A stretch of 64,000 nucleotides of DNA, taken from contig NC_088709.1 of assembly GCF_963576615.1 (NCBI RefSeq), positions 19,179,243 to 19,243,242 of the forward strand, written 5' to 3'. This document shows positions 1 through 64,000 of the stretch, piece after piece (within the stretch, counting starts at the first letter, position 1; the number at the start of each line of letters is the position of its first letter). Origin of the DNA: Watersipora subatra (Eukaryota; Bryozoa; Gymnolaemata; Cheilostomatida; Watersiporidae). The notes beneath the pieces were generated by a model that worked only from the letters and a program-made list of their open reading frames with translations, had not been told where the DNA came from and made no database searches. Made by a program: the position numbers and the translations under genes.

Positions 1-490
1 GAGGAACATGAGTGAATACCATATTAACTAGCATTATATTGTTCAACCAAATGCGAGCTTAGAATGCTCCTAGGGAAACTAAATTGAACATCACCAAAGG
101 CAAATTTGGTAAAAAGCTTTTAGGCTTTAGTTATTTGGTTTGTTTTTACCTGTTTTTGCTTTAGATGTTGAAAGCCTTCATTTAGTTGCCATGTAATCAT
201 TTATAATTTATTGGTAGAAAAACTTATTACTCAAAGGAGTTTTAGTAATTCTCATGTGTTGGCTGTCACTTATTAAAATTGTGATCATGGCAGCATAAAA
301 TCCATAAAGGTGTCTAGCAGCCGACGTAAAGGCATAACCTTGAAATTTGTCGCAGTATTCAAAGGTTTGAACCAGTATTCAGTGTTTTGTTGCAATATGA
401 GCAGGTTATTATATTTCTATTGTGTGCACTATGAGTTGGCACAATAGTGCCTTCACCGGCGTAATTCCAAGATTGAATAGCATTGCTTAC

Positions 491-599
491 AAGATCAAAG
501 TTGTGGCAACTCAATTGACAAAATCCATCGTTTGTGAAGCCAACGCCGTTGTGTTGTGCAGTATATTGAGTTAGATAGTTAGATGAGAGACTGAAGCAT
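491..599 (-). CDS. Possible internal exon, unknown gene
   Basis: On the minus strand an open segment of 109 nt is bounded by an acceptor-like gatcatag and a good donor, gtaagc. It encodes a polar peptide with three cysteines, including the run TNDGFCQLSCHNFDL. The frame stays open past the donor, so the boundaries are not certain. No family is recognised and no partner exon was found. It could be a piece of a gene lying mainly left of the window, or a chance open stretch. Confidence 0.25.
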
Positions 600-1081
600 C
601 TATGATCAGCCACAAGAGGAGATACGCCCTAAAATCTCTATTTGAACGCCATTGCGCTTTGTTTGTCAAGCCTTCTCCTATAGTGGCGTTTTATTAGAAG
701 TTGCATTCAAAAAAAGAGTGGCGCTGTATTTTTTGACTTACTCGTCAGACTTTTGGGAAGATAAATTTAACCCTTTTGTGGGCAAAGCGATGCTAATGTT
801 GCATATATTTTGCACTTTCTTTTGGGCGAAGCGACATTAATGCTGCCGGCGTTCAGCATTTTTGCTTATCCATTTTTTTATAAAAATTGCAGTATCAGTC
901 GGAGATAAGAACCACTTTGGCTATAAAATATTAGTGTGGTACTTTTATCAATTAATTTGACGTGGTATCGTTTTTAAAGGGTAAACAAAAAAACACCAAT
1001 CTTTGGAGTTGAAAATTGGACATAATGTATTCAATTTTTAATGACAATTCTAATCTTTTAAAGTTGGAATAGGCCATAACA

Positions 1082-1154
1082 ATGGCTGCAATTATGCTGT
1101 ATAGTTTTCCCACAAATTTTTCTCATCATTTCTCAAAACGCTTAATTTTTTCAG
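1082..1154 (+). CDS. Possible first exon, unknown gene
   Basis: An ATG in good context (acaATGG) opens 24 codons plus one base and runs into a strong donor (TTTTTCAG followed by gtaaga). The peptide begins MAAIMLYSFPTNF and has no clear signal peptide or membrane segment. It ends in phase 1. The exon at 2969 has a stop when read after a phase-1 donor, so the two cannot be joined directly. Chance is a real alternative. Confidence 0.22.
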
Positions 1155-2235
1155 GTAAGATTGTAAACCACATTATGAACGAATCTGAAAACAATGGATA
1201 TGTTTTAGACCTTAGTGATTTCAAACCCAAGTGTAGTTTTGATGATTGCGATGATCGAATTTTTTATGTACACCATCACTAAAATCATGGCAACAATAAC
1301 AAAAAAAATTAATTATGATTTATGTAACCGAATCATAATCTGTACCATTTTGTGGACACTTTTCTACTGATCGCTTGCTATTATGGGTTCGTATAAATCA
1401 AAGAATGTCCAAGTGGTTGGGAAATAGTAGTGGTATTCCATTAAAGGTGGCATTTAAATAGAGGTTTTACAATAATATTTGTCAATAACATTTAATTGTA
1501 TGCACTTCTGGCTTAAACTGGTCTTGTTTGAGTTTCACTTTTAAACAGTGAAAAAGCGGCTATTTACATATGAACAGAAATATTCTCGTTTGCAACAGCT
1601 ATGTGAATTCAATGACGTAAACTGGAAATTAAATAAACCATAGAAAAGTATAAAAATATGCATATAAAACTTTTTAGATAACTATTTTTGTCTGATTAAA
1701 TTTATTGAAAAATAAGGTTTTTTTTATTTGGTCAATTTCATTAACTCAAACTGTCTTCTATTTGGTTTGTTTGTATTGAATTGGCTGATTTTTGTTGCTC
1801 ATTGGTGAAAAGATTTTTTGCTAAAATGAAGTAGAGCAGATTGTAAAAGACTCATAATAAATAATTACTATAATTACTATGATGGCAATTTTTAAATAAT
1901 GATAATGAAAAATCAAGCACGAGTTGTATGGCCTTGACACAATTTAGGCCTTGTTCTTGTTTTCATCGATCAATATATTTATAGCCACAGCAGGTACCTA
2001 TTTATAGTGTTGGCTAAGAACTTCATATCTTTAGAGTACTTCACGTATACTATCAGTTCGAGTTGACCTTTTTGTTCACCTCATCTACCCATTTTCTTTT
2101 GCTCGGATCATTATTAAAATATTTGAAACAAATGGTTCAGGTAGCGCTTAATATGACCATATACTTTGGAGAAGAACTGATTGTGTATCGCTTCATTGCT
2201 TTTGCCTCCTCCAGATCTATGGTTTTGCTGTTTTC

Positions 2236-2935
2236 TTGCCCCTTCCAATTTGCTCGCCCCTTCCTATTTGCTTGTTCCTTCCTATTTGCTTGTTACTTCC
2301 TATTTGCTTGTCCCTTCCTATTTGCTTGCCCCTTCCTATTTGCTTGTTTCTCTCTATTCGCTTGTTACTTCCTATTTGCTCGTCCCTTCCTATTTGCTTG
2401 TTCCTTCCTACTTGCTTGTTCCTTCCTATCTGCTTACCCCTTCCTATTTGTTTGCTCCTTAGTTGCTTGTTCCTTCCTATTTGCTTGCACCTTTTTATTT
2501 GCTTGCTCCTTCTTATTTGCTTGCACCTTCCTATTTATTTGCTCCTTCCTATTTGCTTGCTTCTTCCTATTTGCTTGCTTCTTCCTATTTGTTTGCCTCT
2601 TCATATTGGCTTGCCTTTTCCTATTTGCTTGCTCCTTCCTATTTTCTTGTTCCTTCCTATTTGCTTGCACCTTCCTATTTCTTTGCTCCTTCCTATTTGC
2701 TTGCACCTTCCTATTTGCTTGCTCCTTCCTATTTGCTTGCTCCTTCCAATTTGCTTGCACCTTCCTATTTCTTTGCTCCTTCCTATTTGCTTGCCCCTTC
2801 CTATCTGCTTGCCACTTCCTATTTGCTTGCTCCTTCCTATTTGTTTGCCTCTTCATGTTGGCTTGCTCTTTCCTATTTGCCCCTTCCTACTTTCTTGCCC
2901 CTTCCTATTTGTATGTTTTTCTTTGTGCTTCTATT
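2236..2935. repeat. 18-bp minisatellite, pyrimidine-rich
   Basis: About 38 copies of a unit close to CTTCCTATTTGCTTGCTC. The period is a multiple of 3, so several frames on both strands stay open; these are not genes. The plus strand is C/T-rich and the array ends about 35 nt before the acceptor of the exon at 2969, where it could act as a huge polypyrimidine tract. A short diverged copy of the same unit with similar left flank lies near 22735-22870. Confidence 0.95.
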
Positions 2936-2968
2936 ACATTGCATCAGCTATAGTTTTGTCTATTACAG

Positions 2969-5900
2969 ATGTTTAGCCAACAAACTGCTGCTGCGACAGA
3001 AAAAGCTACTGGGCCACTAAAGGTAATCCATGTTGAATATGCGTACTAGTTGTTGACATTGACCAGTCATTATCTTGTATTTGTATATAGCCGTTGTCAG
3101 ACTCTTTGTTCATATTGGCTTACTCATCTGTTATGTAATTATTATGTAATAATCATTTTTACTCTCTTATCTCACTCATGTAATAAGTCAGTTGCTGTTT
3201 AGCTTTCAAATATACAAGAATAACAGGTTATGGGCCTAGACAGGCTACCAAAAAATCTGCACACAAGTTTAATACCAGAAGAAAGACGATCGGCTATTAT
3301 ACTGACTGACCAATGACTGGTGAACCAGAAGTTAAACAATTGATATCAGGAACAGTAAAACAAGGACTACTAAACCAGAACTTAGATTCTACCTCTCATT
3401 CTACAATGGATAGTGATAAATGGACAATAGATAAGTTGGACAGTCAGAACTATCAGACATGGAAGTTTCGGATGAAACAAAGTTTGCTGGTAAAGAATCT
3501 ATACGATATCGTGGATGGTACTGAGAAAGCACCAGAAGGTTCGGCTGATCAAGCGCTGAAAACTGCTTTTAAATCCAGGTATCGTAAGGCTTTCTCAGTA
3601 ATTGCTCTGTCTGTTAGTACTGAACTTTTCTACTTAATAACATATACAGAAGCACCTGATGTAGCATGGAAGTGGCTTCAAAACCACTTTGAACACAATA
3701 CACTAGCAAACAAGTTATTTCTTAAGAAACAATATTTCAGAACAGTAATGAAGGAGGGTACACCTGTAGAACGGCACTTGAAACACATGAAAGGACTTAC
3801 AGATAAACTCGCCGCTATCGATGCACCAATTTCTGAAGAAGATCAAGTAGTCACGCTCTTAGGCAGCCTTTCAAACAGCTATGCTCATCTTGCAACAGCA
3901 TTAGAAGCAAGAGTAAACAACTTGAGTTTTGAGTTTGCTCAGCAGTCATTGATAAATGAAGAGTTGAAACGTAATGAGCGAAACTCAGATGAATCTAGTT
4001 CTGCCAGTGCATCTGACTCTGCATTGGTGTCAAGAAAGCAGCCTAGAGCCAGAAAACCTATTATTTGCTACAACTGTAATAAGCCTGGGCACAAGTCACC
4101 AGAATGCTCAGAGGACAGGTGCCGACCAAACACGTAGTTAGTAAGTGAATGTAGAAAAACTGTATGTGAAAGTGACAATGACTGTGTAGGCAATGAATTT
4201 ACATTTATCACACATCATGGCAACACATTTTCATTGCACAGTAGCTCACCCTAGCTAATTGACTCTGGAGCATCGTGTCATATGTCACCTAACAGGGAAA
4301 GTTTTAATAGCTACAAGAAGCTAGAACAGATAGAAATGGTCAGCCTAGGTGATGGTCGAACAGTTGAAGCTGTGGGAGTTGGTGCTGTAAAAGTGATGCT
4401 AAAGCTCAATCGTAGAGTTCAATGTGCAGCTGTATTTTACAATGTATTTCATGTCCCTCAGCCAGCTAGCAATTTATTTTCAGTTCGAGCTGCCACTAAG
4501 AAAGGCTACATTGTTCAGTTCAGCTATACTCGATGTCGGATTAAAGATGCTAATAGTCGAGTTAGGGCCATGGGATCACTGGCTAATAAGCTGTTCAGTC
4601 TAGACTGTGTACAAACTGAAACTCAGTACGCAAATACTGCTAGTGAAGCGATTTGGCATCAACGTCTAGTACATGTGAATGACGCTAATCTGTAAAAACT
4701 AAGCAAAGGAAATATAGTCTGTGCTACAAGCTTACCTGCAATGAACATTTCCTTCTGTGAAGGTTGTGCTGAAGGGAAAATGACTTGTAAACCCTTCAAA
4801 CCTGTGGGAGATATCAAGGCTACCCGTAAGCTAGAACTAGTACATTCCGACATTTGTACAATGGAAACAGAATCAATTGGAGGTAGCAAATATTTTGTTA
4901 CTTTTATAGACGGTTTTTCTAGATGCTGTGCTGTGTATTTTCTTAGAAACAAATCTGAGGTACCTGAGAAGTTCAAAGTATTTGAAACATATATAGCCAA
5001 CTAATCTGGAGAAACCATTCAAACACTGAGATCAGATAGAGATTTTGAATACTTGTCTCAAGAATTTACTGACTACTGAAAATCTAAAGGTATTCATCAG
5101 GAACTCACACCAGCCTACTCACCAGCCCAAAATGGTGTTGCTGAGCGAATGAATAGAACTTTGTGTAAAGCAGCACGCTCAATGTTGTGCCATGCTAAAT
5201 TGTCAAAGCAATACTGGGCTGAGGCCATTTCTACTGCTACCTATGTTAGAAATCGGCTTCCCACTTTTTCACACAAGAATGATCTCACACCGTATGAGAA
5301 GTGGTATGAATGCAAACCCAACATAGACAATCTAAGGGTGTTTGGATGTATTGCTTATGCTCGTGTTCCAGATCAACTACGACAGAAACTTGACAAGAAG
5401 TGCCAGAAGCTAAGGTTTGTAGGATACAGTGAACAGTCCAAGGCATACCGCCTGCTTGAGGAATCGACTGGTAAAGTCACTACTAGAGGAGATGTGGTAT
5501 TTGATGAAATGAACTTTACAAACACCGTTAAACCATCATGTGACTAAAATACAAAGCAGAAATCTATTGTTGTTGAAAATTCAGTAAATGAACAGACAAC
5601 TCCTAACTTCTCTGGGCAATGCATTGGTGAAGGGCAACAGCGACGCTTATCTGCTCACAAACGTAGACCTCCGGTTCGCTATGGAATTGATGAGTATGTA
5701 AGCCAAGCTCAACATGTCAAAACTATGTGGGAGTGTTGAATATGTGTACTAGTTGTTGACATTGATCAGTCATTATCTTGTATCTGTATATAGCCGTTGT
5801 CAGACTCTTTGTTCATATTGGCTTACTCATCTGTTATGTAATTCTTATGTAATAATCCTTTTTTATTCTCTTGTCTCACTCATGTAGTAAGTCAGTTGCT

Positions 5901-8900
5901 GTTTAGCTTTCAAATATACAAGAATAACAATCCAGAGTTGAGCCATGATTAATGAAGAAGTGTGAAGTTTTCAAGCATGTTTGTGCCTAACAAAGCAAAT
6001 TTCACTCTCAAACCAAATATAGTCTGAATATAGCCACACTTAGTCGTACAGACATAGTTTTACCGTTACCTTGAAAGCACAAAAGACCAGACAATGCGAT
6101 AGCGTACGCATAGATGTAGTACTCGCTACTCTGGTGCAGCAATGCTTTTATGAGCAGTTGCCCTAAGAATGTGGGTATGCGCAAGTGTGTGTGCACACTT
6201 GCAAGTGTTTTTGATGAAGCATAAAAATTACAAAAATACAAACATAAAGCAAAAGGGACTGTCTAATAATTCAAGACTAGCAACAGAAAAAAAGTGCTTT
6301 TAAAATGAACCTATACAAAGTTTTTTGTAGATTTCATCAGAAAGTTTTGCTATTATTTATCATCCTGGCAATCAGTTCACTTCAAGCATAAAAATCAATT
6401 ACAAATGATAGAAAAATACCAATACTCACTAATAAATCGCCAAAAACCTTTATATTAATTCATCTTCAAGTCTTTGAAAGCTGGCATGTTTTGCTGTTTC
6501 AGGTAGTTTACAGAGACTTATCAAGCTGCCCTTCTAGACCTGCATATCTTCCAGAGTATAGAGCACATTGCTGGGGTGAATGCCTTTCTGGAAAAAACTG
6601 TAGCGAACCAGCAAATATTAAAGACATTGATGCCAAAAGGTGATATTAGTTCAGGAGATGCTGTAAAATGACCTGCTCTGGGAGGGACTGATTGGGCTGG
6701 GGCGAGTGTGGTACTGAGGGTGTTCTGCTGTAGGAGAGACTGATTGGGCTGGAGTGAGGGTGGTACTGAAAGTGTCCTGATTTGGGAGGGTCTGATTGGG
6801 CTGGGGTGAGGCTGATAATGAGGGTGCCCTGATTTGGGAGAGACTGATCGGGCTGGGGTGAGGGTGGTACTGAAGGTGTCCTGATTTGGGAGGGACTGAT
6901 TGGGCTGGGGTGAGCATGGTACTGAGGGTGTCCTGCTCTAGGAGAGACTGATTGGGCTGGAGTGAGGGAAGGAATGAGGGTGAGCTAATTTGATAAGAGC
7001 TACTGAGTGTGCCAAAGTACATGTAGAAAAAAATCATTGGAAACCGACATCTAATTCATTTGTGAGCACCGGATCATTCCTAAGAGTGGGCAACTTTCAA
7101 GAGAAATAATTTAGCAAGTGGAGGACTCTTGAATAAAGTAGGATTGTCAATGACAGAGTTTCAACTTTGTTTGTAAGTTAGCATTGTAAGAAGGCATTTA
7201 AGACAGCTTAAAAAACGGGAAAAGTAGTATAGGAGATATATTACTTTATTGGCTATAGTTTCATTTCAAATTGATTTTTTTTCAAATTACGCAATGCAAC
7301 TACCATAAAACAACAACAAAAGAGGTCAACAGTTAGTCACTAAAACCAAATAAACAAATTCATATAGTGTTTCAAATACCTTTTTTAAGAGAACGAATAT
7401 TAGGTAGAAGATTGGTAAAGCAGCTAGCAATTATATTTCCAAAATAAATATTGTATATTGTATGCAATTTGTTCATATCACGTAAGCTAAAATGAGTTGA
7501 ACACCTGTAACTGTCCTGTAAGAAACGAAGACACAACCATGATAGATGTTGAAACCTTTAATTGACATAAAATAAACATTTAGCATAGGCAGAGTAAGAA
7601 GATGCAAAGATTTAGAAAAATCATTCGTTGGAATAAAATATGCAGGAATATGATGTAGATTTGAAATTTGTCGGAATGCTTTTTGGCAACAAAAACAAAT
7701 CACTTGTGATATATCTTAGAGATAGATTATAATAAATATGTATACTATAAATAGCATGACAAAATATAAACTGATAATAAAATGCAATATCAGATTTATA
7801 GCTAATGTATGGCAAAAAAAAACTAAACTAGAGTCAATGACTTAGTGACCTTATTACAAATGGTGTCGACATGATTACTCCAAGAGAGTCGATCTGTCAA
7901 AACAAATCCTATCACTTTTGTCTCACATCTACAAGTGATAGATTGACTGTTAAACTTAAGAGCAAAGTTGTTTCGACGTTTTCAATAGTTCAATTAAAAA
8001 GAAAATGCGATTTTTGTAAATCGAAAGTTGTGTGATTCGAAGTACACCAATTGCTGATAATTCGATAGGTGACATTGCAGTCCACTTCAAGAACTTGCCC
8101 ATTTTTGTGATGACTCACAAAGACAATATCATCATCGTATTCAAAGCCTTTTAGAATAAGACTGGAAAAATCATTTATTTATATTAAAAATAATACTAGA
8201 GCAATAAAAGACTTTTGGGAAATGCTGACATCTATTTTTTACATCAAAAAATTTTTATTATGCAAGACAATCTTTTGACCTTTTGTAAAAATAGGATTGA
8301 AGCACTTACAGAGATTTAGTTCTAAAACAAGTAAACTTAAGATTATTAAATAATATTAATAATTAATAATATTTTGTGATTGAACTAGTTAGAAGCTTTT
8401 CTGAAGTTCAAAAACATTAAGCAAACCTTTTCACTCTTTGTTTTTAAGATCTAAACTAAGCTCTGAGGTCAGTTTATGAACAGAATCAGAACATGAGTGC
8501 CTTTACTGAAACTGACAAGGATATAAAATATAAGTTTTAGGCAGATGAAAAGTGCTGTTCAAAAACTTTGGATAAACTAAAGAGTCTTGAGACAGGGTGG
8601 AAATTTGATGGGTTGGTTGTATTTCTTCCTTTGAACTAAAAAAGTAACTCGTGTATGCTTCCATGCTGATGGAAAATCGTCAATATTCAATATTCTGTTA
8701 AGTATATCAGTGATAATAGAAGCATTGAATGGAAGAGTTGCTTTTAACATTTTCGTGGAAATATTATTTAAACCTGATGCTTTGGATCAGGTATGTTGCT
8801 CATGTATTTTCCAATATCTTGAAGAGTAAATTGCAGAAACTCATTCGATGTGATTTTCCAATCTGTGTTTTTATGAGGCAAGGGAAATCAAATCTGTGTT

Positions 8901-11900
8901 TTTACGAGACAAGTAAAAATTAGATGACGATAAAACTGAACATGAAAGTTTACTTGCAATGGACACAAAATGTGAGTTAAGTTCTGAAGCTGACAAACAA
9001 GTGTCACAACTTTGAGGTTTTTATCTTTCATATTTAAAGTTTGCCAAAATTTATGCGCATCACCCGGGCTTTGATTGTTTAATATGTTCGTCAATACATT
9101 TTGTTTTTGCTTTTAATGAGATTCGGGACAAAATTGCTCTGCTTTTTAGTAAGCAGTCCGATCTTTGCAGCTTTTTAGTTCTTTCAACGTTATATTTTGC
9201 TGTACCTCTTTGTCAAGCCAGATCAGAAAAGATTCTGACTTGACTTTTTTAGTTTTTAGAGGTGCATTTTTTTTGATAGCCAAAGAAAACTTTTGATTTA
9301 GTAGATTAATTCTATCATTGGTGTTTTTTCAATCAGAATGTCATTCCATTTGATAAAGGATAACTCATTGAAAATATTGCAAGGCATTATTCTGGAGTAA
9401 TCCCTACAAGTGAGTTTCTGGAGAAATGAATTATGTGTGAAACCAATTTTCTAACAATAACTATCAAATTATGATCACTCATAGACAATTTAATTACTCC
9501 AGAAAGCTTCATGTGATTGGAAAAATTTGTGTGATGAATCATGATCAATCAATTTCAAAGATCTTATCGATCAAAAATTTCTTATTGGTCATCATCATTA
9601 CTCTTATTGGTTCACCAATCAACAGTTTTAAAGCCAAAGGCTTCCAGATTTTGCTTTTCCAATTGGATTCCTTAGACTAAATGCTCAATGTTGTCTCATC
9701 TCACCTAGAGAGGTAGAACAACTCTAGAGATTGAACAATCCTAGATAGGTAGAACAACCCTAGAGAGGTAGAACAATCTTGGATAGGTAGAACAACCCTG
9801 GAGAGGTAGAACAATCTTAGATAGGTAGAACAACCCTGGAGAGGTAGAACACCCGAGAGAAATAGGACAACCCTAGAGAAATAGGAAAACCCTAGAGAGA
9901 CTTTATTAAACTAGGAGAAGCAAGTTGAGCTTCAAACAATTATGCTGTGAAAAAGAGATACTTATTATTTGCTGGAAGTTGTGTAAAGCCATTTGAACAC
10001 TTCATTTTCTCAATAATATGGAGGCGTTTTAAATGGTGCCAATTTAAAGGTGCCAAATTTTCCGATCGGAAATTTTGGCACTGGATGATTTTAATGCTAA
10101 ATATTTTGACAAAACATTTTTTGTCAAGATATTTAACATTAAAATCCTCCAGTACCAAAATTTTTCAGGTTTGCTGTAACACCATTTTTACAAAAACTGA
10201 AAACTTTATTATCCAATCTACTATTGAACTTGGAGGTCTATAAACAAAAGACACTATTTAAGGTCTCGAAATGACTGGAATGACTTTAATGAAAAGACTG
10301 TCATTATCAATTTCATTACTTGTCAATTTTAATTGCTCAAAAATAACAGAGTGGTGAATATAGCATAAAATCTAACACCGTGTTCATATTTTAATCAGAA
10401 ACTTTAAAGTAATCATCACCGTGTCTAGCTCCAAGAAATGTCTAAGAAACAACAAAGAACTTTAAATTTATATTTGAAGATGAAATACTTGATTTCATCC
10501 ATTTTGAAAGATATACCCCTAATACTCAAATGAGCAATAAATATTCTTTAGAGAGATCAATTGTTTAAGAGGTTCAGAATGACATAAACAATGAGCAGAT
10601 GATATACATGTACTTATAAATATACCGCTGCTATATTAGTGCAATAAAAAGCAAGCTAAGGCATTCTAACTCAAATTATCTAACATTGACAATCAAAAGG
10701 GTTTTCTGGATATTATATGGCTTGCTTAAAACTTATCGGCCTTCTAAAACTTTCTCATATAGCTTTTCATGCAAAGAGTTGTGAATTGGACTGCCCCGAG
10801 CATGCCTTTTAATGATGGTGATAGTCTCTTTATCAATTGGCATACCTGCTGAAGCAGGTTTGCTGAGACTGATCTAGTCATACTTTGGTTGCAATAAATG
10901 CTTGCAACCTCCACACTAAGCAGGTATCGCGCTCAAATGCTGAACAAAAAGATCTTACTAGTTGTTCAGCTGTTGAAGTCTAGTTGGTTACGAACAAGAA
11001 ATGGCCTGCATTCTTTCACAAAACTGTCTTATAACCTACCGAACAACAATTTCTCTTATTTTACTAGAGCACCAGTGGGTCATCTAATGAAAGACTCAGA
11101 TCTATATCCAGAAATTCTTTTTTTCTGCGGTCAGCATTCCATATAACAATGTATGGTTGTTTCTTACTTGACAATGATGAAACAGTCCTTGGCTAATATA
11201 TTGCTATGTTTAAGACAAGTTAATTTTTACAGTGTAATGCTGTTTATTTTTGCAGAGCCAAAATTTATTGTGTTCCAAACTTACATCTCATAGGAATCAG
11301 GAAATCTGGAACTACTGATTTCTCCGATCTCTGGATGACTAATCTACCATCTGTGCAGCGCTTTCAACAGGTAGATAAATAAATCTATTTTCTGTGCAAC
11401 ACCTTCAGTAGGTAAGTCAATAGAATCTCTCTGCGCAAGTAAGTCACCTGGTAAGTCAACGTAATGTAATGTTTACCTAAACTACAGTTTAAACACACTC
11501 CATTAAAAAAATTAGTTAACAGCTTTAAGGTAAAAAACATCAGTGGTTTTCATTAAAGTTTTCATCTACTAGGTGTTGATTCCAAGCTTACCAGTAAAGA
11601 TAAAAATACTTGAGCAGTTTACATAAACTGTTTATGATAAGCGTTTTTTTGTGCAACCCAGAAAAAAGTTCAATTCTTAAAAGGTACTCTTCACTTTGCT
11701 TTTTGGTAGATATTGAGTGCCATTTTCTAGAAGAGCATTGACCCTTTTGCTCACTGAACTTATCAAAGAACGACTGTTTATGTATTCAAACCCTAAGACT
11801 AAATGTTCAATGTTGTCTTACCTAGAGAGGTAGGACAACCCTAGAGAGGTATAACACCATTAGAGAGGTAGAACAACCCGAGAGAGGTAAGATAACTCTA

Positions 11901-14900
11901 GAGAGGCCTTATTAAACTAGCTGAAACAAGTTGAGCTCAAAACAATAGTCTTGTTCTCTCAAGTCTTGATCTCTGCTGCCAGGAAGAGATACTTCTGATT
12001 CATTTTCCGAAAGTTGTGAAAAGCTATTCAAACAATCTATTTCCTCAATAATATGGAAGCGTTTTAAAGCTGAACTTTCATAACATTATAGCATATTGTA
12101 TCAGAAAGTATTGGTACTTTTTTATAATTTGTAACTGTTTTCGATATTTGAGGTGGTTTGACTGCTAAAATGACAGCAAAATAAAAATGACAGAACTTGT
12201 TCGCAATTAAAACCCTCGGATTTAAGTGAAATTGTAATTATGTCATCTATAATAGCACTTCGACAACGAAACCAACAGAATAGAGACTCTTGATACCAAT
12301 AATACTGCAACTTGAATGCAGGCGCGGCTAGTAACAATAGCAAGTAGTGGCGTCATTTCGACACGTACACTTCCTCTGAGCATTTTAACTACGATCAAGT
12401 TTTGTCGATTTTAATCTTGAAACATCCTGGCAGTCAGATTACCACAAACATCAAAATTAATCGCAAATGATAGAAAATACTGATACTTTCTTATAAAATC
12501 TCTAAAAATTTTCGGTACGATCTTACTCAGTTTTAACTTTTCATCGGAGCTTACAGATGTCTGCTGCAGAATCGTAAAAATGATCTGTTTGATGCAGGAT
12601 TATTGGGCCTCTGCTACTCAGTGTCCCATGGAATATTTCACTCACAGACTAATGCACAGACCTCGAGCATTAAATGGAAGTCTCTACAACGGTGGACCAG
12701 GTATAATAATACCTTTCAGAAAGCTTACAAAAAATAGATGGAGCATTCCGTTTTTTATACTAAGGTTCCCATTGTTTATACTACCCAGGTACTTTCTGTA
12801 CTTTGATATATTTTGTACTTGATATCCCTTTGAACTCTAGCAGCCGGTATTCCGGCATCACGTAGGGTATGTCAGAAACCCTAACGGCTGGAATACTGGC
12901 ATTCATATGGCTCTGTTTACAAATAATGTTTCTAAGCAACAGTGTAAACCAATCAAAATAATTCTTGCACAGGGCATTATACCCCAACTTTGCTTTCATT
13001 TTTATCTGTTTCCAGATACCTTTATCTACTTCCTCCATAATAATAACAAAATATATTGAAGCCATATCGCGAAAAAAGCGATTTGCCTCGTTTGTTGGTA
13101 GCTCATGGATGATTGTGATGCAAATGAAGAATTATATGATGCTAACTGTAGTTTTCCAAATTGTTTCGAGTCATGAAACAATGATGAACGTGTGCTCGAT
13201 GGATATGATGCTACTGTAAATGTTTTTACAAGTTTTTCAAATCATACAAATTTTTAATCTTTCAGCCCGAATAACTTGTTAATTACTCTTTTTTCTATTT
13301 AGTGACATTCACTGTGTGCTGCCAGATTTTTTTACTAGTGTTTTCCTAAATATCATTGTATTACGAGCACATTTGAAAGTATTTAGGAAAAGTTTAAAAG
13401 TTTGGATTGTTGGAAAAATTGCCCAGGGTTACTGACACACATTGACAAGGATGGCTGGGGTTCAAAGGTAAACATTTTTAATACACAAAAATGGCAGCAT
13501 CAGGTTCCTTCTTAGAATTTCCTTCCTGTGCCTGGATAATTATGAATCATTAAATGATGTATCGAGTAAGTGCACATCAGATAATACCATATCGGGTAAA
13601 TGTATATAATTATGGTAAGAGTAGATCAGGTAAAAGTATATAGGGTAAGAGTATATCGGGTTTTGTAAAGCTGTTTAGACTTAATTTACTTTAGATTTAA
13701 TAACTGCAGCTATTAATTCCAACTGCAGAACGGCATTGTTGTGAACTTAATTTCAGGAGTTCTTATGACTAACACAAAGGTGGGGTTAAATGACACTCAT
13801 CTCATAATTGCATCTGGTATGCAGTTCTTAGGCTATATCGCAACTCAAGAAACGAAGTTTTACCTACAGCTAAGAAACCCGACGGATAGGTAAGGTGGAT
13901 GGTTCATAACTCTACGGTAAGATAGATGACTCATAACTTTTTAGTAAGATAGATGATTCATAACTCTATGGTAAGATAGATGATTCATTACTCATTGGTG
14001 AGATAGTTGAATCATAGCTCTATGGTAAGATAGATGAATCATTACTTTTTGGTAAGATAGATGATTCATAGCTCTGTGGTGAGATAGTTGAATCATAGCT
14101 CTATGGTAAGATAGATGAATCATAACTCTTTGGTAAGATAGATGATTCATTACTTTTTTGGTAAGATAGATTATTCATAGCTCTATAGTAAGATAGATGA
14201 CTCATTCATAACTCATTGGTAAGATAGATGATTCATAAGTCTACGGTAAGATAAATGATTCATAACTCATTGGTGAGATAGTTGAATCGTAACTCTATGG
14301 TAAGATAGATGAATTATAACTTTTTGGTAAGATATAGATGATTCATAACTCTATGGTAATATAGATAACTCACAACTCTTTGGTAAGATAGATGACTCCT
14401 AACTCTTTGGTAAGATAGATAACTCATAACTCATTGATAAGATAAATGACCCATAAATCTTTAGTAAGATGAATGATTCAGGACTCACTGCAAATAAAGC
14501 TCATCGTGCTTACTGAATGATACACCATAAAATATATGCAGCAGCGCACACTAAACAAAGTTCCTAAATAGGCATCTGCCTTTTGTGTATTTTAGAGTCA
14601 TCTCCTACCTCTTCCACTGGCAGAAAGAGAGGCGTATTCCTCAATACAAACAAATGTCTGCTCGTGCGTTTACCTCACAGTTTGTTGAGTATCTGCTGAA
14701 GAAGCTACTAGATGATTTAAAAAAGTGTCTCGCAGTAAATGGAGAAGTGACCTGTGTCTATTTGCCAGACTCTCATGACGGAAATTTAGAGGTGAGTGTG
14801 ATTCTTTGTACTGCTGTCTAGACTGCTGAGGTACTGAGGGAAGAGACTATGATGACACAACTAAACCATGAATATAACAATATATATTATACACTAAGCT

Positions 14901-17900
14901 AAGTTACTGGTCACTTCCTCCGTTAGGTAGGAAGCAAAACTATATATGTGGACATATAGTATATTAGGTGAGAGTGCATCAGTATGTATATACACATTTA
15001 TGTTCATGTATGTACATTTGCATGTATTTGTACATATGTGTATATATATAGAAATATATGTATACATACATCTATATTTCTCAAAAGTTAGTTGTATGCA
15101 ATCATGTGTGCGTGTCCAGATATAGCTATTAAAATCTTAGAATTAAAATTCCGCTTTCTGATAGATTTGAACTCACAACAAGTACATCTGCAAGTTTTTA
15201 TTCAGGTTCTCTGCCACTGAGCTACATAAGGCATCTTGGTCAATAACATTATTATATTCAGTATACCTTATGCACACGCTAATTATTTTAGCAATCTGCC
15301 CACTCGTTACGACGCCCCTGTTAAAAAATATTTTTCGTAAGGTTCAATTACTATATCTGGAGTCAAGGCCAGTTCTTCTCACGCGGACATTCATATTATC
15401 TTCGTAGGAAGAGCCTCGACATTCTCTCTCTGTTTGATCAGACAATGTCAGTACGATATCTCATTTTTACATTTGTACCGGTGTCGAAGGGTACCAATAT
15501 CATTAGATTCAAAGTTTTGATGATTGGCTTCTGCTGGAACAGTAATCTTTTTTATACATACACTTCTATACAACAAATTGTTATTATTAATTCAACATAT
15601 TCAGGATTGTTATTTCGTTTTCTCAGTTCGTATTAATTGCATCATTACCGAATCATCTTTTATTGTAATCGTAGCAAAACCAACCTTATTTAACTATTAC
15701 TTGCTAATTATTTCACATTTACATCTAAACCCTTTTATAAATCTTTCATTTTTTTGTTCTTTTTTTACTTACACAAAACATTTTCTTCATGATATGAAGT
15801 TGTTTAACAAAGTTTGAAAACCTTTACAGTTGTTTTTCTTCCTTCCTAATTTATTTCAACTACACAAAACACTTTTCTCATGATATGTAGTTTGAAAGTT
15901 AGAATGACAAAGGTCGTTACGTATATGTTAAATACAAATCAATTTTCTGTGCAAAGACTTTTCATTACCCCATGCAACGCCGGGTAGTACAGCTAGTATA
16001 TGTATATACTACCGAAGTAAATAATTGTCTAATATATATTTACTAAAGCAAAGATAATAAAAAGTGCTTAACACCAAGTATAGATACAGTATAGTACACT
16101 AAATATACAATTTGCTTAAAAGGTAGTGTGTACTTAGCTTCTAGCTGCTGTCAATTTCAAAGATCTAGTTTGTTCTCTCATCAGCCTGATGAAAGGATAG
16201 ACTGCATCCTAGAAACTGACAGTTGCTGAAAGCTGAGTACACATTACTCCTTAAATCAATTCTATATTTAGATCCGTATGTCATACATATACATATGTTT
16301 GTTTATATGTTTTTGTGCATGCGTATATGCATATGATTTAGTTAGATAAAGATCCAATTAGATAAGTCACCCAGGATATCTTTACTGTGTCACTTTTTGA
16401 GTTCATAATTGTCTATTTGCATCAATTGCGAGCCTTTGTTTTTTCAGCTATGCCAGCACATGCTTTGAGATTATTAGAAGCTGTCAGTCATTAGAACGAA
16501 AACTGACAAAAAGCAAATTACAACATATTTTTCAGATGAGGCGTTAACTGATATCTCCACCAGCTGTAAACTGTGGTTTGTGTGTTCTTAATCCACTCAT
16601 ATTGAAAATGTAAAATTGCCTAAGCTTTGTGCTGCGCTCACCCATTAATATGCTCATATGCTTGAAGCACGCGTGTAGGGAACATCCCTGACTTGTATTT
16701 TTTGCTTTAATTGACATCATCACCTGTCAGCTTCACTTTCATCCGGTTCAATCCAATTGCATGCATCACATACAGCGTGTTTCCATGATGCGCATAATTC
16801 GCAATTTTAAGCCAATCCGCAAGTTATTCGCCGCATAGAAACGGCATAAATTCACAAGCTAAGCGAGTTTTGCGATCCGCTAAACTTTATCGAATCTATC
16901 ATGCTTGCGAATCATAGAATCAGAACTTGCGAATCATACGAATTAAAATATCACAGCTATTCCATTAAAAACATTTTCACACTTCAGTCGCTTTTCACTT
17001 TGATTTCTGCAGTCTCAATGCTGCCAAGCATAGCTTGACAAGACTGTGTAGCTATTTATAGTCATTAATTAGGCTAATACTTGACCTATGGAGTCACGTG
17101 GTGGCGTTCAATGCCATCGGCAGGTGTTCGGCAGGTGGCAATTGAAAAGCTCGATTGCAAAGTAAAGCCGTGGTCACATGATGGCTGAACCAACTTAGGT
17201 TTGATTCGGTTCGCAGGCTGTTTCGGTTTGGTTAAGCCACATGTCACACGGCATCCAAAGTCACTTCACTTCCTAGATATCATACGCATGGAGACAGGAC
17301 ACTGTTTCATTGGTAGTTTTTATGTATTTGAGCAAAATATTTCTATTGTAAACAAAAAAATTTCAGAAACAATTATTAATTTAATTATGCAGCAGGTTTA
17401 TCAGAAGATCATTCAGCTGCTCAAAACAAATCACTCAATATAAGGATTTTGTCAACCCTTCTCATCAACAAAATTATATTTTTGTTAACATGAAAAGTTT
17501 TTCTATTTGATGAGTACATAACAAACAAAAACAGTATTTATCATAGTACTGTGATTCTACATAAATAAATCAGTCAACGATTCTTCATCAGGATGAGTAT
17601 GACATATTACTTCTACATATCTACTTCTATTCTACACGAGAGAAAACCAAACTCATATTCTTATATTTATGCAACACTCAAGTGCAGCATCTTACATTTA
17701 TGCAACACAATCACAAGCTACGTTGTGCCTGAGTAAAGCCTGGCAATATCATTTTACAATATATTATCATATGGCAATGGATGAGGTCTTTTAATTATTT
17801 TACTTATTTACCAACAGGTTCCATATAGTTTTATGCTCGCATTTCATTCAAAATGAAGGAACAATTATTTTAAATGACGCCATCTTTTTTGATGTAGACC

Positions 17901-20900
17901 GGGTGAGCCTTGTCGTAAATTGCTTCATGTTGTTTAATTAACGAAATAAAAATATCGTCCCATTTCTTTTTTAACTTTGCTCACGCACGTAAGGAAAAAC
18001 GGACTGCGTGTTCGCTAGAATTTTAAATAGTCAATAAGAGCAGGGGCTTGGCCACGAAATTACGAGCAGGACCGAAATGGTTCATTTCGGCTAGAAATAT
18101 CTTTGGCCGAACTGTTTACAACTGACACCGACATCGTTTTGCGTCGTTTAGTTCGTTTCGGCTCTCGTGTGACCACCCCCTTTACTCAACTCGCTCACAG
18201 CCTCAAATGCGAATCATGTGGATTATGCGAGTCATGGAAACATAGTGATGTGTCATATGTTGTCATATGTACTATGCGTAAGCGCACGAGGTGTCTAGGT
18301 GTATGAAAGCAGCTATGGCTTGGGGGTCTAAAATGTCTGTTCTATAAACAACAGGTTGCGATTCAATTCCAAAAAAGGCTGCTGATAGAGGTCAAAAAGA
18401 CATTCAACCTTAAATCGCTTTCTGTAGCTGGGAATGTCTTTAGCCATAGAGGTTCCCTTGCTTCTGGACTCTCAGCTCATGACATAGAGACATTGTTTGT
18501 TCAACAATGCCGTTAAAACATGTTCATGCTCATGTACTGCTCTGCTTGTGGTAAGCTAAGCAGGCATAAAACTCATCTGTTGAGGGATTGCTTGTATACA
18601 TTTTTAGGTGAACATAAATAACTATATATGTACCTACAGTAGATGCTGCTGTTTTTGGGTATTACTGTTTGTGTATTGAGTGCATACTATTGTGAAACCA
18701 TAGACATGTCAAAGCTGGCCAGTCATCCCTGACAGGACTACATTAGTAATAGTGTTTAGGCTCTTTTAAAAAAAAGATTTTTAAGTATTTTCATTAATGT
18801 ACATGCATATACATAGTTATTTTTATATTTTAAATGATGCGAAGAATCTAGGCAAGTCAACTTTCACCTAGATTTTGCTTGTTTCAACAATTCACGTAAG
18901 AACTCTGGTGTATGGTCTTATATTTCCATGGCATTACTAAACTCCTTGGCTGACATAGCAGCGCATCGTTGCAGACGCTTCTAACGCACAGCTTGTATGT
19001 GGTATTCTTGGAAGAGATATTTAAGTTTGTGCCTCAAGAACAGGTTTTGGTGAAAACGATGGATGAGTACAGCAAAAACAGGGTAAGTTGATCATAAAGT
19101 CCCTCAGGCAGCGTCTCAAGGATTTTGTGTTAGAAGCAAGCTAGCTAGTAGAAGCCCAGGATGAATGCAAGCTTTTTCACTTAAAGGTTGACTTGCAACA
19201 AAATTTACATTACGTAGTTGTACAAGATGGCTTGTGTTTACACTTTCACGCAACCTCATTTGTCGAAATATTTTCACCAATATACTTCACACATTCAATA
19301 AAACCATGTCTATTGTTCTTACGCGTCTATTTCATCGTCATTGTAATACTGTCATTTTCAGCACTGGTATCTTATAACTTACCGTAAAAATTTGTTTAGT
19401 TTTTTAACCTTAGCTCGAATGAGTACATATCATTGTCTGATAAACATGACAAGCTTGTTGGTCACCGGTGATAATCGAAAAATGCTGCAGAAATTATTTG
19501 CAAAGTATTGAGTCACATGATCAGATTACGACTAGACGATTAGATCTAGCCGAAACAAAACTGTAAAGTAGCGAGCATCTATATTTGATACGGGGTCTTC
19601 GGTAAAACCCGCAGTGTTTGTCATAAACTAGTTGTACGAGAAGTTTTATATTGAGCCTTTTATTGGCCTTTCAATTTACATGAAAACATCACGTGACAAA
19701 ACAATAACCAAATGTAATGACTACGTCAGAGAAATAAACTGATTCCAATCTACCGCGACTTTTCGTTTTTGGTCTTTTAAGAGCTTGTAATCACATTTCT
19801 ACGTATTTTGCACCTACAACATAGATGAGTAAGACATGGTGAGTTTTTTGATACCAAATACATGTAACTGTAATGCGAACTTTGTTGAAAGTCAACCTTT
19901 AAGGCTGGTTCATACTATATCGCCGTATCTCGGCATTGATGCCACAGTATTTCGGTGACCATCAATAATAAAAAATTCTACACTATAACAAACCCATCCG
20001 TTTGCATCAGCGGATATTCTGCAAGGGAATGACATACAGTTTGGCAGGAAATTTTGACAGCTGTATACATTCTTAAAGTATCCGCGTTGCTTCATCGATG
20101 CTATCGGGTTATGGTGCACATAGCTGACAATGAATGCCGAAAGGACAACTCCAACATACTACGATATAGTGCAAACCAGCCTTTAGGCTCTCTAATTTCT
20201 ATCTGATTTGTTTCCTCCAGCAGCTTAACAAGGAGTCAGTGAGAGTGACCTATCGTCACAGTCTTATAATCACATCATACACTGAGAATAAATCACTGCA
20301 ACTAGCCTTTTTACTCTAATACAGCTGCCTTCCACTACAAATAACAACCAATTTGAGAAACTTTGCCTTTTTTGGCAATTCGTAATATATGTTTATCATT
20401 AGCCCCCTTCCTTTAGAGTGAGGTTTTTGTGTTTCTGCAAGGAAAATTTTATATTTTATGGCTTCAAAATGTTGAAGTAGAGTTTTCGTACATCATTAAT
20501 GAGAAACTTGCACAGAATATTAGTAGGTTTTATCAGAAGCTATTAGTATTTTATTTTAGTATTTATTTACTATTCATGATTGTTTTGGATTTTTGAGGTG
20601 ATTTCCAATTATTTATTAAATTATTTTCGATGAAATACTAATATATATTACAGTGAATATATTTAAATTTGTAACTAAAGAAGCAACAAACAGACACAGC
20701 TTAATGTTTTTGGAATAAAACTAGCCAACTGCAAGATTAAAGTTTTTTTGAGTTGTCACCTCATGTCGCCCAAATTAAGTTTTGCTTTTAAAGCAGAACT
20801 AAAAGACTGAAAATTCCATAACAATCATATTTCATTTTCAATATTCTTTTAGGGGTGAGCTTGCACATAAAACTTCAGCAGATTTTATCAGAAAGTATCG

Positions 20901-22163
20901 GGATTTTTGATCATTTGCGATTATTTTTTAATGTTTATGAGGTGACCTGGCAGCCAGGGTGTTTCAAGATTACAATTGAGAAAGCTTAATCACGGTAAAA
21001 ATGCTCAGAAAAAAGGCATGCCAGCTTTTTCCTAAAATGAAATCAGCAGTAGTCGTGCACATTGTTTACATGTGATAAATATATTATCTGATTGGCATTG
21101 GGTACTAACGTGTTTGCATATTTAGAGGAATAGTCAGACAATTTTTAACCGACCTATTGTATCTTTAAACTATTTGAAACGACAGCACAAATTTAGCTGG
21201 AGCTATATTTTAAGTTATTTTTAGCGATCAACAACCGATACATAATAAATTATATGTCAATAAAGGCGTGTAACACTCGAGGGTGAATGCAATAGTCACT
21301 GTTATAATGCGAGGGTGAAACAGGAAGCGCAACTGCTGACTTCGTTTTTAGAGACATATTTATCTTCTGAGCGTTTTAACTGCGATCAATTTTTGTCAAT
21401 GTTAATCTTGAAACATTCTGACAATCAGATCACCTCAAACATCAAAAACAATCGTGAATGATGGAAGAAGACTGTAAAAATCATTTTAAACATTTTAAAT
21501 CATTTCAATACATTTTTGTAAAAATCTATTGAAATCTTGTGCAAGTTTATTTTTAGCTCCGAGCGATCCATCAGGATGCGTCATCCTGAGCGATCCATCA
21601 GGATGACGCATAAACCAGGCTATCATCCTGAGCGATCCATCAGGATGACGCATAAACCAGGCTATCATCCTGAGCGATCCATCAGGATGACGCATAAACC
21701 AGGCTATCATCCTGAGCGATCCATCAGGATGACGCATAAACCAGGCTATCATCCTGAGCGATCCATCAGGATGACGCATAAACCAGGCTATCATCCTGAG
21801 CGATCCATCAGGATGACGCATAAACCAGGCTATCATCCTGAGCGATCCATCAGGATGACGCATAAACCAGGCTATCATAACACATAAAATTCTACCAATT
21901 CCAAACTTCCTGTTAACCCTCACGTCTCCTTGCTTTTCTAGGTAACAGTCGTGAATTATGTTGTCAAAGATTTCTTTGGAGTGGATGTTCCCGATGGTCA
22001 ATACGAGAGGAAGAATCATGGGCAGGTTTTAAACAGGGGAAGTAAAAATGCTGTGTGGAAATCTACTCTAGAAATGTTGGACAACTTCTTCGCTCCGTAT
22101 AATAGGAGACTCGCTGAGCTACTCCGTGATGAGAAATGGTTATTTAAAAAAACAAGAACTTGA
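2969..22163 (+). CDS. Carbohydrate sulfotransferase, CHST15-like (spliced)
   Basis: Coding exons: 2969-3022, 6503-6639, 10924-10977 (weak donor gtctag), 11256-11370, 12598-12700, 13757-13889, 14596-14791, 18975-19082, 21942-22163 (TGA). Codon phase is continuous across every junction and gives about 373 residues. The first two or three exons are less sure and the true start is not seen. The family transfers sulfate from PAPS to sugar chains in the Golgi. Counting from the exon at 2969, the 5'-phosphosulfate loop GIRKSGTT is at residues 95-102 and the 3'-phosphate motif RNPTDRVIS at 194-202. The C-terminus (EMLDNFFAPYNRRLAELL) is the usual family ending. The exon at 6503-6639 adds a Cys-rich stretch (four Cys) that I do not recognise. 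A type II membrane anchor should lie upstream but is not visible. CHST15-like fits best by the C-terminal half; another Golgi sulfotransferase is possible. Confidence 0.82.
3031..3225 (+). repeat. Left LTR of the Copia element
   Basis: It begins TGTTGAATATG and ends AAGAATAACA, and matches 5734-5929 at about 95-96%. Promoter and polyadenylation signals would lie inside by analogy with the family; no TATA box is obvious. Confidence 0.95.
3226..3239 (+). promoter_or_regulatory. Primer-binding site, initiator tRNA-Met half
   Basis: Directly after the left LTR lies GGTTATGGGCCTAG. By my recollection of the conserved animal initiator tRNA-Met this is complementary, with one mismatch, to its anticodon stem-loop. 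Priming from a half-tRNA cut in the anticodon loop is known for Drosophila copia. Confidence 0.75.
3313..4137 (+). pseudogene. Copia gag (capsid, zinc knuckle)
   Basis: An open stretch of 274 codons. It starts with a Copia-type N-terminal region (WTIDKLDSQNYQTWKFRMKQ), continues with a helical gag core, and ends with a CCHC zinc knuckle, CYNCNKPGHKSPEC. The frame ends at a TAG; reading past it in the same frame leads to the protease, so this stop probably arose in what was one gag-pol frame. The gag part itself is intact and could still be made. Family role: virus-like particle assembly and RNA packaging. Confidence 0.88.
4138..5733 (+). pseudogene. Copia protease and integrase, broken; RT lost
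   Basis: This continues the gag frame. A TAG at 4252-4254 stands three codons before the protease active site DSGAS (4261-4275), where relatives usually have Trp. Then come the pre-integrase zinc region (stop TAA at 4693) and the integrase core, with catalytic acidic positions in HSDIC, RSDR and the Glu of AERMN. Further stops lie near 5002 and 5077. The integrase tail ends at a TAA near 5545. The last recognisable motif (RPPVRYGIDEY) normally leads into reverse transcriptase, but the right LTR follows instead. A purine-rich GTGGGAG just before 5734 is the likely plus-strand primer. Confidence 0.87.
5734..5929 (+). repeat. Right LTR of the Copia element
   Basis: A 196-bp copy of 3031-3225 with about eight substitutions and one extra T. 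It is followed by the target duplication ATCCA. Confidence 0.95.
6316..6470. repeat. Foldback family F, half copy
   Basis: It resembles the terminal arm of the inverted-repeat element described at 27640-28095 (motifs GATTTCATCAGAAAG and CAAATGATAGAAAAATACC), but is short and diverged. Confidence 0.6.
6655..6995. repeat. About 51-bp minisatellite, six copies
   Basis: A G-rich unit containing GACTGATTGGGCTGGGGTGA, six diverged copies. It starts about 15 nt after the donor of sulfotransferase exon 6503-6639. The open minus-strand frame across it (6651-7037) is a by-product of the repeat. Confidence 0.9.
7225..9690 (-). pseudogene. Degenerate non-LTR retrotransposon (LINE), antisense
   Basis: Read on the minus strand, pieces of endonuclease and reverse transcriptase appear in the right order among many stops and frame changes. 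Endonuclease C-terminus: GVIKLSMSDHNLIVIVRK near 9420-9480. Linker: DAHKFWQTLNMKDK near 9020-9060. RT start: KASGLNNISTKMLKA near 8740-8790. The catalytic box is altered to FEYDDD near 8140. Thumb: GFVLTDRLSWSNHVDTIC near 7865-7920. The Jockey/CR1-like group fits best. The 5' end is cut at the 19-bp array. The 3' part, about 7225-7400, also occurs at 28285-28460. It is long dead and lies inside a sulfotransferase intron. Confidence 0.82.
9674..10035. repeat. Dispersed repeat G, copy 1, with 19-bp array inside
   Basis: The flanks (ACTAAATGCTCAATGTTGTC on the left; TTTATTAAACTAG and CTCAATAATATGGAGGCGTT on the right) also occur around the array at 11790-12073. The core is about ten copies of a 19-bp unit, AGAGAGGTAGAACAACCCT (about 9705-9900). 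It is a mobile or duplicated unit that carries its own minisatellite. No coding capacity and no clear terminal repeats. Confidence 0.8.
10069..10166. repeat. Near-perfect stem-loop, arms of about 47 bp
   Basis: The left arm GAAATTTTGGCACTGGATGA... pairs with 10119-10166 around a loop of a few bases (ACA). It lies at the right border of repeat G copy 1 and is missing from copy 2. It could be a small foldback element or give a hairpin RNA. Confidence 0.75.
10733..10848 (-). CDS. Possible terminal exon, unknown antisense gene
   Basis: The minus strand has an acceptor-like gcttcag followed by 37 open codons ending in TAA. The peptide is charged and helical in character (MPIDKETITIIKRHARG, then SPIHNSLHEKLYEKVLEGR). 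It lies just outside sulfotransferase exon 10924-10977 on the other strand. No family is recognised, and no upstream exon was found. Chance or a transposon remnant is possible. Confidence 0.25.
11790..12073. repeat. Dispersed repeat G, copy 2
   Basis: Same flanks and same order as 9674-10035, but only about four copies of the 19-bp unit (11820-11905). After CTCAATAATATGGAAGCGTT it is followed directly by a family F foldback element. Confidence 0.78.
12075..12545. mobile_element. Foldback MITE-like element, family F
   Basis: Inverted terminal arms (about 12100-12165 and 12370-12510) carry the family motifs ATCAGAAAGTATTGGTAC, GAGGTGGTTTGACTGC, TTTTGTCGATTTTAATCTTG and ATACTGATACTTTC. It has no coding capacity. 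It ends about 50 nt before the chosen acceptor of sulfotransferase exon 12598-12700. Confidence 0.75.
12840..12893. repeat. Short two-tier stem-loop
   Basis: GCCGGTATTCCGGC pairs with GCTGGAATACTGGC, with an inner AGGGT/ACCCT pair. It is unusually GC-rich for this window and lies in a sulfotransferase intron. Confidence 0.55.
13890..14475 (+). repeat. 27-bp minisatellite made of splice-donor-like units
   Basis: About 21 copies of GGTAAGATAGATGATTCATA plus ACTCTAT. The first copy begins at the true donor of sulfotransferase exon 13757-13889 (AG followed by gtaaggtggatgg), so the array has amplified the 5' splice site itself. Nearly every unit keeps GTAAG. Confidence 0.93.
15062..15996 (-). 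repeat. Dispersed repeat C with tRNA-like block
   Basis: The head near 15062 (TATATTTCTCAAAAGTTAG) is followed by a tRNA-like block on the minus strand (15145-15235) with box A TAGCTCAGTGGCAG and box B GAGTTCAAATC. The tail is TGCAACGCCGGGTAGTACAG followed by CTAGT. The same head and tail recur at several other sites. The total length is long for a SINE; it may be a composite, or a Helitron-like unit given the CTAG end. Confidence 0.7.
16095..16252. repeat. Foldback with palindromic centre
   Basis: Arms of about 45 bp (AGGTAGTGTGTACTTAGCTT against its partner ending CTGAGTACACATTACTCCTT) enclose TCATCAGCCTGATGA, itself a palindrome. It lies in a sulfotransferase intron. Confidence 0.75.
16776..18250. 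mobile_element. DNA transposon-like element, family E, copy 1
   Basis: Inverted ends GTGTTTCCATGATGCGCATA (left) and its counterpart near 18215-18250 (GCGAGTCATGGAAACAT). A second copy with the same end lies at 26146-26787. No transposase was seen, so it is non-autonomous. Another inverted-repeat element is nested within it. Confidence 0.68.
17160..18187. mobile_element. Nested element with GTGGTCACA inverted ends
   Basis: Left end AGTAAAGCCGTGGTCACATG; right end, reversed, AGTAAAGGGGGTGGTCACAC. Both then continue into related sequence containing GGCTGAACC and GAGCCGAAACG. It lies wholly inside family E copy 1 and is therefore the younger insertion. No coding capacity. Confidence 0.65.
19185..19898. 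mobile_element. Kolobok-like non-autonomous element
   Basis: Inverted ends AGGTTGACTTGCAACAAAAT and, reversed on the right, AGGTTGACTTTCAACAAAGT, flanked on both sides by TTAA (19181-19184 and 19899-19902). A TTAA duplication with AGG termini points to Kolobok, with piggyBac the main alternative. It lies just after sulfotransferase exon 18975-19082. Confidence 0.72.
19902..20182. mobile_element. PIF/Harbinger-like MITE
   Basis: A 281-bp element with inverted ends AGGCTGGTTCATACTATATC / AGGCTGGTTTGCACTATATC and a TTA target duplication (19899-19901, 20183-20185). TSD and size fit PIF/Harbinger MITEs. It sits directly against the TTAA border of the preceding element. Confidence 0.75.
20485..20855. 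repeat. Family F arm fragment plus dispersed repeat B
   Basis: 20485-20610 resembles a family F arm. 20640-20855 matches 28095-28285 in reverse complement (shared stretches around TTTGTAACTAAAG and AGTTCTGCTTT). In both places this block abuts a family F element, so the two may form one composite unit. Confidence 0.62.
20858..21555. mobile_element. Foldback MITE-like element, family F
   Basis: Left arm 20858-21015 and right arm 21361-21555 carry the family motifs (TTTTATCAGAAAGTATCGGG; GCGTTTTAACTGCGATCAAT). The right end runs straight into the 42-bp array. Confidence 0.72.
21556..21876. repeat. 42-bp minisatellite with a hairpin in each unit
   Basis: Seven nearly identical units, each holding CATCCTGA and TCAGGATG around an 8-nt loop. 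The period is a multiple of 3, so both strands look open; these are not genes. The array ends about 65 nt before sulfotransferase exon 21942-22163. High identity between units suggests recent expansion. Confidence 0.95.
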
Positions 22164-22734
22164 ACACTTAGGCTAACATTAGTCATGTGGTAGTGCTATG
22201 AGGCTAATAATTTGACAAGATAAGCTAAAGACAATTTTTCGAAACTATTTATTGTCATTGAGATATGGATATGTCATAGATTTGTTCTTATCCTATCACG
22301 TTGTATAGAATAGTCATAAAAATTCATCCTTTCACCTCAGAAAGCAATCACTCTTGCTCATATTGACTCTTTTAAACTTTCTTAACTCTATGGATGTGCT
22401 GCATCTGTCTTAACTCTATGGATATGTTGCATCATATCATGTGCCTTTATTGTTTTCCTTCTAAGTAAACACTGTAAAATTGCCTATCACTATTTTTAGT
22501 TTCCATCATTATATCATATTATTCTAACAGTTTATCAGTGAATATTGTATTTTGTAAACAATTGGTTTAACTTACTGATGCATTGGATTTTTACTTCACA
22601 TTCAAAGTGATATTCTAGTTTTAGCTAGTCATATTCTAGCTTTTGTAATCTATGCAAGTTGAATGTTCAAAACTCAGCTGCCAGGTTAAGACACGTAATA
22701 TAAACATTTTTCGAGCAAAGGAGCTGGTTGGGCA

Positions 22735-22870
22735 TTGCTTTATTGCCTTTGCCTGCTCATTTGCCTATTCCACGTCTTTTGCATTCCTATTTACTTGTTC
22801 CTTCCTATTTGTTTGTGCGTTCTTATTTGCTTGCTCTTTCCAATTTGCTTGTCCCTCCATATTATTTTTA
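22735..22870. repeat. Second locus of the 18-bp pyrimidine-rich repeat
   Basis: Several diverged copies of the 2236-2935 unit (TTCCTATTTGTTTG, TTCTTATTTGCTTGC). The sequence before it (ATTGCTTTATTGCCTTTGCC) resembles that before the first array, so the array and its flank were copied together. Confidence 0.75.
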
Positions 22871-23101
22871 TAAGCAGTAATAAAAACTGGTTCCAAAAGA
22901 TGGCTAAACAAACCTTTTTTAACATTTTATATTTTAATTGATGCAATAGCTTAAAAGATCTGTCTAATCAGCAGTTATGAACAATCGTGGCCCCTGACAC
23001 AAATGGCAGCACTAATATGAAAGAAGCTCTGACGTTCAGTTCTTCTTACAGCCACAGAACCAGAATCTCATAGACTGTTAGGGTATGGTCAGACAACTCC
23101 C

Positions 23102-26100
23102 TTATTCACAGCAACAGGTGTAGTCTCTTGCGCATACAGCTGACATAAAAACATGCTTGCCAAGGTTGGTAGTGGAAGTCCAACTGCACCAGAGCTGCCG
23201 ATCACTGCCAACATTTTTCACAAAGCTTGTAATTCGATCTTTGCTCCATGGATCCCGCTTAATGCATGATGTCATCATGAACCTGGAAAAGTATGGACCG
23301 TAGGCTATAAAAGTTATTACTTTTATTTATATGAATCTCAGTGTCTGTCTGTTGGTCGTTTGTTGTTTACTTGTCCAATTATACCAATAACATTTTAGAA
23401 ATGAAAAATCAACAGTGTTCTGGATTTGAAGTCAGAACTTCCAGGTCAGCGGATAAGTATGCTAAACCACAAGACAGTGTGTCCTACTGGCTTAAACCAC
23501 AAGACAGTGTGTCCAACTGGCCTAAACCACCAGACAGGATGTCCAACTGGTCTATACCACAAGACAGTTTGTCCAACTGGCCTAAACCACAAGACAGTGT
23601 GTCCAACTGGACTAAACCACAAGACAGTGTGTCCAACTGGCCTAAACCACAAGACAGTGTGTCCAGCTGGCCTAAACCACAAGACAGTGTGTCCAACTGG
23701 CCTAAACCACAAGACAGTGTGTCCAACTGGCCTAAACCACACGACAGTGTGTCCAACTGGCCGTAGCGATGAATAATGGTACATATCATACTTATTACAC
23801 CCATCAACCTTTAATGATGATTGGTTAAAATACTCGCACTTCAGCTAGCATACTTAAGGAGCATTACGCAATTTTTTTGGAAACGCTTGCCCAATTTATA
23901 ATAATCGCTCTTAATATTGTAAGATTAATTGCAATGGCCGGCATTCACCTAGTTGTCATATATCTGTAGCAGACGGATGAGAAAGGTTATGTCTGTCTGG
24001 TAGTTTGACTCAAGGTACTAGTTCTATTCTAGCTAGTAGTTCCCAGTATGGTAGTAATTGTTGGGGTCACATTAGTAGTTGAAAACAAGAGAATAGTTTC
24101 AAGTATATTATTAGTTTACATTATACTAACTGTTCAAATTGTTGTATGGTCGGGGTTGTGACACTTATAATAAATTGATGTTTAAAGTTACAGAAGTCGC
24201 AAAAATTTGGTGGCTTCACATCAAAGTGGTATTTAACCTAGTGCTAGTGCGGAGAGAGGGACAACTCCTATACAGGAAGTTATATGTAAATTATACTAAT
24301 TATCAAACACAAATTATAACATAAATTTCAAATTAAAAAATATAAATATATTATGTATTATATAAGTAATATAATATTGGCCTATATATAATATATAAAT
24401 ATTATGTGACAAATGAATAAAAATTTTGAATTTATAAATACACAAATTATATTAATACTTCAGAATATGCTAGTGCATAGTTCTAAATATAGTAGTACTG
24501 TTAGTTCGAATGATTTTAGTGGTTTCAAGCATATTAGTATTTGTAGTTCAAATTCTACAAGAAGTACCAATTATACAAGCAGTTCAGATCAAATGTCACT
24601 TGAACCAGCTTAGTAAAACCGGTATGAGAATATATTCCCATGCAATGTTTTATGCCTTTTCAATTATGCATATTGAAAGGGCATACAGCATACAGCAAAT
24701 GAAAAGCATATCTCTAGAAGTGAGAGCTATTCTTGTCTATGCAAAATATAAATAACTATTCATTTAGTTTATTCAGATAGCTGAGTGTTTGGAGCCCGTT
24801 GCTGTGCACCTCTTATCACATCATTAATACCAATCCTCTCTGATATTCGACTCACTAGTCAGGTTAAAACAGGAATAGCGTATGCTATCCCAAGCTACAT
24901 TTCTTCTTTTGTAAAAAAGTTGTGAAAATATAGGTTTTACAAACTTGTACATGCAGGAAGTCATGGAGACCTCTCTTTTGAGATCATTTTAATTTAATGT
25001 GATTACTACTACCATAAATGTGTGCAGGTTGTTAAGTATTCACAACTCACCCATCAGGACAGATCACTTTGTCTGTTTGGGGGATAAAGCGAATCAGACT
25101 CTGTACTTCTGCTTCTAAGATCAACTGGCAGCGTGCGACAGCCTGTCAAAGGTTATGCGAAAACAAATTTGGTCCCAAGGTTAAGCATGATGCTCTCTCT
25201 ATGTTGATGAAAGTTCATTCTGACAGTTCCTATACAGAAACTAAGGTCAAGTGGTGGTCCTGACCAGCTTGACCTTTCAGTAGGAAGAGCTCTATTATAG
25301 CCTTTGCTCCAAGTCTCGGTAAGAAAAGTGATACCATTACTTGAACAGATGTTTATTGTAGTTTTCAAAAGTTAATAGCCAAAGCTAATTGTTGTTAACA
25401 GCTAACTTCCTTGCTACATTGCAGCAAGTTTGGGACCAAGTTGCATTCACAGATCCGCGTTTCAAAAATATGAATACATATCCATTAAAAGGTCAACCAT
25501 GGCAGCAGGTATAAAGTAGATTATTGCAATATTTCCTTCAGCTACATTTTTATTGGATTATCAGGCAATCATTTTGTTCTAGCACTTTAGTCTTACTAGT
25601 TATTGCCTTAATAGTTATAGCCTTACTAATTATTGCCTTACTAGTTATTGCTTCACTAGCTATTGCCTTTCTAGTTATTGCCTGACTAGTTATTGCCTTA
25701 CTAGTTATTGCCTTAATAGTTATAGCCTTACTAGTTAATGCCTTACAAGTTATTGCCTTACTAGTTATTGCCTTACAAGTTATTGCCTTACTAGTGATTG
25801 CCTGACTAGTTATTGCCTTACTAGTTATTACTTCACTAGTGATTGTCTTACTAGGTATTACCTTACTATTTATTACCTTACTAGTTAATGCCTTACAAGT
25901 TATTGCCTTACTAGTTATTGCCTTACAAGTTATTGCCTTACTAGTGATTGCCTGACTAGTTACTGCCTTACTAGTTATTGCTTTACTAGGTATTGCATTA
26001 CTAGTTATAGCCTTACTAGTTATTGCCTTCCTAGTTATTGCCTTACTAGTTATCACCTTACTAGTTATTGCTTTACTAGTCAGTGTCTTACTAATTATTG

Positions 26101-29100
26101 CATTGCTAGTTATTGCTAGAGTCATACAAAGTCCCCTCGATCATGTTGTCAATTCACTATGTTTCCATGACACATTAAGGTTCGTGTCAACCGCAAGGTG
26201 GAAATGACAACAGTTCACAAGTCAAGCGAGTGTTGTTACTCACAAATGTTTACCAAATGTTTCACGTTTGCGAAAGATGGAAATGGCACTTGAAGATGTT
26301 GCGCAAGAAAATGGTGTTTAAGCTATTCCATTTCAAACATTTTTTACGCTCCAGTCATCCTTGTTTTGATTTAAGCAGTTTCAAATGGGCTGCTATGGCC
26401 CTTGGAATAGAAATTCTTTTGTTTTTTAACAAAGATCCCACGTAATGTGCATAATGCAATATACACATGTACACACACGCATACGCATGTGTGTACATGT
26501 GTGTATGTGTGTGTGCGTGTGCGCATGTGTGCGTGCATGCGTATGTGCGCGTGTGTGCGTGTGTGTGCATACACATGTTTGTGCGTGTGTCTGTGTGCGT
26601 GCTTGTGTGTGTGTGCACATGCATGCTTGTGTGGGTGTGTGTGGGCATGAGTGTGTGCGTGTGTGTGGATTCCTATCCAAAGAGCCCACATAATGTGCAT
26701 CATGCAAATGTCCATTGAACCACTTATCGCCAGGTAACTCATCGTGGGCACAACTCAAAACCTGCATCATTTGCATCATGGAAACAGCGATAAGAGTTCA
26801 TCTAGAAAATCTAAATACGACATTCGTTTTTTTTTGTTTTTACTTCAAATTTAATACAAATCAATTCTCCATCACTCAGTCATATTATATGACAAACGTA
26901 TTGTGTGTGCACGCGTAGGCACCTGTTTGTGTGTGTGTGCGTGCGTGTGCGCATGTGTGCGTGTGGGTGTGTGTGCGTGCGTGTGTGCACGTGTGCGTGC
27001 GTGCACGTGTGTGTGTGTGTATGTGTGCGTGTGTGTGTGTGTGTGCGTGCGTGCGTGCGCGCGCGTGCGTGCGTGCGTGCGTGTGTGTGTGTGTGTGCAC
27101 GTGTGTATGCATGTGCGCATGCACGTGCGTGTGTGCATGCGTGTGGGCATGTGCACATGTACGCGTATGTGTACATGTGTGTATGTTTGCGTGCGTGTGC
27201 GCATGTGTGTGTGCGTGTGTTTGTGCGTGCGTGCGCCTGTGCGCGCGTGTGTGCGTGTTCATGTGTGTGCGTGTGTGTGGATTCCTATCCAAAAAATTTT
27301 TAATCATTCTGCTCTAGCTTTAAAAATCAATTTACTCAGCTGAATAACTTAATGACCTCTACAAATTATTCTGTGAAACATCATACTGAAATACTTTTTA
27401 AATATTAGAAAATTAATTATACATGATTAGAAATAGTTTTCAAAGAAAATAAATTTGGAGGTGACTACACACCCCTCTTTATGTATCAGTTGTCTGTTCA
27501 TTCTATGTGTGAGCACAATTCTAAGTAAACAGCTCTACTAGTTTTCACTAAGAGAATAGAAAAGTTGTGTCTACTTTAAGGTCAGCTAGTTGTAAATACT
27601 AAAAGCTCATCTTCCCAAACCCATGACAGGTTCTTAATCAAAGATGAACTTGCAAAAATTTTAATAGATTTTAGTTGAAAATTGTCACTATTTTTCTATC
27701 ATATGCAATTGTTTTTAATGTTTGATGTGGTCTGACTGCCAGCAAGTTTCAAGATTAAAGTCGATAACACTTGATTACAGCTAAAATGCTCAGATCAATC
27801 GAAAGTATGATTGTAATATTTATATTTGCAAAGAGACCGACAGAATAGAGACTCGTAACGCTGCAACTTAAACGGAACAGCTGATATCAAAAATAACGGA
27901 AAGACCAACATAATGAAGACACATAACGCTTCAACTTTGATTAAAATCAATCAAGTTTTGTCGATTTTAATCGTGAAACATTCTGGCAGTCAGATCAACT
28001 CAAACATCAAAAACAGTCGAAAATGATAGTAAAATGTTAATGTTTTCTGATAAAATCTACTAACATTTTGTGTGCAAGCTCATCTTCAATGGAATATTGA
28101 AGATGAATTATGATTGATATCGGGTTTTTCGTCATTTAGTTCTGCTTTAGAAGCAAGCCACATTTTAGGTGAAAACTCAAAAAAACCTTTTAATCTCGCA
28201 GTTGTGTAGTCCTATTCAGAAAAAATTGTCCTATGTCTGTTTTTTGCATCTTTAGTTACAAATTTTAATATATTCACTGTTATACATGTATATATTAGTA
28301 ATTTATTGACTATAATTTCGCTTCAAATATAAATGTTTTTCAAACTATGCTGTACAACAACAATAAAAAAGGCAACAGTTAGCCACTAAAATCAAATAAA
28401 TAGTTTGGCAAATAGCGTGTAAAACACCTCTCTTTGTTAAGAGAAGGCTCCTTAGGTGAAATAGTCACATTTACTATTCGTTATTTACATTTAGATTGAT
28501 TACATATGTATGACTCAATAGTTAAGCTTTGGCAGGTTTGTTGCTCTATCCTAGCCTGTGGATCAAGCAGGCTAAGCAGTTATAGCATATTTTACATGTT
28601 TGAATCAAACAAATGTACATTGCTTACTATTGCTGGACTTGCGGCCTTGGATTTATAGGTAGCCGTGCAGTTTTTGATATTGTCGGGGAAATACTCTGTG
28701 CCATCACAGTTTTCATCATCTTTGCAACGACACTCAGATACGAAGTATCTATCTGGAAAAAAATAGAGCAATGCAATAAAGAGGTTTATTTCTGATATCC
28801 ATAAATAATTTTAGTATATCTGCCACAATTTACACAGTAGTAACTAATGTAGAGATTTATAGGTTAGATTCAGGCATAAAATGCTTTCTAACACGTTTCA
28901 TCCTTCAGTATAGTCTACTAGTCACTATATCCAGTTATCTTTCAATCAAAGTGTTTGATATGCATGAGACTGTTAATACTGAAAGCAAATCCAGCTTTTT
29001 TTCAATTCTACAAAAAACAGGTCCGGGATACATTAAAACTGCATTGTGTCATTGCAGTGTGGAAAGCAGTAATTTTTGCAGTGAACTACAACTTTATAAT

Positions 29101-30299
29101 GCGCCTTAGACATTTACTTCTGATGTAATTGTGTTTTTCTGGTGGTGAACAGTGTTTGCTGCATAAACTTTTCTTTTGTCAACAACTTAGTAGTAGCTAC
29201 AATCAAGTATTCAAAGCAAAGATAGGGCATCTACTCTTAGGTTTCGACTGAAGAAATCATGGTTACCTACGTAAAACAAAAACATTTTTCCTCTGAAAGA
29301 AGCTTAAGGCTATCATTTTACTGATTTAAATCAAGAGCAAAGATTTGTACTGAAAAAGCATACGAATTTCAATTAAATAAACTAGTGTTTCATGCTTTCT
29401 AAACTCACATTCAAATGTTTTCAATTGCTATGGCAGCAACAGCTTTTACATGATGCATCACACTTTAGTGAAACTACAGAGCTGAAGTTATGTATATAAA
29501 ATAGATCTGAGTTGTGATGGCCGAATACAGACCTGGGCAGAGCACAGTAGAAGAAGAACCATCTAGCAAAGTACTAGGAGGTCCTTCGATCCATATAGTA
29601 GTGTCTTGAGCTACAATAATAATGAATTCCTTGATCTAACAAAACCGAATACCTTATTCCAAGTCAACGTATAAAAACAGTAGGCTACGTGATTTCATGT
29701 CCTTTAAAAAAAGAAACATATCATGGAGCTGAAAGGGTTTCTATAACACGGTAATAATTTACAGGCATATAACTTGTAGGCATAAAACTCTTCTGGTATT
29801 AAGTCATCAAAGTCCATCATGATAAACATTACAGCTTTGTCATGGTGAAAACGGGCAGCGTGCACGTCGCAACCTCGTAAAGGTCTTGATTGCAAATGAT
29901 CCTACAGGATATATATGTATATATCATGTATATATATTCTATATATACAAGATATATATACAGGATATAGATTTTAACTGTTGATAGTTTCAAGGACACA
30001 ATACATGTATACCTTTTCACTAAATTGTATTATTCTAGAATACAGCCTAGGAGGCAATAAGCTACATCCTTGAAACAATCAGTAGTTGAAAGTAAGCCGT
30101 AAGTAATTCTAAGTAAAGCATTAACTAAGCACTATACATATTAGAGCTCACAGAAATTACCAGTTAATCTACCTAACAGTAAATTGTAGCTAATTTATAA
30201 TTCCTAAATCATGAGTGATCAATGTTGAAGCCACACACTTATCGTACCTGAAATGAAGCCAAGAGCTAGTAAGAGAAAGAGAATAGTTCTCGACACCAT
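23102..30299 (-). CDS. Gene A: secreted Cys-rich two-module protein
   Basis: Coding exons in order: 30248-30299, 29533-29610, 28628-28752, 25051-25142, 23102-23282 (TAA). They give 528 nt and 175 residues, with codon phase intact at all junctions. Exon 1 is a signal peptide ([17 protein letters not shown]). The mature protein has thirteen cysteines; eleven are shared in position with genes B and C, and the C-terminus ends in a local CC cluster (YTCCCE). Exons 2-4 have exactly the lengths found in B and C. Intron 3 is 3.5 kb and full of repeats (15-bp array, two GT blocks, foldbacks), unlike its sisters. I do not recognise the family; a secreted or extracellular role is all the sequence supports. 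Confidence 0.88.
23320..23460 (-). repeat. Dispersed repeat C, head and tRNA-like part
   Basis: The head ATGAATCTCAGTGTCTGTCT is followed by a tRNA-like box B region (minus strand TGACTTCAAATCC, about 23425). It is interrupted by the 30-bp array that follows. Confidence 0.55.
23455..23765. repeat. 30-bp minisatellite, about ten copies
   Basis: Unit contains CCACAAGACAGTGTGTCCAA. Frames on both strands stay open because the period is a multiple of 3. It lies just upstream of gene A's last exon on the gene strand, inside its intron 4. Confidence 0.95.
25585..26125. repeat. 15-bp minisatellite, about 36 copies
   Basis: Unit close to TTGCCTTACTAGTTA; many units carry the SpeI-type palindrome ACTAGT. 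It lies in intron 3 of gene A. The minus-strand frame (AITSK repeats) is not a gene. Confidence 0.95.
26146..26787. mobile_element. DNA transposon-like element, family E, copy 2
   Basis: Left end CTATGTTTCCATGACACATT, right end GCATCATGGAAACAGCG. The stretch near 26315-26350 (AGCTATTCCATTTCAAACAT) matches copy 1 near 16955. It contains the first GT-rich block. Confidence 0.6.
26461..26668. repeat. GT/GC alternating purine-pyrimidine tract 1
   Basis: About 200 bp of TG, CG and CA dinucleotides, the best local Z-DNA candidate. Related flanks on each side (CACGTAATGTGCATAATGCA and CACATAATGTGCATCATGCA) suggest it was inserted or duplicated as a block. Confidence 0.93.
26905..27278. repeat. GT/GC alternating purine-pyrimidine tract 2
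   Basis: About 370 bp of the same type, ending in GTGTGGATTCCTATCCAAA as tract 1 does. The arginine- or histidine-rich open frames across it are spurious. Confidence 0.93.
27640..28095. mobile_element. Foldback MITE-like element, family F (best copy)
   Basis: Arms of about 110-150 bp. Left: GATGAACTTGCAAAAATTTT, later GTGGTCTGACTGCCAGCAAG. Right, reversed: GATGAGCTTGCACACAAAAT, later GATCTGACTGCCAGAATG. The centre of about 150 bp is not conserved. It lies in intron 3 of gene A. Target duplication not resolved. Confidence 0.78.
28095..28460 (-). repeat. Dispersed repeat B plus LINE 3' fragment
   Basis: 28095-28285 matches 20640-20855 in reverse complement. 28285-28460 matches the 3' end of the LINE at 7225-7400 (shared CAACAGTTAGCCACTAAAA with one change). 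It is a 5'-truncated LINE copy. Confidence 0.65.
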
Positions 30300-31205
30300 C
30301 GTCATCTCCGTCCTACATCTGCTTGTTGTCCAGTGCATACATAACGAGCCTGTTAACCAGCTGGCAATAGTTGCAAGCTATTGGATGAACTAAAAGTCTA
30401 TCAAACCAATTTCCTTTCAGAGAAGTTGTCTCCTCTATAACTAATGGTTTTGTTACACAGCAAAGAGAGTGGTAGAGATTGGTTATTTCTGTTAACATTT
30501 TGGCGTTGTCATGTTCAGGTTTTCATATGGGTAAATTTAGAACACTTAATAGAGCCAGTTTTGAACTTGTTACTATGTTTAAAAAAGTTGATCTGCCAGC
30601 ATCAAGTTGTTCATATATAGTAAAACCATATAAAGCTATGAATAAATAATAAATAGTAGTAAATAACTAACATAAAGCTGATTTTACTGATTCTACTCTC
30701 AATAGCCCATCTTCACAGTTAGTCACTTGTTTAGCTTTAAAGTAACAGCCATAAAAATATATTTACTATAATTAATGCTTGCACCATGTTACATGAAACT
30801 ATGTTATATACATTGAATGTTTCAGATTGCATAACATGTGTAATTATGCAACTTCTAGTAAGATAGTATTCTCCTGGTGCCCTTTGAATATTCTTCAGAA
30901 GTATCTCTAAGAATGTTACTACAGGTTGGTATGCAAATGAGAAACCAGCATATGAGAGACACACCTGTCTACTCGTGTTGGTAAATTCCGCTCCAAGATG
31001 ACATCCTATCATTTTGACAAAATATTTTTGAAAATGTGTGTGGTATTCCCAAAAGTATTTATATAGTTCTAATTAGCCTCCTAATTCAGAAGGTTCAACA
31101 CACATATTCAGCGAGATCCTAAGTTTGGCATTGTGATCAACAAAGTTACCAGGGCCAATTGACAAGCACGTGTTTACTCTAACAGTAAGCTTTTTTCTTT
31201 TTAAC

Positions 31206-31445
31206 GTAAGATAATTACTTTATGAAGTCTCTTACAGTAACAGATAATAACTTTATGAAGTCTCTTACAATAACAGATAAAAACTTTATGAACTTTCATA
31301 TAGTACCAGGTCGGAACTTTAAAAACTCCCACTTAGTACTAGCTAGGGGCACTAAGGATTCCTATATAGTACCAGATAGGAGTATTATGAACTCTCATAT
31401 AGTACAATCTAGATACATTAAAACTCCCACTTAGCACTAGCTACG
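31206..31445. repeat. Diverged tandem repeat, about 34 bp
   Basis: About seven degenerate units with CTTTATGAAGTCTCTTACA or related TATAGTACCAG motifs, about 0.9 kb upstream of gene A's start on its strand. Confidence 0.7.
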
Positions 31446-32740
31446 GGGTTAGTGTACTTACCACTTTCTAGGGGTTGGGGTGGTTCTACCAATGTATCAT
31501 ATTCAAGGTCTAACTAATATTATAGCTGTAGAGGAGGTCTCCTAGTATGAAAAGTAATTGCTGTTTTTGTGAAAATTAGAATTGTCTAGTAAAAATAACT
31601 GTAATTAATATCATGTCGAGGAAATAAAATTCAGTAGTTTTTGATGACTCCGAATCTAAAGAAAGTGAGGTCATCTTTTAATATTGGTTTAGTATTGCAG
31701 TTTTCTTCCTTACTCTAGATAACATAGTAATCCTCTAATAGCCATTAGCTGTCTACCACGAAGTTTAAACTTATTTAACTCTACAACAAACTCCACCACA
31801 AAGTTCAATTCAAAGCTGAGATGAGATGGTAAGATATTTGTGGACAAATTATGTAAAGGTTTCTTATACAACACTGCTTAATAACAAATCAGTCGTTTAA
31901 CAAACTAGTACACGTAAGTGAGTGACCCTGATTAGGGTTGAAAACAAAGCAGCAGTTCAGCAGTAGTCATGTATAAAACGAAACAATTCGCATTCTTTGT
32001 TTGTGTATTTTTCCCAAAGTGAGTCCGTAAAGCATAGAACAATGATGTATGTATAATAATATGGAAACTGTATGGTAGTTTACTTACTAAGCCTATTTTG
32101 TGACTAATGCTTAACATGCAATAATAAGCTAAATTTATAAAATAAAATAGTCATAAAATTTATATCAGTTTTGCATAGCTTCATTTGTTGGCAAAAAATT
32201 GTAATTAGAATCTAATAGAAATGCTCATGAGAAAGCAGGAATTGAGACAAGCAAGTAATTTGTAAAGCAAACATTTTATTTCTATGTTACATATTATTTT
32301 ATTGTCTCTCTATTTAGACATTACCATAGAAAACTTTGTCATAAGGATCTGGGTAAAAACTTTGTAAAAAATATTTTGATTATTATAACGGGTGAACAAT
32401 TTTAGTTAACAAGTTTTTAGGTTAACGCACAATTTTGATTAGCAAAATTAAAGCAAGGTTTTCCTTGCAAACAGAATATTTGACAATCAAAAAGTATGTT
32501 TGTGCAAAGGCAAGATTATAATTTTTGAATCGTTAGATTTATAAAAAAAATTATATCCGCTGTATTTTGTTTCAACTAATATAGCTTTCAAAAGCTTTGA
32601 TTTTCATAAGAAATACAGTGATAGCAGTTTAGTAGTTGTGATTAGGAGAGGTAAAAACTAGCAAGAATATATTCATGTACTTTGGCATAGGCCTGTCCTG
32701 TTTACATTTTGTAGCTATATGACTGTAATTAATTCTATCA

Positions 32741-34066
32741 CTAGTTGAATGCTCGGTATTGCCCGGCTAATAACAAAGTCTTTGGACAAAAAATTTATAT
32801 TTATTTAACATATACAACATTTGCCCTTCTAACTGTTAAATTTCAAATCATGAAAAAAAATTTTTTTTCTGTTATTCGAATGAATTGAGAGAAAAAATAA
32901 AACAATTATAAAGGTTTTCATACAAATGCAACTTTTAAATTTCATATCATAAAAGAACTGGTTTGTTGAAATGAATTGAGAAGAAAAATAAAATTTTAAA
33001 GGTGTTAAAATGTAAATGTAAATTAATAAGCAAGTAATTGTTAAATAAAGTCTGTTTTGCTATGATTACAATGAAAAAATAATTGGTATACAATTATACG
33101 ATTTTTATTCATTTCAGAGCTAGCATCATAAGGCAAAAATATCGATTAGAGTGGTATGGAAACACATAGTAATTATCTAATGCAAACACCTTCTGGTAAA
33201 AATCATCAAAATTTTTATACGTATTGTATATGTTAAAAATTAGTAACAAAACAATATGTTAACTTTAATAACTGTAGTTATTTACAGTGAATTTAGTGTA
33301 TTTAGGGGCTATGATTGGCAAGAAAATGTAACATTACAATGTACTACGTGCAATATGCACTGTGGGAGTTGTTACCATCAAGAAAGGCGTATAACATAAA
33401 CGTCGCATATAACTTGAGCAGATTTCGCTCACTTAATGCATACTTGAAGGAAGTTTTACTATGTGTTTTACTAAATTACACTTCAAACTTTCAACTAAAA
33501 TTTCATCACTTGTCTTTTTTCGAAACTGTTTTACTATAAGTTATAACGAATAACACTGAATTGAGATAGCAAGCAACGTATATCTTTTTCAGGCATTGTC
33601 GGAGGGATTTCGGCAAATAGTATGTCAACATTTTTATTATTTCATCGTAATCGGTACACCAATGACTAAATTATAATTTCGAGAAAGATTTTTGTTGATA
33701 TCGTATGATGAAAAACAAATTCACCCTAGTATGGCGAGGACAAAAAAAGCATCATGTTTCATAGAGTAAGGCAAAAAAATCTTATTGCTGAGGCATCAAA
33801 AGCCCGTGGGCCCATTGTACTAATTAATAATTTAGCCTGTACAATTGCGAAAAGTGTATACAGTATATGGTGAGAGCAATGAAAATAGCAAAAACAACGT
33901 AGCTACATGTATGTGGTTAGGCGCGCGTGTTTACAAAATTGTGGTTACAATCTTCATGAGTTGATCCAGAATAAAGTGCAGTTCTAATTCTTAGAATTTA
34001 ACCACCATAGCTGACCAGACAGCGAATGACAGACGATGACAAATTTGAAGATTTATATGATGAATA
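32741..34066 (+). repeat. Dispersed repeat C, reversed copy, split by D
   Basis: The reversed tail (ACTAGTTGAATGCTCGGTAT) is at the left. A tRNA-like part is near 33895-33985 on the plus strand (GTAGCTACATGTATGTGGTT, then GAGTTGATCC). The reversed head (AATTTGAAGATTTATA) ends near 34066. A pogo-like element is inserted in it at 33091-33817. Confidence 0.6.
33091..33817. mobile_element. Pogo-like MITE, family D, decayed copy
   Basis: Similar along most of its length to 62369-63396 (shared TAGTAATTATCTAATGCAAA and TTAGTGTATTTAG regions) and flanked by TA. The ends are badly eroded, and it lies inside repeat C, so C is older. Confidence 0.62.
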
Positions 34067-34071
34067 GCTGT

Positions 34072-34170
34072 GCTACTCGCGTTGCCGGGTAATAGAAAAG
34101 TCATTGGACAGGAAATTGATTTGTATTTAACATAACAACATTTACCATTCTAACTTTCAAACGACATATT
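34072..34170 (+). repeat. Dispersed repeat C, reversed tail fragment
   Basis: GCTGTGCTACTCGCGTTGCC followed by GGGTAATAGAAAAGTCATTG matches the reversed tail at 15880-15996. It begins straight after the head of the preceding copy. Confidence 0.65.
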
Positions 34171-34934
34171 GTGGCGGACGTTGTATTTACTTTATTTACT
34201 CCTATATGCCTTAAACTGTCTTGTCCTTTTAAATATCGTGATCCGTCTCCCCTGTCTGTTGTATATGCTTATTTCTTATTACTCTGTACGTTTTTAATCG
34301 GCGACGCCAATAATTATTTAATCATACTTATACTTCTTTTTATATTATTATTATATTCAGTTTTGACTGTGTGCCATGTTTTTACTTGTTTTTGTACATA
34401 TCCACCTTCCTTTTATATGGTAGTAAATTGAGTAACTTGGCAAGATGGGCCAGGCTCCCAGTGGAGTTGTGAATGCCTCTGTTGTACATTGATTGTGGCG
34501 CTTACAGTCAAATACAAACTTATTCACTTTGAACTCATACACTTTTTCTCTGCCTGAAACAGGGGTGGATTGCAGTAGCCAGTTAAGGGAAGGCGCTTGA
34601 CCTTAACAATATCATGAGAAAAGTGTATTATCTTATAAACAATGAAAAGTAATTGTGTAATCGAAGTTGCTCGCTATTAGCCTGACAGATTGCCAATAGA
34701 AAATTTGAGCCAACAGCTTCTCGTAATGTTGTGCTAAGACCCTGGGTGGTACGCAAAGCCATAGGGTATGTGCTCTAATATAGCAACTTATTTGGGCATG
34801 CTAGCGCCTCAATATCTATGACCTACTGGGTAGGGCCTGATACTGGCAAGCGCTAGGGTCCGAGATCAAATCTTCTTATGTAAGATTTTAAGATATATAG
34901 CCGGAATGCAGACAGGTGACAGACTTTTAGAAAC

Positions 34935-34935
<1 letters not shown>

Positions 34936-34978
<43 letters not shown>
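34936..34978. repeat. (TA)n microsatellite
   Basis: About 21 uninterrupted TA units. Confidence 0.97.
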
Positions 34979-35951
34979 GATGTAGATGGACGCTCCTACA
35001 GCTGGCCAAACTTGGAGCATTTGATGCCATTTAAACAAAACTGCAGCTTATTCATAGCTGAGTATGGTTAGTCTCAAACATGAACTTAGGCTCGAGGGTC
35101 AGAGCTTCTAGACCTCACCATACATTGGGTTAGGAACAATAAATGTATACATATATAGTAGTCTTTTTCCTCTAGCCTTGCTTTCCCAAGCCACCAGTTG
35201 GACTCAGGCAACATAGCTTAGGATATGTAACTTGTACCTTGTTCTGTATCAGTCTAGATATTATCCAGCCTGAATTCTACGCTTAGTCTCACTGGTTATA
35301 GGACAATAGATCACTCATCGCGGCTTAAATGAAACCTTCTAAGAACCTTCTTTCACGATAGCTTTAATTTGGTTTTCTAATATCTAGCATGAGTAGAAAG
35401 TTTAAACAGTAATGTATAATTGTTATCAGCTGTGGTAATACTGTTTTTGGCTAAGACAGCTTTGGTGTTCTTTAGAGGCCATGCTTATGGCGCTATTCTT
35501 ACTGCTATTATTATTTTTACTATTGTGACTATTAGCGATGCTATTAATATTATTTTCAGCTTCACTGTTTTTATATTGATAATAATATTATTGTTTTTGT
35601 TATTGTTGCTTTTATTATCACTGTATTTATTTAGCTATGTTATCGACAACCATAAATTAAGTTGTTTGTAGAAGTTGAGACTTAGGATGTTGTTAGAATG
35701 CGTTGCTACTAATTTCTATTTCCATTTTGTGGTTGTGCAGCTACATTTTTAAACTGAGACAACCTTCAACGATGGTAATCTTGTCATCAATGACTCTAGG
35801 CTTATTCACCTTGGTTACTTGTTTGTAGCTTTTTAATTCACTACTAATATGAGTCCAACCTTAATCTCATTTGTAGGGAGATCAAACATGGATAAAATGG
35901 ACAGAATATTTCTTGTTAACTTTTGTTATATTTGTTTGTTGCAATCACAAG

Positions 35952-35957
35952 TTTATT
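35952..35957 (-). terminator. Possible poly(A) signal of gene B
   Basis: AATAAA on the minus strand, 120 nt past gene B's stop codon. Confidence 0.45.
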
Positions 35958-36077
35958 AAAGGTATCAAGAAACATTAACATTGCATTTTTATGAAAATTA
36001 CAAAGAACTACATGACATTTTAAAATGAGCATCTCCAAGGTAGCAGCTGAACAATAGTAATAAAGACAACAAAGGGT

Positions 36078-39000
36078 TTAGCATTTACTTTTAACACACA
36101 CAGCAGAAACAACTTGATACTTTGCTAGGTTTGAGGTAGACTTCCAGCCACAACTCGCTATCTTATTATCCAAGCTTTTTAGGTATGTGGTATCTCTGTT
36201 TGTGCTCCAGGGATCTGTTAGAGTGCAGAACTCCATTGTGTACCTACAAACCATCACGAGTATATAGAGAGTTTTAAAAAACAAATGAGAAAGCAAGAAA
36301 TGCGGAGAAACTTAGGAGATACCTGAATAAATATATGTAAGAGCATCAGCTGAACAGATGAAGGAATAGAGAATAACAGACTCAAGTGAATAGACAGAGT
36401 AATCGGTAGATTACTAGCCAGTCGTAAGGAATAGAGAATGACTGACTCAAGTGAATAGGCAGAGTAACCAGTAAATTACTAGCCAGTCGTAAGAAATAGA
36501 GAATAACTGACTCAAGGGAACAGGCAGAGTAACCAGTAAATTACTAGACAGTCTTTAAGTCAGATTCCTAAATAATAAATTTCTGAACTTTCTTTACTTT
36601 TAGAAACTGTGATCTATCAACTGCAAACATCACTCAGCTTTTATAGATAAACTTACACAAAATTTTTATAGATTCTATCAGAAAGTATCAGTACTTTTTC
36701 TTTTTTTGTTTGTGTTTCTTGTTTGAGGTAATTCGACTGCCAAGGTGTTTCACGATCAAAATTGACAAAACCTGATTATTCACATTCACAATTAAAATGC
36801 TGACAAAAAAGTGTGAGCCAAAATGGTGTTGCTAGTTGCTATCATTGCAATAATCGCTATCGGCTATTGTGGTAAAGTTACTGTGTTATGCGTTTTTATT
36901 CAGTCGGTTTTTTGGAACTATGAATGTTATATAGTCTCACTTTTACTTGATCCAAGCATTTTAACGGTCATCAAGTTTTGTCAATTTTAATCTTGAAGCG
37001 CATTGGCAGTCAGATCACCTTAAATAATAAAAAAATACCCATACTTTCTGATGAAATCTACTGAAATTTCACCATTTTATCCTTTCTACCCTCATTTAAT
37101 CCATTAATCCTCATTTAATCCATTGAGCATTGACAATGATTTATTGAGCGTTTTATCCTTTAGGATCTCAACTGACATTTTCTACTGGTAGTAAATAATA
37201 AAGTTAATAAAAAATAAAATTTATCAATAAAAAAATTAATAATACAATTAATAAATAATACAGTTAACAAATAATAAAATTCTTTGAATAAAAAAATAAA
37301 AAAGTATAATAAATAGTATAAATCATGTCCGAAAACGCCAACAGCCATCAGTCACATAAATTATGAAAAAGATAAGGTGAATAGATTAGCAGTAATGTTT
37401 GGTAGGAGGGCTTCAAAAGTGCCCAACTTTACAGGGAAAACACACTTCAAACACCTCAGCTATCAGCCACGTGTATACAGATGCTTAAAATAAACATCTT
37501 TTAGACACCGTGTGGACGCAACTGTCTAGTGGTAGCTACCAAGGTCTATTAGTAAAAATATAAAGAAATACTAACCCAGCAGGACAAGTCACACTTTCTC
37601 CATTGTTCTTCTGTTCTTTCACCATTTGAACATCTTTACCTCTTTCCAAACTGCATCTCACTACTGCCTAAAGCAGCAAAGCATTGTTTTTTGTACCATT
37701 TTAAGTTGACTGCAGGTCACATTCTAGATTGAAGCTAATTTGAGCCATACAAGGGCTTGAAATGTCTACCCTTTTTTGTTTTCAGCTTAAATTGGGATGT
37801 TCTAAGATTTAACATGTGCAACCAAATTCTGCATATACTTTTTAAGTTGTTTAGACATATATTTATGCATACAGTCTACGAGAAGTACATCATGTGAAAA
37901 TAAGTTATTTCTTAGGTTAATTCTAATTTTATCATGATTTTCCATCACTTGTTTAGCTTCCTTAGAAAATATTGAGGATGTATATTTATTAGTATGGCAT
38001 CTGGAAGATTTTGTGAAGACCAACAACTTTACCTGTCATTTACAATCACAGGAATAAAAATGAATCATATTGAATTAATTGAATGAGTTGATTTAATCAA
38101 TATTATAACTAAACATTTCTTTCATAATTCATTAAATGAATTGATTTACTCAGTACTGTAACTGTATTTATTATTTGCTTAGTGTTATATTTTTGTCAAT
38201 TGGTGAACTAGCAAACACACACGCTTACACATCTACACACACACCCACATATGCACACACACGCACACACGCATGTGCACAAATAGTCAGAAGTATCAGT
38301 TCTGACAGTTTTTATTATAGCCTACTAGTTTTTTGACATTACAGCTATTTGGCTGACATCTAAAGATACCATGACTCAGAAATGACAACTGGCTGACTTT
38401 GGATAAAAGACTGACTTTGGTATAGCCCAGGACCGCTGCTTTTTTGGTTGCTGTGCACTTCTTCTTGTCTTCAGGGTACAATTTAGAGCCATCGCAAATG
38501 GTCTGATCATGACAGCTGCACTTGGAGGCATAATAACCATCTGTTGAATAAGACAGAATGTTTTTAGGTTGTGTATAGCTGGAAATACATCTACCAATAC
38601 AAAGAGTCGTTTACTACGTACATTTGGCAGCACAAACAGTTATTTCCTACTAATACGTAACAGAGAGTACTAAGGGTCTCTTTATGCTACAAATTAACAA
38701 AACTCATAGTTTTATGATCAGCTGAGTATGCAGAGCCTCTTCCTAGCACATGAAAAGTTGTCAGTTAAACGAATAACAAATAATGAAGTCATGCACACAC
38801 TTTCCCTTTAAATAAACTAACAAGTTATTTAGTACAAAAACTGAAGTTTTCATCTCTTGAGGGCTTGTGGAGTTGTCTCACCTGGACAGTAAACATCGGA
38901 TGGGGAGTCATCTCCTACAGCACTGTTTGGTCCAACCAGATAGAATGAAGCGTCCGTAGCTGTAAATTATCGTGTTTTATAACAACATAATAACATTTAA

Positions 39001-39491
39001 CCGCATTTGAAATTATAAGAAATTAATAGTAAGCCTACCAACAAATTATTAGAATATATTATACACTTCTACAGTTAGACTTCAGGCAGCTTTAGAATCC
39101 CTTAAACAATTCTTTTAGCTATACAATCAGTATTTCACCCTCATTAGACTCAGTTATATAATGTTACTTCAATAGATGTACTCACTCAGATGTATGTGTA
39201 TGATTACTAGAGCTAGTTGAACAAATAAATTGAGAACAAATCTGTTGTTTTACAAGTAGATTTGTCTCTTTCAAAGCAACTTTACAGCAAATCTGTTGTT
39301 TTACAAGTAGTAATTCCATATCAAATAATGTATATATGCATTTAGCTACCTCACAAGTACAATGGATATTATAAGGAAATCGAGAGCTTAAGTTTCAAGT
39401 TGCCGTCATATAAAACAATAGATATCTTACCATAAGATAGATCTATTACCACCACGAGTAACAAAGCAATGAAAATTTTTTGCATCTTCAT
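36078..39491 (-). CDS. Gene B: secreted Cys-rich two-module protein
   Basis: Coding exons in order: 39431-39491, 38882-38959, 38416-38540, 37576-37667, 36078-36243 (TAA). They give 522 nt and 173 residues with every junction in phase. Exon 3 ends at the less usual donor AAA followed by gtcagt; skipping that splice would give a readable tail of about 40 residues to a TGA at 38296, a possible alternative form. The signal peptide is MKMQKIFIALLLVVVIDLSY, with a second Met at residue 3. Eleven cysteines line up with gene C. Conserved blocks: DASFYLVGP, GDDSPSD, CSCHDQTICDG, MEFCTLTDPWS, VSAVCVKSKC. Compared with A, its introns are short. Function unknown; secretion is the only firm inference. Confidence 0.9.
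36361..36556. repeat. 65-bp tandem repeat, three copies
   Basis: Unit contains GAATAGAGAATAACTGACTC and TACTAGCCAGTCGTAAG. It lies in the last intron of gene B, about 120 nt from the acceptor of exon 5. Confidence 0.92.
36640..37075. mobile_element. Foldback MITE-like element, family F
   Basis: Left arm 36640-36770 (TCTATCAGAAAGTATCAGTA) and right arm 36955-37075 (CAAGTTTTGTCAATTTTAAT; ATACTTTCTGATGAAATCTA). It lies within the last intron of gene B. Confidence 0.74.
38200..38282. repeat. (CA)-rich microsatellite
   Basis: Interrupted ACACACGC and ACACACAC runs just downstream of gene B exon 3. Confidence 0.85.
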
Positions 39492-42400
39492 AATAGAGGA
39501 TTCAAGCTGAAAGTGACAAACCTTATCACTTCCATATCGCTTCAATTCATAGCAAGATGTTACGCAACAGATCACACATGCGACAACTATGGCTTGTGCG
39601 TAGCCTAGTAACCATATCATTAATACATAAACATAAGTGTACCAACAGAGGCATAGACATAGAGATATAATATTGCTTTGACAAATTTAAAGGAGAAGAA
39701 TCCATTTCTCTCTAACGTGATAGCTTACTTCCTGTAATAATGCATTAAAATAAAAACTAAGCCATGCGGAATTTTTTACCTAATATTGGGCTATTTCGGC
39801 TAAATTTGGCTAAAACGTTTGTTTAAACTTACAGCATTCAATGTTACAACAATGTTGTTAATGATTATCGAGCTATGATCGCAGATACATTGATAAAGCG
39901 CATATGCACCTATATAGGATAAGCACATCAGTTTTTTAGTGTTTTTATAAATAGATTGATTGATATTACTATGGCTGTTAGCCAGTTGACCAGCAGTTCA
40001 AAGGTCAATTTTTTATAATTTTTAGTTTATAAATTAGATTAACAGTTTAATTTATTAACTTAATTTATTAGAAATTAATAAAAAAATTCAAATTTGTATT
40101 AATTACTAAATAAACATGGTTTATTACAAAAAAGGAATTTTAAAGAAATGTGTTCATTTAAAAAATTGGATGCAATCGCTGTATCTGTTTGCAGAATTAA
40201 TCAGACAAAACCAGTTTTTTTGTTGCAGAAATCAACTAACAGTGGGCTATGATAGCCTATGGAAGGTTATTGTAAATAATTATTAGTCATTGTTAAACTC
40301 CAGATTTGAAGATTTCACCATTTGCTAGAATTTTTATCATCATAATCCTACTAGAGACAGCTTTTCATTGATGAATGCAAGCTTTTTCATTTTATTCTTC
40401 CTCATGAATATCATGAAATGTAAACATTAATTCTGCCAACATACATACATGTATCAATATACATACATATCAATATACATAGCCTATATATTGATACGCG
40501 TATATTGATTTGCATGATATTTCTGATGATAGCCTGAGAATCTCTATTCTATTTCTATTTTATTCTAATTTTAATCTATTCACATAAGATATTTTTCACA
40601 AGAGCAAGAAATATCATTTCATGATATGCATGATACGGATTGTGTGTATCAATATGCGTGTCAGTGTACATATCAATACACCTACATGTATTTATTGACC
40701 AATTAAAGTTGAAGTATTTCCAAAGCTGACCTCCTCTCAGATTCAGTAACATGCAGTCTAAACCAAGATTGACAATGCATTAGTTTATCCCACCTACATG
40801 CGTACCATGGTATTGGCATGGTATACATACAGCTTCTTTCACAACCGTTGATATTGCATCAACTCAAATTACGCTCACTGTGAGTTGCTGAGTGTCAATC
40901 AGTGGATTTTTCATAATGTATGCTGACAAAGCAGATGTTACTATAATTCCTCAATACTTTGCGAGTCAGCTTTCACGACTTGATTATTTGATTGGCTAAA
41001 CAATATTAATTAAAAACATTAATATAAATAGGAATAATTAAAATACATAAACCACATAAATCTCTTTCATACTCTGGCTCAGTTGAATCACTCTGTGAAC
41101 ATCATTGTGATAGAAGTCACCATATTTTGTTGTTTTCCTGTTACATTTTGTGAAAGTACAAACTGCTTTTAACTCTTTTCATTGTGGCCCTTAAACACTC
41201 TCTACCCTTGAAGCTGTCTAATGACTGAAAAAAGGAGAAATGCTTATGATTCATGAAAAAATGATTCTATCAGATACGCGGTTATTAGTTTCTACTTAGC
41301 GGATTTTCACTTACCATGGATGTGAGGGGCATGTCCTCGAGTACCCACAAAAAGTGAGCGATTGCTTCATTGGATTATTTTTTCCTGCATATGTTGCAGC
41401 CAGAGGAATGTTGGTGAGTGTAATTAACCGCCAAACATACAGGTTAGCATCCAGACTGATGATGTAACAGGCAAAGGTACCGCCATGTCTTCACATTCTT
41501 TGCTGGCTACCACCAGGCGCAAGTGACACTCAACAGTTTAGCTAATTAATAATTACGGTTATGTCTATAACATTATAATAAATATTTGTAAATTAATGCA
41601 GTACAAATAAGTTTTCAACACAGTCTGTTATAAAAACATCTAACTTGTGGTTTTTAAATTTTGCTATGTAAACCAACATTAAAAACCATCTTTTAAAATA
41701 AAATAAAATAACATAAAATGCTGTAAAAGGCAGAGCTGCTTTCTATGCTTGTTAGACATTTGTATGCCAGTAAGTACAGTACTCAGCTATAATATTTGTT
41801 TAAGCCATGGCTGATATGTCAAGAATGCAATAAATATAATTCTGGTTTATAACGATTCTAAGAATACTTAACTTGCTTAACAAACTTGAGTATTTCAATT
41901 ATTTTGTTTAAGTTTTAACATAAAAAAATGTGAACTGCTGCAAAAACCAAATTTTTATTTAATTTCTGACAGTCCTGGCTAAAGTATTTCATAACTGTAA
42001 AAGACTGATGGCTGATTTAGCTTATTTTCTGGCATTTTTCGCAACATTGAATTATGTACAGTAGACATTTGTATATTCTATTTTATTTTTATAATAGGTA
42101 TGTTTTATTTACATTCAACTTTCAGATAAGTCTTAATTCTATAGCAATACAGACCCTAGGGCTACCATAGTACCGACACAATCCCTTTTATTGCGCAGTG
42201 TAGTATTAACCATCATAAGCAGGCTATAAAAAGTTTGTATAAAAACAACTCCATGGCAGTTATCAATAAAATTGGTTGTTATACATTTAACCAGATGTAA
42301 AACTCGAATCTCAGTATTCAACTTGCTTGAAAACTTGCTACACTGTGTAGTGCTCATGTAGCACACTGTACTGTGCAGTGTTCATGTAACACACTGTACT

Positions 42401-44880
42401 GTGCAGTGTTCATGTAACACACTGTACTATGCAGTGTTCATGTAACACACTGTATTACGCAGTGTTCATGTAACACACTGTACTATGCAGTGTTCATGTA
42501 ACACACTGTACTATGCAGTGTTCATGTAACACACTGTACTATACAGTGTTCATGTAACACACTGTACTATGCAGTGTTCATGTAACACACTGTACTATGC
42601 AGTGTTCATGTAACACACTGTACTGTGCAGTGTTCATGTAACACACTGTACTATGCAGTGTTCATGTAACACACTGTACTATGCAGTGTTCATGTAACAC
42701 ACTGTACTATGCAGTGTTCATGTAACACACTGTACTATGCAGTGTTCATGTAACACACTGTACTATGCAGTGTTCATGTAACACACTGTACTATGCAGTG
42801 TTCATGTAACACACTGTACTATGCAGTGTTCATGTAACACACTGTACTATGCAGTGTTCATGTAACACACTGTATTACGCAGTGTTCATGTAACACACTG
42901 TACTATGCAGTGTTCATGTAACACACTGTACTATGCAGTGTTCATGTAACACACTGTACTATGCAGTGTTCATGTAACACACTGTACTATGCAGTGTTCA
43001 TGTAACACACTGTACTATGCAGTGTTCATGTAACACACTGTACTATGCAGTGTTCATGTAACACACTGTACTATGCAGTGTTCATGTAACACACTGTACT
43101 ATGCAGTGTTCATGTAACACACTGTACTATACAGTGTTCATGTAACACACTGTACTATGCAGTGTTCATGTAACACACTGTACTATACAGTGTTCATGTA
43201 ACACACTGTATTACGCAGTGTTCATGTAACACACTGTACTATACAGTGTTCATGTAACACACTGTACTATGTAGTGCTCATGTAACACACTGTACTATAC
43301 AGTGTTCATGTAACACACTGTACTATGCAGTGTTCATGTAACACACTGTACTATACAGTGTTCATGTAACACACTGTACTATGCAGTGTTCATGTAACAC
43401 ACTGTACTATACAGTGTTCATGTAACACACTGTATTACGCAGTGTTCATGTAACACACTGTACTATGCAGTGTTCATGTAACACACTGTACTATGCAGTG
43501 TTCATGTAACACACTGTACTATGCAGTGTTCATGTAACACACTGTACTATACAGTGTTCATGTAACACACTGTACTATGCAGTGTTCATGTAACACACTG
43601 TACTATACAGTGTTCATGTAACACACTGTATTACGCAGTGTTCATGTAACACACTGTACTATGCAGTGTTCATGTAACACACTGTACTATGTAGTGCTCA
43701 TGTAACACACTGTACTATACAGTGTTCATGTAACACACTGTACTATGCAGTGTTCATGTAACACACTGTATTACGCAGTGTTCATGTAACACACTGTACT
43801 ATACAGTGTTCATGTAACACACTGTACTATGTAGTGCTCATGTAACACACTGTACTATACAGTGTTCATGTAACACACTGTACTATGCAGTGTTCATGTA
43901 ACACACTGTACTATACAGTGTTCATGTAACACACTGTACTATACAGTGTTCATGTAACACACTGTACTATGCAGTGTTCATGTAACACACTGTACTATGC
44001 AGTGTTCATGTAACACACTGTACTATACAGTGTTCATGTAACACACTGTACTATGCAGTGTTCATGTAACACACTGTACTATACAGTGTTCATGTAACAC
44101 ACTGTACTATGCAGTGTTCATGTAACACACTGTACTATGCAGTGTTCATGTAACACACTGTACTATGCAGTGCTCATGTAACACACTGTACTGTGCAGTG
44201 TTCATGTAACACACTGTACTATACAGTGTTCATGTAACACACTGTATTACGCAGTGTTCATGAGAACACTCAATTGGCCTTTCTTACAATCTGCTGTGGA
44301 TAGGCTAAAGATTTAATAAATATATTGCCAACTATTACAAGCCTGGCGTAGTTCACAGCTGCTTCTTTTTTCTACTTGCAGCAGGCCTTACAAGCAGTTA
44401 CAATATATTGCCTCTATATAAACTGCAAAAATTTATTTGAATTTAATATGTTGTGAAATCTATCTCAACCCTCGAATTTTCTAAAATATGCTTTATATTT
44501 GTTTGGCAGAAAAACTATATTATTTTCTTTTGGATGATAGCAATTGAAGCTGTTCTAGTTTTTGTACTGCTTCATATTTTATGTATTCTCAAAGTTCATA
44601 GCAATTACAATTACAGTTGCAAAGGTATACTGTTATTAAATTTGTAATCATTATAGTGTCTAAAAGTAGGGAAGGGTGTTCCTACCAGCCTGATGGAGTC
44701 TTTCTATAGGAACCACAGCTTGTGTAATAGGCAGGTGTATAAACTATGCTGCCAGTTGCTCATGTTTAGTTACATTGGTAAAAAATCCGTCTGCTTTTTT
44801 TATAGTAATGCTATATATTTCACATACAGAAATTCTAGTAAAATCTAATAACGTTTAGAACAATGAAAGAAACAACTGCT
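39492..44880. other. Intergenic stretch between genes B and C
   Basis: AT-rich, with palindromic TACATGTATCAATATACATA-type runs near 40440-40700 and the large 28-bp satellite at 42339-44262. No convincing exon. Confidence 0.55.
42339..44262. repeat. 28-bp satellite array, about 69 copies
   Basis: Unit ACTGTACTATGCAGTGTTCA plus TGTAACAC. Most units are identical except for a variable heptamer (TACTATGC, TACTATAC, TATTACGC, TACTATGT, TACTGTGC). Each unit can form a CACTG/CAGTG stem. TATGC units dominate the left part; TATAC and TATTACGC units recur in groups from about 43120 on. Confidence 0.97.
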
Positions 44881-47800
44881 TCAGCAGGTTCTTTTGATGC
44901 AGACAGCCGACACAGGCATGTCATTATTGTTAGTTCCAGACTGCTTTTTCCAGGTACAGCCAAGTCCACCATCAGTAACAGTGTAAGACAAGAAGCTCAC
45001 CCTTTGCTGGCTCCAAGGGTCATTCTTTGTACAGAAGTCCATCACTGAGCTGTAACAATTGAAGTTTATTGATATGGTTATTAATTAAGCCTTTCAATTG
45101 TTCTAATTTACTTCTAGAAGGAAGTCAAATAATATTATATTGTTATAAGGTAGATATAGTCTAATACAGCACACATCAGGGTTGTGAATATTAAATAATA
45201 ATAATGCTGTTGATAATAACAATAATAATGACTAGAAATTCCCCTGTCATACAGCCCACGACCTGATAATGGAATAAGTGATAACAGAAAAAGGAAATGG
45301 CAGTGCTGGTTGTTGAAAAAGTAGTTGTGAGCAGGAATTGGCAGAGTATAGTGTAAATGAAAGTTGTTCGAGATGACATAAAATAAATTTGAGGGAGCAC
45401 GACTTCAAAAAGGTGCAAATAACAATTTCAACAAATATAGAAAAGTTAGATAAGTTCAGCGTTCTGTTAAAGGTCACGCAATCTAGTCTCCTCTCTTTTA
45501 CGTTGTAAGATTTGGTCATTGATAACTAATGCGCTTCCTAGCGAAGTTGTTAATCTCTAGATTAAATTGTTAATTAAAGCTGTAGGCCTAACCTACTGTA
45601 ATGTATGTAATTTAACAACAACAGTAAGGAAATATGTTTATTATAATTCTGAAATGCAGAATTAAAAGTAAAATGGCAAGTTACTGTGTGCTATACACAG
45701 TTTGAAAGTTGGTTGTGTTGAATGTAGAATGGTTTTGATAGCGATCTTTAACCAAAAGTAAGTATGAGTGTTCACGCGTCTGGAAGTTTTCTGCAAACTG
45801 CAGCAAAATAAAAAATATGTTCTCGGCATTGTAGTTCGACCCTAGCTTGTACATAAGTTGTAAAGAATTTTGGCTAACGTTTTAAATAGTTTAATGAAAC
45901 CTTCCGTGATTGGACAAAAAAACGTAGGCTGATAAACTGTGTACCCCAATTTCGTACCTGTAAATCGGTCTACACCTCAAACGGTCTACGTTTATTACAG
46001 AAACCTTCGAATAAATTCGATTACAAGTAAACAATGCCATAGACTGGTGAAATGAGCACGGTTTTCTCGTGAAATGCGCACTGCTAAATAGTTCTACGTG
46101 TACCATCTGTCGCAAGGCTTTATTGGCGTATCGTAGGCCGGTCTTAACTTTTATAAAACCAAGCTTTTCAAGCGTTTTGTAGCGATTTTCGACCAAATTA
46201 ATCTGTCTATTTGCGTATTATCCGATCAGATGGGTAAGTTTTAAGATACTGTCAACAATTTACAAAGGCTTGGTAACATATTTAAATAGGCTTATATGTG
46301 TTTTGTAACGTTATTATGCTTTAACGACTCTACAAAGTGATGGCTAAATTTGTTGATGAGATTTCGAAGCAAGGGTTTGCGATGTTGTTGATGAAAACTT
46401 TTCGTAAGTTGTGTGCACATGCATTTATCATAAAAACTCTCAAACTTCGCTCTGCTCGTTTGGTCGTGGGATAAAAATAATAATTATTATTATAAAAATT
46501 ATAATAATATTTAGTATAAAAATTATAATAATAACAACCATAATAATAATAATAATTATAAACTATAATAATAATAATAATGATAATAATAATGATGCTG
46601 TTGATAATAATAATATTAATAATAATAATATTAATAATAATGATAATAATGCCAAGATTCTAAGGAAAGCTCTTCAGTAGAAAGAATTATTAAAATGATC
46701 ACCATTGGCTTCAAGCTAAGGCCCGGGCTCATTTACTACCAACTGCTCGGTTGTGAAGACAGTTTCTATGATAATGCCGATTATAATAATAATAAACTGA
46801 GTGTTTAAAAAGTTATTTTAAAATCGGCGCGATCAAAAACATGGTTTATAGTGAGAAGTTCTCTTAGGCCTTTTTATTTGAAGCACCATAAAGCATGCGC
46901 TAACACGTGTAACTCAAATGCTAGCCCATAGCAGGCAAAAGTAAAGACTATGTTTGTTCTTATGATTTTAAGAGTGTGATTGCCTAGCGTGCGGGCTTAT
47001 AGTCATCTCCTGTTTGACAATAAAGCTGATGTGAGTCTGATGGAAGTGTTTTTGTAATAAGCTAAATGAACTTACCCATCTGGACAAGTTAGCTCATCCG
47101 ATGATGATATTGTACTTGACTGAACAGTCACCTCGTACCCAGTGGCCAGCTTACACCTCGCAATAGCCTGCAAGGAGATTAAGTTACAAAGGCTAGTAAA
47201 TGAACCTCAACAATTCTTCTCCGGAATATGTAGTCAGCAGACTTTAGTAACAACGTACCTTTACTTTACCTCCAACGCCAGCCTTCTTATAGGAAGTACA
47301 CTTTCTTACGTTTGTAGGATCAAGGCCAGAACCATCGCATATGCTATCATCATGACAGTAGCACTCTGTTACATGGTATCCAGCTGGAATCACACATAAT
47401 CATATGAAAATCATTGCAACGTTTATGAGACAAATGATAAGATGGTACATGAATTATAGTTGCTATCAGATAATCTTGTATGAGTTGAACTGATCTGATG
47501 TAGTCTAATATGATTACTTTGACCTCCATAAAAGCACAAAAATTCTCAGAAAGGATTTAAGTAAAACTAGATGAAGGCCCAACTATTACATGAAAAAAGT
47601 GACATGAAAAAGATATTACATGAAAAAAGTGAAATAATATGATAAACTCAGAAAACAATGACTTGAAAGTAAGCAATACTACTTACATGGGCAGATAGCA
47701 TCTGAGGGTGAGTCATCACTTGTACCACTCTCAGGCCCCTCCAGCCAGAAAGATGCATCTATACCTAAAAATGTTAATATAAGCATTAGCAAGCAAGTGG

Positions 47801-48007
47801 CACTACTAGTAGCTTACTTTATTATATAATACTAGCATAAAGGGTGTTTGTTACTGTGAAGAGAAATATAATCAATTTAAAAAAATCCAAAAACTTTTAC
47901 TCTAAAAAGTTAAAATATTCTGAGAAATAGTGTAGTAAGCTACCGAGAGAAGATCCAGTCACGAGCAATAAGCCGAGAGCTACGAGACTTCTATTCTTAA
48001 ATGACAT
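44881..48007 (-). CDS. Gene C: secreted Cys-rich two-module protein
   Basis: Coding exons in order: 47944-48007, 47687-47764, 47259-47383, 47076-47167, 44881-45049 (TGA). They give 528 nt and 175 residues; all donors and acceptors are GT/AG and all junctions in phase. Signal peptide MSFKNRSLVALGLLLVTG. Module 1 has six cysteines (46, 55, 57, 63, 76, 94) around CPSGYHVTECYCHDDSICDG. Module 2 has five (117, 126, 151, 170, 175) around CPDGSVMDFCTKNDPWS and PVSAVCIKRTC. The two modules share the plan SDxxxCPxG...C...C...AxxxC. A TATATAAG lies 47-54 nt upstream of the ATG. Family unknown to me; a distant likeness to PCSK9 C-terminal modules is discussed in the findings. Confidence 0.92.
46470..46665. 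repeat. (AAT)n-rich tract
   Basis: Imperfect AAT/ATA trinucleotide runs, in the 2-kb last intron of gene C. Confidence 0.93.
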
Positions 48008-48053
48008 GACTCTAAACTGAGTGAACTTGCATGTCGCTAAACAGTTTTAGGTT

Positions 48054-48061
48054 CTTATATA
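48054..48061 (-). promoter_or_regulatory. TATA box of gene C
   Basis: TATATAAG on the minus strand, about 50 nt before the ATG; it implies a 5' UTR of roughly 20 nt. No equally clear box is seen before genes A or B. Confidence 0.55.
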
Positions 48062-49234
48062 TACATGGAGGATGACTCTAGCATGCCTGAGTAGGCAGCC
48101 AATCATCTATGTCATAGCCTGAAGTAACAACACTATGTGGGACTCTGAGCTCAGCGAGTGAGTGGTAGTGAAACCATAGGCACGGCTCTGTGTATGGTGA
48201 TTGGATGAAGTCTGGATGCTTACACAATGTATTACAAGGTAAATGTGAGTCTGCTAGGTCATATGAATGTATATGATTAGTAGTTCAGCTTGCATGAGGA
48301 AGCAATTTCTAGTAAAAAGTATGGATGATCTTTCCTTGATTGTAGTAGAGTTGATTACAAAGGCTAACCAAAGTTAATGTGCCTAACTTGATAGTTTTGG
48401 ATTCGATTGAAATGAGGTAAAAATCATGCTATATTTGGCATAGAGGTCTCTATTAATTATTTATTATATTATTTAGTCAATTATTTGACAAAGTAGCATA
48501 ATTTCCTAAAATGATAATGTCACAGTTGTAGTAGTAGCCTTAAAGAGACCACATTTAATAAATAGGTCTATGAGTAATAGTCACGGACAATTTTAGTTAG
48601 ATGAGTATTTCAATGATGCTGAGCATTTTAAATCTTACAATTATTCTACCTCTAGTCATGAAAACAGCCAATAAAAAACTTTATCAAAATTAGTTACACA
48701 GTTGACTATCTATTGAGACGTACCCGTCATAACAGGATGAGAGGAAAAGATAGTGGAGATGAGCTCAAATTTAAATTTATTAAACGTGCTAGTAAACATT
48801 TTTTTCTCAGCAGTGAACATGAAGTTCTAAATTAGCTAGTAAACATCATACGATACACTTTAAATTTGAACTTCAAATTTCTGATGCTCAAGAATATTTT
48901 GAGCCTATTCAGAGATATGGCGGAAAAAATTTACCTGTAGCAGAATAAAATGCTCATTTTGTACTGTAAGTTTCATTGACCTCCATCATCATATTTAAAA
49001 TATAAAAAAATACAACCTTTGCAGCAATGTTTTGAGGTCTGAGATCACAAGGCTCAGGTTTTGTTTTTTCTGCAAATGACCACCTTTAAATTATTATATT
49101 CATACTTCTATCATTCTTGGCTTGTAAATAATTATATCCACCCAACTACAAATATTCAGAAACATCTAGTTTCTGGTTTGTTATTGTAACCTAGTCAGGA
49201 CAACCTACTATTTTACGTGTGTTTCGCTACCATG

Positions 49235-49740
49235 AGACATAAATACCATTGTATGGTACTACCATGGTACAATACTACCATGACACACTAATAACATGGT
49301 ACACTACCACCATGGTAAATCTACACTACACTACTATCATGGTACACTATTATCATGGGGCACTACTACCATGGTACACTACTACCATAGTACACAGCTA
49401 CCATAGTACACTATCACCATGGCACACTACTACCATGTTACACTACCATGTTACACTACCACAATGTTACAATACCATCGTGGTACACTATTGTCATATT
49501 ATATTACTTCGAGAATTGGCATACTGCTAGCAAGGTACAGCGCTGAATGATTTACTTTTATCAGATACCGTTATTAGGTTACATATCTATCCAAGTACAC
49601 TGTTATCAGGTTACACCTCTACCAGAGTACACTGTTATTAGGTTACATCTCTATTACAGTATACTACCAACACAGTACACCGCCACCATGGTACACTGCT
49701 ACTATGGGACACTGCTGCTATGGTGGATAGTTTTTTTGGT
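49235..49740. repeat. Irregular CCATGGTACACTACTA array
   Basis: Many units of 11-16 bp built on the palindrome TACCATGGTA or on CAGGTTACA/GTACACTGTTA. The spacing is irregular, so this is an old array. Confidence 0.85.
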
Positions 49741-50122
49741 TGAATCTTGTTAGAACGAACTCTGGTATATTCTATTAGTTTACAAGTTAGGCTATCAAAT
49801 TTGTTTAGATTTGGTAGCTCTTGTTTTACAGACAGTTGATTGCGTTCAAGATGTTGTGCAGTGCATTTTACATCCAACAAGTAGGTACAGTAAGTGTTGT
49901 CTGTTTTATACATTATACTTGAAACAACATAAATTACATAAGAGGTTATATGTGGTTAATGATATACGGATACAACAGCAATAAAAACTTTTAAAGTACA
50001 TGTACAGTAATTATTAAATTTAGTTCAATAACTACACAGGCTTTTATAAGAGATTAACCTTAAACTTAGCAGAAAGAATCTAGCTTCAGAGACCAACAGT
50101 GTCCCATTGACCAATTTTTCAG

Positions 50123-50160
50123 ATGGATTCTGGGACAAAATAGTGAGAGAAGAGCTGGGG
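50123..50160 (+). CDS. Possible micro-exon, unknown gene
   Basis: Acceptor ccaatttttcag and a perfect donor gtaagt enclose 38 nt reading GFWDKIVREELG in one frame. Both signals are strong, but no partner exon was found. Chance is quite possible. Confidence 0.28.
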
Positions 50161-50613
50161 GTAAGTTCTTGGCTTGTCATTATTTATACACAAGCTCTAA
50201 CTGCCTTGCCGCTGCCAATAGATGGGTTTATATACTGAGACCAAGACAGACCTCCTAATTTAGTTAATGTTGATCGGTCTATTAAAAATTGCCTTCTTTA
50301 GGCCACTACTCATACTAAATACTTTTAAAAAATATAAAACAAAATATCTCCTATAGTTGTCTGTTTAGGAAATACTAGTACGCTGGCAGGCCTGAGTGCT
50401 GTGAGAGATCATCGTGAGTAATACATACACACATGTTGCGGCAAAAATGTTGCTGCTAGATGAGGAAAGAAGGTTTAGTGGGTAGGTGATAATGCACTTA
50501 GGGATTCTGTTTAGTGGTTCAATTCTTGAGTGATGCAGTATTTTTTTCTGATGCTTCCAGCGTGGCCTCAAGCAGACCGACATACACAGCTTTTATTATA
50601 GCAAAGATGAGGA

Positions 50614-50841
50614 TTTATATAATTTCAAGTTTATAACTCATATATCAGTGTTCTGTGCCTTTAATGCACAGAACACTGATATATGAATGTGCATGTGTGC
50701 GTGCACGCCGTGTGGGTGTGTGTCATCATGCATACCTTTGTCTATCATCATTAAATTTAATTTAATGATGACAGATAAAGGTATGCAAGATGAAACACAG
50801 AGAACACTGATATACGAATTCATAAACTTGAAATTATATAA
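50614..50841. repeat. Compound inverted repeat with two inner hairpins
   Basis: The outer arms of about 43 bp start TTATATAATTTCAAGTTTAT on the left and return at 50796-50841. Inside lie a perfect hairpin at 50641-50683 (18-bp arms, GTTCTGTGC/GCACAGAAC) and a near-perfect one at 50730-50786 (GCATACCTTTGTC / GACAGATAAAGGTATGC). The single strand would fold as a multi-way junction. Confidence 0.9.
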
Positions 50842-51639
50842 GGTATATATTAAGGGTATAATATTAATATATTGTATAAATGATATATAAGGTAAATTAT
50901 ATAAGGTTAATAAGTTTTATTAATTTTCTGTTTCTGAGTTGTCTATTAAACTGGGCTCTCTGACTCATATCCATCTCTAATTATATGCTATCACTTGGGC
51001 TACTCCACTAACAGCCATCTTAGGTCAGTCAGAGTACTGGGGTGACGGGCATATAAAACAGTAATTCACTTGTAGTTTTTGGTTCACTTGAGTACTTCAA
51101 ATCGTTAGATTAGGAAATATTAACTTTGTTTACACTGGTCAAGGCCATTTAACGAAAATCCGACCAACAGACCAAAAAAATGCAAAATAGTGAAGTAAAT
51201 TATGTGTATTGAAATAAAAAGCTTTTTTCAAATACATGTAGCACTGCTCTATAATGTAAATTGGCAGAATTTGGGTGTCTGGTATAACGTGTAGCAGTTT
51301 TTTTTTGGGGAAGTAGGAGATTGAAGATGGTCAAGCAGAATAGAGATATGATTTGAGTATTTTAGACAGCAAATATCTAAAAACAGAGTTAGCTTTTCAG
51401 CATTAAGGACAGTTAGACGCTGATCGGAACTGTCCATATCAGGTAGCATAATCTTGAAGCATGATTTTTAAAGATTTGCATCGCAGACTTGGAACGCTAA
51501 CTCTGCTGTCAGCCTGAATCTTTATTGACTTTCGCACAATGATTCTTCGGCAGCAGAGAATTAGAATAAAGTAGAGAATGGTCTTTTTTCACTTACTATA
51601 TAGGTTCTGTTGATGAAGAGAGATACTGGAATCTATATA

Positions 51640-51996
51640 AATCTCAATGTTTGTCATTGATCATTTGTCCTTTGTGCGTCCCGTCATAGCGATAAAGTTA
51701 TAGGAATATGAACTAAGAACTTTCAGGTTTGTAGGCAGTGAGTCTATCTACTAAGCCGAGCAGCTACATTGCTATACAATAGAACAAGTGTGTGCATACT
51801 TATGCAGCACTTGCAAAACTACTAGCATGTTTCAAGCTCATGATTGCTTGAAAGACCATTACGTGTAACATAGCAAGATGGCTTCAGATGAAGAACACAT
51901 CTCCTATTATAGTTAGTTATTAGCTTTACTAGCTTATGTTACTCAAGTTCATTGGGTAATTATTTTACTATCCATGCGATGCTGGTAATTCAACTA
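51640..51996 (-). repeat. Dispersed repeat C, short copy
   Basis: Head TATATAAATCTCAATGTTTG, a degenerate tRNA-like part near 51700-51775 on the minus strand, and tail CCATGCGATGCTGGTAATTC followed by AACTAGT. Confidence 0.6.
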
Positions 51997-52499
51997 GTAA
52001 GAAATTAAAGAAACAAAATATGCCAGCAAAATGTTCTTCACATACCTATATTCTACACTATTTTCTGGAAATAAGTTATCATTGGTTGTAGCATTTAGTC
52101 GTTACATCATCAAATAACTTGTCAATGTGGTAGTTGTCTATTGTTACTTGACAAAACATGCGTTTTAACAAAATTAGAGAAAATTTTTGCTTCAAATGAT
52201 CCAAAAGCGTGATTGTAAAAAACTGCTCGACAATATTGTGTTAGAAGACCATTTCATTGTGACCAGACCATTCTAGGAATCAAGCCTAAAGTACTATTGT
52301 GCCTACCAAATACTTTCTTATAGTTTGGCAATCACTACTATGCTAACTAATAAGAGATACACAACCTCACTTTCCTATGCCTAGTGTTTATTGTGTTTGA
52401 CCGAAAGTAAAGCTGAAATCTTACGATATTCTGAGAACAATAACAACGATAACATTTCATCGGTGTATCGTTATTAATACTAGGAGACTGGTTGTCATG

Positions 52500-52519
52500 T
52501 GTGCCGTGAGAGATCGTCA

Positions 52520-52550
<31 letters not shown>

Positions 52551-53170
52551 ATTTATTTTCATCAACAGAAACAATACAGAAAAATAAACTGCATATTAGT
52601 AAATATATCAGGTTAATTACAAATTAGTGAGAAAATGAAGAGTATTGCAAAATTCACTCAACCTGAGCACGAGATAATGATGATGGAGCCATAGGTGCGC
52701 TGTAGCCCAGCTAATGTTGTGCAAGCCCCAAAAACAGTCAACAGCAGCAGAACAAAGGCAGGCCTCAGCCCACCCTAGTCAGAGAGACAGGAGATAGCAT
52801 TTTACTTGTTTTTTAAAGTCAAATTCGTTTACAATTTTCTTCAATCTGTCAGGTAGGTTATTCCAATAATAGGTTGTTTGATATTGAATAGTTTTTTGCC
52901 CAGCACTAGATGTAAACAAGGGAATATGAAGATTTAGAACAGAGTGACAAGTACTATAAGAGTGTGTTGGTCCCCCATTCCCAGATGAATAAAATACAGT
53001 ATGACCCCTTAGCAGCATCTTTAACGTATATAACTTATCTATAGGTAAAATATTAGTTTGAGTAAACAATTCTTTTGATGGATAGTCAAAAGGGTTTATG
53101 ACATATAATTCGCACTAGCTTTTTCTGAAAGACTTTAATTTTATTTAAAAATATGTGTAGTAACTATGTG
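52500..53170 (-). pseudogene. LINE 3' end (RT C-terminus and 3' UTR)
   Basis: The minus strand reads FTQTNILPIDKLYTLKMLL and, near the end, YYWNNLPDRLKKIVNEFDF, then KKQVKCYLLSL stop. This is the C-terminal domain of a Jockey/CR1-like reverse transcriptase protein. Downstream is about 240 bp of probable 3' UTR with AATAAA, ending in a CA/CG microsatellite near 52519-52550. It is truncated at the 5' side near 53170. The hydrophobic frame at 52675-52776 looks like an exon but is part of this UTR. Confidence 0.78.
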
Positions 53171-53641
53171 CATAATTATTCTTAGATATGGAAAGGAAGG
53201 TTGATTGGTGCAGATGGTGATACATTTGCATGAGAATCCGTCACCTAGGTTCTCAGGGAGCTACAGTTGTGGATTTCGATCAATTTTCAATAAATATTTT
53301 TTCCTAACGTTCTTTAGTGTGACTTTCGACAAACAGACACCAGTCTTATTATAGTAAAGATTTCTAACACTCAGTAATATATATTACCAAAAGATCCACA
53401 TAATTTGAAGCTTGAAAAACAAATCATGATAAGACAGAGACCAAAATACCAAAACAACATAAATGAAAGACTTATTGTTGCAAAAGGAATCATTGTGATA
53501 TGAACAAACTAGTGGAACAAAAGAAACTGAAAAAGTGTAACATCTATAAATCACAGCTAATCAGTGAACATGATACAGTTTAGTAGTAAAAATAGGTCAA
53601 TTAATAAAGCACCAATAATCATGAAGATGAAATATACAACT

Positions 53642-53865
53642 TTGAAATCTGTATTTACATTGGGCTTTTCTCTATGGAATAGCTCTATGAAATCTGTAAT
53701 TACATAGGGCTTCTCTCTATGGAATAGCTCTATGAAATCTGTAATTACATAAGGCTTCTCGCTATGGAATAGCTCTATGAAATCTGTAATTACATTGGGC
53801 TTCTCTCTATGGAATAGCTCTATGAAATCTGTAATTACATAGGGCTCCTCGCTATGGAATAGCTT
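53642..53865. repeat. 45-bp tandem repeat, five copies
   Basis: Unit contains GAAATCTGTAATTACATAGG and CTATGGAATAGCTCTAT. It lies 200-425 nt past the stop of the GRAMD4-like gene, possibly within its 3' UTR. Confidence 0.95.
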
Positions 53866-54066
53866 ATCTTCAAAGTGAGCAGTTGTGCATAAATTAACTT
53901 AAAGTGTGCATAAACCTATTACGATAAAGAAAAACCCTATGAAAAAAACTTTCCACACAATCAAATAGAAGTCAGAGGCTGGAGGGACATGATGCATCAA
54001 TTATTGTCTATTTCTAGATACCACATAAATGTCAGCTCCGTTAACTGACCGTAGCATAGGCTAAAA

Positions 54067-57000
54067 TCAGCTAGCGGTAGTGCTCGATGCTTCCCCAAGG
54101 TCATCATCTGGGTCAGCAAGGTCGCTGAGCCTAATCTCGCTAGCCAGGTGCTCATGAGACAGCGCATACTGTAGTTGATTCCTTCTGCCTATCTCAAGAA
54201 GTGTCTGATAGCAGTCATCACGGTGCAAAAGTCCTCCAAACACGTGCGGCTACAAACAACCAGATCAGAAACCATACATATATTTTTAGTGACGGAAAAG
54301 TAAAGCGTTAATTTGAAAAAGGTAGTTGACATAATCACGGATAGTTGGTTGGTCTTCAATAATGGAAACAGCCATACAACATTTTATTGATGATTGCATC
54401 TAGAGGATGCGCATCACCACTTTCAACAACCTCTACAGTAATCCCACTACTTTCAACAACCTCTACAGTAATCCCACTACTTTCAAAAACCTCTACAGTA
54501 ATCCCACCACTTTCAACAACCTCTACAGTAATCCCACCCCTTTCAACAACCTCTACAATAATCCCACCATTTTCAACAACCTCTACAGTAATCCCACCCC
54601 TTTCAACAACCTCTACAGTAATCCCACCACTTTCAACAACCTCTACAGTAATCCCACTACTTTCAACAACCTCTACAGTAATCCCACCATTTTCAACAAC
54701 CTCTACAGTAATCCCACCACTTTCAACAACCTCTACAGTAATCCCACCATTTTCAACAACCTCTACAGTAATCCCACCCCTTTCAACAACCTCTACAGTA
54801 ATCCCACCACTTTCAACAACCTCTACAGTAATCCCACCCCTTTCAACAACCTCTACAGTAATCCCACCCCTTTCAACAACATCTACAGCAATTCCACCAC
54901 TTTCAACAACCTCTACAGTAATCACACCCCTTTCAACAACCTCTACAGTAATGACTTCTTCATGCCAAAAACATATTATTATAAATTCCCTAGGTTGGTC
55001 ATTAGTGTGATGGAGTGCAAAAAGGCTGACTACTACGCATTTTACTTGCAAGTACACAATCTTTTAGTTACACACATCTAGGGGATTATACAACGAAATT
55101 TGGCTGAATTTGTAATATTGGAGCAGCTACATATAAGGAACTCTGCATGTGCTATTTTTTAAATACTTATATAAGATAATGAAACCAAAACTAAGATTCA
55201 ACTAGCATTATATTTAGCATAATATATTATATAATTATTATAATTATATTTAGTAATAATATTTATCATAATATATTACATTACATTTCGCTGAAGTTCG
55301 TGCTTTTGCAATAGCGATAAAGCACCGCTTGTATTGATACATGGCCGCACACAATAGACTTAAAATCAAATCATTAGCAATAGACAGTTGAAGAATTAGA
55401 TGGAATGACAACCTATTATATATTATATATTAGTGATAAGATGAGTTCTCATGACCAGTACTGGAGGTTATTAAACAGAGTTCTTCAAAAGCAGGGTCAG
55501 CAGTAAAAAATGCTGTCAATATACATTGCGTAGAGCATCGAACTTTTAGTGAGTCGGGTAGATAGGTTACAACCGTAATAGCACGACTTCATGCTTGTTA
55601 TTGACCAATCATACAGATGAAGCCAAACAATTGTTGATTAATTCATGAAGAAATTACTCATACTTTCAATTAAAGCAAATATGTCTGCCAATAACCATAA
55701 TTTGCAACATACATAGACTTTGCTGCTGTCACACTTTTTTTAAATGATAAATTTAAATTTAAGAGAGGATGAATCCTCATTGATATGAACTTGACCTGCA
55801 ATGTGAAAACAACTTCTTAAACTGGTGAATATTGGCCAGAATTTTAATTTGCCACTCCAGACATCAGAAATGCTCTGTTCTGTCACATTTCAACAATACC
55901 AAACCTCAAGTTTCTAGTCAGCATCAAAAGAAATAAATTAAGAGTGCATGAATAAAAGAACAAAACAGGTTAGTAGCCGTGCTCAATCGACTTATTCGGT
56001 GCTTGTCGACTCAATTTCACGATAGAATTTTTTGCACATTGCAAATGTCATACCGTAAAAGCGCATGAATGAACTGAAAATAAAATGTTGTCTATTATTA
56101 CAATAACCTGCTGTGTTTCCATATTCCGTAGTGCAAAAAGCTTTCATTTTCACTGTGTAAGTTTACTAATAAATGAATACAGGAGCAGGTGCTTTGAAAA
56201 TAGGAGTAGTCTCTAGGGTTGAAATTCTCCAAAGATAGTTGTTAACTATCTTGTTCACAATAGATAAATAGTTGTTAACTAAATATCCAAAGGATAGTCA
56301 CAAGACAACTGAACCAATAGTTTTAATGGAAGTTCGGAAATAAAACCCAGGAGATGGAGCTAAACAGGAAACCAGGTCAATGCATGCTAATAGCAGTTTA
56401 ATAAGAAGCGTCACACCTTCAAATTTGATGAAGACTTATAAATCCACGTTGCCATCTTGCTAAAAGTATCTATTAATCGGAACTAGCTATTTATTAGGAA
56501 CAGTACAGCAGGTACTTGCAGATGAACATCGTGCTACTAACACCAACCGATGCGAACATCCAGTAATACATAGACTATGGAATGTTAATAGAAACAGCTT
56601 TACTTTTCCTATCACCAGTGTCATTCAAAGAGTCTTAAAGTAACAATAAAAAATTGTCAGAATGAAATGCAGTAGAGTAAGTAAAACTATTAGGAGAATG
56701 AATTAGACCTTCGCCATCAGAGAGATTACTGGCATGCACACTGCCCTCACCAGCAGCTACATGTTTGTATAGTAACGAAGTTAGTAGTAACAACACACGA
56801 CTCATACTTAGTAGTTAGCACAACGGCTGAAGTTGAGAGAAAGTTTATCGAATTGTGGAATGAGTGTGAACCAGTGTCAGAGGCATTCTCTGGGATTGAA
56901 GTATGGTATCTTAATAAACTGCGAGTTTACATAAAATAGTCTCACGCAGTCTAATGGCAATGCAAGCCAAGTTTATAAGTCACTTGAAAATGATGTGATC

Positions 57001-60000
57001 ATCACTGCAGGGTAGCTAGTGAACTCTATTTAGTTGACAAGTCATATAGACAATGGTACAATGTGAATCAGTTTATCAGAAAAATGTTAGCTTCATTCAT
57101 GTATATGACTAGACCTCGACATGACTATTTTCTTCTAATACAAACGCCTTTGACTTCTCCAAATTCCGACTAACTAAACGTCCAACAAACGTTGTCTAGC
57201 ATCTCCCAGTACACGCACTATAAAATGCTGATCCAATGATCTAAGGCTAGCAAGCTTCCACCATAAAGCATACATATATGATACGTTATCAGTAAATATG
57301 CTCACTCTCTCAAATCCCTCCTCAGCAATCTCTAATGACATGCCATTGCCAGGTAGGAAGGTGACAGGCTTCTTCTTGTCCACTCTGGTGATGCTCGCTA
57401 GAGGGATGGCCTTACGCGCCTCCTGTCTCACCAGCTCGTAGCACAAAAAGCTGCAGTTAGTAAAAAGCCTATAAGTTTTAAGCAGCACTCATGAATTCTA
57501 CAGACATCAAGACGTTCTCTCTCATATCATATTGACCGCTCTCTTTAAAGTTAAATTTGCACATAACCGTACTTAATTTTATTACCAATTATGGATATTT
57601 TGCTACCATTTGCGATTGTCTTTTATGTTTGAGGAGATTTGACTACCACGATATGTCAAGATTAAAATTGACAAAACTTGATCGCTGTTGAAATGCTCAG
57701 ATCAAGCGAAAGAGCGATTATGACATTTACAATTGCCAAGAGCCGATATCCAATGCAACAGCAATAGCCAATATCAACTCTGGCAACGATAGCAACTAGT
57801 GCCGTCACTTCATGCATATTTTTCTCCTCAGCGTCTTTCTCCTTTGTTGATTTGAATTTTTAAACATCCAGTCAGATCACCTCAAACATCAAAAACAATT
57901 GCAAATGACAGAAAAGTACCGATACTTTCTAATAAAACCTATTAATACTTTGTGCAAGTTGATTTTTAAACCCCATAATAATAATAACAATAATAATAAT
58001 AACAACTGTAGAAATAACAGTGGCAGAAGAGAAAGTGAGGAAGGGGGCTCTGAGAATTGACAACTACAGACAGGGAACACTAACCTGGGGGTAAGGTACA
58101 GTTTAGCATGTTTGTTATAAGCAGCACTCAGACTAAGTGAACTCATGTTGCTCAGGTATATGCAGTGTCTCCCTCCCTTAAATGCTACAAAAACAAACGC
58201 TATGAAAGTACATGCATATATTGCTCAACTGTGTATGGTTATTACACAAAAGCACGTCTGCATGACCATCGCTCATACTAATATACACTATTATTGACAA
58301 AACCTGTTGCTATGGAAACCTTCATCTTACATTCCTCAAGCTGTCATCAAATGCTATTTACTGTCCTGATAAACCTACGAGTGTTGGAGATAGGCCTTTC
58401 CTCGTCTGGAAGGTGAAATCTCTCGCAGAATGAACGATCCTCTTCTGTCATAGCTTGCTCTGAAGAGCTCACTTCACTCAAGGTAGAATTGTGTCGAGAG
58501 CTATCAGTAAGGGACCGGTTGAGCATTTGGTTCTTAGGTAGTACCAGCTGCATTACATAACCATGTTTGTGTAGTTACTGAGAGACTAGGCTAGGCATGC
58601 ATCTGATCCAGCAAGTGTCATGTGTGACAGTTATACTAAATTTAATAGCCCATGCATTGGGTTCATGCATACAATAACTTTCATGTAGTTGTTTAATAAC
58701 TGACACCTTCATTACGCGAATTATTGCTTATTGCCTTAATATAATCCAATGCAAAAGCCATCCAAATTTGAAAAATTATACGGTGATGGTCATACATTGC
58801 ATAGACAAACATGGTGGTAGTCATAAACATGTTGCTCTGAAGGTATCGTGTGCTGCTATGAAGGTATCAAGTACTACTATGATAGTATCATGTACTGCTA
58901 TGAAGGTATCGTGTGCTGCTATGAAGGTATCGTGTGCTAATATGAAGGTATCGTGTGCTGCTATGAAGGTATCGTGTACTGCTATGAAGGTATCGTGCTC
59001 TGCTATGAAGGTATTTTGCGCTGCTATGAAGGTATCGTGTGCTGCTATGAAGGTATCATGTACTGCTATGAAGGTATCATGTGCTGCTATGAAGGTATCA
59101 TGCACTGCTATGAAGGTATCGTGTGCTGCTATGGAGGTATCATGTGCTGCTATGAAGGTATCATGCACTGCTATGATAGTATCATGTACTGCTATGAAGG
59201 TATCGTGTGCTGCTATGAAGGTATCATGTACTGCTATGATAGTATCCTGTACTGTTATGAAGGTATCATGTGCTGCTATGGAGGTATCATGTGCAGCTAT
59301 GAAGGGATCATGCACTGCTATGATAGTGTCATGTACTGCTATGAAGGTATCGTGTGCTGCTATGATAGTATCATGTACTGCTATGATAGTATCATGTACT
59401 GCTATGAAGGTATCAAGTACTGCTATGATAGTATCATGTACTGCTATGAAGGTATCGTGTGCTGCTATGAAGGTATCGTGTGCTGCTATGAAGGTATCGT
59501 GTGCTGCTATGAAGGTATCGTGTGCTGCTATGAAGGTATCGTGTGCTGCTATGATAGTATTGTGTGCTGCTATGATAGTATCGTGTGCTGCTATGATAGT
59601 ATCGTGTGCTGCTATGATAGTAGCGTGTGCTGCTATGATAGTATCGTGTGCTGCTATGAAGGTATCGTGTGCTGCTATGATAGTATCGTGTGCTGCTATG
59701 ATAGTAGCGTGTGCTGCTATGATAGTATCGTGTGCTGCTATGATAGTATCGTGTGCTGCTATGATAGTATCGTGTGCTGCTATGATAGTAGCGTGTGCTG
59801 CTATGATAGTATCGTGTGCTGCTATGATAGTATCGTGTGCTGCTATGATATGCTGCATTTTCGTTGTACTGGCTCCCATCAAAATCAATTTACCAACAAA
59901 TTATTTGAACTACCTGGTTGTTTGCTTTACGCAGTTTCTGCTTCTCCAGTTCAGCATCTGTGACAAGGTTGGAGTAGAGTCGGCTCGTCCCGTCATACCT

Positions 60001-63000
60001 CTGCTTTACTCTTGGGAACCTGTCATAGACTGGGTTGATGATAAACAACTTAAAGCCAATAAGTATACCTGCAAGAGAAATAACATAGCAGCTCAAGAGA
60101 AGATAATTCCTCCCATCAACTAGTTCACAGCACTTGACAAAGACTTCCAACAAACCAACAATCACAAGTGATTAGTAAGCCGGCTAAATATAGCGTCCAC
60201 TTTAATATTAAAAGGCATAAATGCTGCAGAAGGAGCAATTAAAGAGAGCAGAGATGCTACTGCTGCAAGTGGACAAGAATTCTTTCACAGTTTTATGTAA
60301 ACCAAAACTGCCATGAACAGCCTTCATTGTTTGTTCAATAGGTAAATCAGACAAGCTGATTCCGATTTTGTACTCAAAATAAAAATTGGTCCACCCACTA
60401 ACTTTCAAAATCCTTTTTGTTTTCAAGACTTTTTTACAGCGATTCAATATCGGTGTCGCAATCGACACAACAAGCCCCACCCATAAATATCTGACAACCT
60501 AGCTTTTTAGGGACGGAAGTTGAGGATGTTTAATCCGATCTAGAATTACAGTGATGGGTGTCTTAAAACCCTTATTCTCTAAATTCAGCTTTCAAAATAA
60601 TCCCAGCCTTTTCTGAAAGGTAGATAAGCTATTTAACAGTGCTTGTAGCTTGTTACATGATGTTTAATAGGCTGAACGCTGAGAAAAATGAGCTAAAAAT
60701 AGCCCGATTTTATTACAAGCTAGCGTTGTTATTGCACATTTTTGAGCTCATTTTTCTCGGCATTCACCCAATCAAACATCATATAACAGTCTACAAGCTA
60801 TGTTAAATAGGCTATTTACCTTTCAGAAAAGAATGAGAATATTTTGAATGCTGAATTTAAGACATCCATCTCTATAATTCTAGATCAGACTAAACATCCC
60901 CAACTTCCATCCCTAAAGAGCTAGGTTAGGTCACATACTTATGGGTGGGGCTTGTTGTGTCGATTGTGACACCGATATTGAATCGCTGTAAAAAAGCCTT
61001 AAAAAGACTTTGAAAGTTTGTGGACTAATATTTATTTTGAGTACAAAATCGAAATCAGCCTGTCTGATTTACCTATGAACAAACAATGAAAGCTATTCGT
61101 GGCAGTTATGGTTAAATAGATTTCCATAACTCAAGCGCTATTTGGTAGTTAAATGTAGTGTGTATGATAGCATGAAATAACACCGATTGCTTTTTGCACT
61201 CCTTAAATGAGCAAACGAATATGAGCTATAATAATCATATGTTTAGTAGGCAAAACCATTGATAAGCCACGCACCGAGGATACGCACGATGGTGTCCGTT
61301 TGTAAGAAGAGAGAAAGGAAAAAGAGAATACATATGGGAATAAATATCTGGTTCGTGTCTTCTGGCCTCTTCCATGTGAATAGACTGCAAGTAATAGATG
61401 TGGATGCGATAAACCTGTTAGCAACAAATACCTGATGCAAAAGGAGACAAGTACAAAACACATCACAAACAACGCGTCATGTAATGACAACAAAGCACTC
61501 TCAGACAGATAGATGAGTAAAGCGCATTTATATGGGGTGCATACTACTTTATAGGCAATTAATTGCAGACTCTAGACAACTTGTTAGAGTGAAAGGAAAT
61601 GTCTGAAAGTCAGACATGTCTCACTTCGTTACCTATAAGACCAAATAGCTAAAATATCTCTCCTGTAGCCATAAGAGTGAAATCCTTTACAACTCTACTT
61701 AGCTTTGTTCACTTAAATTGAGACATTAAAAGTGATTTTATTATTAGCATATTTTATATTTATTTGTTGTTTATGAAGACCAATGTTTACTAAATGAATT
61801 CATGTTTACTAACAACAACAGATTCCTGTGTATAGACAAGCGCGGCTTGTACAGCCACACTTGACCTTGAAGAAAAGATCTATGGTCAATGTCCATACTT
61901 ACTTTTTAAACTTTTCCAGGCCATCAGCCATGTGGCCAAACTTGTTCTGCAAAAAACAATTAGTAAGTCAGCAAGGCAAAATATATGATTTTTCGAGGAG
62001 AGGGGGGAGAGGGGGGAGACGGGGAGGGAGGGGAGGAGAGGGGGGAGAGAGGGGGAGAGAAAGGGGAGAGGAGGAGAGGGGGAGAGGGAGAGAGACGGGG
62101 AGAGAGGGGGAGGGAGAGGGGGAGAGAGGGGGAGGGAGAGGGGGAGGGAGAGGGGGAAGGGAGAGGGAGAGGGGGGAGAGAGAGAGAGGAGTAATAGAGA
62201 AGCGGTGAGAGAGAAGGGGTGAGAGAGTATATTACAAATCGCGTAGAAATAGTCTAAACACGATAGGAGAGGTGAATGTGAAACACTTCACTGTCACAAA
62301 CACTGTCCAAAGACTTTTTTATGACTCAAGCAACAACGGGCATACATCTAGTATTATCCATATATATACAGTGCACCCTCAAAATATGATTTTAATCCGT
62401 TCCAGGGTTGGCATCGTATGGTGAGAAAAATCGTATGGAGGGGTATAACAACCATGTAGTAATTATATAATGCAAAGACCTGCTGGAAAAATCATTAAAA
62501 TTTTATATAAGTACTGTATATATTAAAAACTAGTAATAAATAATACGTTAACCTTAGTAACTATAGTTACCTAAAGCAACTTTAGGATATTTAGTGTAAT
62601 TTTTGGTTATGATCTGCATTAAAATGTAGATCATGAATGTAGATCATGAATGTAGATCATCTGCATTAAATGTGCTACATGTACATATGTGCAGTACATA
62701 CTATGTACCGTAGAGAGTTCTTACCTTCCAGACAGACGTACAGACGTATAACATGAACTTTGAATTCCCTTCAAATAAATTTGGCTTACTAAATACACAC
62801 ACTTAAAGCTAAGTTTTAGTATGTATTTTACAATATTTTACTGAATTTCAACTTTTCATCACCACCATTTTTTTCACTATAACTTTTAGCATATTTGAAT
62901 AAAAGCTTTTTCAACCTAATTCAACAAGCCCGAACGATGCTGTTTTCAAAAATGTTCTGTTTAATACGTAAAGATGAGGATCTTTGTTACCAGGTTAAGA

Positions 63001-64000
63001 GAAATTGTCTGACCACTGACCTTCTATTTAAAGAGATCGCAACTCAAACATTTTTACTGGTTGGAAAGGAAAAATATAACTGCTTTTCACTTGAAAATGC
63101 CAAACTGAAAAAAATCGGTCAGCGTTTCTCTTTCAAATGTTGTGAAAATGTTTTTGGCGAACAGCATTTCGGTGTCTTTGTTATTTCGATGTCTGTAATA
63201 AGCACACAGACTGCCGAATTTGAACATGAGCAAAAATTTTGTTGAATCCGTATGGTGAAATGAGATTTGAATGTTGAGGTGAAAAAATCATCATATTCCA
63301 CTTCGTAAGGTGCAACATGATGATTTTTTATACATGATTTATTTTGTAATGTGAAAAAATGGTATATCATGGTAATCGTATCCTGAGGGTGCAATGTAAA
63401 TCTCAAAGTTTGGCATATGTCGTTTAGTCTGTCCCGCTATAGCGGTTACTATCTAGCAATAAAACATTTGGATCCCAGGGGATTTGATCCCTGAACTTCC
63501 CATTCACCAGGCGATAAGCTAACCCATTGAGCTACGCAAGATGCAATGGAATGATTGGGCGATATGAGTCGTTATCTGGGTTAAAATATGCATAGTGACT
63601 CTGCGTTACATTACGTGCAACGTCACTAAAGCTTGCTCCCACGACTCTTATTAGTAAGTTTAGCAATACAGATACTAGCTTATTCAAATTAGTCATTGGC
63701 AATGCGCAAGACTAATAGCAAGTTGCAGGCAGCTACATTATCTGTCAATGTTTATAAGCTGTTTTTAATACCTGTGCAACGCCGGCCATTAGACTAGCCT
63801 TTACTATAATATGTGCCGTCCAAAGCCACGGCTGGAAGTTGAGATAAAAGATTGCTCTGACACTCATCTCAATAGAACAACAGTCTAACACCTGTGGCAA
63901 TTAATCGCCCCGCCGCAATTAGAAATAATTGTGCACATAGTTACATGAGGCAAACTCACGCCTTTCAGCCTAGTAGACCGACACAAGAACTGTGCAGATG
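54067..64000 (-). CDS. GRAMD4: GRAM domain protein, GRAMD4-like, 5' end beyond window
   Basis: Exons in gene order: 63960 to beyond 64000 (partial, less sure), 61903-61946, 61275-61384, 59914-60068, 58375-58547, 58085-58132, 57306-57450, 54067-54249 (TGA). All junctions keep phase. The order of features matches GRAMD4: NKFGHMADGLEKFKNLFTW, two hydrophobic segments (IPICILFFLSLFL and ILIGFKLFII), FPRVKQRYD, a Ser-rich linker, then a GRAM domain from FCERFHLPDEERP through AIPLASITRVDKKK and FLPGNGM to HVFGGLLHRDDCYQTLLEI. An acidic C-tail follows. GRAM domains bind membrane lipids; vertebrate GRAMD4 is a membrane protein linked to mitochondria and cell death. The small exon 58085-58132 was placed by phase and GRAM alignment. 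About 310 residues are visible; the N-terminal half is missing. Confidence 0.85.
54416..54953. repeat. 30-bp minisatellite, about 18 copies
   Basis: Unit CTTTCAACAACCTCTACAGT plus AATCCCACCA. It lies in the intron before the last GRAMD4-like exon, about 170 nt from its acceptor. The long frames on both strands (VVESGGITVE; NNLYSNPTTF) are spurious. Confidence 0.96.
56709..56805 (-). CDS. Possible signal-peptide exon within a GRAMD4-like intron
   Basis: ATG opens 32 codons plus one base: MSRVLLLLTSLLYKHVAAG, then EGSVHASNLSDGE, ending at a donor gtctaa. It looks like a secreted-protein first exon, with the same phase (1) as exon 1 of genes A-C. No matching exon 2 was found, so it may be a dead or nested gene, or chance. 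Confidence 0.33.
57550..57970. mobile_element. Foldback MITE-like element, family F
   Basis: Left arm 57550-57720 (TTTGAGGAGATTTGACTACC; AAAATTGACAAAACTTGATC) and right arm 57870-57970 (CAGTCAGATCACCTCAAACA; TACCGATACTTTCTAATAAA). It lies in the GRAMD4-like intron between exons 58085 and 57450. Confidence 0.75.
58838..59850. repeat. 21-bp minisatellite, about 48 copies
   Basis: Unit GCTGCTATGAAGGTATCGTG plus T. Two unit types, GAAGGTATC and GATAGTATC, are partly sorted: the first dominates the left half, the second the right third. It starts about 64 nt past the donor of the GRAMD4-like exon 59914-60068. Frames of 336-451 codons across it are not genes. Confidence 0.96.
60290..61120. repeat. 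Long inverted repeat (foldback), arms of about 400 bp
   Basis: The left arm from about 60290 (AACTGCCATGAACAGCCTTC) is mirrored by the right arm ending near 61118 (AACTGCCACGAATAGCTTTC reversed), with a short loop near 60697-60743. The arms are roughly 85-90% alike by eye. It lies in a GRAMD4-like intron; a transcript would form a long hairpin. No target duplication resolved. Confidence 0.9.
61995..62212. repeat. Polypurine (GA/GGGGA) tract
   Basis: More than 200 nt of almost pure G and A on the plus strand, with many G3-5 runs. Triplex (H-DNA) or G-quadruplex formation is plausible. The Gly/Arg/Glu-rich frames across it are spurious. Confidence 0.95.
62285..62352. repeat. Dispersed repeat C, tail fragment
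   Basis: CCAAAGACTTTTTTATGACT followed by CAAGCAACAACGGGCATACA and TCTAGTA matches the repeat C tail. Confidence 0.55.
62369..63396. mobile_element. Pogo-like MITE, family D, better copy
   Basis: Inverted ends CAGTGCACCCTCAAAATATG (left) and CATTGCACCCTCAGGATACG (right, reversed), flanked by TA on each side. A TA duplication with CAGT ends fits the pogo branch of Tc1/mariner. About 1 kb, no transposase seen. Confidence 0.72.
63399..63797 (-). repeat. Dispersed repeat C with tRNA-like block
   Basis: Head AAATCTCAAAGTTTGG; tRNA-like block 63470-63540 on the minus strand with box A TAGCTCAATGGGTTAG and a weak box B (GGGATCAAATCC); tail GTGCAACGCCGGCCATTAGA followed by CTAG. It begins right at the TA border of the D element. 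It is not a functional tRNA gene: no acceptor-stem pairing is evident. Confidence 0.65.

Follow-up and report, generated by a model that had tools for sequence, protein, structure and literature searches.

Three tandem genes for secreted cysteine-rich proteins

The stretch of Watersipora subatra DNA analysed here, referred to as the window, comprises 64,000 nucleotides (C2:19179243-19243242). Three genes, A, B and C, lie in it head to tail on the minus strand, with C at 48007-44881, B at 39491-36078 and A at 30305-23102 in window coordinates. The exons were read from the DNA. Every internal junction in the three genes combines an AG acceptor with a GT donor, and the exon start phases (0,1,1,0,2) are identical. 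Where the sequence allowed several AG-GT lengths for an exon, we took the length that preserved the phases and agreed with the remaining copies; for exon 3, a length of 119 nt would equally keep phase in 12 of 13 copies. An earlier, sequence-only reading of this DNA had described a head-to-tail arrangement on one strand, with exons 2, 3 and 4 of 78, 125 and 92 nt in the same phases in each gene. All exons lie on the minus strand between 23102 and 48007 as described, and the lengths and phases are borne out by splice sites and translation.

Gene A, exon 1 (signal peptide): 30248..30305, minus strand; 58 nt, with ATG, hydrophobic stretch and GT donor
Gene A, exon 2: 29533..29610, minus strand; 78 nt
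Gene A, exon 3 (module 1): 28628..28752, minus strand; 125 nt
Gene A, exon 4 (end of module 1, start of module 2): 25051..25142, minus strand; 92 nt
Gene A, exon 5 (module 2): 23102..23282, minus strand; 181 nt with stop; AATAAA or ATTAAA 164 nt downstream
Gene B, exon 1 (signal peptide): 39431..39491, minus strand; 61 nt
Gene B, exon 2: 38882..38959, minus strand; 78 nt
Gene B, exon 3: 38416..38540, minus strand; 125 nt
Gene B, exon 4: 37576..37667, minus strand; 92 nt
Gene B, exon 5: 36078..36243, minus strand; 166 nt with stop; AATAAA or ATTAAA 121 nt downstream
Gene C, exon 1 (signal peptide): 47944..48007, minus strand; 64 nt; TATA-like word 56 nt upstream of ATG
Gene C, exon 2: 47687..47764, minus strand; 78 nt
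Gene C, exon 3: 47259..47383, minus strand; 125 nt
Gene C, exon 4: 47076..47167, minus strand; 92 nt
Gene C, exon 5: 44881..45049, minus strand; 169 nt with stop; AATAAA or ATTAAA 434 nt downstream

Tandem repeats are found between and within the genes. A minisatellite with a 28-bp unit, repeated about 69 times (95% matches), occupies 42342-44262, between genes B and C, and gene A contains a 30-bp array (10 copies, 23462-23762) and a 15-bp array (35 copies, 25592-26116) in its final two introns.

The encoded proteins have 177 (A), 173 (B) and 175 (C) residues, with 13, 11 and 11 cysteines, respectively. Their N-termini appear signal-like by eye, with a short stretch followed by a hydrophobic run. 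B and C share 37% and 38% identity with A, and eleven cysteine columns are common to all three. Among the sequence blocks previously listed as conserved, CDG and DPWS are present in all three proteins, but A departs from DDSPSD and VSAVC, which B and C have exactly, and reads LDGSSST and MSAVC in their place. Within the window, tblastn matched B to C with an E-value of 2e-13 (exons 3 and 4 linked), C to exon 3 of B with 4e-11 and A to exon 5 of B with 1e-9, and protein C matches copies located on another contig with 1e-15; the likeness among the copies is therefore not due to chance. No fourth copy is present among the tblastn matches listed when A, B and C were searched against all of the window.

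A wider family in the genome

The same 784-Mb genome (239 contigs) contains at least 16 loci of this family on four large contigs (C1, C2, C3 and C6), more than the three of the tandem family originally described. The genome was searched with proteins C, B, one from contig C3 and A, and exons were then read at the matches; the number is a lower bound, given that only the best candidates were scored and that exons were read in a minor part of contig C1. Ten loci (g1 to g10) lie within 0.36 Mb of contig C1, at 46.814-47.173 Mb, with g2 seen only in the 200-kb part of this contig that was read. Besides the three window genes, contig C2 carries a partial copy of A, which is inverted and located about 174 kb away (C2:19026192-19028086); only its exons 4 and 5 were matched, exon 5 being 97% identical. 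One locus lies near the start of contig C3, and one on contig C6.

The exon plan is largely maintained across these loci. In nine of them (A, B, C, g1, g3, g4, g5, g8 and the contig C3 locus), exons 2-5 are all open, flanked by AG/GT sites and joined in the same phases. The 125-nt form of exon 3 occurs in all 13 loci in which an open exon 3 was found, and exon 4 measures 92 nt in 10 of 12 loci and 95 nt in the other two (contigs C3 and C6). Exon 2, in turn, varies: the 78-nt form is confined to the three window genes, six contig C1 loci have 69 nt and the contig C3 locus has 66 nt. Some loci are decayed, among them g2, a solitary exon-5 fragment interrupted by stops, g6, whose exon 3 contains a stop, and the partial copy of A. 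The coding sequences of g4 and g5, which are 65,652 bases apart, are identical, and both are carried by a segment of about 20 kb that is duplicated at 98% (C1:46880503-46900882 and C1:46946133-46966540). This segment was consequently either duplicated recently or doubled in the assembly.

Our protein alignment has ten rows (A, B, C, g1, g3, g4, g8, g10 and the proteins from contigs C3 and C6); g5, being identical to g4, and g2, g6, g7, g9 and the partial copy of A were left out. The g10 row is without exon 2, and the end of exon 2 in the contig C6 row is not fixed. At the junction of exons 2 and 3, where the residue in g3, g4 and g8 is N, the rows typed from tblastn output read D. This was corrected for the cysteine-spacing test, the tree and the whole-protein model of the VMO-I shuffle test described below, and left as it was for the ten-member Pfam and NCBIfam searches, the module-against-module, resistin and PCSK9 hhalign comparisons, the HMMs of the resistin/PCSK9 shuffle tests, one of the pattern scans of prokaryote genomes and viral contigs and the three module models of the VMO-I test. 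The family tree is mostly unresolved, with one of its seven inner branches well supported (contig C3 with contig C6).

Two further places were set aside. A weak one on contig C7 (E 0.37 and 0.56) was not counted as a family locus, and one on contig C8 lies inside an open frame that proved, by eye, to consist of ankyrin-like repeats. This frame (C8:48202500-48204500) is long and consists of near-identical repeats of about 39 residues. In prokaryote genomes and viral contigs no relatives were found at a tblastn E-value of 1e-3 (76 and 18 pattern stretches checked), which leaves a horizontal or viral origin without support.

Codon changes and the status of the genes

Synonymous and non-synonymous changes were compared using Nei-Gojobori counts. 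Among A, B and C the silent sites are saturated (pS 0.76-0.80, pN 0.39-0.43), and a dN/dS ratio for these pairs therefore cannot be given. Values of 0.17-0.21 were obtained for g1 against g3, g4 and g8, which are rough since dS is 1.4-2.5, and of 0.32 for A against the contig C3 copy and for B against g1, also near saturation. Among g3, g4 and g8 the ratio is 0.36-0.63 at a dS of 0.32-0.37. The expectation of Ka/Ks below 1 between copies thus holds for every pair with a finite value; the A, B, C pairs give none. The codon changes fit purifying selection, which is looser among the recent contig C1 copies, and give no evidence of positive selection.

It is very improbable that the loci represent non-functional material, either decayed copies or spurious exons. 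The decay of g2 and g6 and the partial copy of A speak for such an explanation. However, it does not account for the nine loci with open, correctly phased exons, for the ratios below 1, or for the retention of ten core cysteines in all nine alignment rows covering both modules. The initial view of real, duplicated and selected genes for secreted proteins is supported by the splice anatomy, the codon statistics and the presence of 13 more loci in the genome.

Two-module plan of the proteins

The cysteines follow a two-fold pattern, in which C1 to C4 denote the corresponding positions of each half. Module 1, which runs from the last part of exon 2 through exon 3 into the beginning of exon 4, reads C1-x8-C2-x-C-x5-CDG-...-C3-...-A-x-x-x-C4; module 2, which runs from the last part of exon 4 into exon 5, reads C1-x8-C2-xxx-D-x-W-...-C3-x-W-...-S-x-x-C4. 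Six cysteines belong to module 1 and four to module 2, with one more near the C-terminus. The last of these is missing in g3 and g4, which have exactly ten, and the core of the family is therefore ten; the eleven cysteines reported as kept are indeed so in A, B and C, but not in the family at large.

The two halves can be aligned with one another, and hhalign returned a P-value of 4e-4 for module 1 against module 2 (probability 34%, 17 columns). On this basis, each protein likely consists of two tandem copies of one module, although the internal duplication is not proved. The ten core cysteines likely form five internal disulfides, leaving the eleventh free or engaged between chains. Within each module the pairs would be C1-C4 and C2-C3, which we propose by analogy with the disulfides of PCSK9 and resistin, and module 1 would contain one extra pair.

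Likeness to resistin and PCSK9 modules

No Pfam family matched above its curated cut-off, and no convincing match was obtained in Pfam, PDB sequences or NCBIfam. The earlier statement that no named family has this layout is correct for Pfam cut-offs and NCBIfam, but it missed the probable internal duplicate and the resistin/PCSK9-like halves. Four weak matches were dismissed as chance: the PDB profile match 7muc (E 0.014), composed of two stretches of 8.7 and 8.5 bits of which neither passes alone; the phmmer match 7wxe (E 0.45); and, by judgement, Pfam EGF_Tme5 (E 0.011, two of ten members) and DUF7298 (E 0.093, one of three proteins). The Pfam family matched by most members is Resistin, which was listed for three of the ten at E-values up to 10, the best of 0.35 being below the cut-off. 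In the search with the three window proteins, Resistin (PF06954) matched B with 10.9 bits (E 0.72), below the gathering score of 25 bits, and was not listed for A and C.

The resistin and PCSK9 sequences used for comparison were checked through the PDB. With three resistins, hhalign aligned a CPxG-x5-C stretch of 14-16 columns in both module 1 (P 7e-4, 26%) and module 2 (P 4e-4, 35%), values that resemble those for module 1 against module 2. For the whole family, the E-value is 0.0033 against the resistins and 0.024 against the C-terminal domain (CHRD) of PCSK9. The latter match has a probability of 2% over 44 columns, in a register that joins the end of one module to the start of the next. 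Human PCSK9 CHRD, compared with the W. subatra genome at BLAST sensitivity and without a positive control, gave no match.

The matches were also compared with those of shuffled sequences, using four HMMs (module 1, module 2, both modules, whole protein) and six targets. Counts below are shuffles reaching the real score per 1000, for full and then cysteine-fixed shuffles. The HMM of both modules gave 2 and 11 for PCSK9 module M3, 14 and 30 for M1, 10 and 27 for the whole CHRD and 14 and 11 for mouse resistin; for PCSK9 M2 (573 and 508) and RELM-beta (658 and 657) it performed no better than the shuffles, as did every one of the four HMMs. With the module-2 HMM, mouse resistin reached 1 and 3 and PCSK9 M3 21 and 52, and with the whole-protein HMM the CHRD reached 14 and 15 and PCSK9 M3 45 and 68. 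No target stands out with the module-1 HMM alone (best 77 of 1000). As these are 24 uncorrected tests with a mixed outcome, we regard the likeness to resistin and PCSK9 that they indicate as only suggestive.

The best argument for the likeness comes from the spacing of the cysteines, the support from sequence matching being weak. In all nine rows with both modules, the C1-C2 spacing is 9 in either module, which is also the value in PCSK9 M1, PCSK9 M3 and mouse resistin (10 in M2). For C1-C4, module 1 has a spacing of 48 and module 2 one of 52-54; the corresponding values are 49, 48 and 52 for PCSK9 and 40 for resistin. Two non-overlapping cysteine sets within the PCSK9/resistin spacing are present in each of the nine rows (g10 is incomplete), an arrangement that shuffles of B, C and A reached in 4, 5 and 36 of 3000 cases, respectively. 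When the CxxG motif and an A or S near C4 were added to the spacing, six of ten rows passed (B, C, g1, g3, g4, g8), while A, the proteins from contigs C3 and C6 and the incomplete g10 failed; none of 3000 shuffles each of A, B and C did so. The spacing ranges and motifs used in these counts were picked after the likeness had been noticed.

Comparison with the PCSK9 CHRD reveals tandem modules in both, C1-x8/9-C2 with C3 and C4 at like spacing, a glycine two or three residues after C1 (in PCSK9 M2 and M3), and the A-[IV]-A-x-C end of PCSK9 M1 and M3. PCSK9, however, has three modules instead of two, and the family proteins, of 173-177 residues with a signal-like start, lack a subtilisin-like catalytic domain. 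They also lack the CC pair and the extra N-side cysteine of each CHRD module. In the CHRD, the third disulfide links this N-side cysteine to the second cysteine of the CC pair, and the cysteines for it are absent from the family. With resistin and the RELM proteins, the family shares a secreted-type sequence, CPxG and the order C1-x8-C2-x-C, a further cysteine, C3 and C4, the C-x-C being shared by module 1. The differences are the single module of resistin/RELM compared to two, and the absence from the family of C-x-C-x-C and of the RCC end, or CC at C4. A model of exon 5 of B alone (53 residues, without the last cysteine, two window paralogues aligned) is poor, with a pLDDT of 48 and two strands, and does not decide the fold.

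VMO-I and the choice of fold

Vitelline membrane outer layer protein I (VMO-I) is a beta-prism protein, and thus of a different fold, but it matches the same CPxG stretch as well as or better than resistin and PCSK9 do. Its hhalign E-value on the CPxGY stretch is 0.0056, and with the HMM of both modules its repeat 2 scored 10.3 bits, a value reached by none of 1000 shuffles of either kind. Since VMO-I does this well, a sequence match alone cannot choose the fold. A family of VMO-I relatives, acting as egg-coat or mucosal proteins, would be consistent with this score and with the exon-2 segment LEGPESG..DDSPSD, which by eye resembles VESPQGL.DDTALN of VMO-I. We nevertheless consider such a relationship improbable. 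With the same HMM, repeats 1 and 3 of VMO-I were equalled by 31 and 738 of 1000 shuffles, and only the CPxG stretch aligns, not the three repeats. These repeats, viewed by eye, have no C-x8-C and are shorter, with a shorter distance from the CPxG cysteine to the next conserved cysteine. The DD-rich stretch that both possess ahead of a cysteine precedes C1 in the family and follows it in VMO-I, and no VMO-I family was listed in Pfam for A, B and C or for any of the ten members at E-values up to 10. PCSK9/resistin agrees better with the cysteine plan than VMO-I does.

A more serious contender, which we judge plausible without expecting it to be correct, is a secreted family with a fold of its own, again engaged in extracellular binding and perhaps confined to its lineage, whose sole connection to resistin, PCSK9 and VMO-I would be a short V-x-C-P-x-G-Y/F stretch that arose repeatedly among disulfide-rich proteins. 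The outcome of the database searches and the VMO-I match agree with this, as do the hhalign matches, which span 13-17 columns with the sole exception of the 44-column one. Against it speak the cysteine order and spacing, which stay within the PCSK9/resistin range in both modules and over the whole length, and the module-1 end of C and g1, which reads AIARC as in PCSK9 module 1. The reading that we prefer, while putting it at somewhat less than an even chance, is that of a birth-and-death family of small secreted two-module proteins with a fold of the resistin / PCSK9 CHRD type, serving extracellular binding. After removal of the signal peptide, the A, B and C proteins would comprise about 152-157 residues arranged as two tandem disulfide-stabilised modules, each a small beta-sandwich of the resistin or PCSK9 C-terminal type.

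Possible function

Proteins of this kind would act outside the cell, where they might bind a partner such as a receptor or a microbial surface. PMC9816786 and PMC4474570 describe PCSK9 CHRD and resistin as structurally similar, and the former reports that the CHRD binds partners via its modules M1-M3 and that CAP1 binds resistin as well as the CHRD. According to a review (PMC8253364), mammalian RELM proteins are secreted, bind bacterial lipids, form pores and have been reported to lyse bacteria via their C-terminal part. For the Watersipora family, defence could serve as a first guess, albeit a doubtful one, with an endocrine or egg-coat role as alternatives. It seems the most likely of these because duplication in arrays, a pair of identical genes, the decay of some copies and more rapid protein change in recent ones are usual for defence genes.

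It is also conceivable, although unlikely, that the family is a free-standing non-vertebrate relative of the resistin / PCSK9 C-terminal module, with a defence or signalling role that predates RELM and PCSK9. If so, a two-module secreted protein could show the source of both the RELM hormones and the regulatory domain of PCSK9, and the ancestral role could be tested on a non-vertebrate multigene family with such a module plan. PMC1654190 lists Resistin among domains new at higher nodes of the human lineage. In the literature searched, no account of a common source for PCSK9 CHRD and resistin was found. Should the likeness be convergent, the genes would represent one more secreted cysteine-rich family, worth an annotation entry.

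Other features of the window

Pieces of a Copia-type retrotransposon lie on the plus strand at 3310-5547, in three separate open frames. They include gag (PF14223, E 4.6e-41) with a zinc knuckle, the Pol beta-barrel (PF22936) and an SH3-like part (PF25597), together with a sub-threshold integrase match. At 54356-55081 and 58678-60123, long open frames built of short tandem repeats are present on both strands.
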